Shown: in pieces, positions 1-56,232 of the stretch
Numbering within the stretch: the stretch's first letter is position 1
How the letters are laid out: each line of letters opens with the position of its first letter
Source of the DNA: Alcanivorax sp. DG881
GTDB taxonomy: Bacteria; Pseudomonadota; Gammaproteobacteria; Pseudomonadales; Alcanivoracaceae
DNA length: 56,232 bases
Reading direction: 5' to 3'
Assembly: GCF_000155615.1 (NCBI RefSeq)
Contig: NZ_DS989915.1
Coordinates: forward strand, 1,810,799 to 1,867,030
The notes under the pieces: generated by a model
The model's database searches: none
The model's input: only the letters and a program-made list of their open reading frames with translations
What the model was told of the DNA's origin: nothing
Position numbers and translations under genes: made by a program

Positions 1-15
1 GTGTTGCATGCCGCG

Positions 16-192
16 TCACTTGGTAAGTATCAACTTGTTGTTGGACGTACGGCGCAGCTGGTAACGCTCCCCGGCATGCTCGATCCACAACTTGCCCTGA
101 TGGTTAAGCAGCAAACCACTTGCCACACTGCTCTCCGCATTGATGGCAACCTGGCGCGTGGTAGTGGCAACGTTTTTCTTTACCTGAGACAT
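16..192 (-). CDS. hemP: Hemin uptake protein HemP family
   Basis: This 58-residue protein belongs by sequence to the small HemP family, which is tied to haem/iron uptake; its biochemical role is poorly defined. The C-terminal half has the family pattern of a short beta segment (GKLWIEHAGERYQLRRT) ending in LILTK. I start at the internal Met (MSQVKK) because an AAGGAGG-type ribosome site lies just upstream. An in-frame Met 12 codons earlier falls inside a Fur operator and is unlikely to be used. The gene stands alone on the minus strand near the window edge, and iron repression is expected from the Fur box. Confidence 0.8.
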   Translation of the reverse strand: MSQVKKNVATTTRQVAINAESSVASGLLLNHQGKLWIEHAGERYQLRRTSNNKLILTK

Positions 193-212
193 GCTGACCT
201 CCTTTTCGTATA

Positions 213-232
213 TGAGAATCATTATCATTATT
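213..232 (-). promoter_or_regulatory. Fur box upstream of hemP
   Basis: The run GAGAATCATTATCATTATT closely matches the 19-bp Fur consensus (GATAATGATAATCATTATC) and sits 20-40 bp upstream of the hemP start codon, where a promoter is expected. Iron-dependent repression by Fur is inferred. Confidence 0.85.
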
Positions 233-448
233 GATTAGACAGTCGTCAACGCCTGTTTCCCATTTTCTGATGAAGATCTCATTTCAGTGGCCCAACCCGA
301 TGGCGCACCGGTCAAACTCTCCCGGCACCCTGCCCAAAACACACCCCTGCAGACCACCCGGGAAGCCATAACGGCAATGCATCAAAAACTGCAAAACGCT
401 ACCCAACCCCCTATCGAAAGCCACCCACATTGGCGTTAGACTGAAATC

Positions 449-967
449 ATGAATATTGCGACGGCACACTCCATGACCGAATCTCCACAGGAACGTCTGG
501 CCGCTATTCTTGATAGCCACCAGCCCACCTCCATTCTCACTGTCAGCCTCAACCCCATCCCTGTCGTTGCCCAGTGGTGCAAAGACCACAACTGCACTCT
601 GGTAGAAATTCAGGAACAGAACCCGTTCCCCGCCCTGGATGACATTAACCGGGTGGATATCGCCATCGTGGCGGATCAGCTGGAATACATGCCCCAGCAT
701 GACGGCGAGGCACTGATGGGGTTGCTCCGCAACCTGCATACCGACTCCATGGTGGCCGTGTATCAACCCACCCTGGCCCCGCAAAAATTGCGTTGGCCGG
801 CCAACGGTTTTCTGGCACTGGGCTGTCGTGAGCAGGGGCATTTTGCTGAAGACGGTCGCGAGCTGAACATCTATAGCTACGACCTGGATAACTACAATTT
901 CGAACGCAAGTGGAATAACCCGCGCTTCTGGGCCAACCCGGAAAACTGGGGAAAATACTGGTGGTAG
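449..967 (+). CDS. Conserved hypothetical protein (DUF6231-like)
   Basis: This is a 172-residue soluble protein without signal peptide or membrane segments. The body reads like a Rossmann-type alternation: SILTVSL, then CTLVEIQ, then VDIAIVADQLEYM and MVAVYQP. That recalls a degenerate methyltransferase or nucleotide-binding fold, but I see no glycine motif. The C-terminus is rich in aromatics and Asn (NNPRFWANPENWGKYWW). It resembles the uncharacterised DUF6231 proteins of pseudomonads, assigned from memory. No strong ribosome site is visible; a second Met at codon 9 is an alternative start. The YciC-like gene follows 80 bp downstream on the same strand. Confidence 0.6.
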   Translation: MNIATAHSMTESPQERLAAILDSHQPTSILTVSLNPIPVVAQWCKDHNCTLVEIQEQNPFPALDDINRVDIAIVADQLEYMPQHDGEALMGLLRNLHTDSMVAVYQPTLAPQKLRWPANGFLALGCREQGHFAEDGRELNIYSYDLDNYNFERKWNNPRFWANPENWGKYWW

Positions 968-1046
968 CCCCGGGATGGCGCTGCGTTCTGGAAATGGAAG
1001 CAGCGCTGTCGTATGGTTGCGCCGTCGACTGAATTGATGGCTCACC

Positions 1047-1739
1047 ATGATCGGACACCGTTTTCGCGAAATTCTCCTCTTCTGGTGGCGGCACCTTGGC
1101 CCGCTGTTTCTGGTCACTGCCCCCTTTGCCCTGATCACCGAAGCTACCCAGTGGATTTTCGGCCCATCCTTCGTGCTGCCGGAAACCGAAGGGGCCGCCC
1201 TGCAATTCAGCGGCATCAGCTTGGCCATTATTCTGCTGGTTCGCCCGCTGGCCGAAGGCGCGCTCTATGTACAGCTGTCCGCCATCAGCAACGGCAAACC
1301 ACGCGGCCTGCTCGCTTGCACCGCCCCGGCGTTACTGGTTTATCCGCCCTTGCTGCTCAGCTATGCACTGATGGCCATTGGTGTGTCACTGGGCTGGATG
1401 GCCCTGTTCTTCCCGGCGGCGTGGGTCTATACCCGCCTGTGTTACGCCCCCCTGCTGGTGGCACTCAAGCAACAAAACCCCATAGCAGCCCTGCGCCAGT
1501 CCTTCCAGATGACACAGTCCCAACAATGGCCGCTGCTGCTGGTGCTGGTACTGGTATTCCTGGCGTATCTGATGATGAGTAGCCTGGTGGCCAGTGCCAT
1601 CCTCGGGGTGGTCAGCCATACCACCGCCGCCTCCTTGCTGGCCGCCCTGCCAGTATCGCTAATGAGCGCACTGGTGAATATTGCGGTATTCCGCTACTGG
1701 TCATTAAGCCAACCCAGCGGCCCCTCCGGCACCGCCTGA
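1047..1739 (+). CDS. YciC-family inner-membrane protein
   Basis: This 230-residue protein is very hydrophobic, with about six predicted membrane segments (for example LFLVTAPFALI, LAIILLVRPLAEG, LLVLVLVFLAYLMM). The motif IAALRQSFQMTQSQQWPL before the last helices is typical of the YciC/UPF0259 family, whose function is unknown. It follows the DUF6231-like gene by 79 bp and could be co-transcribed with it. The ATG has only a weak upstream purine stretch. Confidence 0.7.
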   Translation: MIGHRFREILLFWWRHLGPLFLVTAPFALITEATQWIFGPSFVLPETEGAALQFSGISLAIILLVRPLAEGALYVQLSAISNGKPRGLLACTAPALLVYPPLLLSYALMAIGVSLGWMALFFPAAWVYTRLCYAPLLVALKQQNPIAALRQSFQMTQSQQWPLLLVLVLVFLAYLMMSSLVASAILGVVSHTTAASLLAALPVSLMSALVNIAVFRYWSLSQPSGPSGTA

Positions 1740-1854
1740 CAGCGAGATAGCAACACTGGACCCAAGACGTCATGGCAAGTGGCTCTTTTGATGGCATACT
1801 GCCCCAAAGGGGTTCACAACAGCCTGCTAATGACGGACCAACCGGGGAAATTTC

Positions 1855-2277
1855 GTGTCACAACACACCATGCATTTAAGCTGGACCGCCCACGGCGACC
1901 GGGAACATTACCTCTGGCATCTTGCAGACGGCAATGAAGTGCGCGTGGTCGATGGCCACCACGGCCACCAGGAATTCATGGAACCGGAAGAAGCCTTCCT
2001 CGCCGCCCTGGCCAGCTGCCACTTGCTCTCGTTCCTCACCGAAGCGGCCCGCGAAGGGCTGTCGGTGGCCAGTTACGATGACGACCCCCAAGGCGTACTC
2101 GGGCAAAACGACCAAGCCAAGATTTATATGCAGACCATGGTGCTGCAACCGCTAGTCACCTTTAACGGCGAACAACCGGACGCTGCCAAGATTCAGGCTC
2201 TGCACCAGCGCGCCCACGAAAAGTGCTTTATCGCCCAATCGGTGCGGAGTGAGGTTCTGATCGAACCGCGGCAGTAA
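1855..2277 (+). CDS. OsmC-family peroxide-detoxifying protein
   Basis: This 140-residue protein has the OsmC fold signature: a conserved Glu before the first Cys (PEEAFLAALASCHLLSFL, Cys about residue 55) and the second Cys in HEKCFIA near residue 121. In this family the two Cys form a thiol pair that reduces organic hydroperoxides. The chosen start is GTG with a GGGGAAA stretch just upstream; an ATG five codons on is the alternative. It is a stand-alone gene, convergent with folA. It is nearer to the general OsmC/YhfA group than to Ohr; the subtype is not fixed. Confidence 0.85.
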   Translation: MSQHTMHLSWTAHGDREHYLWHLADGNEVRVVDGHHGHQEFMEPEEAFLAALASCHLLSFLTEAAREGLSVASYDDDPQGVLGQNDQAKIYMQTMVLQPLVTFNGEQPDAAKIQALHQRAHEKCFIAQSVRSEVLIEPRQ

Positions 2278-2340
2278 AAGCCAAGCTGCAACGCGGGTTA
2301 GACTGGTACTGCACGATAGTCGCCGTGCCCGCGAAACATC

Positions 2341-2372
2341 AGTTGAAAGTTCAAAGTGAAAAGTTGAAAAGG
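2341..2372 (+). repeat. Heptad repeat array, AGTTNAA family, left arm
   Basis: Four successive 7-bp units (AGTTGAA, AGTTCAA, AGTGAAA, AGTTGAA) follow one another without gaps in the OsmC-folA gap. An inverted counterpart lies at 2511-2540, and the folA terminator hairpin is between the two arms. Confidence 0.75.
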
Positions 2373-2434
2373 AAATAGAGTCCGGTCTGTATGACTGCGA
2401 GCGAAAGAGGGCGTTTTCCTGAAAAGGGTAAGCC

Positions 2435-2475
2435 CAAAAACAAAAAGGCCACGTCCTGATTCTGGACGCGGCCTC
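2435..2475 (-). terminator. Rho-independent terminator after folA
   Basis: On the minus strand, GGCCGCGTCC pairs with GGACGTGGCC around a short AT-rich loop and is followed by TTTTTG and further T residues. It lies about 65 bp downstream of the folA stop and probably ends the TauE-lgt-thyA-folA unit. Confidence 0.8.
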
Positions 2476-2510
2476 TTTCGGTTAGGAGTGCACCCTAACC
2501 TTCAGCGCGT

Positions 2511-2540
2511 TTGAACTTTACACTTTCAACTTTGAACTCA
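2511..2540 (-). repeat. Heptad repeat array, AGTTNAA family, right arm
   Basis: Read on the minus strand, the units are AGTTCAA, AGTTGAA, AGTGTAA and AGTTCAA. It is the inverted partner of 2341-2372 and overlaps the folA stop codon. Confidence 0.75.
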
Positions 2541-3047
2541 TTTCCGTTCGTACACCACGAAGGAATAATCGTAGGGATTCGGGCCTTCAGCGGCGAAATC
2601 TTCACGGCCGATTTCTTTCCACTCGGAGGTCGCGTATTCGGGGAAAAATGTATCCCCGTCGACCTCGGCATGGACTTCGGTGAGATAAAGTCGCTGGGTT
2701 TGCGGTAACGCCAGCGCATAGATTTCCGCACCGCCCATGATCACCGCCTCTTCCTGCCCTTCGATAAACGCCACATTTCCCGCCATGGTGATAGCGTCCT
2801 CCACGGTGGTCACCACCTTGGCACCCTCGGCCAGATAATCCGGCTGGCGGGTAATCACGATGTTGGTGCGCCCGGGCAGCGGCCCTTTCAGTGACTCCCA
2901 GGTCTTGCGGCCCATGATCACCGGCTTGCCGAACGTCACCTGCTTGAAGTATTTGAGGTCATTGGGCAGATACCAGGGCAGCTTGTTATTCCGGCCGATG
3001 ACATTGTTGCTGGCCTTGGCGACCATCATGGAAAGACGAATGGACAT
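2538..3047 (-). CDS. folA: Dihydrofolate reductase
   Basis: This 169-residue enzyme reduces dihydrofolate to tetrahydrofolate with NADPH in the cytoplasm, recycling folate after thymidylate synthase. Motifs are the N-terminal substrate loop (NVIGRNNKLPWYLPNDLKYF), the NADPH-binding GRKTWESL and the IMGGAEIY stretch. I start at the internal Met (MSIRLSMMV) preceded by AGGT; the 14 upstream codons derive from heptad-repeat DNA and do not look like DHFR. The gene follows thyA, the classic folate/dTMP pairing, across an 83-bp gap filled by a heptad inverted repeat. Confidence 0.95.
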   Translation of the reverse strand: MSIRLSMMVAKASNNVIGRNNKLPWYLPNDLKYFKQVTFGKPVIMGRKTWESLKGPLPGRTNIVITRQPDYLAEGAKVVTTVEDAITMAGNVAFIEGQEEAVIMGGAEIYALALPQTQRLYLTEVHAEVDGDTFFPEYATSEWKEIGREDFAAEGPNPYDYSFVVYERK

Positions 3048-3063
3048 GAATATACCTACGCTT

Positions 3064-3133
3064 GATGCCGGACGCCTGACGCCGGACAAAGACTCTCTCG
3101 CATCATGCGTCCGGCTTCGGGCATCAGGCGTTA
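3064..3133. repeat. Heptad inverted repeat between thyA and folA, GAYGCCG family
   Basis: The left arm (3064-3087) reads GATGCCG, GACGCCT, GACGCCG, GAC. The right arm (3101-3133), read on the other strand, gives units such as ACGCCTG, ATGCCCG, AAGCCGG and ACGCATG. Together they fill almost the whole gap, and the right arm runs into the thyA stop codon. Confidence 0.7.
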
Positions 3134-3964
3134 GATTGCCACCGGCGCCTTGATGTGCGCGGCGGGTTCGTAATTGCTGACGGTGAAATCGTCAAAAGTG
3201 AAAGCGAACAGATCCTTCACCGCCGGATTCAGCGTCATCGTCGGCAGCGGACCAGGCGTGCGGGCCAGTTGGGTGTCAGCCTGCTCCAGATGGTTGGAGT
3301 ACAGGTGCGCATCACCCAGGGTATGCACGAAATCGCCCGGCTGCAGGTCACACACCTGGGCCATCATCAACGTCAGCAACGCATAGGAAGCAATATTGAA
3401 CGGCACGCCGAGGAAGATATCACCGCTGCGCTGATACAACTGACAGCTCAGCTTGCCGTCGGCTACATAGAACTGAAACAGGCAGTGGCACGGCGGCAGC
3501 GCTTGCTTGCCCGCCGCCGCATTGGCATCCGGCGAGATAGACGGATCCGGCAATACCGCCGGGTTCCAGGCGCTGACCACCAGGCGTCGAGAGTCCGGGT
3601 TGCGCTTGATTTCTTCCAGCACCTCGCTGATCTGGTCAATCACTCCGCCGTCCGGGGTTTTCCAGCTACGCCACTGCTCACCATAAACCGGGCCCAGCTC
3701 GCCCTCAGGGGTCGCCCAGCCATCCCAGATGGATACCCCGTTTTCTTTCAGGTAACGGATATTGGTGTCACCGGACAGGAACCACAGCAGCTCGTGAATA
3801 ATCGAGCGCAGGTGCAGTTTCTTGGTGGTGAGCATGGGGAAACCCTGGCTCAGGTCGTAACGCATCTGATAGCCAAACACCGCATAGGTGCCGGTACCGG
3901 TACGGTCTTCCTTGTAGGTGCCGTTCTCGCGGACGTGACGAAGCAGATCAAGATATTGCTTCAT
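3131..3964 (-). CDS. thyA: Thymidylate synthase
   Basis: This 277-residue enzyme methylates dUMP to dTMP using methylene-tetrahydrofolate. The catalytic Cys is in [12 protein letters not shown], with the substrate-binding [21 protein letters not shown] and the folate/dimer region [15 protein letters not shown] all present. It carries a small insertion before the catalytic Cys ([14 protein letters not shown]), so it is a little longer than the 264-residue E. coli enzyme. It overlaps the upstream lgt stop by four bases (ATGA), showing translational coupling, as in many gammaproteobacteria. Confidence 0.97.
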
Positions 3965-4758
3965 GACTTCACTCCTCGCTCATCGTTTCGATACGCCCAA
4001 ACCAGCATGGCAATACCGAGAATAATCATCGGAATGCTCAGCAACATGCCCATGGTTAACCAGCCGCCAGCCAGATAACCGATGTGGGCGTCCGGCTCCC
4101 GGAAGAATTCCACAAAGGTGCGCGCGCAGCCATAACCGATACCGAACAGGGCCGTCACCGCCCCCGCCGGGCGAGGTTTGGCCGAATAGACCCACAACAC
4201 CAGAAACAACAGCACGCCCTCCAGCAGCATCTCGTACAGCTGGGAAGGATGTCGCGCGATCTGCAGCGGGTCGGTGGGGAACACCGTGGCCCAGGGGGCA
4301 TCACTGGCGCGGCCCCACAGCTCGGCATTCATGAAATTACCGAAGCGGCCGGTGGCCAGCCCGATGGGTACCATGGGCACCATGAAATCCGCCACCTGAA
4401 AATACCGTTTGCCGGTTTTCCGGGCGAACAGCCAGAAGGCCACCAGCACCCCAATGGCGCCACCGTGGAAACTCATGCCCCCTGTCCACACCGCAAACAG
4501 CCACAGCGGGTCGGCCAGGAACTTGTCGATATTATAGAAGAACACGTAGCCCAGCCGGCCACCGACGATCACGCCCATGGCGCCGTAAAATACCAGATCG
4601 CCCACCTGATCCTTGGTCCAGCCGGAATGCGGTTGTTTGGCCCGGTACATGCCCAGCAACCAGGCGGCGGCAAAACCGAACATGTACATCAGGCCGTACC
4701 AGTGCACTTTCAGGGGGCCGATGGCGAACGCCACCGGGTCGATCTGCGGGAATTCCAT
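3961..4758 (-). CDS. lgt: Prolipoprotein diacylglyceryl transferase
   Basis: Lgt is the inner-membrane enzyme that adds diacylglycerol from phosphatidylglycerol to the lipobox Cys of prelipoproteins. The 265-residue sequence has about seven membrane segments. It also has the family signature [13 protein letters not shown] and the conserved YGLMYMFGF and [11 protein letters not shown] stretches with their key His and Arg. Several lipoproteins in this window depend on it. It lies 6 bp after the TauE-family gene and overlaps thyA, so TauE-lgt-thyA-folA is probably one transcript. Confidence 0.96.
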
Positions 4759-4764
4759 AGGTTG

Positions 4765-5568
4765 TTATCCAAAAGCCAGTTTGAGGCCAAGCACAAAAAG
4801 CACCAGAGCGAAGACCTTTTTCAAGGTGGCGGACGGCAGCCGGTGGCTGAGCCGCGCACTCAGGCGCGCAAACGGGAAGCTGGTGAGCACTATACCGGCT
4901 GTGGCGGGCAAAAACACATAGCCCAGGGCGCCATCCGGCAAGTGCTGCTCATTCCAACCGGCCACCGCAAACCCCAGCGTGCCGGCAATGGCAATGGGTA
5001 ACCCACAGGCGGAGGAAATGGCCACGGCTTCCTGCATTTTCAACCGGCACCAGCTCAGAAACGGCACCGTCAACGAGCCACCGCCGATACCGAAAATCGC
5101 AGAGCCAGTACCAATCAGCAACCCGGCCAGGCCCAGTCCCGGCGCACCGGGCACCCGCTGTGGCAGGCTTTCATCCAGCGCCTTGCGACCGGCCAGCAAC
5201 ATCTGCAGGGCAATCAGCATGGCAAACAGACCGAACAGACGGGCCAACAGTTCCCCATCCATGGCATCGGCGATAAACGCCCCCGCAAAGGCACCGAGTA
5301 CAATTCCCACGCCCAGACGTAATGCCACCGGCCAGCGCACGAAACCGGCCTTGTGATGAGTGCGCACGGCGCTGATAGAGGTAATGATGATGGTACTCAA
5401 GGACGTGGCCACCGCCATTTTGGCGACCAGTTCGTCAGGAAAGCCCAGCCCGTGAAACAGGAAAATCAGGGCCGGCACGATGACCACACCACCGCCCAAC
5501 CCCAGCGCCCCCGCCAGCAGCCCGGCGCCCACACCCACGCCCAGACAGATCAGAAACAGTTCCAGCAC
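4765..5568 (-). CDS. TauE/SafE-family anion exporter
   Basis: This 267-residue inner-membrane protein has about eight hydrophobic segments. It carries the duplicated Gly-rich motifs typical of TauE/SafE (GALGLGGGVVIVPALIFL near the N-terminus; IGTGSAIFGIGGGSLTVPFL in the second half). The family exports sulfite, sulfoacetate and related organosulfonates; the substrate cannot be read from sequence. It is the first gene before lgt-thyA-folA, a neighbourhood common in gammaproteobacteria. Confidence 0.9.
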   Translation of the reverse strand: MLELFLICLGVGVGAGLLAGALGLGGGVVIVPALIFLFHGLGFPDELVAKMAVATSLSTIIITSISAVRTHHKAGFVRWPVALRLGVGIVLGAFAGAFIADAMDGELLARLFGLFAMLIALQMLLAGRKALDESLPQRVPGAPGLGLAGLLIGTGSAIFGIGGGSLTVPFLSWCRLKMQEAVAISSACGLPIAIAGTLGFAVAGWNEQHLPDGALGYVFLPATAGIVLTSFPFARLSARLSHRLPSATLKKVFALVLFVLGLKLAFG

Positions 5569-5617
5569 AACCTCTCCAACACAACTCGTGGCAAGGCAGG
5601 TATGCTAGCACGGAGTA

Positions 5618-5656
5618 ACGCGACACGCTGGACGCAACACGTCCCACGCTAACCGC
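5618..5656 (+). repeat. Heptad repeat array, ACGCNNN family
   Basis: Five consecutive 7-bp units (ACGCGAC, ACGCTGG, ACGCAAC, ACGTCCC, ACGCTAA) lie between the divergent TauE-family and NRDE genes. It is a single arm with no clear partner. Confidence 0.65.
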
Positions 5657-5679
5657 AATGAACAGCCTGGAAAAAGTGA

Positions 5680-6453
5680 ATGTGTATTGTCTTGCTCGAC
5701 TGGCAGCCTGAATCAAACACGCCATTAAAAGTAGCCGCCAATCGGGATGAATTTCATGCGCGGCCGGCGGAAGCGGCGCGCTGGCGCGGGGATATCTTCT
5801 GCGGGCTGGACCTGACGGCCGGCGGCACCTGGCTGGGCATCCACCGTAATGGTCGCTTCGCCGTGGTCACCAATTACCGCGAGCCGATCACCGGCCGCCA
5901 GCGCGGCGAACGCTCCCGGGGCCTGCTGCCCTTCGCTTTTCTGGAAGGGCAACAAAGCCCGGAACAGTTCAGCCACACCCTCGCAGAAGAGCAGCATCAC
6001 TACGGCGCCTTCAACCTGCTGGTGGGCACGGTAAGCACAGACACCACCCGCGACAGCCTGTGGTATCTGGGCAACCGTGGCGCGGCGCCGCAAGCGGTCC
6101 AGCCCGGCATTCACGGCCTCAGCAATGGCCTGCTGGACGATCCCTGGCCCAAGGTGGAGCGGGCCAAACAGAACCTGGCCGACGCCATCGCGGCAGGCGG
6201 AAACCTGCAGCAGCTACTGCAGGTGGTTAACGACCATTATCAACCCCGCGACAGCGAACTGCCTGACACCGGCGTCGGGGTGGAACTTGAACGGCTGGTG
6301 GCCCCGGTCTTTATCCAGTCGGAAACCTACGGTACCCGCGCCAGCAGCGCGGTGATTCTGGACCGTGAACAGGGCCCGCAAATGCTGGAGCAAGTGTGGC
6401 AGCCGGACGGTCACCCCGCCGGCCACCCGAATCGCAGTTTCAGCAACGCTTAG
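5680..6453 (+). CDS. NRDE/TANGO2-family protein
   Basis: This 257-residue protein belongs to the NRDE family, named for the Asn-Arg-Asp-Glu motif seen here as VAANRDEFHARPAEAA (about residues 18-33). The start is well fixed because Cys2 directly follows Met1 (MCIVLLDW); the family is thought to have an Ntn-hydrolase-like fold with Cys2 as N-terminal residue. Eukaryotic TANGO2 homologues are linked to haem or lipid handling; the bacterial role is not settled. It stands alone, divergent from the TauE-lgt block. Confidence 0.85.
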   Translation: MCIVLLDWQPESNTPLKVAANRDEFHARPAEAARWRGDIFCGLDLTAGGTWLGIHRNGRFAVVTNYREPITGRQRGERSRGLLPFAFLEGQQSPEQFSHTLAEEQHHYGAFNLLVGTVSTDTTRDSLWYLGNRGAAPQAVQPGIHGLSNGLLDDPWPKVERAKQNLADAIAAGGNLQQLLQVVNDHYQPRDSELPDTGVGVELERLVAPVFIQSETYGTRASSAVILDREQGPQMLEQVWQPDGHPAGHPNRSFSNA

Positions 6454-6503
6454 CCGCTGTCAGAGAAAACCTTGTTGTCGGCCGGCCGAAAGCCGGCCAA
6501 CTC

Positions 6504-7937
6504 TTACTCCTCGCCCAACATCACCCCGGCATAAAAGCGCACCATCCGCGGATACTGCTCTCTGGACAGGCGTTCGTTGTGGCCATGGAAGCGTGGCAAG
6601 TCGTCCTGACTCAGGGCAACAGGCATAAAGCGGAAAATCTGATCGGACACGGGCTGATAATGGCGCGCATCCGTGCCGGCGATCAGCAGGAAAGGCGCCA
6701 CCACCGGTTGCTCCGGCAAAGACCGGGCAAGGCCCGCCAGACGCTCAAAGGCAGGGGAAGGAATCTCGCTGGTCGGTGACGGGTCAGACAGAAAGGTGTC
6801 CAGGGGCGTCACGGTGATCGAATCCGGCAACTGCTCTTCCAGATAGGCCAGCAAGGATTCACGGCTTTCCCCCGGCGCCAGGCGGAAGTTGATGGTCGCT
6901 TCGGCAGTGGCGGGAAGCACATTATCCTTGACCCCGGCACGCAACAGCGTCGGCGACATGGTGGTGCGAACCAGGGCATTGGTTTCCGGTTTTCCGGCTA
7001 ACTGTTTAACGATTAATGGCTCAAACAACCACAAATTGGCAAACACCATTCGCTTGGCAAACGGCTGATACGGCGCTACCTGCTGCAGCATTTTGCGGGT
7101 AGGTTCGCTCAACCCGGCGGGGCGAGGATTTTCCTGCAAGGCCGCAATAGCGTTGGCCAGATCCCCCACCGCCGTTTTCGCAGGCGGGCGGGAGGAATGC
7201 CCCGGTTCCGCGCGGGCTTCCAGGGTCACGGTCATGTAGCCTTTCTCGGCAATGCCGATCAACGCCACCGGCTGCTCAATGCCCAGGGTGCTGCCGGGCA
7301 GCATCATGCCGCCTTCGTCCAGCACCATGCCAAATCGCAGGCCCTGCTCTGCCATCCAGTCCGCCATGCGGCTGGCGCCTTCACTGCCACCGGTTTCTTC
7401 ATCGTGACCGAACGCCAGCCACACATCACAGGCCGGTGCACGCCCATCCGCCAACAAGGCTTCGGTGGCTTCCAGGATCGCCATCAGGCTGCCCTTGTCA
7501 TCCATGGCGCCACGGCCCCAGACAAACTGTGAATCCACCACGCCGGCGAAAGGCGGGTGTTCCCAGGCATCCGGGGACGACACCGGCACCACATCCTGAT
7601 GGGCCAACAGCAAGACAGGCGCACAGTCTGTCCCGGAATCCCAGTGATAAAGCAGGCTGTGACCGAAGGTTTTCAGTGAGAGAGCTTCATGGCTCAACGG
7701 GAAAGACTGGCGCAGAAAATCATGGAAGCCATCAAAGGCTTGTGGCTGATCCGGCAAGGTAGCAAATCGCAGGGCACGGGAGAGACGTGCGGTCATCTCG
7801 GATTCGTTCAATGCAGATTCAAAAACCGGCAGAGGGATAACCGTTTCGTTGGGCTCTTTTACCTTCAAGGTGTTGAACAACAGCACCGCCAGCAACACAA
7901 GCAACGACACCACGATCAACAAGAACGCGCGCTTCAT
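6504..7937 (-). CDS. M20-family metallopeptidase, membrane-anchored
   Basis: This 477-residue protein starts with a hydrophobic segment (MKRAFLLIVVSLLVLLAVLLF), so the catalytic part probably faces the periplasm. Di-zinc ligands of the M20/ArgE/DapE/CPG2 fold are visible: LLAHQDVVPV (His), GRGAMDDKGSL (bridging Asp), and the Glu pair in GHDEETGGSEG. Length and layout resemble carboxypeptidase S / PM20D1, enzymes acting on peptides or N-acyl amino acids. The start is the internal Met preceded by GGGAGAGAG. It is monocistronic and lies just downstream of repeat element A, which may supply or disturb its promoter. Confidence 0.88.
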   Translation of the reverse strand: MKRAFLLIVVSLLVLLAVLLFNTLKVKEPNETVIPLPVFESALNESEMTARLSRALRFATLPDQPQAFDGFHDFLRQSFPLSHEALSLKTFGHSLLYHWDSGTDCAPVLLLAHQDVVPVSSPDAWEHPPFAGVVDSQFVWGRGAMDDKGSLMAILEATEALLADGRAPACDVWLAFGHDEETGGSEGASRMADWMAEQGLRFGMVLDEGGMMLPGSTLGIEQPVALIGIAEKGYMTVTLEARAEPGHSSRPPAKTAVGDLANAIAALQENPRPAGLSEPTRKMLQQVAPYQPFAKRMVFANLWLFEPLIVKQLAGKPETNALVRTTMSPTLLRAGVKDNVLPATAEATINFRLAPGESRESLLAYLEEQLPDSITVTPLDTFLSDPSPTSEIPSPAFERLAGLARSLPEQPVVAPFLLIAGTDARHYQPVSDQIFRFMPVALSQDDLPRFHGHNERLSREQYPRMVRFYAGVMLGEE

Positions 7938-7965
7938 GACTCTCTCCCGATAAGTTTTTTTATTT

Positions 7966-8173
7966 GCTTCATCACGAATTAGAGTGAATAACACGCTTCA
8001 CGCCGTCTTATGCTTTTATCGCGAATACCCAGCACTTTGCAGAGAACATGGCGGCCAAGGTTTTCAGGTTTTGGTCACCGTCCGGCGTCGGGCATCCGGC
8101 GTCCAGCCGTTGCCAGGGCGGGATAATGAGACAAGTCCTGAAGCCGACGTATCACTCAAGTCCGCGATGAACC
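7966..8173 (+). repeat. TIR-bounded intergenic element, copy A
   Basis: About 208 bp between the M20 gene and ptsP has imperfect terminal inverted repeats (left GCTTCATCACGAATTAGAG; right end, complemented, GGTTCATCGCGGACTTGAG). Both ends continue into segments nearly identical to the element at 25264-25500, in the opposite orientation. The centre differs and holds GACGCCG heptads. T-rich runs flank both sides. No open reading frame of note is seen, so it resembles a non-autonomous mobile repeat. Confidence 0.75.
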
Positions 8174-8204
8174 TTTTATTTTTAACGCCCTCACTCTCGG
8201 TGTG

Positions 8205-10478
8205 TCAGGACAATACCTTGCGATTTCGCAACAGGTCACCCAGCCCGGCCTTGGTGAGCTGCAAGTCCACGTAAGAGGCGATCACTTCACCGTTATCCAT
8301 GGCCAGCACTTCATTGAGAAGACGGCGGACAAAGCTGATATTCACCTGACGAATAGCGGCTTTTACCTTTAACAGGTTGGACGCATTCATGGAGAGCACG
8401 TCCACGCCCATGGCCATCAATAGCAGAGCCGCACTGGGCTCCCCTGCCATCTCGCCACAGACCGACACCGGGGTATCTTCCTCGCGAGCCTGTTCCACCA
8501 CGTGCAGCAGCGCATGTAGCACCGCCGGGTGATAGGAGTTATAAAGCGCCGCCACCTGGCGATTGTTACGGTCCACCGCGAGCAGATACTGGGTGAGATC
8601 ATTGGTGCCGACGGAAAGAAAATCCACCCGCTGAGCCAGTGCCCGGGCCTGATATACCGACGCCGGCACTTCGATCATCACGCCCACCGGCGGCATGGAC
8701 ACATCCAGCCCTTCATCACGCACTTCCAGCCAGGCACGGTGAATCAGGTGCTGCGCTTCTTCCGCCTCGATCACGCTGGTGATCATGGGCAGCATGATGC
8801 GCAGATTATTCAGCCCCTCACTGGCCTTAATCATGGCGCGCACCTGCACCATGAAAATTTCCGGGTGGTCCAGGGTGACACGAATACCGCGCCAGCCCAG
8901 GAAGGGGTTTTCATCTTCAATAGGGAAATAGCTCAGGGATTTATCGCCGCCGATATCCAGGGTGCGCATGGTCACCGAATGCGGAGCAAATGCCGCCAGC
9001 TGCTCGCGGTAAATCACCCGCTGCTCTTCTTCCGACGGGAAACGGTCGCGGACCATAAACGGAATTTCCGTCCGGTACAGGCCCACCCCTTCGGCACCCC
9101 GCTCCAGTGACCGGTTGATATCAGTCATCAGCCCGGTGTTCACCTGTAATTTGATCCGCGAGCCATCGAGTGTTTCCGCAGGCTCATCGCGCAGCTTTTC
9201 CAGGCCGGCCTGAAGGCTCTCTTCCTCGGCAATAATTTCCTGGAACTGCAGTTTCAGTTCCGGCGAGGCATTGGCCACCACCCGGCCCCGGAAACCATCG
9301 ACAATGATTTCCTTGTCGTCCATTTGCTTGAGGGGCAAATTCTGTGCGCCCACGACGGTGGGAATACCCATGGCACGGGCCACAATGGCCATGTGCGAAT
9401 TCCGTGAGCCACGGGTAGTAACAATGCCACGAACCCGCTCACGGGGCACTTCCATCAGCATGGGCGCGGAAATATCTTCGCCGAGTAAAATGCATTCGTC
9501 GGGAAAGATGACATGACGCCGGGTCTGGCTCTGCAGCTGGGCCAGCACCCGACGCCCCAGATCACGCACATCCGCCGCCCGCTCACGCAGGTAGGGGTCA
9601 TCCATCATTTCGAAATTACGCACATGGGCATCGACCACCGTGCGCAAGGCGCCCTGGGCCCATTGCCCTTCGCGGATCTGGGCGATCACTTCCGCCGGCA
9701 GGGCGTGGCGATCCAGCATGCGCAGATAGACATCAAACAACGCTTGCTCTTCAGCCCCCAGCGAGCGAGAGGCCCGCTCGGCCAAATCACGGATTTCCTG
9801 ACGCACGCGCACCAGCGCATCGTCCAGCCGGGAAATTTCGTCACTCACATCAGCAACGGCCCGATCCGGCACGGAGGCCAGGTCCGCTTCCGGAAACAGC
9901 AACACGCCATGGCCAATGGCCGCCCCGGGGCAACCGGGCAGGCCGTCATAGAAACTGGGCAGATCGCCGCTGCCACCCAACTGGTCGAACAGCACACCCG
10001 AGGCATGGGCATGGGCAATGACCGCCGACAGCTGGGCGGAGATCGTCACCAGAAAGGCTTCTTCGCTCTGATCGAAACGGCGTACATCGCGCTGCTGGAC
10101 CACCATGACGCCCAGCACCTTGCCGTGGTGCATCACCGGCACACCCAGGAAAGCATGGAAGGCATCTTCCCCGGTTTCTGCCAGATAATGGAATTTGGGG
10201 TGGGTAAAGGCGTCTTCCAGATTGATGGGTTCTTCGCGCAGGCCCACCTGCCCCACCAACCCCTCCGACAGGCCCAGACTCACCTTGCCCACGGCTTCCT
10301 GCTTCAACCCTTCCGAGGCCATCAGCATATAGCGCTGCTCTTCCTCGTCGCGCAGATAGATGGAGCACACTTCCGTGCCCATGGCATCGCGTACCCGCTT
10401 GGCCATCAAATCCAGCGCGCTGGGGATGTCCGCCGCGTTGTTCACTTCCTGAACAATACGCCGCAGGGTCTCAAGCAT
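8205..10478 (-). CDS. ptsP: PTS-Ntr enzyme I (phosphoenolpyruvate-protein phosphotransferase PtsP)
   Basis: This 757-residue cytosolic protein starts the nitrogen-related phosphotransferase relay by autophosphorylating from PEP and passing phosphate to NPr. Layout: GAF domain (about 1-150, [12 protein letters not shown]), linker and enzyme-I N-terminal region (170-300), swivelling phosphohistidine domain with [16 protein letters not shown] (catalytic His about 362), and PEP-binding TIM barrel (about 420-720; [18 protein letters not shown]). It overlaps the upstream rppH stop by eight bases, the order conserved in pseudomonads and enterics. Confidence 0.96.
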
Positions 10479-11016
10479 CGGACGAGTCTCCAGAGGTAGA
10501 CGGGGTTGGGGAACGCGCGCCTGGCGCCCCTTTCTTCAGGGCCGGGGCCAGTTCACGCAAGGCGCGGGCATAGACCCCGCGCTTGAAATGCACCACCTTG
10601 CGAATCGGATACCAGTAATTAACCCAGCGCCAGTCCTTGAACTCCGGACTATCGCTGGCGAACAGGTCAATAGCCTGCTCCTCCGCCGTCAGCTGCAACA
10701 AAAACCATTTCTGCCGCTGGCCAATGCAATGCGGGCGATTACGGGGGCGGCGCAAAAACCGGCGGGGCAGACGATAGGTCAGCCAGCCTTCGGTACTGGC
10801 AATAATGTCCACATGCTCCGGCAGCAGGCCCACCTCTTCTTCCAGCTCGCGAAACAGCGTTTCTTCCGGAGTCTCCCCCGGCATCATGCCGCCCTGCGGA
10901 AATTGCCAGGCATCACGGTTGCCCACCCGGCGGCCCCAAAATACCCGGCCATCCTGGCCGGCAATAATGATCCCGACATTTAGCCGGAACCCTTTGTCAT
11001 CAATAATGCCTGTCAT
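10471..11016 (-). CDS. rppH: RNA pyrophosphohydrolase
   Basis: RppH removes pyrophosphate from 5'-triphosphorylated mRNA and so starts 5'-dependent decay. The 181-residue protein has the complete Nudix box ([22 protein letters not shown], residues about 41-63) and RppH-type flanking motifs [17 protein letters not shown] and [12 protein letters not shown]. The C-terminal tail after residue 160 is Ala/Pro/Ser rich and probably unstructured. Divergent from the HAD gene; first gene of rppH-ptsP. Confidence 0.96.
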
Positions 11017-11208
11017 GTTGTCTCTTCGAATCCACGCGCAATCGTGAATTCTGGCTCCTTGTCAGCCCATTAAACCTTGCCGGGCAACCTGCGATCAATG
11101 CACAACCGTGCAACAAACGCACCAAAACAAACCTGGAACGTGATGAATCCACCGGTATGACTTGTCATCCGCTTCGCATAAAATGGCTCCTTCACGTAAG
11201 GAGAGGCC

Positions 11209-11862
11209 ATGACGCTCGCGATTTTCGACCTGGACAACACCCTGATCGGCTGCGATTCCGACCACCTGTGGGGAGACTGGCTGGTAGAGAAAGGCATTGT
11301 TGACCAGCAGCTCTACAAGGAAACCAACGACCAGTTTTACGTGGATTACCAGAATGGCCGCCTCGACATCATGGCCTACCTGCGCTTTTCCCTGAAGGTA
11401 CTGGCTGATAACGACATGGCCCAGCTGCATTTCTGGCGCGAACAGTTCCTGGCAGAAAAGCTCGACAGCATGTGGCTGCCCAAGGCCGAAGCCCTGCTGC
11501 AAAAGCACCGTGACCAGGGCCACACCCTGATGATCATTACCGCCACCAATGACTTTGTGACCGCCCCCCTGGCGGATCGCCTTGGCGTGGATCACCTGAT
11601 TGCCACCGTCGCAGAATGCCGCCGCGAGCGCTATACCGGCGACGTGGCAGGCACGCCCAGCTACCGCGAGGGTAAAGTGGAGCGGCTGGCCGAATGGCTG
11701 AACGCCAACGATGAAACCCTGGAGAACAGCTGGTTCTACAGCGACTCCCACAACGATCTGCCATTGCTGCGCAAAGTAGACAACCCGGTCGCCGTGGACC
11801 CGGACAGCGCCCTTGAGCGCGAAGCCCGGGAACAGGGCTGGCCCGTGATCAGCCTGCGCTAA
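11209..11862 (+). CDS. HAD-family phosphatase (SerB-like, HAD-IB)
   Basis: This 217-residue cytosolic hydrolase has the HAD motif I LAIFDLDNTLIGCDSD (nucleophile Asp and general-acid Asp), motif II LMIITATND (Thr) with a downstream Lys, and motif III FYSDSHNDLPLL. It matches the HAD-IB subfamily related to phosphoserine phosphatase, often annotated as histidinol-phosphatase-like or CicA-like; the true substrate is unclear. An AAGGAGAGG site precedes the ATG. Six bases separate it from the next lipoprotein gene region, so the two may be co-transcribed. Confidence 0.88.
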   Translation: MTLAIFDLDNTLIGCDSDHLWGDWLVEKGIVDQQLYKETNDQFYVDYQNGRLDIMAYLRFSLKVLADNDMAQLHFWREQFLAEKLDSMWLPKAEALLQKHRDQGHTLMIITATNDFVTAPLADRLGVDHLIATVAECRRERYTGDVAGTPSYREGKVERLAEWLNANDETLENSWFYSDSHNDLPLLRKVDNPVAVDPDSALEREAREQGWPVISLR

Positions 11863-11874
11863 CCGGAATTGTTT

Positions 11875-12816
11875 ATGCGTTTTTTCCTTATGGCATTACT
11901 GGCAGGCCTGTTACTGGCCTGCGACAACGGCAGCAAAGACGACACCCAGGCCGCCCCCGGGCCTGCCAGTGCCCACACCCTGACAGACATTCCCGCCGCA
12001 GAGTGGCAGCAGCAGGCCGACGAGCGTTTCACGGCCGCCGCAACGGCATGGCAACAGGCGCTGACCCGGTTCGAGCAAAGCCCCAATGCCGACAACCTGG
12101 CCGCACTACGCGATGCCCTGGCGCAGTGGTACCAGCGTTTTGCCAACCAGTACCTGCTGCTGGCCAGCCGTGCCTGCCAGCAGGACGGCAGCGCCAACCG
12201 GCAGGCGATTCTGTCACGGCTGGACAGCTGGCCGCTGTACCCCGGCTATCTGGATGCCCTGCCCGAGTGGCCGGAATCCGGGCTGATCAGTGATCCGTAC
12301 CTGGAGCTGACCCGCCAGAACCTGCGCCGCCAACACGGCGCCACCGACCCGGCGGAAGCCAGTCTCGGTTTTGCCGCCCTGGCCGTGGCACTCAACGGCA
12401 CCACCGACACCCCCAAAGCACTGGCAGCGTTCACGGGAGAGGAGGACACCCCCGCCCGCCGTCGCCAATACCTGAAACTGGCGGGCGAACAACTGCTGGC
12501 GGACCATCAACAGCTGTCACTGAGCCGTCCCCTGAACGAGCTGGCACTGCAATGCGGCCTGATGGAGACCCTGGCGCACTGGCAGCAACTGACCGACCCG
12601 GCCAGTGAGCAGGAAGACGGGCTGCTGATCCCCGCACTGAGCACCACCGTTAATAAAACCGAGCTGCTCAACGCCGTACAGACCATGGACCTTGCGGTCC
12701 TCGCCCGCTGGGACCAGATCAACCCCGGCATTGCCGGCTCGATCAAGCAAAGCGAAGAGAAAGGCTGGGCCCCGATTAAAGCCTGGCTCACCACAGTGAG
12801 CATCACTCGCCGGTAA
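11875..12816 (+). CDS. Imelysin-like (peptidase M75 fold) lipoprotein
   Basis: This 313-residue secreted lipoprotein has signal MRFFLMALLAGLLLAC with a lipobox Cys at about residue 16. The helical body has features of the imelysin/iron-regulated family: WPLYPGYLDAL, the GF-x-AL-x-x-L-x-G element (GFAALAVALNG), and ARRRQYLKLAGEQLLADHQQL. In the family the central motif is GxHxxE and is proposed to bind metal; here the His and Glu positions read Ala and Ala/Val, so it is degenerate. The ATG is chosen over an upstream TTG. Function is unknown; it follows the HAD gene closely. Confidence 0.6.
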   Translation: MRFFLMALLAGLLLACDNGSKDDTQAAPGPASAHTLTDIPAAEWQQQADERFTAAATAWQQALTRFEQSPNADNLAALRDALAQWYQRFANQYLLLASRACQQDGSANRQAILSRLDSWPLYPGYLDALPEWPESGLISDPYLELTRQNLRRQHGATDPAEASLGFAALAVALNGTTDTPKALAAFTGEEDTPARRRQYLKLAGEQLLADHQQLSLSRPLNELALQCGLMETLAHWQQLTDPASEQEDGLLIPALSTTVNKTELLNAVQTMDLAVLARWDQINPGIAGSIKQSEEKGWAPIKAWLTTVSITRR

Positions 12817-12867
12817 GCTGGCGCCGGCAAGGGCAGCTCGAATTTACCCAAGGGCACAGAGAGCCTG

Positions 12868-12898
12868 AAAGGCGTAATCCGACATTATTCGGCTTAAG
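12868..12898 (+). repeat. Partial REP-like sequence (GGCGTAATCCGAC)
   Basis: The stretch GGCGTAATCCGACATTATTC resembles the GTCGGATTACG palindromic motif seen complete at 45301-45328. Only a half-site is visible here, between the imelysin-like gene and its terminator. Confidence 0.35.
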
Positions 12899-12961
12899 GT
12901 CTTGCACCCCTGGGTAACGTCGACCCAAGAGGTCGGACAAGTAGAGCCATACGCCAAACAC

Positions 12962-13000
12962 AAAAAAGCCCCGCCGGGCTCTCACCCGGCGGGGCTTTTT
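12962..13000. terminator. Bidirectional Rho-independent terminator
   Basis: AAAAAAGCCCCGCCGGG pairs with CCCGGCGGGGCTTTTT around a six-base loop, with a T run on either strand. It lies between the convergent imelysin-like and outer-membrane-protein genes and serves both. Confidence 0.93.
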
Positions 13001-13017
13001 ACTTCCAGACAAACGCC

Positions 13018-13617
13018 TTAGAAGTTGTAGCGACCGAAGACGCCGTAGGTATCACGATCACCACCAACGATGACGCGCGCACCCAGATCCACCGCCTGGC
13101 TCACCTTGAACAGACCCTGGCCATAAACACCCAAGTCATCATCGTAGAGGTCCTGGTAGGCCAGACCACCGGACAGTTCCAGTTTTTCGGTAGTGGCATG
13201 ACGCACACCACCACGCACCTCGAAACCGATCTCATCGTCGTTGTTGCCCGGATCATAATCACGATCATCGTAAATAATGTCGGCGCTGGTGACGAAATCC
13301 AGACCGCGCTGCAGCGGGGTGTGGAAACCGATACCACCAGAAATTTGGCTACCGTCGAGATCGCCATTGCGGCCATAGTCCCCATCAAAGAAACCCAAGC
13401 TGCCGCGCAGGAACAGGTGCTCGTCCAAAGCAAATGACCCTTCCGCACTCAGCGAATCGACATCCACATCATTATCCAGGTCCCAGCGATCGTAGGCCAG
13501 CTGACCATAGCTGTAAGAAAAACCGTTATCACGCACGGCAGTGGTTTGTTGTGCTGCCAAGGCCGGGGCGGAAACCGCCAGAGCAATACCTGACACAAGC
13601 AATGTTTTCTTAAACAT
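13018..13617 (-). CDS. Small outer-membrane beta-barrel protein
   Basis: This 199-residue protein has a clear Sec signal (MFKKTLLVSGIALAVSAPALAA). The mature part alternates polar and hydrophobic residues with acidic turns (DLDNDVDVDSLS, DDRDYDPGNNDDE), and the C-terminus ends in Phe (VFGRYNF), the usual BAM-recognised last strand. The size fits an eight-stranded barrel. The function is not recognised. It is divergent from the copper ATPase operon, but no copper operator faces it. Confidence 0.75.
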   Translation of the reverse strand: MFKKTLLVSGIALAVSAPALAAQQTTAVRDNGFSYSYGQLAYDRWDLDNDVDVDSLSAEGSFALDEHLFLRGSLGFFDGDYGRNGDLDGSQISGGIGFHTPLQRGLDFVTSADIIYDDRDYDPGNNDDEIGFEVRGGVRHATTEKLELSGGLAYQDLYDDDLGVYGQGLFKVSQAVDLGARVIVGGDRDTYGVFGRYNF

Positions 13618-13763
13618 AAATCGTCCTCACTGATATCGAAAAATTCGGCATCCAAGATGGCCACACTATGTGGTCTTATTGAGCGCTCTGCATTGTGATG
13701 GTTCCGTTTTTATGACGTTTTTATAAAAATTTTCAATGTAGCCAGCAATTTATAGCATGGGTG

Positions 13764-13795
13764 TTGACCTTGGGGTTACCCGCAGGTTTAACAAT
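13764..13795 (+). promoter_or_regulatory. CueR/MerR-type operator-promoter of the copper ATPase operon
   Basis: A TTGACC -35 box is followed after about 20 bp by an AACAAT -10. An imperfect dyad (ACCTTGGGG ... CCCGCAGGT) fills the spacer. The overlong spacer with a dyad between the boxes is the hallmark of MerR-family activation, and the ACCTTG/AAGGT ends match CueR sites. It closely resembles the perfect palindrome at 18710. Regulation by a copper-sensing CueR is inferred; no cueR gene is seen in the window. Confidence 0.8.
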
Positions 13796-13843
13796 GTATG
13801 CTGAAATATCCCTTTGGCATCAGATTGCTTCACAGGAGCCACC

Positions 13844-16375
13844 ATGCCGACGCAAACGCGCACCCAGACCCTGCCCATCAGCGGCGCCACCTGCCAGGGA
13901 TGCAGCCGCACCATCACCACCGCGCTGGAATCGATTAGCGGCGTGGAAAGTGTGGTCGTGGACCTTTCATCCCAACAGGTGTCCGTGACCGGCAACGCAT
14001 CCAGAAGCACGCTTCAGGGCGCACTGGTGCAGGCGGGTTACGGCGCCGAAGATACGGACGGCCTGCCCGCACACGACCACGACACCGCGGATGAAACAAA
14101 CACCAGCGCCGCACAATCCGTACAACTGAGCATCAGCGGGGCGACCTGCGCCTCCTGCGTGCGCACCATCGAAAGCGCTCTGCGCAACACCCCCGGCGTG
14201 GACAACGCCGACATGAATTTTGCCGACCGCACCGCCCAGGTTACCGGCACCGCCAGCACCAGCGCGCTGATTAACGCAGTGAGCGATGCCGGTTATGGAG
14301 CCGAGCTTCTCGATAACAGCGCAGACCAACAGGAACAGCAGGAGGCCCGCGAACAGGCCCACTACCACACCCTTCTTCGCCACATGGGGCTCGGGCTTGG
14401 CCTGGGTGTCCCGTTGATGGCCTGGGGCCTGCTCGGCGGCGACATGATGGTCCGCGCCGGGCAAACCAGTCAGTGGATCTGGCTGGGTATCGGCCTGCTT
14501 ACCCTGGCGGTGCTGGCCACCGCCGGGCGCCACTTTTTTGTCGGCGCCTGGAAGGCGTTCCGTAACCACAACGCCAACATGGACACCCTCATTGCACTGG
14601 GCACCGGCGCCGCCTGGCTCTATTCCATGGTGGTCGTCCTGCTGCCCGGCGCCCTGCCGGAAGCCGCCCGGCATGTGTATTTCGAAGCCAGCGCCATGAT
14701 CATCGGCCTGATCAATCTTGGCCAGGCCCTGGAAGTACGCGCCCGCGGCAAAACCAGTGCGGCGGTAAAACGGCTGCTGGATCTGGGCGCCAAAACCGCA
14801 CGGGTTGTCCGCGAAGGCCCTAATCAGGAAAAAACGGAACAGGATATCCCGGTAGAACAGGTCCAAACCGGCGACATTCTGCGCGTTCGGCCCGGCGAAA
14901 AGATCGCCGTGGACGGCACCGTGAAAGAAGGCGAGAGCCGCATTGATGAATCCATGCTCACCGGCGAGCCCATGCCAGTGAACAAGAGCACAGGCGATAC
15001 CGTCAGTGCCGGCACACTTAACGAAGGCGGCACGCTACTCTACGCGGCCACCGCCGTGGGCAAGGACACCGCCCTTTCACAAATTGTCGCACTGGTGAAA
15101 AAAGCCCAGGGCAGCAAGCCACCGATTGGCCGCCTTGCCGATCAGGTGTCAGCGATTTTTGTTCCCACCATCATGTTGATCGCCATTGCCGCTGCGCTGG
15201 TGTGGTTCAACGTGGGCCCGGAGCCACGCCTGACGCATATGCTGATCAGCGCCACCACTGTGCTGATCATCGCCTGCCCCTGTGCCCTCGGCCTGGCCAC
15301 GCCCATGTCCGTGATGGTGGGTGTCGGCAAGGCCGCCGAGAACGGCATTCTGATTCGTCAGGGCGAAGCCCTGCAGACCAGCAGCCAGCTGGACACCATC
15401 GTCCTCGACAAGACTGGCACCATCACCGAAGGCAAGCCTGCCGTCACCGATATCATCTGCGCAGAGGGGCAACAGGAAGACACCGTGCTCAAACTTGCGG
15501 CCAGCCTGGAAAGCGGCTCTGAGCACCCCCTGGCCACGGCGATTCTCAACGAGAGCAAACAGCGAGAACTATCGCTGGACGACGTCACTCAATTCCAGGC
15601 CCTGAACGGCAAGGGAGTCACTGCCACCCTCAATGGCAAAACGTATCGACTGGGCAATCGCCGCTGGTTGGAGAATGAAGGGGTGAACATCAACCTCGAC
15701 AGCACGTCCCTCACCGACAAAGGCGCCACGCCACTGTTCTTGTCGGAGCAGCAAACCCTGCTCGGCATCATCGGTGTCGCGGATCGCATTAAAGACGACT
15801 CCAAAGCCGCTATCACCCGGCTTAAGGAACAGGGACTAAAGGTCATCATGATTACCGGCGACATTACCGCCAGTGCCAACGCCATTGCCAAACAGGCTGG
15901 CGTGGATGAAGTGATGGCGGAAGTGCTGCCGGAAGACAAGGCGAACAAAGTGGCCGCCCTGCAGAAAGAAGGCCGCACCGTGGCCATGGTCGGCGATGGC
16001 ATTAACGATGCCCCTGCTCTGGCCCAAGCCGATGTGGGCTTTGCCATTGGCACCGGCACCGACGTGGCCATCGAATCCGCTGCCATCACCTTGATGGGGG
16101 GCTCACTGCACGGCGTGGCCGATGCCATGGCCATTTCCTCGGCCACGGTGCGTAACATCAAACAGAACCTGTTTGGCGCCTTTGTTTATAACAGCCTGGG
16201 CGTGCCGGTGGCCGCCGGCATCCTCTATCCGCTCACCGGCAACTTGCTCAGCCCGGTGATCGCCGGCGCCGCCATGTCGCTTAGCTCGGTTACCGTAGTT
16301 ACCAACGCCAACCGGTTGCGGTTTTTCAAACCCGGACATGGCAACTCAAAACCAGACAAAGAGAGCAACGCATGA
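13844..16375 (+). CDS. copA: Copper-exporting P1B-type ATPase CopA
   Basis: This 843-residue inner-membrane ATPase pumps Cu+ from cytosol to periplasm. Two N-terminal metal-binding domains carry GATCQGC (Cys 17/20) and GATCASC (Cys 102/105). The transmembrane CPC motif is in [13 protein letters not shown] (about 477-479), the phosphorylated Asp in DKTGTITEG (about 522), followed by SEHPLA (the HP locus) and [16 protein letters not shown]. The ATG has an AGGAG site; an upstream TTG is not needed. It is the first gene after a CueR-type promoter and overlaps the methyltransferase gene by ATGA. Confidence 0.95.
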
Positions 16376-17025
16376 CCCCAGAACAACTGGCCGCACAGCT
16401 GCGCCACCCCCAGGGCGAGGATGGCAACAAGGTGGCAGGCAACATGGATGACCGTAACAGCCCGGTGATTCTTGCCGCCTATGACGCGCTAGCTCCCGGG
16501 GACGGAGATCGCATTCTGGAAATCGGCCCCGGCGCCGCCGGCCACCTGCCCAACCTGTTGGGCCGGGCAGACAACCTGCACTACACCGGACTGGATGCGT
16601 CCCGCGACATGGTGCTGCTCGCCCGGGAACGCTACCTGGGCGAAACCCGCGCCGCCTTTATCCACGGCGAACTGACGCAAGCACCGCTCGCCCCCACCAG
16701 CATGGACCGCATTGTCGCCGTAAACGTGGTTTACTTCTGGCAACCGCTGGCGCCGGCCCTGCAGGCCCTGTTTCTATTGCTGCGCCCCGGCGGCACCCTG
16801 GTGCTGGGTTTGCGTGATCACAACAGCATGGCCAGCCTGCCAGTGTTTCAGCACGGTTTTTCCACCTATCACGGCCCCGAGCTACAACAGGCCCTCGAAC
16901 AGGCCGGCTTTACCGATGCCTCGTTGAGCACCTTCGCCGAAGACAGCGTCGATGTGCTCGGCGATACCATGCACAAACAATCGCTGATACTCACCGTTCG
17001 TAAACCCCGGGAGGCGACACCATGA
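16372..17025 (+). CDS. Class I SAM-dependent methyltransferase
   Basis: This 217-residue soluble protein has Rossmann motif [17 protein letters not shown], motif [18 protein letters not shown], and a post-motif [14 protein letters not shown], typical of UbiE/Methyltransf_11 enzymes. The substrate is unknown. It is translationally coupled at both ends (ATGA overlaps with copA and with the cupredoxin gene), so it is an integral member of the copper ATPase operon. That makes a metal- or envelope-linked substrate plausible but unproven. Confidence 0.85.
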
Positions 17026-17381
17026 GCCTTTTCGTCAATCTTGTCGGTCTTGTTTTGATGGCACTGGTGGTCTGGTGGTTCTGGCTATCGCACCGCAAAA
17101 GCACCGCACAGGCCGCCACTCAGGAAGCCACCATCATTGTCGAAGACGGGGTCTACTCTCCGGCATCCATTCGCGCCAACACCGGGCAGTCCCTGACACT
17201 GCATTTCGATCGTCGCGATCCATCCCCCTGCGCCGAACAGGTAATCTTTCAGGGACTGGATACCAGTGCATTTCTGGAAACCGGAAAAACCACCACCCTG
17301 ACACTGGATAACCTGCCCGCCGGGAAGCACCGCTTCACCTGCCAAATGCAGATGTATCAGGGCACACTGATTGTAGACTGA
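17022..17381 (+). CDS. Membrane-anchored cupredoxin-like protein
   Basis: This 119-residue protein has one N-terminal membrane anchor (FVNLVGLVLMALVVWWFWL) and a cupredoxin beta-sandwich. Candidate copper ligands are the Cys of PSPCAEQVIF and the C-terminal cluster FTCQMQMY. The pattern matches small cupredoxins encoded beside copper P-type ATPases (Cys-x-Met-x-Met type), which probably shuttle or buffer copper at the membrane. It overlaps the methyltransferase gene by four bases, and its stop codon is followed at once by a heptad array. Confidence 0.8.
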   Translation: MSLFVNLVGLVLMALVVWWFWLSHRKSTAQAATQEATIIVEDGVYSPASIRANTGQSLTLHFDRRDPSPCAEQVIFQGLDTSAFLETGKTTTLTLDNLPAGKHRFTCQMQMYQGTLIVD

Positions 17382-17382
17382 C

Positions 17383-17423
17383 CGCAACACGCAACACGCA
17401 ACACGCAACACGCAACACGCAAA
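17383..17423 (+). repeat. Perfect heptad tandem repeat, CGCAACA x5
   Basis: Five exact copies of CGCAACA plus a partial sixth begin 2 bp after the cupredoxin stop codon and end about 20 bp before the DUF411 start. It is the most regular array in the window. It lies within a likely operon, so it would be transcribed into the leader of the next gene. Confidence 0.9.
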
Positions 17424-17441
17424 CAATGATGAGGACTTGCT

Positions 17442-17939
17442 GTGAAAAAAATACTGATTGTTTTAACTACCCTACTGATGACCGCCTGTGGCGAAGAAGT
17501 AACGACGCCGGCAGAAACCCTCTCTGCCAACCAACCGCCCGCCAAGGAGGCAGCCGCCACCGACAAGGTACTGGAAGTGTATAAATCCCCCACCTGTGGC
17601 TGCTGCGGCGCCTGGGTTGAGCACATGGAAGCTAACGGTTACACCGCTAATGTCCACGAGCAGCAGAACCTGCAATCCATCAAGGAAAAAGCCGGCATCC
17701 TGCCCGGCACCGGGTCCTGCCACACGGCCTTTATCGACGGCTACGCCATTGAAGGCCATGTCCCCGCCAGCGACGTGGACCGCCTGCTGGAAGAACGCCC
17801 CGAAGGCAAAGGCCTCACCGTTCCCGGCATGCCCGCAGGCTCCCCCGGCATGGAAATGGGCGACCGCAAAGACGCCTACGACGTGCTGCTGTTCGATGAA
17901 AACGGCACCGAGGTCTTCAGCCATCATCCCGGGAATTAA
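17442..17939 (+). CDS. DUF411 metal-binding lipoprotein
   Basis: This 165-residue protein has a lipoprotein signal (MKKILIVLTTLLMTAC, lipobox Cys about 16) and a DUF411 domain. The domain motifs are the Cys cluster YKSPTCGCCGAWVEHM, then PGTGSCHTAFIDGY and EGHVPASDV. DUF411 proteins occur widely in copper and silver resistance loci and are thought to bind metal in the periplasm. The start is GTG with a GAGG site. It probably belongs to the ATPase transcript. A Met/Gly tail (PGMPAGSPGMEMG) may add thioether ligands. Confidence 0.88.
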   Translation: MKKILIVLTTLLMTACGEEVTTPAETLSANQPPAKEAAATDKVLEVYKSPTCGCCGAWVEHMEANGYTANVHEQQNLQSIKEKAGILPGTGSCHTAFIDGYAIEGHVPASDVDRLLEERPEGKGLTVPGMPAGSPGMEMGDRKDAYDVLLFDENGTEVFSHHPGN

Positions 17940-17944
17940 AGCCC

Positions 17945-18006
17945 AGTGGCGAGTAACGAGTGGCGAAAGTCAAAATCAGCTTTCGAAACTCGTTACTCAA
18001 CACTCG
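17945..18006. repeat. Heptad inverted repeat, GAGTNNC family
   Basis: The left arm has units GAGTAAC, GAGTGGC, GAAAGTC. The right arm, read on the other strand, has GAGTGTT, GAGTAAC, GAGTTTC, GAAAG. The inner parts (CGAAAG / CTTTCG and flanking units) pair, so the RNA could form a long hairpin after the DUF411 stop, possibly ending the operon. Confidence 0.75.
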
Positions 18007-18077
18007 CATCCTGGCAACGCTTCAACCTGTCATGGCAACCCGCTAAAGTGTCTGCTTTGCGCATAACGAGACCCTGA

Positions 18078-18713
18078 ATGCTTCCCTTCCACGACTGGCT
18101 GTTGCTGGCCAGCATCTGTGCCCTGGGGGCCATGGCCCCCGGCATTAGCCTGGCGGTGGTGACCCGCCACACCCTACACGGAGGCCACCGGGCCGGCGCG
18201 ATCGCAGGCGTGACCCACGCCCTTGGCATCGGCATCTGGGCGGCGGCCACCGTCACCGGTATGGCCATCCTGTTCCACCGCTACCCGGTACTGGAGCAGC
18301 TTTTTTCCATGGCCGGGGCCCTGTTCCTGTTGTGGATGGCCTGGAAAAGCTGGCAGGCAGGCCGGGCGCCGCTGCCCCCCGCCGATTCAGGCGAGCGCAA
18401 CAGCGTGCTTCACGGCGCCGCCTGGGACGGATTCATGGTGGCTTTCCTCAACCCCAAGGTGGCCCTGTTTTTCCTCGCCGTGTTCAGCCAGTTTCTTGAA
18501 GCGGACATGAGCCACCTCGCCCGGGCCCAAATCGTACTCACCGCCATGTTTATCGATGGCGGCTGGTATGTGCTGGTGGCCATCCTGCTGGGACGCAGCC
18601 GCTTTCTGCCCTGGTTACGCGACCACCACCACTGGGTGGAGCGAGCCACCGCCGTGCTACTGGTGATCATCGCCGCCAGTGTGGTCATCAATTCACTGAT
18701 CCGAACCGCTTGA
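18078..18713 (+). CDS. LysE/RhtB-family exporter
   Basis: This 211-residue inner-membrane protein has about six hydrophobic segments. It shows the LysE signatures (GAMAPGISLAVVTRHTLHGGHRAGAIAGVTHALGIGIW at the N-terminus; WDGFMVAFLNPKVALFFLAVF in the middle). The family exports amino acids and homoserine lactones; the substrate is unknown. It lies inside the copper island between the two CueR-type promoters but has no metal-binding motif. Its stop overlaps the -35 region of the second operator, so it may be a passenger. Confidence 0.85.
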   Translation: MLPFHDWLLLASICALGAMAPGISLAVVTRHTLHGGHRAGAIAGVTHALGIGIWAAATVTGMAILFHRYPVLEQLFSMAGALFLLWMAWKSWQAGRAPLPPADSGERNSVLHGAAWDGFMVAFLNPKVALFFLAVFSQFLEADMSHLARAQIVLTAMFIDGGWYVLVAILLGRSRFLPWLRDHHHWVERATAVLLVIIAASVVINSLIRTA

Positions 18714-18740
18714 CCTTGGGGTTACCCCAAGGTCAATAAT
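18710..18740 (+). promoter_or_regulatory. Perfect-palindrome CueR/MerR-type operator-promoter
   Basis: TTGACCTTGGGGT and ACCCCAAGGTCAA are exact 13-bp arms around one central base (18710-18736). TTGACC acts as -35, AATAAT (18735-18740) as -10, and the spacer is 19 bp. This is the MerR-family architecture with CueR-like ACCTTG ends. It overlaps the end of the LysE gene and points at the His/Met-rich small gene and copA-copB. Confidence 0.9.
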
Positions 18741-18746
18741 GCAAGC

Positions 18747-19148
18747 ATGTCACGTGTATCGAGAAGACAATGCCGGGCGATGATCGCCACCTTGCTCGCC
18801 ACCACCCTGATGGTGGTGAGCAGCTTGCTGTCTGCCAATACACTCACCATGGCCATGTCCACGGCTACCGACAGCCCCATGACTCCCTCCTCCATGACAC
18901 ACTGTCACCACTCTGCCGACACGCCCAACGGTGACATGACCGCCGGCCACGACATGGCGCAGATGCAGGCCTGCGAAGGCAGCGACAGCTGCCAATGCAT
19001 CACCCTGTGCCAGATCACCGCTGCCAGTGACACTGCCTTCGTGGCAAATGCCTTTATCCCCTCGCCCCCCGGCACAGATTCCCTCATTACAACGATTCAC
19101 GCCGGCATCCACCGCCTGCCGTTACGCCCACCGTCCCTGTCTGTTTGA
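18747..19148 (+). CDS. Small secreted His/Met/Cys-rich copper-locus protein (CopL-like)
   Basis: This protein of up to 133 residues has an N-terminal hydrophobic segment (MIATLLATTLMVVSSLLSA) and a metal-ligand-rich middle (SMTHCHHSADTPNGDM, GHDMAQMQACEG, CQCITLCQ). It resembles short CopL or DUF2946-like proteins at the head of copper operons, which bind copper or affect its regulation; this is inferred from composition and position. The first ATG lies only 7 bp from the -10 box, so it would be almost leaderless. The Met at 18780 gives a cleaner signal peptide and is a good alternative start. Confidence 0.65.
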   Translation: MSRVSRRQCRAMIATLLATTLMVVSSLLSANTLTMAMSTATDSPMTPSSMTHCHHSADTPNGDMTAGHDMAQMQACEGSDSCQCITLCQITAASDTAFVANAFIPSPPGTDSLITTIHAGIHRLPLRPPSLSV

Positions 19149-19183
19149 GCTGATTTTTTTCTCAAACAAACAGGAGTATTCCA

Positions 19184-21121
19184 ATGAAAACGCAATCGCA
19201 GATTTCCCTGCCACGACGTCGTTTCGTGCAGGGCCTGGCACTGGGTGCCGCCGGGCTGGGGCTTGGCCTCAACGCCCGTCAACTACTGGCCAGCCAGGGC
19301 CATACCGGCGCCCCGACCCTCACCGGTGATACTTTTCACCTGACGCTGGGCGGAACCGACGTCAATATCACCGGTAAGACCCGCCCAGCCACCACCATTA
19401 ATGGCAGCATTCCCGGCCCGACCCTGCGCTGGAAAGAAGGAGACACCATCACCCTCAAGGTGACCAACCTGTTGCCTGAAACCAGCTCCATACACTGGCA
19501 CGGCATTCTGCTGCCCTTCCAGATGGACGGCGTGCCGGGATTGTCCTTCGATGGCATCGCCCCCGGCGAAACCTTTACCTATCGCTTTACCGTGAAACAA
19601 AGTGGCACCTACTGGTATCACAGCCATTCCGGCTTTCAGGAACAAACCGGAATCTATGGCGCCATCGTGATTGACCCTCGCGAGGCGGCCACACACACCG
19701 AAGCGCATTATCACGCGGACCGTGACGAAGTGATTCTGCTCTCTGACTGGAGCGATGAAGATCCTCAGCATATTTACGCCACACTGAAAAAACTCAGCCA
19801 TTACTACAATTTCAATGAGCGCACCGTATTCGACACGCTGAGTGATTTCCGCAACAAAGGGGTGATCGAAACGCTCAAGGACCGGCAAATGTGGAACAGC
19901 ATGCGCATGAGCCAGAGCGACCTGGCGGACGTGACCGGCTACACCTATACCTACCTGATGAACGGGCAAAGCCCCGCCAACAACTGGACCTGCCGATTCA
20001 AACCCGGCGAGCGCATCCGCCTGCGCTTCATCAACGCCAGTGCCATGACCTTCTTCGACATTCGCATTCCCGGCCTCGACATGACCGTGGTCGCCATGGA
20101 CGGCCAACCGGTAAACCCGGTGGATTTCCATGAATGCCGACTGGGCGTGGCAGAAACCCTGGATGTGATCGTGGCCCCGAAAGCCGATCAGGCCTACACC
20201 CTGTTCGCCCAGAGCATCGACCGCAGTGGCTTCGTGCGCGGTACGCTAACACCGGATGCCGCCCTCTCCGCTGCGGTGCCGGACATGGACGCGCCCCCGC
20301 CACTGGGCCACACCGAAATGGGCATGGGCGCCATGGACCATCAAGCGTCGGGTCATCAATCCATGGGGCATCAATCCATGAGTCATGGCGCCATGGACCA
20401 TGACGGCATGAAAATGGGGGATATGAAACACCACGGCACATCCCCTGCCCGCCCGGTTCCCTTTGCCGTGGACAGCAACAACCCTGATCTGCCGCCACGC
20501 GACAGCGCCATCGAACATCCTGCCAGTGAATTTGGCCCCGGCGTCGACATGCGCGCCATGGCGCCCGGCGACATGCTGGCCGACCCCGGCATTGGCCTGC
20601 GTGACCGGCCCTGGAAAGTGCTCACCTACGCCGACATGGAAACCCTCGGCAGCACCCCCGACAACCCCATCGACAGCCTTCAAGCGGACCGGGAAATCGT
20701 GCTGCATCTGACCGGCAACATGGACCGGTACATGTGGAGTTTTAACGGCATCAAGTTTGCCGATTCCGTACCGCTGGAACTGTTCCACCACGAGCGGGTG
20801 CGCATCACCCTGGTGAACGACACCATGATGACCCATCCCATTCATTTGCACGGACTATGGAGTGATCTGGAACTGGGTAACGGGAAACTGCTGCGCAAGC
20901 ACACCATCACCGTCAAACCCGGCGAAAAACTCAGCTATCTGGTGCGCGCCGATGCCCTCGGTCGCTGGGCCTATCACTGCCACCTGCTCTATCACATGGA
21001 GGCAGGCATGTTCCGGGAAGTGCGCGTCGTTGATGGCAGCACTACCCCTTCCATGCCAGATACACAGACACAGGGCCTGCACGATACACATGGCAAAGAT
21101 CATGGAGGGCACCGCTCATGA
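19184..21121 (+). CDS. copA: Periplasmic multicopper oxidase CopA (copper resistance)
   Basis: This 645-residue oxidase is exported by Tat (RRRFVQGLALGAAG) and oxidises or sequesters copper in the periplasm. The copper-ligand motifs of all three cupredoxin domains are present: HWHGILLP, YWYHSHSG, HPIHLHGLW and HCHLLYHMEAGMF. A Met/His-rich insert (about residues 380-420; repeats of HQSMGH and MDHDGMKMGDM) resembles the CopA/PcoA copper-binding repeats. CAGGAGT precedes the ATG. Its last codons overlap the copB start (ATGA). The gene name is shared with the ATPase, but the protein is unrelated. Confidence 0.95.
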   Translation: MKTQSQISLPRRRFVQGLALGAAGLGLGLNARQLLASQGHTGAPTLTGDTFHLTLGGTDVNITGKTRPATTINGSIPGPTLRWKEGDTITLKVTNLLPETSSIHWHGILLPFQMDGVPGLSFDGIAPGETFTYRFTVKQSGTYWYHSHSGFQEQTGIYGAIVIDPREAATHTEAHYHADRDEVILLSDWSDEDPQHIYATLKKLSHYYNFNERTVFDTLSDFRNKGVIETLKDRQMWNSMRMSQSDLADVTGYTYTYLMNGQSPANNWTCRFKPGERIRLRFINASAMTFFDIRIPGLDMTVVAMDGQPVNPVDFHECRLGVAETLDVIVAPKADQAYTLFAQSIDRSGFVRGTLTPDAALSAAVPDMDAPPPLGHTEMGMGAMDHQASGHQSMGHQSMSHGAMDHDGMKMGDMKHHGTSPARPVPFAVDSNNPDLPPRDSAIEHPASEFGPGVDMRAMAPGDMLADPGIGLRDRPWKVLTYADMETLGSTPDNPIDSLQADREIVLHLTGNMDRYMWSFNGIKFADSVPLELFHHERVRITLVNDTMMTHPIHLHGLWSDLELGNGKLLRKHTITVKPGEKLSYLVRADALGRWAYHCHLLYHMEAGMFREVRVVDGSTTPSMPDTQTQGLHDTHGKDHGGHRS

Positions 21122-21852
21122 AAACATTGATGACGCTCCTGGCAGGCAGCATCACACTGGCGGCCACCTCGCCAGCCCTGGCCATGAATAAAAACGAACC
21201 GCGTTTTACCCGTGTCATCGTCGACCAGCTGGAAGCCCGTGACAGCGACGAAGGCACCGTCATGGCCTGGGAAGCCAGCGGCTGGCATGGCGGCGACCTG
21301 AACAAGCTGTACTTCAGCACCGAAGGCGAACGGTTAATGGATCCGGAGCACGACGGTGAGGACGCCAGCACCGAGGCAGCAGAAACCCGCCTTGCCTGGA
21401 ACCGGGCCTTTGCTCCCTTCTGGGACTGGCAGCTGGGCGTACGGCGGGACTGGCAACCGGACGATCCCAACCGGGACTGGGCCAGCATCGGTGTTCAGGG
21501 CGCCGCGCCCTACCTCTTCGAAGTGGACGCCAACCTGTTTATCGGCGAAGAGGGCCTGACCAACCTGCGCCTGGAAGCCGAATACGAGTTGCTCCTGACG
21601 CAAAAGTGGATACTGGTTCCGGAGATCGAAGCCAACCTCTATGGCAAGGACGACCCGGAACTGGGTATCGGCGACGGGCTTGCCAGCCTGGAAGCCGGCC
21701 TGCGCCTGCGCTATGAAATTCGCCGGGAAATTGCGCCCTATATCGGGGTCAACTGGGAAAAACAGTACGGCGACACGGCGGACATGACACGGGCAGCCGG
21801 CGGAAAAACGGAAGAAGGCACCGTTGTTGCGGGCATCCGTTTCTGGTTCTAA
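21118..21852 (+). CDS. copB: Copper resistance protein B (outer membrane)
   Basis: This 244-residue beta-barrel protein has a Sec signal (MKTLMTLLAGSITLAATSPALA) and CopB/PcoB motifs: FTRVIVDQLEARDSDEGTVMAWEASGWHGGDLNKLYFSTEGE, SRAFAPFW-like NRAFAPFWDWQLGVR, and a C-terminal strand ending GIRFWF. It lacks the long Met/His-rich N-terminus of some CopB proteins. It is presumed to work with the oxidase CopA at the outer membrane. It is translationally coupled to copA. Confidence 0.93.
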   Translation: MKTLMTLLAGSITLAATSPALAMNKNEPRFTRVIVDQLEARDSDEGTVMAWEASGWHGGDLNKLYFSTEGERLMDPEHDGEDASTEAAETRLAWNRAFAPFWDWQLGVRRDWQPDDPNRDWASIGVQGAAPYLFEVDANLFIGEEGLTNLRLEAEYELLLTQKWILVPEIEANLYGKDDPELGIGDGLASLEAGLRLRYEIRREIAPYIGVNWEKQYGDTADMTRAAGGKTEEGTVVAGIRFWF

Positions 21853-21923
21853 TCTTGCCACGGATGTGCCCGGCCGCCATGGCCGGCGCATCCACCAATT
21901 CTTTCATTGTCAGGGAGAACACG

Positions 21924-22743
21924 ATGAAAACCGTCATTAGGGAACCTCTGAAAAACTCCTTACATGCTCAGTCGTTCAGGCTGGTTCACTATCTAGGCGC
22001 AATTTTGAAGGTGTATGTCGATCCATCGAGAAATTGCAACAACGAGTGTGGGCCAGCCTGAACGACCCGGAGGGCGAGGCCTGAAGCGCCCATCTGCTGC
22101 GCCTTGTCTCTAGGAAAGGGAACCACCCTGTCCGTCGAGGCAAGACACAACAGCTGCACGCTTCAGGTCTCGCTGAGCACGCAAGGAGTTTTTCAGAGGT
22201 TCCCTAACTCTGCTCGTTATCGCGCTGCTTGCCACCGCCATCATCGGCATCGTCATTGCCACAGGCAGCTACAATTTTGCGGCCGACGAACCGCACTGGA
22301 GCGTGACCGAGAAAATCATCGGTACCGCTCGCCACCGCTCCATTGACCTGCGAGCAAAACATATTCCGGTGCCCAACGACCTGGATGATCCGCAACGAAT
22401 TGGTCGGGGCGCAGAGCACTACCAGGCCATGTGCGTGGGCTGCCACCTGGCGCCGGGAATCGAGGAGAGCGAACTGCGTGAAGGCATGTATCCGCAACCG
22501 CCAGCATTGGCGGAACACGGGATTCATGATCCGAAAGGCGCCTATTGGGTCATCAAGCACGGCATCAAAATGAGCGGCATGCCCGCTTGGGGAAAAAGCC
22601 ACGACGAGCAAAGCCTGTGGGACATGGTGGCGTTACTCAGCGCCCTGCCCTCACTGAGCGAAAACGATTGGCAGGCACTACTGGACGACTCAGGCACAGC
22701 ACCCGCCGGCCAGGGGCACGGCGGTGCTGGCCATCATCACTGA
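21924..22743 (+). pseudogene. Membrane cytochrome c split by a MITE-like insertion
   Basis: The 3' part encodes a class I cytochrome c with the haem site AMCVGCHLAPG, the axial Met in KMSGMPAWG and a His-rich tail ending GHHH. A hydrophobic anchor (LLVIALLATAIIGIVIATG) precedes it, in frame, but no start codon remains. The original start ATG AAA ACC GTC, with ribosome site AGGGAG, lies at 21924, separated by the 265-bp element at 21940-22204. Joining the flanks with one TA leaves the frame off by one base, so a small extra change also occurred. A GTG at 22303 could give a leaderless, non-exported fragment. In intact loci this would be the third gene after copA-copB. Confidence 0.85.
21938..22206. 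mobile_element. MITE-like non-autonomous insertion (265 bp, TA flanks)
   Basis: The terminal inverted repeats begin GGGAACCTCTGAAAAACTCC and match at 30 of 32 positions, the first 22 without mismatch. TA dinucleotides flank both ends, consistent with a TA target duplication. A second internal inverted repeat (GTCGTTCAGGCTGG at 21971, its complement at 22053) forms an inner stem. No transposase fragment of useful length is seen. The parent transposase family is not assigned; TA duplications occur in IS630/mariner and in some IS5-group elements. The right end carries an outward AAGGAG. Confidence 0.88.
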
Positions 22744-22808
22744 AAACCATCGTCAACGGTAACCGTGCCCTTGATCATTTCATTACAACGACCAAGGGCA
22801 CTCACCAC

Positions 22809-23456
22809 CTAACCGGAGCAGTTGTCGTACTCGTCTGTTTCCAGGCTGCGCAGCTCGCCATTATTCTGAATCTGGATATCCAGGTCCCGCAGGTGTCCAT
22901 CACCGATACCGTAAATCCAGCCGTGAATGGTCAACGGCTGATCGCGACGCCAGGCTTCCTGAACCACGGTGGTGTTGGACACATTGATGACCTGGCGAGC
23001 CACATTCAGCTCACACATTTTGTCCACCCGCGCCTGGTCATCCGGCAGCTCGGCCAGGTTCTTGCGATTACGCAGGTACAATTCGCGCACCTGCCGCAGC
23101 CAGTTGTCGATCAGGCCATGGGGCACATCTTCCATGGCCGCCTTGATACCACCACAACCGTAATGACCCACCACCATGATGTGCTTCACCTTCAAGACAT
23201 CCACGGCGAATTGCAGCACTGACAGCAGGTTCAGGTCAGTGTGGTTGACCAGGTTCGCCACATTGCGATGAACAAACAGCTCACCGGGCATCATGCCTAC
23301 CACTTCGTTGGCTGGCACCCGGGAATCGGCACAACCGATCCACAGATATTCCGGGTTCTGCTGTTCACCCAGCGCCTTGAAGAAGCCGGGGTGGCGCTCT
23401 TCGATTTCGTGGCGCCATTTTTCATTGTTGGAAAACAGTTCAGGTAGGGATTTCAT
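22809..23456 (-). CDS. can: Beta-class carbonic anhydrase
   Basis: This 215-residue cytosolic zinc enzyme interconverts CO2 and bicarbonate. The zinc ligands are in GCADSRVPANEV (Cys, with the Asp-Arg dyad) and VVGHYGCGGIKAAM (His and Cys), as in E. coli Can. Length is normal for the family. It is followed by moaA on the same strand after a 54-bp gap containing ACGC-type heptads. A 9-bp dyad (GTGCCCTTG at 22765, complement at 22793) lies in the convergent gap with the cytochrome gene but has no T run. Confidence 0.95.
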   Translation of the reverse strand: MKSLPELFSNNEKWRHEIEERHPGFFKALGEQQNPEYLWIGCADSRVPANEVVGMMPGELFVHRNVANLVNHTDLNLLSVLQFAVDVLKVKHIMVVGHYGCGGIKAAMEDVPHGLIDNWLRQVRELYLRNRKNLAELPDDQARVDKMCELNVARQVINVSNTTVVQEAWRRDQPLTIHGWIYGIGDGHLRDLDIQIQNNGELRSLETDEYDNCSG

Positions 23457-23473
23457 GGTCTCTCGCTTTTTTA

Positions 23474-23508
23474 CGCAATCATGCTACACGCGGCACGCTA
23501 ACACGCCG
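23474..23508 (-). repeat. Imperfect heptad array, GCGTNNN family
   Basis: On the minus strand, units GCGTGTTA, GCGTGCC, GCGTGTA, GCATGATT and GCGTAAA follow each other with a 7-8 bp period. They fill the gap between moaA and can. It is related to the ACGCNNN arrays at 5.6 and 17.4 kb but less regular. Confidence 0.5.
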
Positions 23509-23510
23509 CC

Positions 23511-24524
23511 TTAACCACCGGTCATATTCATAAATCGTACCAATTGCTCACCCGGGGCCAGATTAAAGTCGTGCCGCTCCGGCTTGATGGCCATGGCATC
23601 AATGATCGCCTGGCGCAGGGGGGCATCATCCGTGGGGTGCGCCCGCAGTACCGCACGCAGGTCCACACTGTGTTCGTGGCCCAGGCACAGAAGCATACGG
23701 CCTTCGGCGGTAATTCTCACCCGGTTACACAAATGGCAAAAGTTTTGTGAGTGAGGAGAAATAAACCCGATGCGGCTATCACTGCCCGGCACCTGCCAGT
23801 AACGGGATGGCCCGCCGGTTTTTTCTGCCATGGGCACCAGCGTCAGTCGCCGGGAGAGCTGGTCGCGCAGCGCCTCGGAGGAGACGAACTCCAACGCCCG
23901 GTCATGTTCGCTGATGGCCCCCAACGGCATTTCCTCGATAAAGGAGATATCCAGCCCCTTCTCAATAGCAAAATCCACCAGCGCCGGCACCTCATCCTGA
24001 TTGCGCCCCCGCAGGATCACGCTGTTCAGCTTGATGCGGCGGAAGCCGGCATGGCGGGCCGCCTCGATCCCCGCCAGTACCTTGTGCAAATCGCCGGTGC
24101 GCGTGAGGGCGCGGAAGCGCTGCGGGTCCAGTGAATCCAGGCTGATATTGAGCCGATCCACCCCCGCCGCCTTCAGAGCCTGCGCGTGGCGGGGCAAGCC
24201 AGCGCCATTGGTGGTCATATTCAGTTCACGCAGGCCGTCAATGGCACCAATATCGTGCACTAACCGCGCCACATCCCGGCGCACCAGGGGCTCCCCACCG
24301 GTCAGGCGAATGCGCTTTACCCCCAGCTGCACCAGCACCCGTGCCAGCCGCCCCATCTCTTCCAGGGTCAGCACCTGGGCGCGGGGAACAAAGGTCATAT
24401 CCTCCGCCATGCAGTACACACAGCGGAAATCACAGCGGTCCGTCACCGACAAGCGCACGTAATCAATGGTGCGCCCGAAGCGGTCCTGCAGTACCGGATT
24501 GTCAGTGGAAGCATCAGCATTCAT
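23511..24524 (-). CDS. moaA: GTP 3',8-cyclase MoaA (molybdenum cofactor)
   Basis: This 337-residue radical-SAM enzyme catalyses the first step of molybdopterin synthesis with MoaC. The N-terminal cluster motif is [15 protein letters not shown] (CxxxCxxC), and the C-terminal second cluster is [18 protein letters not shown]. The chain ends in the functional Gly-Gly (MNMTGG). Together with moeA and moaB at 47.4-49.2 kb this window holds three cofactor genes, in separate places. It stands between slyD (divergent) and can (same strand). Confidence 0.96.
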
Positions 24525-24727
24525 GCCGGTACTGTAGCAAATGCGGGGCCAACCCGGACAATCAGCCCCCCTTACGCCTGTCGGGCCAGCCCGGCTCCGG
24601 TTGGTCAGGCCCTTGCCGGTCTTGTTAGAATGTTTGCCGACCTGAATACAGGGCGCGATCAGGCCATGAAAAACGTCATGACCGCCACGCCTCTTATTCC
24701 GAATTCATCTACCCCTAAAGGGTTTCC

Positions 24728-25216
24728 ATGCAAATTTCTGAAAATGCCGTAGTGTCCATCCACTACACCCTGACCAACAACGCCGGTGAAACCATCGATT
24801 CTTCCGTCGAGCGTGGCGAGCCCCTGGCGTACCTGCACGGCGCTGGCAACATCATTCCGGGCCTGGAAAACGCTCTGGTCGGCAAGGCCGCCGGCGACAA
24901 GCTGGACGTCACCGTGACTCCGGAAGAAGGCTACGGCGAACGTCACGAGCAGCTGATTCAGCAAGTGCCGAAAACCGCCTTTGAAGGCAACGAAGACAAC
25001 CTGCAGCCGGGCATGCAGTTCCAGGCGCAGACCGAAGCCGGTCAGCGCGTCTTCACCATCACCGCCGTTGAAGGCGATGAAGTGACCGTCGATGGCAACC
25101 ACCCGCTGGCAGGTGAAACCCTGAACTTCGCCGTGGAAGTGACCGACGTGCGTGAAGCATCCGCCGAAGAAAAAGAGCACGGCCATGTACATGGTCCGGA
25201 AGGTCACGATCACTGA
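24728..25216 (+). CDS. slyD: FKBP-type peptidyl-prolyl isomerase SlyD
   Basis: This 162-residue cytosolic chaperone/isomerase has the FKBP core (VVSIHYTLTNNAGETIDSS, IIPGLENALVGK) with the inserted IF domain (about 70-125). Its short C-terminal tail HGHVHGPEGHDH can bind nickel or other metals but is shorter than the E. coli SlyD tail. It is monocistronic, with a terminator immediately after. Confidence 0.93.
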   Translation: MQISENAVVSIHYTLTNNAGETIDSSVERGEPLAYLHGAGNIIPGLENALVGKAAGDKLDVTVTPEEGYGERHEQLIQQVPKTAFEGNEDNLQPGMQFQAQTEAGQRVFTITAVEGDEVTVDGNHPLAGETLNFAVEVTDVREASAEEKEHGHVHGPEGHDH

Positions 25217-25239
25217 TCGCTGACGACTCGCAAGAAAAA

Positions 25240-25263
25240 GGCTCCTTCGGGAGCCTTTTTTTT
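25240..25263 (+). terminator. Rho-independent terminator of slyD
   Basis: GGCTCC-TTCG-GGAGCC is a six-pair stem with a stable tetraloop, followed by eight T residues. Repeat element B begins directly after the T run. Confidence 0.95.
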
Positions 25264-25500
25264 GGTTCATCGCGGAATTGAGTGATCAGCCAGCTTCAGA
25301 GCGTGTCGCATTGTCCCGCCCTGGCAACCGCTGGACGCCGGATGCCCCTCAAAGCAGGAGGCCCTAATAACGACAACCTCTCAGGCTATGGGGTTTTACG
25401 TCAGGCATCCGGCGTCCAGCGTTTGGCAAAGTGCCGGGTATTCGCGATAAACCCATCAAACGGCAAGTAGCGTATTATTCACTCTAATCCGCGAAGAACC
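25264..25500 (-). repeat. TIR-bounded intergenic element, copy B
   Basis: This 237-bp element has ends GGTTCATCGCGGAATTGAG and, complemented, GGTTCTTCGCGGATTAGAG. Over roughly 70-90 bp at each end it matches copy A (7966-8173) in inverted orientation. Examples are TTATCGCGAATACCC with GCACTTTGC, and GGCATCCGGCGTCCAGC with GTTGCCAGGGCGGGA. The centre differs and carries two facing GACGCCG-GATGCC heptad segments. T runs flank both ends. It separates slyD from murI. Confidence 0.78.
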
Positions 25501-25619
25501 TTTTTATGCCTCTCTGCGGCTGCAGCGTCCTTCATTGACCACGCCTGACCCAGGCGCACGCTCCTATACCTGCCCGTCTTGGTATATCCTTGGGCCTTCG
25601 TTTCCATCCGAATAGTCGT

Positions 25620-26411
25620 ATGACCCACCCCGGCCCCATTGGCATTTTTGACTCCGGCATCGGCGGCTTGTCTATCGCCCGCCGTATTCGCGAGCTGCTG
25701 CCCAACGAAAACCTGCTCTACGTGGCGGACTCCATCCACGCGCCCTACGGGGAAAAATCAGAGCACTACATTCAGCAGCGCTCCGATGCCATTACCCGGT
25801 TTCTCATGGAAAACGAGGCGAAAGCCATCGTGGTCGCCTGCAATACCGCTACCGTCTCTGCCATCCGGCAGCTGCGGGCCGATTACACCCTGCCCATCAT
25901 CGGCGTCGAGCCAGGCATCAAACCGGCGGCCCTGCAAAGCAAGAGTGGCGTTATCGGGGTACTGGCCACCAGCCAGACACTGAAGAGTGAGTCGTTCAAC
26001 AACCTGAGCCGGCTGTTCTCAGAAAACGTGCGCGTGGAAATCCAGCCCTGCCCCGGGCTGGTTGAACAGATCGAAGCGCTGGAGCTGGACAGCGAAGCGA
26101 CCCAAACCCTGGTCGCCCGCTATGTGCAGCCACTGATCCAGAAGGGAGCGGATCATATCGTCCTGGGCTGCACCCACTATGCGTTTCTGGCGCCGCTGAT
26201 TCGCCGGGCAGCGGGGGCCCACGTGGAAGTGGTTAATACCGATATGGCGGTAGCCCGCGAAACCGTGCGGCGACTGCAGATGCACAATTTGCTATCCGAT
26301 AGCCCACAAGCAGGCAGCGCCACGTTCTGGAGCAGCGCCGAACCGTCCCTGGCTCACCGGCAGCTCTCAGAGCTCTGGGGCGAACGACTCATCGTCCACC
26401 CCATGCGCTAG
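25620..26411 (+). CDS. murI: Glutamate racemase
   Basis: This 263-residue cytosolic enzyme makes D-glutamate for peptidoglycan. Both catalytic Cys motifs are present: VVACNTATVSAIR (Cys about 76) and IVLGCTHYAFLAP (Cys about 185), plus the N-terminal GIFDSGIGGLSIA. The ATG gives the family's usual N-terminus; a TTG ten codons earlier is rejected. It is convergent with the first DUF1254-type gene, only 16 bp apart. Confidence 0.95.
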   Translation: MTHPGPIGIFDSGIGGLSIARRIRELLPNENLLYVADSIHAPYGEKSEHYIQQRSDAITRFLMENEAKAIVVACNTATVSAIRQLRADYTLPIIGVEPGIKPAALQSKSGVIGVLATSQTLKSESFNNLSRLFSENVRVEIQPCPGLVEQIEALELDSEATQTLVARYVQPLIQKGADHIVLGCTHYAFLAPLIRRAAGAHVEVVNTDMAVARETVRRLQMHNLLSDSPQAGSATFWSSAEPSLAHRQLSELWGERLIVHPMR

Positions 26412-26427
26412 GGCGCCTCAAACAACG

Positions 26428-27606
26428 TCAGGAATCGACGGCAAGCACCTTGTTCTGGCTGGTGAAATGCTTCCGGTATTCCACCATTTCCTCCACGGAT
26501 ACCGGCAGGTAGCAGCGGAACAGGGCGTTCCAGTTTTCCTTCACCTGGATGTTGTTCTTTACACCCTCTGCGCCATTGAAGTTGAGGGTGATAGAGCCGT
26601 CGGCATTTTTCTCCGCCTTGTTACTGTTGGTATTGAAAGGCTCCGTCACCACCCAGCCTTTTTCATCGTAGATGGTGATCGACCAGTAACCCGAATCCTC
26701 GTAACGCAGATTGGGCGGCATAAAGGTGACACTGCTGGGCTCACCCTTTTTTGCGCCCTCATCACCGGGCAGCACCACAAAATAATAGGCGTGCTTGGCC
26801 GGTAGCCCCGCCCATCCAGCCAGATTGATCATCTGATACTGCGGTGTCTTGATATCCTCGATGTCATCAATAAAGCCTTCTTCGATCACTCCTTCCGTTA
26901 CCGCCCGGGTGATCAGCTCCCCCCGCAGTTTGTTGAAAGAATCCACATCATATTTCACTTCCGATACATAGGGTTTTGCTGAACCGGCTTTGACCGTTAC
27001 GGCATCCTGCCGCTGGCGCATTTCTTCCATGCCTTTTTCATCATAACTGCGCGGCTGGGTGCGCATGAAAAGGTAGACATGATCACCGTAGGACACATCG
27101 CTTTTGTCCAGGGTCAGCGTATCACCGGGATAAGCCACACCGATGGTCACCGAGTTTTCATCCAGCACCTGAACCAGTTGCAGCAGGTCATACTCCGGGA
27201 TCGTGATGGTCAAGCCATCAGAGATATCGAACACGCCATAGGAATAGATGGCATCGAAGTTGGAACGAATCACCGTCTGGTTGTCCAGATCAATGCCCTG
27301 GCGTTCATGACGGAAAGTATTCGGCCCACTCTGCAGGGTTTCTGCCGCCAGGTATTTTGCGGTTTCTGCACGCACCACGTTTTCCATAGTGGCCATTTCA
27401 CCGCCGCTGGCCTCAAAGGCCGGGCTGCTGGCCAGTGCCATGCCATTTTTACCCACGCCGGTATCCAGTGATGCCTTGTCAGATCCGGACTGAGTCTTTT
27501 CAGCGTTTTCCGTTTTTTCTGTGGACGCTGCATCCCGGTCATCACAACCCACCAACCCCACAATCAGAAAAGCGATGGACAAACCGAAAACCGTTTTCAT
27601 ATTCAT
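26428..27606 (-). CDS. DUF1254/DUF1214-type lipoprotein, first copy
   Basis: This 392-residue secreted lipoprotein has signal MNMKTVFGLSIAFLIVGLVGC and a Lys/Glu/Ser-rich linker. The N-terminal half (ETLQSGPNTFRHERQGIDLDNQTVIRSNFDAIYSYGVFDIS) fits DUF1254. The C-terminal half (FMPPNLRYEDSGYWSITIYDEKGWVV ... WNALFRCYLPVSVEEM) fits DUF1214. The function of the family is unknown. An AAGGAGC site precedes the ATG. A second, longer relative lies at 29440, with an outer-membrane channel-like gene and a methyltransferase between them, all on the minus strand. Confidence 0.8.
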   Translation of the reverse strand: MNMKTVFGLSIAFLIVGLVGCDDRDAASTEKTENAEKTQSGSDKASLDTGVGKNGMALASSPAFEASGGEMATMENVVRAETAKYLAAETLQSGPNTFRHERQGIDLDNQTVIRSNFDAIYSYGVFDISDGLTITIPEYDLLQLVQVLDENSVTIGVAYPGDTLTLDKSDVSYGDHVYLFMRTQPRSYDEKGMEEMRQRQDAVTVKAGSAKPYVSEVKYDVDSFNKLRGELITRAVTEGVIEEGFIDDIEDIKTPQYQMINLAGWAGLPAKHAYYFVVLPGDEGAKKGEPSSVTFMPPNLRYEDSGYWSITIYDEKGWVVTEPFNTNSNKAEKNADGSITLNFNGAEGVKNNIQVKENWNALFRCYLPVSVEEMVEYRKHFTSQNKVLAVDS

Positions 27607-27702
27607 GTGCTGCTCCTTTTGCACAAAATCCTGATACTGGGCATCAGGATTGTTCGTAAGTGCGCCTGCTAAACCGCCTGCCTGTCAGGCCCCAGAAAAC
27701 CC

Positions 27703-28494
27703 TCAGTCCAGAAACTGCATGTTGAAACCGAGGAATATTTGCCACTCGGGCTGCCCTGGGCCTTCATCCGCCACGGAAAACTGGGGCTCGACGAAGACGT
27801 TATAGACCGTCTTGTCCTTCTTGATGACCTGGCCGATACCAATCCCCAAGGGCATGCTGTAGTCGCCATCTTCAAGATCGAATACCCAGATCGGCGCCGA
27901 ACGCAGGTACTTGCCGCCGCCCAGCTGATACATGGCAAACGGCTGGAAGGCCGCCATGTTCACATCATCACGCGCATCATCACCGGCGAAGCTTTCCTGC
28001 CAGGTCAGCAGATAGCCGTACTGCAACTTGGGGGAATTCGCGTTAAACAGCACATTGGCAAAACCGGCAGACCATTTCTCGCTGCCGAGCTCGTCTTTTC
28101 CTGCCGTCGGCGCCGTTATCTGGGGGCCGATCCCGAAACTCACTGCCGGATTACCGGTATCAATCAGGTAAGCGGCAAACATATTCAGATCGCCGACACC
28201 GGTCTCCTTCTCCCCCCGTGGGGGCGTCGGGAAGGTATTGATCGGCAGAGACGCCCGCATGATCCAGTTGGAATCCCCCACCGAGAAAGGCTTGGCAAAA
28301 CGCAGCCAGGCCTGATTGGCAGAGTCATCGGATTCCGTGAGCTCACCGATGTAGTAATCCTGAATATTGAAAGCCGTCATATTGGCCAGTGGATTATTGG
28401 CCTGGGCCGCGGCACTGGATCCCTCCTGTGCCGTGGCGGGAGCCGTCAGCGCAAGCAAGAGGCCACCCCCAATCACATTGATTTTCTTCAGCAT
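27703..28494 (-). CDS. Outer-membrane channel-like protein (phenol MetA-pathway family type)
   Basis: This 263-residue protein has a Sec signal ([22 protein letters not shown]) and repeated beta-strand segments of the Transporter/MetA-pathway-of-phenol-degradation type: [57 protein letters not shown]. Such proteins are predicted barrels near hydrocarbon-degradation genes. Here it sits between two DUF1254-type lipoprotein genes, suggesting an envelope role in handling an amphipathic compound; this is inference. An AAGGAG site precedes the ATG. Confidence 0.65.
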
Positions 28495-28551
28495 ATTCTT
28501 CTCCTTGAAACAAAATGACCAAGCCCTTTGTTCTGTGCACCCACCACCCTG

Positions 28552-29220
28552 TTATGGCAGCGTTTTTCTTACTCGACCGTGGAAAAGCCCCGCACAACCT
28601 TGCACCTCCACATGAACATCATCCAGGCGTGACGCCAGCGCTTCACGCAGGGCTACCACACTGTCATCCCGGTTGGAAAAAATACCCTTGGCGTTATACA
28701 GCGACATCAGCCCTTTGGCCGGCAAAGAACGGGATACATCCCCTTGCAACAGAGTGGCACCAAACACCCGTGCTCCAGGATTCAATAGCGGCAAAAGATG
28801 ATCCAGTGCCACGACTTTTTCAGGCAAGCTGCCAGGCAGGCAATGGAACAACAGGTTCATGGCCAGGGAATCAAACCGCGGGCCGTCAAAATCAATGGGC
28901 GTCAGTACATTGCGTTGCAGCACATCAGGCTGATACCGGGCAACCCGGCGCGCGCAAAAGGCCAGGCTATCGGTGTTGAGATCCATCAACGCCAGACGCG
29001 GGGATGAAGAAGGGAAACGCACCTTGTCGAGGAAGTAACCGCTTCCCACTCCCACATCAAGATGGTTATCCGTGATATTGGCCTGATAATGGCCCAGAAG
29101 GCGAGACGCAGGGCAACGCCACAACCAGCGGCAGGAAACCCCCAGCACCGCCTTGTCATAAAGCGAAAGGGTAAAGGGGGTATACGCAGCCTGCCCGGCA
29201 TGCACGGCGTCCTTGTGCAT
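28552..29220 (-). CDS. Class I SAM-dependent methyltransferase
   Basis: This 222-residue soluble enzyme has motif I DNHLDVGVGSGYFLDKV, the acidic loop LALMDLNTDSLAFCARR, and DSLAMNLLFHCLPG in the motif IV position. It starts at ATG with AGGAGC upstream. An N-terminal amphipathic region (FTLSLYDKAVLGVSCRWLWRC) may contact membranes. The substrate is unknown. It lies within the alkylsulfatase/DUF1254 cluster. A GCTGGAA/TTCCAGC dyad lies in the 220-bp gap upstream; nothing else is visible there. Confidence 0.82.
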   Translation of the reverse strand: MHKDAVHAGQAAYTPFTLSLYDKAVLGVSCRWLWRCPASRLLGHYQANITDNHLDVGVGSGYFLDKVRFPSSSPRLALMDLNTDSLAFCARRVARYQPDVLQRNVLTPIDFDGPRFDSLAMNLLFHCLPGSLPEKVVALDHLLPLLNPGARVFGATLLQGDVSRSLPAKGLMSLYNAKGIFSNRDDSVVALREALASRLDDVHVEVQGCAGLFHGRVRKTLP

Positions 29221-29439
29221 CAAATGCTCCTAATAGCATCAATTATATGCCAGCCTCGCCACCGCTAGCGTGCAACGACATAACCCAAGTCTCACGAACC
29301 TATTTTACAAAGTAAAGCTCATTGCAAATTAACAGGAACAGGGCTAACAGCTGGAACATCGCTATTCCAGCCATAACGGAGCACCTCCCTGTGCGCCGTC
29401 ACGATTAAACCCGCATATCCCGGTGGACTGCCGTTATAT

Positions 29440-30957
29440 TCAATCCGCCTCCACAACTTCAAAATCCGGCAACTGGAAGGTCTTGTCAAAGAACGGTTGC
29501 AACGGCGCATAGAGGCGGAAGTAGACGAACCAGCCATCATCTCCGACGGTCTTGAGATAGTTGCTTTCCTTGCCTGCCGGGGCCTTGGCACCGACGTAGA
29601 TGTCCACAGAGCCATCGTCGTTATACTGCAACTGCTCACTGCGGCTTCCCAGGGTCACATCCTTGAGCTCGGTGCCACCATTGTCGTAGGGGCGACGGGT
29701 GTTTTCGCTATACAGGGTCACCGACCAGAACTGCTTGACCGGCACATCCTTCGGCACTGTCACTTTATAGGTCTTGTCGGCACGCAGAAGATTGCCTTCA
29801 CTGTCTCGCTTGGTAGTCATGTAAACCTGCCCGGCCCCTACCGGCGGGTTCACCATCCCCTTGGAGCTGTAGACCGCCTCATAGAACCACGTGGTTCGTT
29901 CATCCAGCTCAACTCGCGTCTCGGTTTCCTGCGGTACGGAAAAGTCATAGCTTTTGTACCAGTAAGTGCCATCCCACCAGGGCTTGGTGTAACGCGGCGT
30001 AATCTGGATGTTGCGCGCCATCAACTCACCCAGCGCAGCCCCTTTGAGCAAGATCTCTTTTTGCCGCTCCGTGGGATTGAACGGCTGCCCTTTTTCTATT
30101 CCCAGGGGTTTCAGCATTGCCGTCCAGGCCTTGTCGATTTTTCGCACCGGCTCATGATTGATAATGTCTGCCAGGGATTCCCAGTAGGCCATGCCACGCG
30201 GGGCCGTTCCGCTCCACTCCACATCCTTGTTCTCGATGTAATTAAACGGTTTCAGGGTTTCGCCAACTCGCCCCATCTTGAATTCCGATTTGAAAGTTTT
30301 CATGTACTCGGGATCAGGATCGAGGATTCGCAAGGCGATGACCAGAAAGTTGGAAACACTTTGGAAAGTGTAGACGCCTTCTTTCTCGTACTGACTGACA
30401 TCATCTTCTGGCCCAACGATAATAAAGGTGCCGCCCTGGGATTTCTCCGGACCAGTCTGCCCGATATCCGTTACCGTTCGCTGCCAAACATCCACAAACC
30501 CGCTTGCGGTTGCACCGGCCGGATAATCAAACACCACCGGGCCCGCTTTTAGGTCTACGTAGCCAAACATGTAAGGAACGGTCAGGTTCCCGGTAACGAT
30601 ACCGCGCTTTTCCTTGAGAGAACTCAACACAACAATATCGTGCTCTGAGTTCAGCCCGTAGGCATCCACCAGCCCTTTTTTCTGGGCCACCACGCTGACC
30701 ATGGGGGTGCTCCAGATATATGCCTGGGACGCACGCTGCAAATCCATTTCATCGTAGAAACGCTGAGAGGCATCTTCATCGAAGTAACTGTCAACCAGTT
30801 CGATATTACCAATGGGCGTATCGATCACTTCATCACCATGCAAGGTGGCTTCCCCCAAGGGCACGGTTTTTTCTTCCCCCTGCGAGCACCCGGCAAGGCC
30901 AGCCAGAACAAGAAAGAAACCCGCTCCCAGCAGAGCACCCGAACCGTTCCATTTCAT
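29440..30957 (-). CDS. DUF1254/DUF1214-type lipoprotein, second copy
   Basis: This 505-residue secreted lipoprotein (signal MKWNGSGALLGAGFFLVLAGLAGC) is longer than its relative at 26.4 kb. It has both domains: DUF1254-like (RASQAYIWSTPMVSVVAQKKGLVDAYGL, TVPYMFGYVDLKAGPVVFDYPAG) and DUF1214-like (FWSVTLYSENTRRPYDNGG, DGWFVYFRLYAPLQPFFD). This full DUF1254-DUF1214 layout is common in bacteria that degrade xenobiotics, but no activity is established. AAGGAGA precedes the ATG. A terminator of the upstream sulfatase lies just before its promoter region, so it has its own promoter. Confidence 0.85.
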   Translation of the reverse strand: MKWNGSGALLGAGFFLVLAGLAGCSQGEEKTVPLGEATLHGDEVIDTPIGNIELVDSYFDEDASQRFYDEMDLQRASQAYIWSTPMVSVVAQKKGLVDAYGLNSEHDIVVLSSLKEKRGIVTGNLTVPYMFGYVDLKAGPVVFDYPAGATASGFVDVWQRTVTDIGQTGPEKSQGGTFIIVGPEDDVSQYEKEGVYTFQSVSNFLVIALRILDPDPEYMKTFKSEFKMGRVGETLKPFNYIENKDVEWSGTAPRGMAYWESLADIINHEPVRKIDKAWTAMLKPLGIEKGQPFNPTERQKEILLKGAALGELMARNIQITPRYTKPWWDGTYWYKSYDFSVPQETETRVELDERTTWFYEAVYSSKGMVNPPVGAGQVYMTTKRDSEGNLLRADKTYKVTVPKDVPVKQFWSVTLYSENTRRPYDNGGTELKDVTLGSRSEQLQYNDDGSVDIYVGAKAPAGKESNYLKTVGDDGWFVYFRLYAPLQPFFDKTFQLPDFEVVEAD

Positions 30958-31058
30958 ATCATTCTCCTTACTTTAAATCACGCCAACAGTCGGTGGCAGC
31001 GAACTCATACCTGAAAATCACGACCACAAGACACTCTTTTCTCTTCCAGCCTTCGCAT

Positions 31059-31099
31059 AAATAAAAACGCCCGACTCCGGTGACACGGAAATCGGGCGT
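31059..31099 (-). terminator. Rho-independent terminator after the alkylsulfatase gene
   Basis: On the minus strand ACGCCCGA pairs with TCGGGCGT, extended by an inner TCCG/CCGGA stem, and is followed by TTTTTATTTAT. It lies about 45 bp past the sulfatase stop codon. Confidence 0.9.
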
Positions 31100-31144
31100 C
31101 TCTGCTACTTCACGCGCATGTCTCTTGCACGTTCTCAATCATCG

Positions 31145-33205
31145 CTATGGCGTTACGATGTTGAACCAGAACTCGAAGTCATCCAGGCAGGACATCATTT
31201 CATTCAGTGCGCCCTGCTCTCCGGAGACCGTCACATCACCCTTCTCCATGGCTTCTTCCAAGGTGATCTGCTGAAGCATGAATGCATCCAGTGTCTCACG
31301 GCTCAGTGAAACGGTGGCATCCGCCTCGTCAAACTGGCGACCTTCGGTGTGATTCAACACCCCATGCACCATTTCCACCGCATACTGTTGCTCGATGTCG
31401 GTAAAGTCGAAGTTGAGCTTGATATGCTTGCCTTCAGCCTTGTCGCTGTTCAAGCGCACGGCCAGGAAATCGAAGAACAGGCCCAGGTCCATGGCACGAA
31501 CGGTGTCCGGGCTGGCGGTATTGGGCGTCGGCAATTGCGCCACACCATTGCGCAGTTCCTGGGCGCCGCTCAGGTAGAAGTTACGCCACGGACCACTTTC
31601 TGCCTGATAACCCATCTGCTCCAGCGCGTCGGCTTGCAGGTTCCTGGCTTCCTGGTTATCCGGGTCGGCGAAGACGGCATGATTGACCACTTCCGCCACC
31701 CAGCGATACTCCCCTTTTTCGAAGTAGTCACGGGCCTTGTCCAGCAACGCATCCACACCGCCCATCATCTCCACGTAACGCTCGGCCGCATCCGCCGGAG
31801 GCAGTTCGTGCAGGGTCGCCGGGTTGCCGATAAACCAGCCCAGGTACATAACATAGGTGGCCTTCACGTTGTGGCTGATGGAGCCGTAGTAACCGCGGTT
31901 GGAAAAGTTCTTGGCGATGGCATCGGGCACTTTGATCTGCTCGGCAATCTCCAACATGGTGTAGCCCTGATTGGCCATGCGCAGGGTTTCATCATTGATG
32001 AAGCGATACATATCGCGCTGCAAGGCAATGTGTTCGTTTACCTTGTCCTGCCCCCACACCGGCCAGTGGTGCATGGCGTACATGACTTCCACCTCGTCGC
32101 CCCACATGTCCAGCGCCTGGTTCAGGTACTTGGACCATGCCAGCGGATCGCGGATCTTGGCGCCACGCAGCGAGTAGGTGTTATGCAGGGTATGGGAGGA
32201 ATCCTCGGCCGTGTTCAGCGCCTTCTTTTCCTTGATGTAGTAGAGCATCTCTGATGGCGCCTCGGAGCCCGGCGCATAGAGGAATTCATAAGTCAGCCCG
32301 TCAATCTTGTGCACTTCACCGGTCTTCTCAATGATCGTGGTGGGCGGGATCAGGGTCACCGTACCGGCAGAGGTCGTGGAGCCCAGACCGGCGCCAACCT
32401 GGCCTTCCTCGCTGGGCGGCAGCAGGTTGCCATACATGTAGCTGGCACGACGACTCATGACGTTACCGGCCATGACATTCTCGGCAACGGCAGCCTCAAG
32501 AAACCCCACCGGAGCGTAAATTTCTACCTTGCCGGCTTTCACATCGGCTTCGTCAACCACACCACGCACGCCACCGTAATGATCCACATGGCTATGGGTA
32601 TAGATCACCGCCACGACCGGTTTTTCCGGCCGGTGCTCATAGTAGAGATCCAGAGCCACCTTGGCTGTTTCCGCAGAGATCAGCGGATCCATGATAGTCA
32701 GGCCCTTGTCACCTTCCACGATAGTCATGTTGGACAGGTCCTGATTACGCACCTGATAAATGCCCTCAGTGACTTCGAACAGGCCGGAAATATTCAGCAG
32801 CTGGGACTGGCGCCACAGGCTGGGGTTGACGGTGTCCGGTGCATCGGCGCCTTCCTTGATGAAATCGTACTTGGCCGGATCCCAGATCAGGTTGCCGTCT
32901 TCACCCTTGATCATGGCTTGCGGCAACGGAGCGATAAAGCCCTTGTTGGCCAGCTCGAAGGAGGTGTTATCCGAGAAAGGCAGATAGTCTTTCAGCGCCT
33001 GATTGCTTTCCTTGGTGGCGGCCTCTGCGGGCTTGGGGCCTTCTTTCTCTGCCGGAGCCTTGTCAGATTTTTTCTGCGGCGCCTTTTCCGCTACCGCCGG
33101 TTGGCCGGCCTCTTTCTGTTGCCCGGCGGATTGTTCGCCTTCGTCACCACAGCCTGCAAGCATCAGGCAGGCTGTGAGACTGGAGTAGAGCAGTACGCTT
33201 TTCAT
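31145..33205 (-). CDS. Alkylsulfatase (SdsA1/YjcS family) lipoprotein
   Basis: This 686-residue enzyme hydrolyses sulfate esters of primary alkyl chains such as SDS. It has the metallo-beta-lactamase motif YTHSHVDHYGGVRG, the second metal region EDSSHTLHNTYSLRG, the dimerisation part, and a C-terminal SCP2-like domain (RQFDEADATVSLSRETLDAF). The N-terminus is a lipoprotein signal (LTACLMLAGC) followed by an unusual 45-residue Lys/Ala/Pro/Glu-rich linker, so the enzyme is probably tethered in the periplasm. The start is the Met with AAGGAA upstream. The roughly 330 bp between it and cobQ show no further gene. Confidence 0.88.
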   Translation of the reverse strand: MKSVLLYSSLTACLMLAGCGDEGEQSAGQQKEAGQPAVAEKAPQKKSDKAPAEKEGPKPAEAATKESNQALKDYLPFSDNTSFELANKGFIAPLPQAMIKGEDGNLIWDPAKYDFIKEGADAPDTVNPSLWRQSQLLNISGLFEVTEGIYQVRNQDLSNMTIVEGDKGLTIMDPLISAETAKVALDLYYEHRPEKPVVAVIYTHSHVDHYGGVRGVVDEADVKAGKVEIYAPVGFLEAAVAENVMAGNVMSRRASYMYGNLLPPSEEGQVGAGLGSTTSAGTVTLIPPTTIIEKTGEVHKIDGLTYEFLYAPGSEAPSEMLYYIKEKKALNTAEDSSHTLHNTYSLRGAKIRDPLAWSKYLNQALDMWGDEVEVMYAMHHWPVWGQDKVNEHIALQRDMYRFINDETLRMANQGYTMLEIAEQIKVPDAIAKNFSNRGYYGSISHNVKATYVMYLGWFIGNPATLHELPPADAAERYVEMMGGVDALLDKARDYFEKGEYRWVAEVVNHAVFADPDNQEARNLQADALEQMGYQAESGPWRNFYLSGAQELRNGVAQLPTPNTASPDTVRAMDLGLFFDFLAVRLNSDKAEGKHIKLNFDFTDIEQQYAVEMVHGVLNHTEGRQFDEADATVSLSRETLDAFMLQQITLEEAMEKGDVTVSGEQGALNEMMSCLDDFEFWFNIVTP

Positions 33206-33534
33206 AACAGCATTCCTTGTTGGAGAGTCCTTGTTCAAGGTCCGGCAATAGCTGTACCCATATGCCCACCTGAAAATCCATCATCCCGAAAGGTATTCAG
33301 GGTGTAAAGATTTGATATTTGCGCCCTCCAGCCAGCCTGATAGCCAGGGAATACCGGCGCTAGCGGGAAGGTATGCAACAAGGATCCCAGCATCCAGCAC
33401 GGTTATTTCAATGCAGTGAATCACCGTGAATAGCCCTGAACAGAGAGCCAGTTCACGAAAAGCAAAAGACGAACCGCTTGAGCGTAATACTCTGGCTCAT
33501 GGTCAGGACTGCAGCCTGAAGGAGGGGGGACAGC

Positions 33535-34986
33535 CTAGTCAGCCCCTGAGATGGTTTCCTGCAATATCGTCATGTCCATATGGCTCTCCACCATATCGGC
33601 AAGCCGGTCCAGTTGCTGCTCCCGGTGAGCGGCATAATCTACGCCGCGATTATCGTGCAGACCGGCCCAGGCAAGGATGGCGTTGCCACTGTCTGCCACA
33701 TCAAACAAACCGTGCAGGTAACAACCCATCACCAGGCCATCCTCACTCATGGCCCCATCGTATCGGTCACCCAGCATCAGCATGGGGCGGCTCAGAGCCT
33801 CTCCGCGGGTAATGCCGTTATGAATTTCGTAACCTTGAACAGGCGAACCTGAGGCCAGCAGCTTTCCCGATGTATTGGCAAGCTGCTTGCCCGCTATCAA
33901 CTCGGTGCTCATGGCCAGCCAGCCCAGCCCCTGGCTGCTACCGGGGTCACTCTCCAGCCCCTGGGGGTCATCAATCCGTTCGCCGAGCATCTGAAAGCCA
34001 CCGCAAATACCCAGCACCTTGCCGCCGTAACGCAGATGCTTTTCGATCTGTTTGTCCCACCCCTGTTCACGCAGGAAAGCCAGGTCCGCACGGGTGGCCT
34101 TGCTGCCGGGGAGGATCACCACATCCGCCGCCGGCCAGGGCTCGCCCATTTTCACAAAACGCAGGTTGACCTGCGGATGTAGACGCAGGGGATCAAAATC
34201 ATTGTGGTTGCTCATACGCGGCAATAGCGGGACAACCACATTGAGCGCATCACTTTCGTGTTCGCCCTGTTCATCCACCGCGTCTTCTGCATCCAGAGTC
34301 AGGCCATGGAGATAGGGCAACACTCCGAACACCGGTTTGCCGGTGCGCGCTTCCAGCCAGTCCAGGCCGCCTTGCAGCAAGGAAATATCGCCACGGAAAC
34401 GGTTGATCACAAAACCCAGGATGCGCTGCTGTTCGCTTTTCGACAAAAGATCCAGCGTACCGGTGAGGTGCGCAAAGACACCGCCGCGATCGATGTCCGC
34501 CACCAGGATTACCGGGCAATCCACCATTTCGGCAAAGCCCATGTTGGCAATGTCGTTATCGCGCAGATTGATTTCCGCCGGGCTGCCCGCGCCTTCGGCG
34601 ATGATCACATCAAACCGGGAAGACAAATCCTGCCAGGCCGCCAGCACCGCCTCCCGGGCGGTTTCCTTGTAGGCGTGGTAATCCAGCGCCTGCATATTGC
34701 CCAGCACCTGGCCGCGAATAATGACCTGCGCGCCCATGTCGGTCTGCGGCTTGAGCAACACCGGGTTCATGTCACTGTGTGGCTCCACCCCGCAGGCCAG
34801 TGCCTGCAACGCAGTCGATCGGCCGATCTCGCCCCCATCCACGGTCACCGCACTGTTCAATGCCATGTTCTGCGGCTTGAACGGCGCCACCGAATAACCG
34901 CGCCGGGCAAACCACCGGCATAACGCCGCCACCACCGTGCTCTTTCCCGCATCGGAGGTGCAGCCCTGCACCATTAGCGCAATCAT
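33535..34986 (-). CDS. cobQ: Cobyric acid synthase
   Basis: This 483-residue glutamine-dependent enzyme amidates four side chains of adenosylcobyrinic a,c-diamide. The ATPase part begins [21 protein letters not shown] (P-loop variant) with [13 protein letters not shown]. The C-terminal glutaminase has the Cys nucleophile in [12 protein letters not shown] and the His region GCYLHGLFD. The ATG at 34986 is preferred to the TTG nine bases upstream. Its ribosome site (GAGGCTTG) lies within a heptad array. Last gene of the btuB-cobQ series. Confidence 0.95.
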
Positions 34987-34992
34987 GAGCGA

Positions 34993-35151
34993 CAAGCCTC
35001 AAGCCGCAAGCTACAACATGAAGAACACCATGAAGAAGACCGCAGCACTATCGCCGCGTCGCAAACGCTAGAGGTTATTCGCGTGGCATGACATACCTGC
35101 TTGCAACACCTCTCTCGCGTTGCAGCTTGTAGCTTGTAGCTTGTAGCTTTC
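34993..35151. repeat. Heptad inverted repeat, CAAGCNN family, between cobO and cobQ
   Basis: The left arm (from 34993) reads CAAGCCT, CAAGCCG, CAAGCTA, CAACATG. The right arm (35117-35151), complemented, reads as three CTACAAG units plus flanks. The arms face each other across about 95 bp of unremarkable sequence and together occupy most of the gap. Confidence 0.75.
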
Positions 35152-35187
35152 CTCACAGCCCCTCCCCTTCGGCTTACCTGGTTTCGC

Positions 35188-35215
35188 TATTAATTATTCA
35201 TTATTAACTATTAAT
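35188..35215 (+). repeat. All-AT heptad array, TATTNAY family
   Basis: Four consecutive units TATTAAT, TATTCAT, TATTAAC, TATTAAT contain only two C residues, in a genome of about 60% GC, and run into the cobO stop codon. Another heptad family occupies the same gap. Confidence 0.85.
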
Positions 35216-35826
35216 TAAAGTTCGACTCCCTTCTGCGCTTTCACCCCCAGATCCTTGAACGCATGCTTCACCACTTTCATCTCGGTCACCGTATCCGCCA
35301 GTTCAATCAGTTCCTTCGGTGCATAGCGACCGGTGACCACGGCGTGCTGCATGGCCGGGCGATTTTGCAGGTCGTCCAGCACCCGATCCAGATCAAGGTA
35401 TTCGTAGCGTAATGCGATATTGAGTTCATCCAGCAGCACCATGTGGTAGCTATCGTCCTGGAGCATGGCACTGGCGATATCCCAGGCGGCATTGGCGGCC
35501 GCCACGTCGCGCTCCCGGTCCTGGGTATCCCAGGTATAGCCTTCGCCCATCACGTGATAATCCACATTGGGAAGTTCTCGGAAAAAAGCTTCTTCGCCGG
35601 TACTGAAGGCCCCTTTAATAAACTGCACCACGCCCACTTTCATGCCATGGCCCAACGCCCGCGCCACCATCCCGAAACCGGAACTGCTTTTGCCCTTGCC
35701 CGGCCCGGTCAACACCAGCAGGATGCCCTGCTCTTTGTCGGCATTGGCGATACGGTCGCGCATGATTTCCTGTTTTTTGGCCATGCGCCAGGCATGGCGT
35801 TCAGGGGTTTTCGCATCGTCACGCAT
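35215..35826 (-). CDS. cobO: Cob(I)alamin adenosyltransferase, CobO/BtuR type
   Basis: This 203-residue cytosolic enzyme adds the adenosyl group from ATP to cob(I)alamin or earlier corrinoids. It has the P-loop variant VLTGPGKGKSSSGFGMVARALGHG (about residues 38-60), KVGVVQFIKGAF, and MVLLDELNIALRYEYL. AGGAGACG precedes the ATG, which overlaps the cobB stop by eight bases, so translation is coupled. The three genes cobB-cobO-cobQ carry out consecutive steps. Confidence 0.95.
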   Translation of the reverse strand: MRDDAKTPERHAWRMAKKQEIMRDRIANADKEQGILLVLTGPGKGKSSSGFGMVARALGHGMKVGVVQFIKGAFSTGEEAFFRELPNVDYHVMGEGYTWDTQDRERDVAAANAAWDIASAMLQDDSYHMVLLDELNIALRYEYLDLDRVLDDLQNRPAMQHAVVTGRYAPKELIELADTVTEMKVVKHAFKDLGVKAQKGVEL

Positions 35827-37195
35827 GGTCGTCTCCTGTGCGGGAAAGGGAATCCTGATCGGAAAAAATCGCTTCAGCTCGAAAATGGCCGTTAAAGATA
35901 TCCGCCACCACTTGCGGAGCCGACGAAAAATAGCCGTGGAAGAAACTCGCCACCAGGCCCTGATCCTGATAGATCGGCTCGCCTTCCGTACCCGTTTGTT
36001 TCTGGCTGAAAACAGTGGGCGTTAACGGCGTCGATAAACAGCCATGGTGGAAGGTATGCCCACGCAGCTCCCCCTGTGGAGTGGCCAGCGACTGCATGCC
36101 CAGCCCCTGCAGTTTTTTCGTCAGCGCTGCCTCACCCGGCAACAGCCCGAAACCGGCATGGCGCTTTTCGTCGCCGTCTACCAGGGTAGCCATGCAACTC
36201 ATCAAGCCGCCGCACTCGGCCAGAATCGGTTTGCCGGCAGCGTGGTGGTCGCGAATGGCGTCGCCCATGAGCGTATTCATCGCCAACGCTTCCCCGTGCA
36301 GTTCCGGGTAACCGCCCGGCAGCCATAGCGCATCTACCTGGGGCAACGCGGCATCCTGCAATGGGGAAAAGAACGTCAGGGTTGCCCCCATCTGACGAAG
36401 CACATCCAGATTGGCGGGATAAATAAACGCAAACGCGGCATCACGGGCAACACCGATATGGCAACCTTCCAGCAAGGGCGGCAACGGCTCAGGCGCCGCT
36501 GCGGAAAAACTCACCGACTGCGGTAACCGGTCCAGCCCTGCCTCCTGCAATACTGCTGCCGCCTCATCCAGACGCGCATCCAGATCCGCCAGCTCACTGG
36601 CCTGCACCAATCCCAGATGTCGCTCGGGCAGAGTCATGGCCGGATGCCGGGGCACCGAGCCCAGCAAGGTCACGCCCGCAGGCATGCCTTCCTGCAACAA
36701 ATCGCCATGACGTTGGCTGGCCACCCGGTTGGCAATCACCTCGTTGACCACCAGATCATCGCGATAACTGGCCAACCCCAACGCGACGGCACCGAACGTT
36801 TGCGCCATGCCCCAGGCGTCGATCACCGGCAAGGCGGGGATACCCGCCAGCACCGCCAGATCCGCACTGGATGGCGTGCCGTCGAATAGTCCCATGGCAC
36901 CCTCCACCAGAATCAGATCGGCCTCTTGCGCGGCCTGCGCCAGCCGCCAGCGGCATTCATCCTCACCGGTCATCCACGGTTGTAACTGGTACACCGGCGC
37001 ACCGCTGGCCTGCTCCAGAATCATCGGATCCAGATAGTCCGGGCCGAACTTGAACACGCGAACCCGGCGCCCCGCATTGCGGTGCAGCCTTGCCAGCGCT
37101 GCGGTAATCAGGGATTTACCCTGCCCGGAACCCGGTGCGCTAATCAGCGCCGCCGGCACCGTGGCATTCAATAAGGTTGCCATCGTAGAACTCAT
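35819..37195 (-). CDS. cobB: Cobyrinate a,c-diamide synthase
   Basis: This 458-residue enzyme uses glutamine and ATP to amidate cobyrinic acid. The P-loop LISAPGSGQGKSLITAAL, KFGPDYLDPMILEQASG and LVEGAMGLFDG form the synthetase part; ILAECGGLMSC holds the glutaminase Cys. The start is uncertain: candidate Met codons at 37213, 37195 and 37183 all have weak sites, and I chose the middle one (CGAGA upstream). The long upstream extension overlapping btuD is rejected. Its presence implies corrin-ring synthesis or cobyrinate salvage, but ring-building genes are not in the window. Confidence 0.92.
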   Translation of the reverse strand: MSSTMATLLNATVPAALISAPGSGQGKSLITAALARLHRNAGRRVRVFKFGPDYLDPMILEQASGAPVYQLQPWMTGEDECRWRLAQAAQEADLILVEGAMGLFDGTPSSADLAVLAGIPALPVIDAWGMAQTFGAVALGLASYRDDLVVNEVIANRVASQRHGDLLQEGMPAGVTLLGSVPRHPAMTLPERHLGLVQASELADLDARLDEAAAVLQEAGLDRLPQSVSFSAAAPEPLPPLLEGCHIGVARDAAFAFIYPANLDVLRQMGATLTFFSPLQDAALPQVDALWLPGGYPELHGEALAMNTLMGDAIRDHHAAGKPILAECGGLMSCMATLVDGDEKRHAGFGLLPGEAALTKKLQGLGMQSLATPQGELRGHTFHHGCLSTPLTPTVFSQKQTGTEGEPIYQDQGLVASFFHGYFSSAPQVVADIFNGHFRAEAIFSDQDSLSRTGDDHA

Positions 37196-37227
37196 TCTCG
37201 TTTGATTTTCCATCCACGCCGAATGCG

Positions 37228-37992
37228 CTAGCCGGGGACAAACACCGGCGCACCATTCACTTGTGCCACCACCAGCTTCTGATCGTAAAGACGTTCCAGC
37301 GCCTCCGGCACCAGCATGGCGGGCGCCGGGCCGAAGCACAGCTCTCCGTCCGGATAGAGCAGTAGCAGGTGATCACACCAGCGGGCGGCCAGGTTCAGAT
37401 CGTGCAGGCACATAAACACCGCCGCACCGTTATCGGCCTGTTGATTCAACAGTTCCATAACGGCCACTTGATGATGTAAATCCAGGTGATTGGTGGGCTC
37501 ATCCGCCAGCCAGATCGTTGGTTGCTGGGTCAGCGCCGTGGCAATGGACACCCGCTGCCGCTCGCCGCCGGACAAGGTACTCACCAGGCGATCCTTGAGC
37601 AGGTTCAGCGACAGCGCAGACAAGGCCTCTTGAGCGAAACGAATATCCTCGGCGCTCTCGCGTTGCCAGGCAGACAAAAAAGGATGGCGACCAATCAAAA
37701 CCGTTTCCATCACCGTGGCGGGGAAGCTGTCCTGGCGCTCCTGGAACACCACCGCTACCTGCCGGGCCACGTCCCGGCGCGACAGGCTTGCCAGCGGCGA
37801 ACCATTGAGACTCACCCGACCACGCCGCGGTGGCCGCAAACCCGCCAGGGTATGCAGCAACGACGTTTTGCCCGCCCCGTTCGGTCCCAATACACCCCAA
37901 CGCTGGCCGGATTTCACCTGCAAACCAAGAGGCTCACCATCCGCACGACCCGGGATATCGACAATCAGATTTTCAATGTCCAGCACCGCCAT
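37228..37992 (-). CDS. btuD: Cobalamin ABC transporter ATP-binding protein
   Basis: This 254-residue ATPase has Walker A LGPNGAGKTSLLHTL, signature LSGGERQRVSIA, Walker B TIWLADEPTNHLD and the switch His in CLHDLNLAARW. It is of the FecE/HmuV/BtuD class. Placement after btuB, btuF and btuC shows it powers vitamin B12 import across the inner membrane. GGAGAG precedes the ATG. The gap to the upstream permease gene is 51 bp. Confidence 0.92.
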   Translation of the reverse strand: MAVLDIENLIVDIPGRADGEPLGLQVKSGQRWGVLGPNGAGKTSLLHTLAGLRPPRRGRVSLNGSPLASLSRRDVARQVAVVFQERQDSFPATVMETVLIGRHPFLSAWQRESAEDIRFAQEALSALSLNLLKDRLVSTLSGGERQRVSIATALTQQPTIWLADEPTNHLDLHHQVAVMELLNQQADNGAAVFMCLHDLNLAARWCDHLLLLYPDGELCFGPAPAMLVPEALERLYDQKLVVAQVNGAPVFVPG

Positions 37993-38043
37993 GGCGCTCT
38001 CCGTTTGGTGACACAGGTTCCGGGCAATGCCTTTGCCGATCCA

Positions 38044-39060
38044 TCAGCGGTTTCGATGCAGCAAAAACAGGAAAGTGGGCACCCCCAACAGGGCCGTAAT
38101 CACCCCCACCGGCAACTGTTCCGGCGCCATCACCGTGCGCGCCAGGGTATCGGCCACGGTCAGCAGGGTACCGCCGGCCAGCACACTGGCCGGCAGGATG
38201 ATGCGCTGATCATTGCCCAGTAGCAGCCGCAGCATGTGCGGCACAATCAATCCAACAAAGCCCACGCTACCGGCCGTGGTCACCGCCACCGCGGTCAGCA
38301 GGCTGGCAAGGATGTACACCAGCCACTCCAGCGGCTTTACCGCAATGCCCAACGCAGCCGCCTGCAACGGCCCCCGCGCCAGCACATTAAGGCTGCGCCC
38401 CAACGGCAACGTGAGCAGCACCGCCGGAACCAATACCAGCCAGGCACCATAGGGCGCACGGGCGTAACTCAAATCGCCCATCAGCCAATACAGCATGCCC
38501 GGCAGTCGATCCGCCGGGCTCATGGTCAACATGAACGTAATTACTGCGCCCCAACCAGCAGCCACCACCACGCCGGTCAGCAACAGTCGCGTCGGGGTCC
38601 AGCCACCACCACCTTGCGCCAGACCAAACACCAGCAGGGTGGACAACAGGGCGCCGGCAAAGGCTGAGCCGGACACCAGCGCCAGCCCACTCCCAATCAA
38701 CATGGCCCCCAGCGCGCCGACGGCCGCACCACCGGAAATACCCAGCACATAAGGATCCGCCAGCGGATTGCGCAACAGCACCTGCATCAGGGCCCCTGCC
38801 AACGCCAGCAGCCCCCCGGTAGAAAAGGCCGCCAGCGCACGGGGGGCACGCAGCGACACGATCAGTTCCCGGTATAGTTCACTGCCGCCACCGGTCGCCA
38901 CCGCCCACAGGTCCTGTAGCGAAATCGACACACTGCCCACCGCCACCGACAGCAACAGCGCCAGCAGCCCCAAACCCGTCAGCCCCAACAGGGCGGGAAG
39001 CGCCCGCTGCTTACTGGCGGGCACGGGCAGAATCCAGATGCCGGCACAGGGTACGGGCAC
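38044..39060 (-). CDS. btuC: Cobalamin ABC transporter permease (FecCD family)
   Basis: This permease has about ten membrane helices and FecCD-family motifs: LRAPRALAAFSTGGLLALAGALMQVLLRNPLADPYVLGIS, SVGFVGLIVPHMLRLLLG, and PVGVITALLGVPTFLFLL. The GTG at 39060 gives 338 residues and a 50-bp overlap with btuF. A GTG at 39024 (326 residues, overlapping the btuF stop by 14 bp) is equally possible and closer to E. coli BtuC length. It carries B12 into the cytoplasm with BtuD and BtuF. Confidence 0.92.
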   Translation of the reverse strand: MPVPCAGIWILPVPASKQRALPALLGLTGLGLLALLLSVAVGSVSISLQDLWAVATGGGSELYRELIVSLRAPRALAAFSTGGLLALAGALMQVLLRNPLADPYVLGISGGAAVGALGAMLIGSGLALVSGSAFAGALLSTLLVFGLAQGGGGWTPTRLLLTGVVVAAGWGAVITFMLTMSPADRLPGMLYWLMGDLSYARAPYGAWLVLVPAVLLTLPLGRSLNVLARGPLQAAALGIAVKPLEWLVYILASLLTAVAVTTAGSVGFVGLIVPHMLRLLLGNDQRIILPASVLAGGTLLTVADTLARTVMAPEQLPVGVITALLGVPTFLFLLHRNR

Positions 39061-39892
39061 CGGTCAGCATTTGCGGCGTGGGCCGCTGCAATGTGGAGGG
39101 CGAAACAAAAAACAGGTTGTCGTTTTTCACCGCCTGCAGGGTGGCAAACTGCCGCCAGGGATCCAGCCAGCCGGGGTCATCTTCGCCCATGCCCCCCGCA
39201 ACGATGGCCTGCGGGTTTTTCTCCAGCACCGACTCCTTGCTGATACGCGGCGCCAGCGTGGGCAGATCGGCGAACACGTTTACTCCGCCACAAACCTGGA
39301 TGGCCTCACTGATCAGATGCTCGCGGTTCACCGTCATCAACGGCTCTTCCCACACCTGATAGAACACACTGACTTTCGCCGCATCCGCGTAACGTTCACG
39401 CAGGACATCAATGCCGGCGCGGAAAGCATCCGCCGCGCCCTGGCCAACCTGTTCCGTCCCGGCCAGCCGGGCAAACCGTTCCAGCGTGGTGCTCACATCG
39501 GCAAACCGGCGAGGTTCGCTGTAATACACCGGTAAACCCAAGGCCTGCAGACGTTCCACCTGGGGCAATGGATTGCCACTGTGCCAGGCCACAATCAAGT
39601 CCGGCTTCAGCGCCAACACCGCCTCCAGATCCAGACGTTTGTAACTCCCCACCCGCGGTAATTTTTTCGCCGCTGGAGGGTAATCACTAAAACTCACTGC
39701 ACCGACCATCTGCTCACCGGCCCCGGCCGCAAACAGCAGTTCGGTGGCTCCCGGAGACAAGGCGATAATGCGGCTGGCCGGTTTTTCCAGGCAGAGTTCA
39801 CGCTGGGTATCGTCGGTGACACACACCGCCGCCATGGCCGTGTGAAACAGGGCCAGCATTGGCAGCAATAACCCCCAGCGTAAAACGCGCAT
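39011..39892 (-). CDS. btuF: Cobalamin-binding periplasmic protein
   Basis: This 293-residue periplasmic-binding protein has a Sec signal (MRVLRWGLLLPMLALFHTAMAA) and the two-lobed helical-backbone fold: RIIALSPGATELLFAAGAG, LKPDLIVAWHSGNP, and VFADLPTLAPRISKESVLEKNPQAIVAGG. It delivers B12 from BtuB to the BtuCD complex. GGAGTGAG precedes the ATG. It lies 27 bp after btuB. Confidence 0.92.
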   Translation of the reverse strand: MRVLRWGLLLPMLALFHTAMAAVCVTDDTQRELCLEKPASRIIALSPGATELLFAAGAGEQMVGAVSFSDYPPAAKKLPRVGSYKRLDLEAVLALKPDLIVAWHSGNPLPQVERLQALGLPVYYSEPRRFADVSTTLERFARLAGTEQVGQGAADAFRAGIDVLRERYADAAKVSVFYQVWEEPLMTVNREHLISEAIQVCGGVNVFADLPTLAPRISKESVLEKNPQAIVAGGMGEDDPGWLDPWRQFATLQAVKNDNLFFVSPSTLQRPTPQMLTGARTLCRHLDSARARQ

Positions 39893-39919
39893 CCACTCAC
39901 TCCATCTGATGTTCCTGCA

Positions 39920-41773
39920 CTACCTATCGTAGCGCAGGCTCAACATTACCGAACGCCCTGCGTTCATATAGTTCCAGCCACCAAAGTTCTGTGCGGTGGT
40001 GTATTCCTTGTCGAGCACGTTTTTCACCGCCAGACGTGTGGACCAGTTGGGCGCGAAATTCCAGCCCGCCCGCAGATCCAGCAAACCGAATCCGGACAGC
40101 CGCACGTCGTTATCGGCATCGTTATAACGGTGCCCCTGCAAGACCACACTGCCGCCCAGGGAAAACTCGCCCAGGGCCCGGTCCAGGTCAAAACGGAAAC
40201 TGCGCTGGGACTGACGCTGCAGCACCAAACCGGTGTCCCGGTCTTCCGGATCCTGAGCCGTAAAGGCCGCGCCGGCACGCCACTGGTTGATCTCCATGCC
40301 AACGGCCACTTCGGCACCACGAATACGTGCCCGGTTCACATTGAACGGTGCGTACCGCCCTCCTTGCAAGGCATAGGCAATCAGGTCATCCACTTCCGTC
40401 TGGTAGGCGGCGATATCCCAGAACCAGTGCTGATACTGGCCTCTTGCCCCCACTTCTGTGCTTTTTGAGCTTTCCGGGTCCAGTTGATCATTACCAAAGC
40501 CCGGGAAGTACAGATCATTGAAGGTGGGCGCACGGAAGGCGGTGCCATAGCTGGCCCGGAGCCGATGGTGACTGTCCAGCTTGTAGCCCAGCGCCAGGCC
40601 TCCGGTGGTTTCACTGCCGTAGGCTTCGTTGTCATCGTAGCGACCGCTGGCCTGCACATCGACGTCACCAAAGTTCAGCAACAGCTGGGCAAAACCGGCG
40701 GTGTTTTCACGTTCGTCTTCCAGATACAGGGTCGTGCTGTCCACCAGATCCTGCAGGTAATCGGCACCCACCACCAGCTGGTGGTCCCCCAGCGCAAAAA
40801 CGTTCTGCCAGTTCGCCGCCCGGCTGCGGGTGTTGAAGATGCTGTCCCGGTCCCCGTCGGTGAAGTTTTCATTGTCGTCACGGGCATCGCTGAGAATCAG
40901 TTTGCTCAGCCAGTTTTCCGTCACCCACAGCTGCCCTTTCACACCGGCAATCTGCATGGCGTAGTCAGTCACTTTTTCCTGCTCGGGGGTACTGCCTTCA
41001 AATTCGGTACTGCCCGCCGCGCGAAAACCGAACACGCCGATTTCCGCGTCGTTATCAAAACGGTGGGTCAGGCGAGCTACCGCAGACGTATTGTCGTAAC
41101 CGCGATCTTCGCTGCCCTCACGGATTTCCGTGCCATCGGTATCGAAGCGGTCCACGGCCACGTTATAGCGCGTGCCATCCTGCTCGCCCTGGGCGCCGGC
41201 GGCGACCCGGCGACTGTTGAAGGAACCCCCGCCCAATTCCATCCAGCCGCTTTGCTCATTGCTCAGATTGCGGGCTCCCGGGGTAAAGACCTGCACCACA
41301 CCGCCCACCGCATCGGCGCCATACAGGCTGCCACGGGGGCCGCGCACGATTTCGATACGGTCAATCAGCGTGGTGGGCAAAAACTGCCACGAAGGGCTAC
41401 CGGCGGTGGCGGAACGCAACCGCACCCCATCGACCATCAGCAATGTGGAACTGCTACCGGTGCCCCGCAGGTACACACTGGTTGCCTTCCCGAAGGCACC
41501 GTTACCAGTGATATCCACGCCGGGTTGCCCGCGCAGCATCTCGGTCATGTCTTGCGGCTGGCGCTCACGCAATTGCTTTTCATCGATCACCGTCACCGAC
41601 GACAACGAGGCCTCCGTGGTGCGGCTGGTCAGCGTCGGCGTGACCACCACCGGATCGAGCATGGAAACGCGCAGGGCGGCAGAATGATCGGGCTGTGCGG
41701 GCTCGGCGTAGGCAAACAGCGGCCACACAGACAAAGACATCGCGGCGCAGGCCGCAACGGAACGAAACAACAT
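39920..41773 (-). CDS. btuB: TonB-dependent vitamin B12 receptor
   Basis: This 617-residue outer-membrane receptor has a signal peptide (AACAAMSLSVWPLFAYA), a TonB-box-like DPVVVTPT near the mature N-terminus, and a plug domain (MTEMLRGQPGVDITGNGAFGKATSVYLRGTGSSSTLLMVDGVRL). The 22-strand barrel ends MLSLRYDR. It imports cobalamin using TonB energy. The Met at 41773 gives a proper signal; the upstream extension is riboswitch leader. Controlled by the cobalamin riboswitch just upstream; first gene of btuB-F-C-D-cobB-O-Q. Confidence 0.94.
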   Translation of the reverse strand: MLFRSVAACAAMSLSVWPLFAYAEPAQPDHSAALRVSMLDPVVVTPTLTSRTTEASLSSVTVIDEKQLRERQPQDMTEMLRGQPGVDITGNGAFGKATSVYLRGTGSSSTLLMVDGVRLRSATAGSPSWQFLPTTLIDRIEIVRGPRGSLYGADAVGGVVQVFTPGARNLSNEQSGWMELGGGSFNSRRVAAGAQGEQDGTRYNVAVDRFDTDGTEIREGSEDRGYDNTSAVARLTHRFDNDAEIGVFGFRAAGSTEFEGSTPEQEKVTDYAMQIAGVKGQLWVTENWLSKLILSDARDDNENFTDGDRDSIFNTRSRAANWQNVFALGDHQLVVGADYLQDLVDSTTLYLEDERENTAGFAQLLLNFGDVDVQASGRYDDNEAYGSETTGGLALGYKLDSHHRLRASYGTAFRAPTFNDLYFPGFGNDQLDPESSKSTEVGARGQYQHWFWDIAAYQTEVDDLIAYALQGGRYAPFNVNRARIRGAEVAVGMEINQWRAGAAFTAQDPEDRDTGLVLQRQSQRSFRFDLDRALGEFSLGGSVVLQGHRYNDADNDVRLSGFGLLDLRAGWNFAPNWSTRLAVKNVLDKEYTTAQNFGGWNYMNAGRSVMLSLRYDR

Positions 41774-41921
41774 TGGAAGATCCCCCTCTGCCGTGCCCAC
41801 CCGCACGGCCTGGATTTAGCCGCAGCAGAACAAGCACAGGGAGACAGGCGCCATCGCGCCAACACACCCCGCCATCGCCCACCGCAACGCCTGGTTGGAA
41901 GTCGCAGAGAACTTCCTTACC

Positions 41922-42112
41922 TTCGGCCGGTCTCCGGGCTGATGAGCGAGGGACAACCTCTCGACAGTCGCCTTCCCATGCAAAAGCACAGTGGCGTTTC
42001 GACTGTCGTTTACTCAATCACCGTTGCGGGGGCAGCGTCGGATTTAGCGCCTGAGGCTCTCACCGACTTCCCGTTTAACCCGCCCTGTGTTCAGGGAAGG
42101 CACCGAAAGGTG
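41922..42112 (-). promoter_or_regulatory. Cobalamin (adenosylcobalamin) riboswitch
   Basis: The minus-strand leader of btuB contains the class signature parts in order: GGTGCC at the 5' base, GGGAAGTCGGTG, CGCTGCCCCCGCAACGGTGA (core), GGGAAGGCGACTGTCG, and the B12 box CAGCCCGGAGACCGGCC. It is expected to shut off btuB expression when adenosylcobalamin is plentiful, and possibly the following genes too. Confidence 0.95.
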
Positions 42113-42194
42113 GCGCGAAAATACCAATGGCGGGGGGAACAAGCAAACACAAAAAGGCTTCATGAAAGGAACTCACGTTGGCTTGAGCAAAACC

Positions 42195-43202
42195 TCAAGC
42201 CAGCGCAGACAGGGCGGAGCGCAAACGATCCCATTGCGCCTCACTCCCTGCCAGGCCAAACCGCAGGGCTTGCGGCTCGGCAAAATACCGCACCAGAACG
42301 CCCTGCCTTGCCAGTGCCTCGAAGTGCACCTGCGACTGGTCGCCCGGACACCAGGCAAACAAATGGCTGTCTCCCCGGGGAAACAACCCGGCATCATTCA
42401 GCAACCCATCCAGGCGCTTGCGATCCTCTCGCAACCGCTGGCGCTGCTGTTGCTGCCAGGCCTGATCCTGAATCGCCTGCGCCATCACATACCGCGCCGG
42501 GTGGCTCATGGCCCAGGGCCCCAATGCCTGCTGCAAGGCGTGGCACAGCGCCGGTTCAGCGATCACCAACCCGGCGCGTAATCCGGCAAGGCCAAAAAAC
42601 TTTCCCAGGGAGCGCAACACAACCAGGCCGGTCAGGTGCGCATCCGTCGCCAATGTCTCCCCCATGCTGGCATCCAGAAAGGCTTCATCCACCACCAGCC
42701 AACCACCGCTGGTGGCCAGCTGCTGGTGCCAGCGCCGCAGCGTGGCGGCCGGCAACAGGGCTCCGGTTGGATTATTGGGATTCACGCATACCAGCACGTT
42801 CAGACCTGTCAGTGCTTTCTCAACCTCGTCCACGGTCAGCAACACCACCTCATGGCCACCCTGTTGCCAGGCGCGGGCGTGCTCGGCGTAGGCCGGCGCC
42901 ACAACGCCCACCCGGCAGGGCAATCGCAGGGCCGGCAAGGTTTGCAGCGCTGCCTGGCTACCCGCCACCGGCAGGCAACCGGCACCCGCGGGCAAGCCCA
43001 GCCAGTCACGAGCCACCGCGTCCAGGCCATCATCGTCCTCCGGGAGACGCTGCCAGACCGCCTCAGGAATGCTCGGCACCGGGTAACCATGCGGGCTGAT
43101 GCCGGTGGATAGATCTAGCCAGTCGCTGCGCGGAATCCCCCATTGCCGGGCGGCCTGATTCAGGCGCCCACCGTGTTCCAGCCCTTCCGGCAATACACTC
43201 AC
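42195..43202 (-). CDS. cobD: L-threonine-O-3-phosphate decarboxylase (CobD/CobC aminotransferase-like)
   Basis: This 335-residue PLP enzyme makes aminopropanol phosphate, the linker joined to cobyric acid. Class I aminotransferase-fold motifs are present: VCVNPNNPTGALLP, WLVVDEAFLDAS, and the PLP Lys in LRSLGKFFGLAGLRAGL. The N-terminus DWLDLSTGISPHGYP is characteristic. GTG at 43202 overlaps the cbiB stop (GTGA) and is preferred over an ATG 11 codons earlier. It lies 82 bp before the btuB riboswitch on the same strand. Confidence 0.92.
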   Translation of the reverse strand: MSVLPEGLEHGGRLNQAARQWGIPRSDWLDLSTGISPHGYPVPSIPEAVWQRLPEDDDGLDAVARDWLGLPAGAGCLPVAGSQAALQTLPALRLPCRVGVVAPAYAEHARAWQQGGHEVVLLTVDEVEKALTGLNVLVCVNPNNPTGALLPAATLRRWHQQLATSGGWLVVDEAFLDASMGETLATDAHLTGLVVLRSLGKFFGLAGLRAGLVIAEPALCHALQQALGPWAMSHPARYVMAQAIQDQAWQQQQRQRLREDRKRLDGLLNDAGLFPRGDSHLFAWCPGDQSQVHFEALARQGVLVRYFAEPQALRFGLAGSEAQWDRLRSALSALA

Positions 43203-44128
43203 AACAGCGCCCCCGCGATAAGCACCACCAGCCATAGCACCAAGCTACGCCGCACCAGCACAATGGCCGCGTCAATACTGTTCGAATCTGCTGTGCGGCC
43301 TTCACCCAGCAACGGTTTGTCTTTCCAGCCGCCGTGGTACGGGGCACCACCGCCCAATTGCACTCCCAGCGCCCCGGCACCCGCGGCCATCACCGGCCCT
43401 GCATTGGGGCTGTCACAGGCAGCAGCTTGTTGCCGCCAGCAGCGCAACGCCAAACGGCAACGGCCATGCAATCCACCCACCAGCGCATAACTCAACGCCG
43501 TCAGCCTCGAAGGCAACCAGGCCAGCGCGTCATCCAGTCGCGCAGCCGCTTTACCGAAGCGCTCGAAACGGGCCGTGCGATACCCCCACATGGCATCCAG
43601 CGTATTCACCAGCCGATGTAATACCGCACCGGGCAGCCCTGCCAAAACAAACCAGAACAGGCTGGCGAATACCGCATCAGCACCATTCTCCAACATGGAT
43701 TCGGTAGCGGCCCGTGCCACCCCGTTGGCATCCAGCGCTTGCGTGTCGCGACTGACAATCCGCGCCACCTGCTCTCTGGCCAAGGGCAAATTCTGCGCCC
43801 GTAACGGTGCGGCGACCGCACGGCCATGGTCGGCCAAACTGCGCGCGCCAATCACCAGCCACAGCCCCACCACCTGCAACAGCCAGCCGGCCCATCCCGG
43901 TAATAACAACAACAGCGCCACCACAACCAGCACCCCCGGCACCACCAGCAGCAAAAGCGCCGCTGCGCCTTTCCCGACGCTGCCCGGCGCGCCCACATTC
44001 CAGCGCAATTCCAGCCACCCGGCCAACCGGCCAAACATCACCAGCGGATGCCCGCGACGCGGTTCGCCGACCAGCGCATCCAGCAAAGCCGCCGCCACCG
44101 CAGCGCTAATCAGGGAAACAGAAAGCAT
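43199..44128 (-). CDS. cbiB: Adenosylcobinamide-phosphate synthase
   Basis: This 309-residue inner-membrane protein attaches aminopropanol (phosphate) to adenosylcobyric acid. It has the family start LLDALVGEPRRGHPLVMFGRLAGWLE, the ATESMLENGADAVFASLFWFVLAGLPGAVLHRLVNTLDAMWGY block, and several membrane helices. The Met at 44128 is chosen; one at 44152 is possible. It is coupled to cobD downstream and divergent from cobT. Called CobD in aerobic-pathway naming. Confidence 0.93.
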   Translation of the reverse strand: MLSVSLISAAVAAALLDALVGEPRRGHPLVMFGRLAGWLELRWNVGAPGSVGKGAAALLLLVVPGVLVVVALLLLLPGWAGWLLQVVGLWLVIGARSLADHGRAVAAPLRAQNLPLAREQVARIVSRDTQALDANGVARAATESMLENGADAVFASLFWFVLAGLPGAVLHRLVNTLDAMWGYRTARFERFGKAAARLDDALAWLPSRLTALSYALVGGLHGRCRLALRCWRQQAAACDSPNAGPVMAAGAGALGVQLGGGAPYHGGWKDKPLLGEGRTADSNSIDAAIVLVRRSLVLWLVVLIAGALL

Positions 44129-44241
44129 GATTTCAGTGTCATTGTCCGGCATCGATGCGGGGCAGTGTACTTGACACTCCCGGTTGCGGGGCAGAGGATT
44201 TGCCGCTTTCCGGCCCTGTGCCGCCCCAACCGGAGACGCCC

Positions 44242-45297
44242 GTGAGCACGCCTTTGCCTTGGCAACTGCCAATTACCGCCCCCAGCGATAGCCATCGGCA
44301 AGCCGCCCTGCACCGCCAGACCCAGCTCACCAAGCCTGCCGGATCCCTGGGTCGCCTGGAGTCTTTGGCCGTCCAGCTGGCCAGCTTGCAGGCCACAGAC
44401 CAGCCCCAGGCAGAACAAGTAAGCATGGCCGTTTTTGCCGCTGACCATGGCGTCTGCGAAGAAGGTGTTTCCGCCTTTCCTCAAGTGGTCACCGGGCAGA
44501 TGATTGCCAACTTTGTCACTGGCGGGGCGGCCATCAGTGTTATGGCCGAACAACTGAACGCCGATCTGGAAGTCATCAACCTGGGCACCGTCGCGCCACC
44601 ACCCATTAGCAACGGCGTTATTGATGAACAGATCGCCCCGGGCACCCGCAACCTGGCTCGACAAGCGGCCATGTCCGACACCCAGCTACAGGCCGCTCTC
44701 GCCGCCGGAGATCGCGCCGCCCAACGGGCCGCCGAGCGTAACGCTCACCTGTTTATTGGCGGCGAAATGGGGATTGGCAATACCACCAGCGCCACCGCCC
44801 TGGCCTGTGCGCTGCTGGACGAAGACGCGGCCGTCCTCGCCGGACCCGGCACCGGGCTGACACCGGAAGGGGTGTCCCACAAGATCGACGTGATTACGCA
44901 GGCGCTGGTCCGTCACGGCAAACAATCCGACCCATTGGCGACACTGGCCTCATTGGGCGGCTTTGAAATCGCGGCGCTGGCCGGCGCCTTTATTGGCTGC
45001 GCGGTCCGTGGCATCCCGGTATTGGTGGATGGTTTTATTGTCTCCACCGCGGCCCTCGCCGCCTGCCGACTCCGCCCGGAATTACGGGACTGGCTGCTGT
45101 TCTCTCACCAGTCACAGGAGCCCGGACATCAGCGCCTGCTGCAAGCATTGGATGCCAAGCCGTTGCTGGATTTGTCCTTGCGATTAGGCGAAGGCAGTGG
45201 TGCTGCTGTAGCGGTACCGTTATTACGCAGTGCCTGCGCGCTGCATAACCGGATGGCCACCTTTGCCGATGCCAGTGTGAGTAATCAGAACGGATAA
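44242..45297 (+). CDS. cobT: Nicotinate-nucleotide--dimethylbenzimidazole phosphoribosyltransferase
   Basis: This 351-residue enzyme activates the lower ligand dimethylbenzimidazole as alpha-ribazole phosphate. Motifs: [48 protein letters not shown], and [14 protein letters not shown]. The catalytic Glu is expected near the C-terminus. The GTG start has GGAG upstream and gives the normal family length; a longer in-frame extension overlapping cbiB's leader is rejected. The next gene, cobC, follows after a 55-bp gap holding a REP-like hairpin. Confidence 0.94.
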
Positions 45298-45300
45298 ATT

Positions 45301-45328
45301 GTCGGATTACGGCTACGCCTAATACGAC
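45301..45328 (+). repeat. REP-like hairpin (GTCGGATTACGG) between cobT and cobC
   Basis: GTCGGATTACGG faces GCCTAATACGAC, giving a stem with a few mismatches. This TCGGATTA/TAATCCGA palindrome is a common short intergenic repeat in gammaproteobacteria. It lies directly after the cobT stop. Confidence 0.55.
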
Positions 45329-45352
45329 CTACGTGAGCAGGAATAGATACCA

Positions 45353-45949
45353 ATGAGCACCACGTTTTTTGACTTGATTCGCCATGGTGAACCGGCTGGC
45401 GGTCAAATGTATCGGGGCCACAAGGACGACCCCCTGAGCGAGCTGGGCTGGCAGCAAATGCGTGACGCCATCCAGGCGGAGGATCAGTGGGACCACATCC
45501 TCACCTCACCCTTGTTACGCTGCCGGGAATTTGCCACCGAACTGGCCAGGGAAAAGAATGTACCGATCACTGTCGCTCACGATTTCAAGGAAATCAGCTT
45601 CGGCGACTGGGAAGGCAAAACCCGTGAACAGGTAGCGCAGGAATACGGCGATCATCAGGCCAACTTCTGGCGCGATGCAGAAAGCCATCCACCGAGTAAT
45701 GCGGAAACCGTTCAGGATTTTCATCAACGCATTGGTGAAGCCTGGGCGCTATGGCAGGAAACGCTGAAAGGCCAGCGCGTGCTGCTGGTTTGCCACGGCG
45801 GCGTGATTCGCATGGTGCTGGCCCACGTACTGAGCATGGCACCCAGCAAAGCCATGGCCGGCTTCCAGGTGCCCTACGCCTGTCGCTCGAAAATACGACT
45901 GGATCAAACCGAATTTGGAACCTTGAGCTGCCTAGTATCACACGGCTAG
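45353..45949 (+). CDS. cobC: Alpha-ribazole phosphatase-like histidine phosphatase
   Basis: This 198-residue member of the phosphoglycerate-mutase-like family has the catalytic LIRHGEPAGG (phospho-His about 11) and the second active-site stretch VLLVCHGGVIRMVLAH. The acidic block (FKEISFGDWEGKTREQV) is the CobC/GpmB-type pattern. In a cob context it most likely removes the phosphate from alpha-ribazole phosphate or adenosylcobalamin phosphate. It follows cobT and is the last plus-strand gene before a 220-bp repeat block. Confidence 0.85.
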   Translation: MSTTFFDLIRHGEPAGGQMYRGHKDDPLSELGWQQMRDAIQAEDQWDHILTSPLLRCREFATELAREKNVPITVAHDFKEISFGDWEGKTREQVAQEYGDHQANFWRDAESHPPSNAETVQDFHQRIGEAWALWQETLKGQRVLLVCHGGVIRMVLAHVLSMAPSKAMAGFQVPYACRSKIRLDQTEFGTLSCLVSHG

Positions 45950-45956
45950 TATTTTT

Positions 45957-46166
45957 TGTAGGAGCGCCACTTGAGGCGCGAACCGAGCGTCAGCGAGTGA
46001 CGAGTTGCGAAAAGCAATAAAAACCAAAACCTTTCCGGGTTTTGATTTTCGAGACTCGCTACTCGTAACTCAAAACTGTGTTGTTCGCGCCTCAAGTGGC
46101 GTATTCGCTTCGCTCACCCTTCGGGCCGACCTGCGGTCGTTACTTCGCTACGCTACGTTCCTACAG
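45957..46166. repeat. REP-type palindrome block with an internal heptad hairpin
   Basis: Outer arms CGCCACTTGAGGCGCGAAC (45965) and its exact complement (46083) are preceded by TGTAGGAG and followed by CCTACA at 46160. This matches the layout of Pseudomonas TGTAGGAGCG REP sequences. Nested inside are GAGTNNC heptad arms (45994-46017 and 46049-46076) around CCAAAACC...GGTTTTG. The block separates convergent cobC and cobU and contains no gene. Confidence 0.8.
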
Positions 46167-46172
46167 AAAGGT

Positions 46173-46691
46173 CTAGCCCTTCAACGTCTGCGTAAGCCCC
46201 GCCACTGACAGCAGCACCGTATCGCATTTTTTTGCCAGTGACTGATTCAGCCAGCCCAGCTCATCGGCAAAGCGACGGGTTAACGGGTCCATGCCAATGG
46301 TCCCCAGCCCCACTTCATTGCTGACAATCACCACATTACCGGGGTACTGCCCCAGCGCCCCAAGCAAACTATCCCGCTCCCGGACAAACGCCGCGTCCCC
46401 TGCATGCAGCAAATTACTCACCCACAGGCTCATGCAATCGATCAAGACACAGGGGGCCGGTGACAACGTGGCCTGGCGGTTCAGCAAGGCGCCCAGATGC
46501 AGCGGCTCTTCCACTAACCCCCAGCTCGCCGGGCGTCGCATGCGATGGCGGCGAATGCGGTCGCTCATTTCACCGTCGCCCGCTGTTGCCGTGGCCACAT
46601 AGACCACCGGATCGTTTTGCTCGGTAACCCGTTTTTCTGCCAGTGAACTTTTACCGGAACGAATGCCACCGAGAATCAGACTGTGCGGCAT
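46173..46691 (-). CDS. cobU: Adenosylcobinamide kinase / guanylyltransferase
   Basis: This 172-residue bifunctional enzyme phosphorylates adenosylcobinamide and then activates it with GTP. Motifs: P-loop LILGGIRSGKSSLAE, VYVATATAGDGEM, RIRRHRMRRP (guanylylated His region), VLIDCMSLWVSNLL, and VIVSNEVGLGTIG. Its ATG overlaps the phnA-like stop by one base (TGATG). Convergent with cobC across the REP block. The next enzyme, cobalamin synthase CobS, is not found in the window. Confidence 0.94.
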   Translation of the reverse strand: MPHSLILGGIRSGKSSLAEKRVTEQNDPVVYVATATAGDGEMSDRIRRHRMRRPASWGLVEEPLHLGALLNRQATLSPAPCVLIDCMSLWVSNLLHAGDAAFVRERDSLLGALGQYPGNVVIVSNEVGLGTIGMDPLTRRFADELGWLNQSLAKKCDTVLLSVAGLTQTLKG

Positions 46692-47269
46692 CAGTTTTTC
46701 TTCACAAACTGGGTCAGAATCACAATCCGCTGGCCCTCTACCCGGCCTTCGATGTGCTCGGGGTTATCCTGAACCAGGGAAATATTGCGTACCGCAGTGC
46801 CACGCTTGGCGGTGAAATTGGCCCCCTTCACATTCAGGTCCTTGATCAGCGTGACCGAATCACCGGCTTCCAGCACGGCACCATTACTGTCGCGATGCAA
46901 TTCCCGCGCTTCTTCCGTCTGGCCTTCACCGGTCGCCTGGGCCCAGGCCAAGGTATCGTCATCCAGATACAACATATCCAGCAGATCCTGCGGCCAGCCC
47001 TCTGCCTGCAAGCGCGTCAGCATACGCCACGCCAACACTTGCACCGCCGGCACCGGGCTCCACATGCTGTCGTTCAGGCAGCGCCAGTGGTTGGCGTCTT
47101 CATTACCCGGGTTGTCCAGCTGGGTCTGGCAGGTTTCACACAGCAGCACACTCTGCTCGGCGGTGCCATCCGATTCCGGCGGCACCGCATACACCGCCAG
47201 GGCATTACCCGCGCCACACAGTTCACAGCATGAATTGGAGCGGGCAAGCAGCGAGGATTCCAGTGTCAT
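46691..47269 (-). CDS. PhnA-domain zinc-ribbon protein
   Basis: This 192-residue protein has an N-terminal zinc ribbon (NSCCELCGAGNALAVY ... LLCETCQTQL) and the C-terminal PhnA domain (DSNGAVLEAGDSVTLIKDLNVKGANFTAKRGTAVRNI; ends QRIVILTQFVKKN). PhnA-family proteins are named after a phosphonate operon, but the catalytic role in most bacteria is unproven. AAAGGAGT precedes the ATG. It is coupled to cobU, which is probably accidental in function. Confidence 0.85.
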   Translation of the reverse strand: MTLESSLLARSNSCCELCGAGNALAVYAVPPESDGTAEQSVLLCETCQTQLDNPGNEDANHWRCLNDSMWSPVPAVQVLAWRMLTRLQAEGWPQDLLDMLYLDDDTLAWAQATGEGQTEEARELHRDSNGAVLEAGDSVTLIKDLNVKGANFTAKRGTAVRNISLVQDNPEHIEGRVEGQRIVILTQFVKKN

Positions 47270-47380
47270 GTAACACTCCTTTGTTGGGCGCGCAGTATAG
47301 CGGATTTGATAGCCCCGAACCGGGCGCAGGTGACAGCAATGGTTTTTGGCTATCTCTGCCCGGTAACAGGTTTCTCGCGT

Positions 47381-48622
47381 CTATCCGCCCAGCAACCCGG
47401 AAAACGATAAAAACAATAACGTATCGCCCGGCGATACCGTGCCACCCTCCGGCACCACCGCCAGGCCGTCGGCCCACACTGCAGAACTGAGCATGCCGGA
47501 GCTCTGGTTGGGATGCTTTTTCAGGATCAGCTGGCCGGATTCAGACACACACCGCACGCGCAGATACTCCTGCCGCTTGGCCGGTTTTTTAATGGTGAAA
47601 TCCACAGGTAACGGCATGGCGGTTGGCAGCACCGCATCGGCACCGCAAGAACGACGCAGGGCGGGTAAAACCAGCATCAGATAACACACCAGCACCGCCG
47701 ACGGGTTGCCCGGCAAGCCAAAAAACGGAATGTCATCAATACGCCCGTAAGTGAACGGCTTGCCCGGCTTGATCGCCAACCGCCAGAAGTCCAGCTCACC
47801 ATGCTCCGCCAGCACCGCACGCAAATGATCCTCTTCACCCACGGACACGCCGCCGGTGGAAATAATCACATCCGGGCGCTGCGCGGAATCGGTGAGCACC
47901 CGAGTGAGGGTATTGCGAATAATGGCAGGATCATCGGGCAGGTGCTCACGCTGTACATTCACAAACCCGCTTTGCAGCAACAGCTGCGTCAGTTGCGGCC
48001 CATTACTGTCGAAAATTTTCCCCGGTAGCGGCGTCTCTTCCGGCGACTGGATTTCATCACCGCTGGTCAGAATCAACACCCGGGGTGTATTCACTTTTAC
48101 CGTGGCGATCCCCACCGAAGCAATAAGACCCACCGCTTGCGGTGTCAGCCTGTCACCCCGTTCCATCACCACGTCGTCGCGACGGGCATCCTGCCCCGCC
48201 GGGCGTATATTCTGTCCGGCAGTAACCGTGTCCTTGCCCGGCAACCGCACCCGGGTTTCCGCGATCTCACAGTCTTCCTGCATCAACACGGTATCGGCCC
48301 CGGCAGGAACCGGCGCCCCGGTAAATATCCGCGCCACCTGCCCCGGCGCCAAGGTGGCCGGTGCATCCCCCGCCGCCACCCGCAGCGGCATGGGCCGAGT
48401 CAGCCCCGGCTCGTCCAGGTCCGCATGGCGCAGCGCCACACCATCCACGGCGGCGTTATCAAACGCCGGCACATCCACCCGGGAAGTCACCGCCTCAGCC
48501 AGGTATTGCCCCTGACAATCCGCCAGCGGGATCTCCCGGACCGCCCGGAAGGGGCGCGCCGAATCCAGCAGGCGCGCCAACGCCTCTGCCACCGGCATCA
48601 ATGTCTGTTTGGATTCCTGCAC
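47381..48622 (-). CDS. moeA: Molybdopterin molybdenumtransferase MoeA
   Basis: This 413-residue cytosolic enzyme inserts molybdate into molybdopterin. It has the N-terminal VDVPAFDNAAVDGVALR, RIFTGAPVPAGADTVLMQE, the MoCF-biosynthesis domain with VIISTGGVSVGEEDHLRAVL and FFGLPGNPSAVLVCYLML, and a C-terminal domain IV. The start is GTG with GGAGGAAAC upstream. It follows moaB by 32 bp on the same strand, so the two form an operon. Confidence 0.95.
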   Translation of the reverse strand: MQESKQTLMPVAEALARLLDSARPFRAVREIPLADCQGQYLAEAVTSRVDVPAFDNAAVDGVALRHADLDEPGLTRPMPLRVAAGDAPATLAPGQVARIFTGAPVPAGADTVLMQEDCEIAETRVRLPGKDTVTAGQNIRPAGQDARRDDVVMERGDRLTPQAVGLIASVGIATVKVNTPRVLILTSGDEIQSPEETPLPGKIFDSNGPQLTQLLLQSGFVNVQREHLPDDPAIIRNTLTRVLTDSAQRPDVIISTGGVSVGEEDHLRAVLAEHGELDFWRLAIKPGKPFTYGRIDDIPFFGLPGNPSAVLVCYLMLVLPALRRSCGADAVLPTAMPLPVDFTIKKPAKRQEYLRVRCVSESGQLILKKHPNQSSGMLSSAVWADGLAVVPEGGTVSPGDTLLFLSFSGLLGG

Positions 48623-48654
48623 GTTTCCTCCATGGTGCCGTCGCAGCGGCAGTT

Positions 48655-49167
48655 TTATCGGCGCACCTGGGCCACAAAATTACAGGGACGGTGGCGGGCA
48701 TCCAGCTGCTCCTGAATGATGCGGTCCCAACCGGTGGCGCAGGCATTGTTGGAACCGGGCAGACAGAAAATCACCGTGCGATTGGCCAGCCCGGCCAGGC
48801 AACGGGACTGGATAGTGGAAGAGCCAATATCCTCAAAGCTCACCTGACGAAACAGCTCACCGAACCCTTCGATCTGTTTGTCGAACAGGATCGACAACGC
48901 CTCCGGGGTAGAGTCTCGCCCGGAGAATCCGGTCCCACCGGTGGTGAGAATAATCTGGATGTTCTCGTCGGCAATCCAGTCCGATACCACCTTGCGCAGC
49001 TGGTATACATCGTCCTTGACGATCTGGCGAGCGGCCAGGGTATGGCCCGCGCCTTCCAGGCGCTGCACCAACAGGTCGCCAGAGGTATCGGTTTCCGGGG
49101 TTCGGGTATCGCTGACGGTCAACACCGCCACGGCCAGAGGCTCGAATTGCGCCGCAGGCTTGGACAT
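48655..49167 (-). CDS. moaB: Molybdenum cofactor biosynthesis protein MoaB
   Basis: This 170-residue protein has the molybdopterin-binding fold: LAVAVLTVSDTRTPETDTSGDLL and IILTTGGTGFSGRDSTPEALSILFDK, then FCLPGSNNACATGWDRII. It is of the MoaB/MogA type, acting at adenylylation of molybdopterin. The Met with AAGGAGAGAG is chosen; the longer upstream frame is not supported. Divergent from the P450 gene across about 315 bp. Confidence 0.92.
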   Translation of the reverse strand: MSKPAAQFEPLAVAVLTVSDTRTPETDTSGDLLVQRLEGAGHTLAARQIVKDDVYQLRKVVSDWIADENIQIILTTGGTGFSGRDSTPEALSILFDKQIEGFGELFRQVSFEDIGSSTIQSRCLAGLANRTVIFCLPGSNNACATGWDRIIQEQLDARHRPCNFVAQVRR

Positions 49168-49291
49168 AGACTCTCTCCTTTCAGATGGCCTAATACTACC
49201 ACGCTCACCGCCCCGGGCTGGACAGAACAGCACCGATTGACCGTTGCCGACAGCCCCTGTTCTGCATTACATCCCGGGGGTAGATTCAATG

Positions 49292-49454
49292 GACCCGTTT
49301 CCATGGTCTCTGCGTGGATGCATGGCGCATGAATTTGCTGCCACAGGACATTTTCTGCAAGAGAGATGTAGTTGGTCTACTTCCGATTAAAGAAGGTGTT
49401 CTGTGGTAGTGAAGGCTTGTGCCAGGCGCCGCGCAGAGACCATGGAAACGGGTC
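49292..49454. repeat. 23-bp inverted repeat framing a 117-bp core upstream of P450
   Basis: GACCCGTTTCCATGGTCTCT (49292, extending three more bases) recurs as its exact complement at 49432-49454. The spacer has a weaker inner dyad (GCCACAGGACA and TGTTCTGTGG). It ends 28 bp before the P450 start codon. It could be a small MITE or a large regulatory palindrome; no clear target duplication is seen. Confidence 0.8.
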
Positions 49455-49482
49455 AATACAAGGTGTTTATCGGAGAACCGTC

Positions 49483-50847
49483 ATGAACCGTATGGAAGTC
49501 GCCCAGCAAGAGGCCGCACAACTGCCACGGATGCCCCAGCGCAAGCTGGAGGATATTCCCGGTGACTATGGCTGGCCGTTACTCGGGCATACCGTGCCGT
49601 TCCTGAAGGACTATCAAAAGATGGTCACCGAGCACGCCGCGCAGCACGGGCTGGTCTTCAAAGGCTCGGTACTGTTTCAGCGTGGTGTGACTCTGCTCGG
49701 CCCGGACGCCAACGAATTCGTGCTCAAGGATCCTGAGCATGCCTTCTCCAGCCGTGCCGCCTGGAACCCGATTCTGGAAAAACTGTTTACCGACGGGCTA
49801 ATGCTGCGTGATTTTGCCGACCATAAATTTCACCGGCGCATCATGCAGCAGGCCTTCAAGAAACCGGCCCTGGCCAGCTACCTGGACCGCATGAACAGCC
49901 ACATCGGCAGCGAGCTGGACAACTGGCCCACCGGCGAAGAACTGCGTTTTCTGGACCATATCAAATCCCTGTTACTGGACGTGGGCGCACAGATCTTTTT
50001 TGGCCTGGAAATGGGCCCGGAATCCGACAAGGTAAACCAGTCTTTTATCGACGCCACCGACGCCTCCCTGGCGGTTGTGCGCCTGCCGATCCCCGGCCTG
50101 CTGTGGCACCGGGGCATGAAGGGCCGCCGCTATCTGGAGAATTTTGTCACCGGACTTATCCCGCAGAAACGCGCCAGCGATACCCCGGATTTCTTCAGCG
50201 AACTGTGCAAGGCGGCAGACGAGGAAGGCGGCCTTTCCGATCAGGACGTGATGAACCACATGATCTTCCTGTTGTTCGCCGCCCACGACACCACTACCAG
50301 CACCCTGTGCTCCATTATCTACATGCTGGCCAAACACCCTCACTGGCAGGATGTGCTGGTCAACGAAATGGAAGGGCTGGGCAAGGACACTCTGGACTAT
50401 GACGACCTGGGGAAAATGGAAAAAACCGGCTGGGTATTCCGCGAGACCCTGCGTATGCGCCCGGCACTGACCACCTTCCCCCGCCGCACCGTCAAGGATG
50501 TGGAATACCAGGGCTACACCCTGCCCAAAAACACCCTGGTCAACGTGTCCACGCTCTACACCCATTACATGGAAGAATACTGGAGCAACCCGACCACCTT
50601 CGATCCAGAACGCTTCAGCGACGAACGTGCCGAACACAAGAAGCACTTTTACCAGTGGGTTCCCTTCGGCGGCGGCCACCACAAATGCCTGGGGCTGAAC
50701 TTCGCCGAACTGCAAACCAAGACCTTCCTGTTCCAGTTTCTGAAACGTTACCGTGTCAGCGTCAAACCCGGCTATGAACTGCCCACCCAACAGGTACCGC
50801 TGATCATGCCGAAGGACGGGTTACCGGTGGTGCTGGAGAAGCGATAA
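49483..50847 (+). CDS. Cytochrome P450
   Basis: This 454-residue soluble haem monooxygenase has the I-helix LLFAAHDTTTSTL, the K-helix ETLRMRP (ExxR), the PERF region TFDPERF, and the haem loop WVPFGGGHHKCLGL with the Cys ligand about residue 402. The Cys-loop and overall pattern resemble the CYP120/CYP26-like branch rather than CYP153 alkane hydroxylases. GGAGA precedes the ATG at 49483. It has no adjacent ferredoxin or reductase, so partners are elsewhere. The substrate is unknown; a fatty acid or terpenoid is plausible. Confidence 0.92.
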   Translation: MNRMEVAQQEAAQLPRMPQRKLEDIPGDYGWPLLGHTVPFLKDYQKMVTEHAAQHGLVFKGSVLFQRGVTLLGPDANEFVLKDPEHAFSSRAAWNPILEKLFTDGLMLRDFADHKFHRRIMQQAFKKPALASYLDRMNSHIGSELDNWPTGEELRFLDHIKSLLLDVGAQIFFGLEMGPESDKVNQSFIDATDASLAVVRLPIPGLLWHRGMKGRRYLENFVTGLIPQKRASDTPDFFSELCKAADEEGGLSDQDVMNHMIFLLFAAHDTTTSTLCSIIYMLAKHPHWQDVLVNEMEGLGKDTLDYDDLGKMEKTGWVFRETLRMRPALTTFPRRTVKDVEYQGYTLPKNTLVNVSTLYTHYMEEYWSNPTTFDPERFSDERAEHKKHFYQWVPFGGGHHKCLGLNFAELQTKTFLFQFLKRYRVSVKPGYELPTQQVPLIMPKDGLPVVLEKR

Positions 50848-50856
50848 ATCAGCACG

Positions 50857-50918
50857 GCTTCGAGCTACCAGCTACGAGTTTTTACTCAAAGCTGACAGCT
50901 CGTAGCTCGAAGCTGCCT
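50857..50918. repeat. Heptad inverted repeat, GCTNNNA family, between P450 and mscS
   Basis: The left arm has units GCTTCGA, GCTACCA, GCTACGA. The right arm has GCTGACA, GCTCGTA, GCTCGAA. The arms are complementary (CTTCGAGCTACGAG-type stem) around GTTTTTACTCAAA. It fills the gap between convergent genes and may act as a weak terminator. Confidence 0.75.
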
Positions 50919-51749
50919 TTATGATTGCTGAAACAAATGCACATCCCGCTGCGGGAATGGAATGGTGATGCCGGCCTTGTCGAAGGCGTATTTCACCTGC
51001 TCGAACAAACCAAAATACACCGGCCAGTAATCCTCCGAATTCACCCACACCCGCGTCAGCATATTGATGCTGCTGTCCGCATGGGCGGAGACAAAAATAT
51101 TCGGGTCGAATTGCTCACCGCTGAGGATACGGTCGTCATTATCAATGACCGACTGGATCGCGGCCCGGGCCTGCTCAATGCTGTCGCCGTAGCTGATACC
51201 AAATTCGATATCCACCCGCCGCTGCGGCTCCACAAAAATATTCTTGATGCAGCCGTTGGACATGAGACCGTTGGGAATCACGATGCGCTGGTTGTCATAG
51301 GTAATCAGGATGGTGTTGAAAATCTGGATATCCCACACCCTTCCGGTATATCCCTGCGCCTCGATAATGTCCCCCAAACGGTACGGCTTGAAGAACAGGA
51401 TTAGCACCCCGCCGGCAAAGTTGCCCAGGCTGCCCTGCAGCGCCAGCCCCACCGCCAGGCCAATGGCACCGAGCATGGCAATAAACGAGGTGGTCTCTAC
51501 CCCGACCATACCTGCCACGGCCACCAGCAACAGAATTTTCAACAGCACGTCGATAAAGCTGGTCATGAACTTCTGCAGGGTGTCGTCCACCGCCTTGTGG
51601 CCCAGTACCCGGTTCATGCCCTTGATCACCCGCTTGATGATCCAGAAGCCGACCACCAGCGTAACCACCGCCAGCACCACCTTCGGCAGATAGGCCATGC
51701 TCAGCTCGATTGCCTTGTCCAGATACGGCTGGATTGATTCCATATCCAT
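50919..51749 (-). CDS. mscS: Small-conductance mechanosensitive channel (MscS)
   Basis: This 276-residue inner-membrane channel opens on osmotic downshift. It has three membrane segments (VVLAVVTLVVGFWII, LLKILLLVAVAGMVGV, and the pore helix AMLGAIGLAVGLALQGSLGNFAGGVLILFF) and the beta domain FKPYRLGDIIEAQGYTGRVWDIQIFNT. Its length is close to E. coli MscS (286). AAGGAAGGG precedes the Met at 51749; the longer frame is not needed. Confidence 0.95.
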   Translation of the reverse strand: MDMESIQPYLDKAIELSMAYLPKVVLAVVTLVVGFWIIKRVIKGMNRVLGHKAVDDTLQKFMTSFIDVLLKILLLVAVAGMVGVETTSFIAMLGAIGLAVGLALQGSLGNFAGGVLILFFKPYRLGDIIEAQGYTGRVWDIQIFNTILITYDNQRIVIPNGLMSNGCIKNIFVEPQRRVDIEFGISYGDSIEQARAAIQSVIDNDDRILSGEQFDPNIFVSAHADSSINMLTRVWVNSEDYWPVYFGLFEQVKYAFDKAGITIPFPQRDVHLFQQS

Positions 51750-51926
51750 GATTCCCTTCCTTAGTGAGTTATGTAGACCGTTAAAATACCACCAAGACGT
51801 CATCCGCAAACCGTCACTACGTCAGAATTTGCCAATATTTACCCTTGCCCCATTGCCCGCAGGGGAATGAATCCCCCGGCGGATTAACGCTATACTGCGG
51901 GCTCATTTTCCACCGCACAGACAGCC

Positions 51927-52568
51927 ATGAAATACGCCATCCTGCCGGTCACCCAGTTTCAGCAGAACTGCTCCTTCCTGAAGTGCGAAGCCACCGACAA
52001 GGTCGCCATCGTCGACCCGGGCGGTGACCTGAACCAGATACTGGCAACCCTGAAGCAGGTGGGCGGCACCCCGGAGAAGATCCTGGTGACCCACGCCCAT
52101 CTGGACCATGTGGGCGCCGTGGCCGAGCTGGCCGAAACCTTGGGGTTGCCCATTGAAGGCCCGCACCGCGATGACCAGTTCTGGATCGACATGTTGCCCC
52201 AGCAGGCACAGATGATGGGCTTTGCGCCTTCGCCGCCGTTCACCCCGAACCGCTGGCTGGAAGGCGGCGATACCGTCACGGTGGGCAGCACCCAGCTGGA
52301 AGTACGCCATTGCCCCGGGCACACCCCCGGGCACGTCGTGTTCTATCAGCGTGAAAGCAAACTGGCCGTGGTCGGTGATGTGCTGTTCAACGGTTCCATT
52401 GGTCGTACCGATTTCCCCAAGGGGGATTTCGACACCCTGATCACCGCCATCAAGGAACAGCTGCTGACCCTGGATGACGACGTCTCCTTTATTCCCGGGC
52501 ACGGGCCCATGTCCACCATCGGCCACGAACGCACCCACAACCCCTTTGTTTCAGGCAAGCACGGATAG
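51927..52568 (+). CDS. Metallo-beta-lactamase-fold hydrolase (glyoxalase II-like, YcbL type)
   Basis: This 213-residue cytosolic hydrolase has the metal motif VTHAHLDHVGAVAEL, the second His in HCPGHTPGHVVFY, VVGDVLFNGSIGRTDFP with the bridging Asp, and FIPGHGPMSTIGHERTHNPFV. It lacks the C-terminal helical domain of true glyoxalase II and fits the YcbL group. The substrate is not certain. The next gene follows after 3 bp, so the pair is probably co-transcribed. Confidence 0.9.
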   Translation: MKYAILPVTQFQQNCSFLKCEATDKVAIVDPGGDLNQILATLKQVGGTPEKILVTHAHLDHVGAVAELAETLGLPIEGPHRDDQFWIDMLPQQAQMMGFAPSPPFTPNRWLEGGDTVTVGSTQLEVRHCPGHTPGHVVFYQRESKLAVVGDVLFNGSIGRTDFPKGDFDTLITAIKEQLLTLDDDVSFIPGHGPMSTIGHERTHNPFVSGKHG

Positions 52569-52571
52569 AAC

Positions 52572-53105
52572 ATGGATTCAGTAGTCATGAAATGGGGACT
52601 CACCGTCGTCATCGCGATTCTGGGTTGGGCCCTGTCCATCCTGCTGCGCGGCATCACCAAGCGGCTGGGTCGCCGCCGCAATTACTCCCGCGCCCGTATC
52701 TTCCAGACAGCGGTGGTCATCAACAGCGCCTGCCTGATTATCAGCCTGATCGCCATTGGGGTGTTGTGGGGATTGAAAGGCGACGGTCTGATGGTATTTG
52801 CCACCTCGCTGATGGCACTGCTCGGCGTGGCGCTGTTTGCCAGCTGGTCCATGCTCAGCAACGCCACCGCGGCCATCATTCTGTTCTTCAGCGCCCCCTA
52901 CAGAGTGGGCGACCGCATTCGCCTGCTGGACGGCGACAACACCGTCACCGGGCAGATTCGTCACATGGGACTGATCTTCATCACCATTCAGGATGAGCTG
53001 GGCCACCGTTACACCCTGCCCAATAACCTGCTGCTGCAAAAAGCCGTGATCCGCCTGCGCGGCGATACCCTGCCCCGGGATCAAAAACACATGCGGGCAG
53101 ATTAA
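52572..53105 (+). CDS. Short MscS-domain membrane protein
   Basis: This 177-residue protein has an N-terminal helix, further hydrophobic segments and the MscS pore and beta parts: SLMALLGVALFASWSMLSNATAAIILFFSAPYRVGDRIRLLDGDNTVTGQIRHMGLIFITI, then GHRYTLPNNLLLQKAVIRL. It stops right after the beta domain and lacks the large C-terminal cage, unlike the neighbouring full-length MscS. It may be a minimal channel or accessory subunit. It sits 3 bp after the hydrolase gene. Confidence 0.8.
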   Translation: MDSVVMKWGLTVVIAILGWALSILLRGITKRLGRRRNYSRARIFQTAVVINSACLIISLIAIGVLWGLKGDGLMVFATSLMALLGVALFASWSMLSNATAAIILFFSAPYRVGDRIRLLDGDNTVTGQIRHMGLIFITIQDELGHRYTLPNNLLLQKAVIRLRGDTLPRDQKHMRAD

Positions 53106-53180
53106 CGGTCACAACGCTCGGCTCGTGCCCCCTTTGGCCCGCCCGGCACAAAACATTCTCGCTGCGTTCCATTCGCCCCC

Positions 53181-53329
53181 TGTAGGAGCTCCCTTCCAGG
53201 GGACGAACCGCACATCGTCTGCAGCTCGCTCTATCTTTTCTGCCCCATCAAGACCGCCTATCAAAAATGGAGTTTGAAAGCGTGTCGCCTCGCTACGCTC
53301 GGTTCGTCCCCTGGAAGGGAACTCCTACA
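53181..53329. repeat. REP-like TGTAGGAG inverted pair
   Basis: A 30-bp arm beginning TGTAGGAGCTCCCTTCCAGG recurs as its complement at 53300-53329 with a single mismatch, across an 89-bp spacer. Each arm contains a small CCC...GGG hairpin and ends GACGAACCG. It has the same plan as the block at 45.96 kb but a different inner hairpin. It fills the convergent gap before the outer-membrane protein gene. Confidence 0.85.
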
Positions 53330-53371
53330 ACGGCTCCGTAGCGACCGCCAGGGAGCCGAGCAAGCGCGTCG

Positions 53372-54055
53372 CTACATCCTGTAGCCAAAACTCAGCATGT
53401 ACTGGGTGCCATCGTAGGGGAAATCCGCGATGGCATCGTTGAAATCCATCTCTACGGTCTGCTCGCGCACCACAACTCCGAACTCCGAATTGCCACCCAC
53501 GGAAAAGATCAGCCCCAGCGAGGCGTAAGCCCCATAGCCAAAACTAAAATCCCGGTCATCCCCGTTCACCACCACCGCCGTACTCAGCGGCTGGGGATAA
53601 GGCTTTTCCTGTTCCTGCTTCAGGGAGCCCATCAGCAACATGGGGCCACCGGAGACAAACAGCCGCGCGCGATCACTGAAATTGATATCCCCGTAGCCTC
53701 CCAGCAGGGTGCCGAACAGGAACATCTCATTCTCCACCTTGACGTTCACGGTGGCGCCGCCATTCACCACCCCCGAATAGCTCACCGAATCGTTCTGCCA
53801 GCTGATCACCGCACCGCCTTCATAGCCGTAACGGAAGCGATCGCCGCCTCCCAGAATTTTCTGCACCCCGCCGGTGAAGAACGGCAAATCATCGTAGTCC
53901 CCATCCAGCGTGGTGCCATTGGCAGTCACCGTGGTGTCCTCATCGTTCAGCTGCAGCTTGCCGGCCTGCAGGAACATGTATTGAGCATCCTGCGCCCAGG
54001 CCGGCGCCGCCAGCAGCCCACCCACCAGGCTGATAATCCGCAATCCTTGTCTCAC
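53372..54055 (-). CDS. Outer-membrane beta-barrel protein
   Basis: This 227-residue exported protein (signal RIISLVGGLLAAPAWA) has a mature part of short amphipathic strands and Gly/Asp-rich turns, and ends SFGYRM. The size suggests an 8-10 strand barrel; no specific family is recognised. I choose a GTG start at 54055 because GGGGGGAGACC lies just before it; an ATG at 54094 has no ribosome site and adds a poor N-terminus. It is divergent from the Kunitz-domain gene. Confidence 0.7.
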   Translation of the reverse strand: MRQGLRIISLVGGLLAAPAWAQDAQYMFLQAGKLQLNDEDTTVTANGTTLDGDYDDLPFFTGGVQKILGGGDRFRYGYEGGAVISWQNDSVSYSGVVNGGATVNVKVENEMFLFGTLLGGYGDINFSDRARLFVSGGPMLLMGSLKQEQEKPYPQPLSTAVVVNGDDRDFSFGYGAYASLGLIFSVGGNSEFGVVVREQTVEMDFNDAIADFPYDGTQYMLSFGYRM

Positions 54056-54215
54056 CGGTCTCCCCCCTCTGCAACACCTTGATAGCAACAGCATAGTGCA
54101 GATTTTCTACCAAGAACATGAACCGGTTACCGCCGCATTCAGAGTCCGGTAAAGTAGCAGCAACGGAGAATACCCGGCCCCACGGAGGGAACCGGAAACC
54201 CATAAAGGAACTGCC

Positions 54216-54548
54216 ATGCGAACCCTGCTGCTTCCCCTCATTACCGCCTTGATTGCCGCAGCCGCCCTGCTCAGTGGCTGCCAGAACAACCAGGAACCCG
54301 GCACCGCCACACTCCCGGATGCCTGCTCCCAGCCGCCGGAATCCGGCATGTGCAAAGCCGCATTCCAGCGCTATTACTACGATGCCGACACCGGCAGCTG
54401 CCAGACCTTTATCTGGGGCGGCTGCAAGGGTAGCGTGCCGTTTGAAACCCTGGAGGCCTGCACCCAGGCCTGTAATGCCACCGGCAGTCCAGCTCCCGCC
54501 AAGGGCGCCCCCGTCAGCACATCCGCCACCAAAGAGGCCCAACAATGA
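54216..54548 (+). CDS. Kunitz/BPTI-domain lipoprotein (predicted serine protease inhibitor)
   Basis: This 110-residue lipoprotein has signal LLPLITALIAAAALLSGC (lipobox Cys 22) and one Kunitz domain, residues 37-86. All six Cys are present at 37, 46, 62, 70, 82 and 86. Spacings are 8, 15, 7, 11 and 3 (BPTI has 8, 15, 7, 12 and 3). The core RYYYDADTGSCQTFIWGGC mirrors BPTI, and Lys47 after the second Cys would be the P1 residue, predicting trypsin-like targets. A Pro/Ala/Ser tail follows. AAGGAA precedes the ATG. It overlaps the next gene by ATGA. Confidence 0.9.
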   Translation: MRTLLLPLITALIAAAALLSGCQNNQEPGTATLPDACSQPPESGMCKAAFQRYYYDADTGSCQTFIWGGCKGSVPFETLEACTQACNATGSPAPAKGAPVSTSATKEAQQ

Positions 54549-54883
54549 GTAACACCAGCACCGCCAGCCTGGCACGTGTCGTCTACGTCCTGCACCTGGT
54601 CGGCCTGATCACCGGCGGGCTCACAGCCATCGTCGGCGTCATCATCGCCCACCTTCATGCCGGCGACGCCTCACCACCGCTGCGCGAACACTTTCGTTTC
54701 CAGTACCGCACCTTCTGGATCGGCTTGCTGTACTGGTTCATCGCCGGCATCACCACCCTGGCCCTGATTGGCTGGCTGCTGATGGTGGTGATCACCATCT
54801 GGTGGATCATACGCTGCGCCCGGGGCCTGAGCGCCCTGAACCGCAACCAGCCCCCCGGCAAGATCGACACCTGGGGCTTTTGA
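54545..54883 (+). CDS. Small DUF4870-like membrane protein
   Basis: This 112-residue protein has three hydrophobic segments (VVYVLHLVGLITGGLTAIVGVIIAHL, TFWIGLLYWFIAGITTLALIGWLLMVVITIWWIIRCARGL). The pattern of the DUF4870/TIGR-type membrane family, including HFRFQYRTFW between helices, is visible. Function is unknown. It overlaps the Kunitz gene by four bases, so the two are co-translated, which may hint at a shared envelope role. Confidence 0.75.
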   Translation: MSNTSTASLARVVYVLHLVGLITGGLTAIVGVIIAHLHAGDASPPLREHFRFQYRTFWIGLLYWFIAGITTLALIGWLLMVVITIWWIIRCARGLSALNRNQPPGKIDTWGF

Positions 54884-54973
54884 TACCCGTCCGGCCTACC
54901 TGTCACATAAATGACATAGATGCCGGCCAGACTGGCCGGCTCGCTCCCCTCAACCCGCTCCCAAGGAGAAGTC

Positions 54974-55672
54974 ATGTTGTCCCTGCGCCTGCTTACCCTC
55001 ACCCTCTGCACCCTGTTTCTCGCCGCCTGCGCCCGCAGCCCGGTAGTCCAGCTGTACGACGGCCCGGCCAAAGCCGACAGCCAGGTGCTCACCGTGAAGG
55101 TCCCCAGCGAAATTGAAGTGTTCACCATCAACGGCAAGGAAGTGGAAGGCGTGAACACCTTCTTCGCCACCGACTTCAAGGAACTGAAACTGGCCCCCGG
55201 CCGCTATGAGATTCTCGCTTACTACAAGGAGCTGTGGCAGCTGGATGCGGACAACCATGAAATCGTGAAAAGTAATCCGGCCAACTTTGTCATCGACGGC
55301 AAGGCCGGCGATCAATGGCAGCTGGGCTTCAACCAGCCACAAGACGTGGAGCAGGCCCGCGCCATGGAAGACAGCTTCAGCGGCTGGGTAGCAAACAGCA
55401 AGACCGGTGAGCGAGTGGACGCCCAGGAATCCGGGCTGATCCTCAACCGCGGCTTTCTGGCCCCCATCGCCGGCGAAGAAGTGACCACTGCCACCAGCAA
55501 CAGCGTAGCCCCCCAGGCCTCAGCAGGTGCTGCCGCCGGCGCCACCGCTGCCAGCGCAAAAAAGAGCACCACCGTGGCCCCGGAAGCCAGCTACCTAGAC
55601 ACCCTGAAAGCGCAGTGGAAACAGGCCACCGCAGAAGAACGCCGCGAATTCCTGCAATGGATTGCGGAATAA
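54974..55672 (+). CDS. DUF2057-family lipoprotein-like secreted protein
   Basis: This 232-residue exported protein has signal MLSLRLLTLTLCTLFLAAC (possible lipobox Cys about 19). The conserved DUF2057 (YccT) N-terminal part follows: SEIEVFTINGKEVEGVNTFF, LKLAPGRYEILAYYKELWQLDADNHEIVKSNP. An Ala/Ser-rich linker comes next, and the C-terminal helix LKAQWKQATAEERREFLQWIAE is shared by several Oceanospirillales paralogues. The Met with AAGGAGAAG is chosen. Function is unknown. A heptad array begins 8 bp after the stop. Confidence 0.8.
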   Translation: MLSLRLLTLTLCTLFLAACARSPVVQLYDGPAKADSQVLTVKVPSEIEVFTINGKEVEGVNTFFATDFKELKLAPGRYEILAYYKELWQLDADNHEIVKSNPANFVIDGKAGDQWQLGFNQPQDVEQARAMEDSFSGWVANSKTGERVDAQESGLILNRGFLAPIAGEEVTTATSNSVAPQASAGAAAGATAASAKKSTTVAPEASYLDTLKAQWKQATAEERREFLQWIAE

Positions 55673-56232
55673 CGAAAAACGAGTTTCGAGTTTCGAGTTT
55701 CGAGTTTCTCCGGGAACTGTTCCACCTCTTCCGGGAAGTGACCGTTATAAATCACCTGGGAAGACCACAGGTTACGCGCCACATTGGCCGTCAGGTTACC
55801 GGCGAACACGAAGGGGGCGAACGGACCCGCCAGGGCCGGGAACAACAGATAGTCCTTGACCAATTGCTTGCGCATCTTCTTCCAGGTCGGCTTGAATTCG
55901 GCCTTCACCTCTTCCTTGGTCTTGGTCTTGTAGATCAGGTAGTCCTCCAGCTTGAGGCTCTGAATCGCCACAAAGTGCTGGAAGAAGGTAGCCAGGATGC
56001 CTGCCAGGATCGGGTTGAACAGGAAGCGGGGCTCCCATTCCTGGTCTTCCGACATGCGCAGGATGCCGTAACCAATGTCATGGTCCTTGTCGAGCACGTT
56101 GGTGAAGGTGTGGTGCTCGAAATTGTGGGTCTGCTTCCAGGCCGTGTTGGTGCAGGTGTTGTCCCAGTCAAAAACCTTGGAGTTAATGGCCGGATCACCC
56201 ATCCAGTCGTACTGGCCGTGCATCACGTTATG
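55591..56232 (-). pseudogene. Truncated fatty-acid desaturase (3' part lost at a heptad array; 5' end off the window)
   Basis: The minus-strand frame enters from the right edge and encodes two of the three His boxes of a membrane fatty-acid desaturase: HNVMHGQYDWMG (HxxxH) and HNFEHHTFTNV (HxxHH), with helices FNPILAGILATFFQHFVAIQSL and LLFPALAGPFAPFVFAGNL. Family-like sequence stops at EEVEQFPE (codon 55708-55710). The frame then runs through the GAGTTTC array and antisense into the DUF2057 gene until a stop at 55591. The third His box and C-terminal half, needed for the di-iron site, are absent. It is therefore judged non-functional, unless the break is an assembly fault. Confidence 0.8.
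55681..55708 (+). repeat. Perfect heptad array GAGTTTC x4
   Basis: Four exact copies of GAGTTTC lie between the DUF2057 stop and the point where desaturase homology ends. It is of the GAGTNNC family also found at 17.9 and 46.0 kb. Confidence 0.88.

Follow-up and report, generated by a model that had tools for sequence, protein, structure and literature searches.

Why do repeats of differing sequence share one strict period? Alcanivorax is a genus of oil degraders, and the window analysed here (56,232 nucleotides of Alcanivorax sp. DG881) carries contiguous 7-nt units between its genes, often as two facing arms. A bacterial bias towards 7-nt repeats is known from the literature, and the Alcanivorax arrays are a natural test of why sevens: there are array-rich near relatives, one nested relative that is almost empty, and orthologous gaps in which sequence turns over at a constant 7-nt step. 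Two facing arms also let slippage, inter-arm templating and dispersal be distinguished. The arrays are best read as microsatellite arms with a 7-nt unit, carried on hairpins at gene 3' ends.

Heptad arrays in the window and in the genus

A first-pass annotation of the window listed 11 heptad sites. Eight are recovered by TRF and/or a lag-7 scan (2341/2510, 3064, 17383, 34988/35120, 35188, 46049, 50857/50885 and 55680) and a ninth, 17945-18006, by pattern and fold; the other two, 5618 and 23474, are weak and fall below the lag-7 threshold. The features are:

2341..2369, plus strand: AGTTNAA array, left arm, in the convergent osmC-like/folA gap (TRF, lag-7 segment)
2510..2538, minus strand: AGTTNAA array, right facing arm, adjoining the folA stop (TRF, lag-7; inverted similarity 0.84)
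3064..3087, plus strand: GAYGCCN array forming the left arm of a hairpin in the folA-thyA gap (TRF, lag-7; fold z -5.1)
3106..3130, minus strand: facing arm of the same folA-thyA hairpin, adjoining the thyA stop (by eye, fold)
5618..5652, plus strand: weak single-arm ACGCNNN array upstream of a TANGO2-like gene (by eye, orthologues)
17383..17422, plus strand: CGCAACA, 5.7 perfect copies, single arm directly after a stop codon (TRF)
17945..18006, plus strand: GAGTNNC facing-arm hairpin (by eye, pattern; fold z -6.1)
23473..23505, plus strand: weak, degenerate CACGCNN-like heptads, about five units (by eye; sub-threshold in the lag-7 scan)
34988..35016, plus strand: CAAGCNN array, left arm (TRF, lag-7)
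35120..35149, minus strand: CAAGCNN array, right facing arm (TRF, lag-7; inverted similarity 0.81)
35188..35217, minus strand: TATTNAY array running into the stop codon of a CobA/CobO/BtuR-like gene (TRF, lag-7)
45994..46076, plus strand: GAGTNNC facing-arm hairpin enclosed by two inverted REP-like sequences of the GTAGGAGC type (by eye, pattern, fold; z -8.0 for 45960-46106)
50857..50914, plus strand: GAGCTAC (GCTNNNA) facing-arm hairpin, taking up most of the 71-nt P450/mechanosensitive-channel gap (TRF; fold z -6.7)
55680..55708, plus strand: CGAGTTT, 4.1 copies, lone left arm starting 8 nt past a stop codon (TRF, pattern)

The five ACGY units at 5618 are visible by eye and sub-threshold in the window, and their orthologues pass the threshold in six genomes (G001, G002, G004, G006, G008 and G012). 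The TATTNAY heptads of 35188 were found again at loci L028 and L026, and the 55680 site is a complete facing-arm hairpin in G007, G009, G014 and G016. The statement that no array lies inside an intact gene is borne out, with one nuance at 55680. The 35188 array touches a stop codon only. A minus-strand frame at 55591-56226, with a Pfam fatty-acid-desaturase match (profile positions 59-174 of 253), continues through the 55680 array into the adjoining gene. The desaturase therefore seems to have been cut short at the array and not to be intact; on the plus strand, the frame gives no Pfam match. For annotation, the arrays represent a large class of 3'-end hairpins, none of which has an Rfam match at gathering score in the window. 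The sole Rfam match in the window is a cobalamin riboswitch at 41908-42122.

Lag counts for the source genome (G000) were taken from the window and 20 evenly spaced 20-kb stretches. Arrays were detected by TRF and/or the lag-7 scan, some by pattern, fold or eye, and genes were called by a home-made codon-score caller, which may have missed small genes inside called gaps. The intergenic excess over shuffled sequence is clear: 64 kb of intergenic DNA holds 28 lag-7 segments against 0.05 expected from shuffles, and each other lag up to 22 (multiples of 7 excluded) gives 0-2 segments. The period is strictly 7 and restricted to intergenic DNA, coding DNA of the same genome showing no excess (3 segments vs 2). 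The window alone has four lag-7 segments and its 10 shuffles none. In 16 genomes of the genus, lag 7 gave 67 segments and the other tested non-multiples three; this count, like the facing-arm and gap-type counts below, includes G015, which is probably A. borkumensis SK2. Independent assemblies carry orthologous arrays (17383 in G007 and G008; 50857 in G007 and G016), so the arrays are no artefact of assembly.

The simplest alternative is ordinary background, that is, only the general heptamer-repeat excess of bacteria; a preference for heptamers, and heptad arrays that face each other, have been reported from other bacteria (available text of PMC4692102 and PMC4679880). This is extremely improbable at a density of about 4-7 lag-7 segments per 10 kb in G000 and G004, compared with one segment in 44 kb of outgroups (20 stretches, order to phylum level) and none in 38 kb of a second outgroup set (17 loci). 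The 12 Alcanivorax loci examined beside the latter are largely the same regions as in the G-numbered genomes. No lag-7 arrays were seen in the sampled stretches of G017, G018 and G019 (Alcanivoracaceae), and heptads are present in the metagenome-assembled genome G116 (locus L187). Period-7 arrays also occur in Alloalcanivorax mobilis.

Hairpins at gene 3' ends and their turnover between species

The facing arms and the nearness to stop codons described for the window are confirmed. Neighbouring arrays are inverted in 34 of 40 pairs, and 76 of 191 arrays lie within 15 nt of a stop codon (28.5 expected). Arrays occupy 7.7% of nucleotides in convergent gaps, 3.0% in tandem and 1.0% in divergent gaps; the G007 stretches overlap by about 5 kb, and duplicate gaps were taken out before these counts. 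All eight facing-arm pieces tested fold stably (z -4.8 to -11.0), and the class I cores have a GC-rich stem, which in an intrinsic terminator would be followed by a T run.

Such placement and folding are what selection on RNA would predict, if transcript stability or termination depends on a folded 3' end and the period of 7 reflects a structural preference, for example five paired and two unpaired positions. The matching N positions of AAGTTNA arms (see below) agree with this, as do their mismatches, wobble-type in seven cases and of the reverse type in two, although these are few and the strand of transcription was ignored. However, the N/N pairs of GAGTNNC lack complementarity, with wobble-type mismatches (20) no commoner than the reverse type (23), and wobble asymmetry was rejected as a sign of RNA-level selection. 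Single-arm arrays occur, and the one folded alone has z of only -1.1. G015 lives almost without arms, its core retained at the single aligned gap, and pairing selection requires no strict repeat inside an arm. We therefore regard selected RNA hairpins as quite unlikely to be the explanation.

At orthologous gaps, period 7 is retained and the heptad differs by species, usually in both arms. In the P450/mscS gap, the one well-aligned case of a hairpin core kept through heptad change, a core alignable in seven species (CGCG, a GAGGCCGCG-type hairpin, CGCG) is flanked in register by AGTTNAA, AGTTGCA or AGCTNCA, according to species. In G012 and G013 the core and right arm are near-identical, and three left-arm units differ between the two by one and the same change. 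G015 retains the core hairpin with nearly decayed arms; it is nested within the genus and has almost no arrays, only decayed remnants, so arrays were lost in one nested species.

Units are homogenised within species: those of one array have species-specific changes in common, and unit identity is 0.81 within arrays and 0.66 between species. The between-species value lies under both within-array values in 120 of 180 comparisons, which share species and are not independent. Unit number also varies between relatives, all pairs here being different species: the 17383 array is 14 nt longer in G007. All 12 tandem-duplication-like indels of at least 6 nt between close species are 7 nt (nine) or 14 nt (three) long; they represent 10 distinct places and share species, so they are not independent. 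This count is partly circular, because slippage needs a pre-existing array.

The families had been called unrelated. Some are linked by mixed arrays that join AGTTNCA, AGCTNCA, GAGCTAC and AGTTTCG in one register. One ancestral heptad for all families is not supported: ten consensuses align no better than chance (the observed value of 2.603 ranks 130th among 512 orientation sets), and 145 of 300 column-permuted controls were equally good. A shared period without a shared sequence thus holds, both between families and at one gap, where different heptads sit on the same hairpin. The same results weigh on the idea that a DNA- or RNA-binding protein reads the arrays in 7-nt steps, three units making 21 bp or about two helical turns. 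Fixed positions recur every 7 nt, innermost units are constrained, and arms of three to four units are commonest (75 of 96 GAGTNNC arms), but which bases are fixed varies from family to family and, at one gap, from species to species, and the heptads form no common superfamily. Protein binding is accordingly very unlikely.

Proposed slippage, templating and dispersal

We propose, with about an even chance of being right, that the arrays are 3'-end hairpins whose 7-nt microsatellite arms are homogenised by slippage and perhaps by inter-arm templating. Inside an arm, strand slippage in steps of 7 nt would add, remove and overwrite units, and in this way a variant base would reach all of them. 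On a folded-back strand, one arm could template the other by quasipalindrome-type template switching, which would give both arms the same family and AAGTTNA arms their matching N positions. Selection would keep the core terminator, with the arms largely passengers.

The earlier suggestion of a copying mechanism that reads a 7-nt register has partial support: it agrees with the 7/14-nt indels and shared unit changes, where mutation was inferred from pairs of different species, but isolated 7-mer duplicates are not clearly in excess. Two-copy 7-mer runs number 47 (11.5 in shuffles), and 19 of them are isolated from arrays. If slippage acted on arbitrary 7-mers, two-copy 7-mers standing alone should be numerous; since they hardly exceed chance (19 against about 11 two-copy runs in total in shuffles), generic duplication of any 7-mer is not supported as the main source. 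The period alone calls for no unknown element: among long simple repeats, heptamers are reported to be the most frequent in most or many bacterial genomes (Mrazek 2007, via the available text of PMC4692102 and PMC4679880). In the part of the literature available, the only explanation offered for the 7-nt step is a guess, the contact length of the polymerase on DNA. Slippage alone leaves the absence of 6- and 8-nt periods unexplained.

A trans-acting factor is possible. One version of it seems to us rather doubtful: an active process, acting in trans with a built-in 7-nt step, would rewrite the two fold-back arms in concert, nearly irrespective of sequence, and would have been lost in A. borkumensis, with subsequent decay of its arrays. 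If true, comparing A. borkumensis with other lineages would reveal the machinery that sets the bacterial heptamer bias. Two candidates were rejected. The hairpin nuclease SbcD had no match over the cut-off in 17 of 17 genus genomes (G006 has a sub-threshold match); its absence is possibly permissive, but G015 and many outgroups also lack it, so it cannot explain the array difference. Y-family polymerases are present in all 17 genomes, G015 included.

Co-variation of the arms, proposed as a check, is found in one family and not in another. In 31 AAGTTNA pairs among the matches listed (one match used where an arm had two), N positions agree in 0.60 of cases, compared with 0.31 when shuffled over all (P = 0) and 0.37 when shuffled within genomes (P = 0.0002), and 15 of the 31 agree at both. 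These matches could also reflect dispersal of a few near-identical copies; many in G016 are T,C or C,T.

GAGTNNC behaves unlike the other families. Its hairpins are polar, the innermost units of 48 being TT with TG in 22, TT/TT in six and TG/TG in one. In favour of the proposed reading, expansion affects one arm at a time: of the 48, five have one arm grown to 6-11 units, and in each of these the opposite arm has 2-4. In short arms (3-5 units), adjacent units are identical less often than when shuffled (0.089 vs 0.125, P = 0.001), and N positions match less across arms (0.38 vs 0.44, P = 0.015), also at the innermost unit (0.40 vs 0.53; 0 of 3000 shuffles). These N pairs and adjacent units run opposite to fresh slippage or inter-arm copying, so the family looks maintained or dispersed. 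Whole polar hairpins of some families, chiefly GAGTNNC, may in addition be multiplied to other 3' ends by a copying route. The exclusion of ordinary dispersal is thus doubtful for GAGTNNC, whose pattern matches (matches, not copies; long arrays count several times) range from 0 in G005 to 778 in G009, while the 7-nt step stands as a common property.

These features invite the explanation that the arrays are inverted ends of REPIN- or MITE-like elements copied by a Y1 transposase (RAYT), with the heptads as recognition sequence. GAGTNNC arms are conserved and loops unrelated between loci, comparable to the conserved ends and less conserved spacer of REPINs (available text of PMC3116915). Y1_Tnp genes occur in 16 of 17 genus genomes, the exception being G015; the joint absence of Y1_Tnp and arrays there is, however, one event. 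Loops are alike between orthologous GAGTNNC hairpins, so these hairpins are long-lived at their loci. A REPIN would be expected beside its RAYT gene. GAGTNNC arms lie within 320 nt of a RAYT gene in two of 20 stretches, inside REP-like pairs (L151 in G009, L160 in G008); in the other 18, none was seen at that distance from the gene or domain match. A GAGTNNC pair anywhere in the 3-4 kb RAYT stretches (5 of 22: L147, L149, L151, L152 and L160) is unsurprising at those genomes' density, and for 41 of the 48 hairpins neither an exact GTAGGAGC upstream nor an exact GCTCCTAC downstream lies within 150 nt (degenerate REPs uncounted). The correlation inside the genus fails outside it: Y1_Tnp is present in G017, G018 and G019, whose sampled stretches showed no lag-7 array, and was not found in the heptad-bearing G116 (L187), a genome of uncertain completeness. 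Nor does RAYT mobility explain single arms or arm change around an orthologous core. The transposase fits poorly, was rejected as the cause, and as a general explanation is unlikely. REP-like sequences of the GTAGGAGC type coexist with heptads in Alcanivorax, and their density per genome shows no obvious relation to heptads by inspection.

Known heptad and hairpin systems

The arrays are heptameric simple sequence repeats, with tandem 7-nt units beyond chance, and a full-text literature search (subscription papers mostly outside it) found no prior description of them in Alcanivorax. The closest likeness is to the heptads of Xanthomonas and Nostoc (GGGNATC, GGGGAYT), which, in the available text of PMC4692102, are intergenic with partly free positions, lie near gene ends and rarely in divergent gaps, form some facing pairs (Xanthomonas), and vary extensively in length and sequence between species at the same gene gaps. 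Those form one G-rich quadruplex-forming family (PMC4692102, same text), whereas Alcanivorax has many families and frequent facing hairpins, and a single gap can hold different families in different species. No GGG tract, as a G-quadruplex would need in each unit, is present in the Alcanivorax family units examined. The STRR of heterocystous cyanobacteria are also tandem 7-nt units, a likeness by description and not by sequence comparison, and we know of no facing-arm anatomy or family switching there. Calothrix heptanucleotides are mentioned in PMC4692102 (available text).

Beggiatoaceae TAACTGA repeats are likewise intergenic heptamer arrays, but of one heptamer, particularly upstream of start codons and almost never inverted (169 direct sets and one indirect in the main genome; available text of PMC4679880). 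The heptanucleotide elements of Geobacter metallireducens (GGGACCG x4, 49 copies; MTYCTGA x5) are similarly dispersed, with a short fixed number of 7-nt units; they differ in occurring inside genes too, and are proposed to be regulatory RNA elements or regulator sites (available text of PMC2700814). REP/REPIN sequences with RAYT resemble the arrays as high-copy extragenic hairpins with conserved inverted ends and a less conserved spacer, but have a GTAG/CGTC foot and no tandem 7-nt unit (PMC3116915 and PMC3733652, available text). Exact REP feet are absent from the neighbourhood of most GAGTNNC hairpins. Integron attC sites have single R/L core boxes recognised with an integrase; tandem heptads do not fit them, and the resemblance lies in a hairpin after the stop codon with a free loop.

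Heptad periodicity in intergenic DNA

The window occupies C2:1810799-1867030 of a 3.80-Mb genome (G000). The first-pass annotation listed 11 period-7 sites in it; nine are solid, and two (5618 and 23474) are weak. Periodicity was scored as the count of self-matching segments per lag, and intergenic and coding DNA were separated with a simple codon-score gene caller. The intergenic set comprised 268 pieces (64,362 nt) from the window and 20 other stretches of G000. It contained 28 lag-7 segments, against an expectation of 0.05 based on 20 Markov-4 replicates. There were 15 segments at lag 14, 6 at lag 21, and 0-2 at each remaining lag from 2 to 22. Coding DNA (391,641 nt) had 3 lag-7 segments, with 2 expected.

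The 16 other genomes of the genus (G001-G016), among them A. hongdengensis (G005), yielded 67 lag-7 segments in 81,192 intergenic nt, a sample in which about 5 kb of G007 entered twice; lags 2-6, 8-13, and 15 summed to three. No lag-7 segments were found in the 40 kb sampled from each of A. jadensis (G003), A. profundi (G014), and G015. Genome-wide, G003 and G014 have 13-25 matches for each of three heptad families. Larger samples gave 25 lag-7 segments in 58.1 kb of G000, 37 in 53.3 kb of G004, and 3 in 50.0 kb of G015, the last without a peak at 7. Twenty outgroup genomes gave one in 44.2 kb. A scan of 49 of 72 named loci found 24 in Alcanivorax (32.2 kb in 12 loci, most of them regions that the numbered genomes also contain), 6 in other Alcanivoracaceae (33.1 kb, 20 loci; three in Alloalcanivorax mobilis), and 0 in other bacteria (37.9 kb, 17 loci). 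The A. mobilis locus (L176), outside the genus, carries long arrays of CGCTGGA (x8) and GACGTCG (about x10) similar to Alcanivorax families. The reversed GAGTNNC pattern (AGCNNTG heptads), used as a control, had 113 matches in G008 and 89 in G016; therefore, another heptad family has expanded there.

Two papers already relate that heptamers are in excess in the genomes of bacteria and raise polymerase contact as an idea for it (PMC4692102, PMC4679880). The first also describes heptad arrays between genes of other taxa, some of them facing each other in Xanthomonas (PMC4692102). According to a later survey with one author in common, longer tandem repeats are normally to weakly over-represented (PMC4060949). 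Within the reach of our searches, four features are new: the occurrence of the heptad-array trait in Alcanivorax, the variety of families that share its single period, the coordinated change of heptad in both arms at orthologous gaps, and loss of the trait in one nested species.

Anatomy and placement of arrays

Among neighboring arrays sharing a gap in G000-G016, inverted likeness exceeded direct likeness in 34 of 40 pairs; measured against random pairs, 26 of the 40 exceeded the 95% level for inverted likeness, and four exceeded the corresponding level for direct likeness. Array coverage of intergenic DNA is highest between convergent genes (7.7% of nucleotides), lower between tandem genes (3.0%), and lowest between divergent genes (1.0%). 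Arrays lie within 15 nt of a gene 3' end in 76 of 191 distances (28.5 expected) and of a 5' end in 13 of 97 (16.2 expected). Single-arm arrays also occur (17383 and 5618), and three kinds of facing-arm hairpin were distinguished:

Class I: arm of AAGTTNA, AAGTTNC, AAGCTNC, or TTAATAN; ACGCG; core of about 95 nt, in most cases containing a GAGGCCGCG-type GC hairpin; CGCGT; facing arm
Class II: (GAGTNNC)n GAAANNC AAAA; loop; mirror-image arm
Class III: short loop; arms of GACGCCN, GACGTCN, CACGCNN, or GAGCTAC

Strict search found 11 class I hairpins, three of which were folded (z -7.6 to -11.0). Class II comprises 48 hairpins, and 33 more left-type arms are unpaired under the same rule.

Change and loss at orthologous gaps

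In the P450/mechanosensitive-channel gap, the core is alignable across seven species. The arms are AGTTNAA in G008 and G014, AGTTGCA in A. nanhaiticus (G009), and AGCTNCA in G002 and G012; the left arm is mixed in G013, and G015 has decayed remnants. A different hairpin is present in G004 (GAGTNNC) and in G000, G007, and G016 (GAGCTAC), and the gap is long with REP-like sequences in G001, G006, and G010. The folA-thyA arms are GACGCCN, GACGTCN, or CACGCNN depending on species, and degenerate in G015. Arrays in the osmC-like/folA gap begin at a constant offset past the stop codon; their units are AGCTNCA in G006, G008, and G012 but AGCTACG AGTTTCG AGTTTCG in G009. Arrays from corresponding ends of a given gap were set against each other in 180 pairwise comparisons between species (best phase). 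Unit likeness was 0.81 within arrays versus 0.66 between species, and the between-species value was below both within-array values in 120 of the comparisons. Some arrays mix heptads in one register (for example, TTGNAGC inner units with TCGTAGC or TCATGGC outer units) and illustrate how one family can turn into another.

Tandem-duplication-like indels in 12 close-species pairs measured 3 (six), 4 (two), 5 (one), 7 (nine), and 14 nt (three), with no other sizes; the 7- and 14-nt indels, 12 in all, fall at 10 distinct places. All indels pooled had a modest peak (80 at 7 versus 58 at 6 and 47 at 8). Counts from the 12 pairs are not independent because some species are common to several pairs.

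Class I and class II hairpins behave differently. AAGTTNA arms agreed across arms at N positions at 0.60 versus 0.31 (all) or 0.37 (within genome) when shuffled, and at both N positions in 15 of 31 pairs. Their mismatches were wobble-type in seven cases and the reverse type in two, which hints slightly at RNA-level selection. Agreement in GAGTNNC arms was 0.38, below the shuffled 0.44 (P 0.015), and more strongly so in the innermost unit, at 0.40 (0 of 3000 shuffles) versus a shuffled 0.53. It is low because each copy has a polarity, with one arm favoring GAGAAGC GAGTTTC GAAAGGC and the opposite arm favoring GAGTTGC GAAAACC. Between loci, the interiors of the loops show no relationship (longest common strings 4.06 versus 3.84 shuffled). 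In short GAGTNNC arms, identical adjacent units are rarer than in shuffled order, and all five hairpins with an arm of at least six units have an opposite arm of 2-4. Class I thus looks like concerted rewriting in place, and class II like a maintained and perhaps dispersed polar hairpin in which one arm occasionally expands.

Downstream of the DUF2057 gene, G007, G009, G014, and G016 have in common a GAGTNNC hairpin with similar loops. In G000 the left arm (55680) alone is left, ending at a shortened frame:

55591-56226, minus strand: desaturase-like frame, matching positions 59-174 of the 253 in the Pfam profile and continuing into the DUF2057 gene

The frame seems truncated at the array, which suggests that a rearrangement disrupted the hairpin and that its breakpoint may lie there.

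G015 (one contig, 3,120,143 bases) is presumably A. borkumensis SK2. FastTree analysis of 12 concatenated proteins placed it inside the genus as sister to G000 and G007 (support 1.00), in a tree with some weak deep nodes. Because of this nesting, loss is the simplest explanation for the lack of arrays in G015, where degenerate remnants persist in the gaps. Among the 17 genus genomes, only G015 is missing a Y1 transposase match, and outside the genus the link between this transposase and arrays fails.

Other elements in the window

41908-42122, minus strand: cobalamin riboswitch (Rfam RF00174, 111 bits); several cobalamin-synthesis genes are also in the window
7968-8173 and 25264-25498: dispersed repeat of about 200 bp, two inverted copies, 84-87% complementary, with CGTCCGG/CATCCGG heptads inside; possibly a miniature element
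21937-22207: inverted ends of 35 nt, 94% complementary, enclosing 201 nt; looks like a small terminal-inverted-repeat element
45957-46109 and 53181-53329: inverted pairs of GTAGGAGC-type REP-like sequences
5597-5610: TATGCTAGCA motif upstream of a TANGO2-like gene, with heptads directly after; perhaps a promoter -10 region

The TATGCTAGCA motif is present in the compared gaps of the genus and in two Alcanivoracaceae relatives outside it (G017 and G018). The REP-like pair at 45957-46109 encloses a GAGTNNC hairpin, and the same nested arrangement flanks RAYT (Y1 transposase) genes in stretches of G009 (L151) and G008 (L160).
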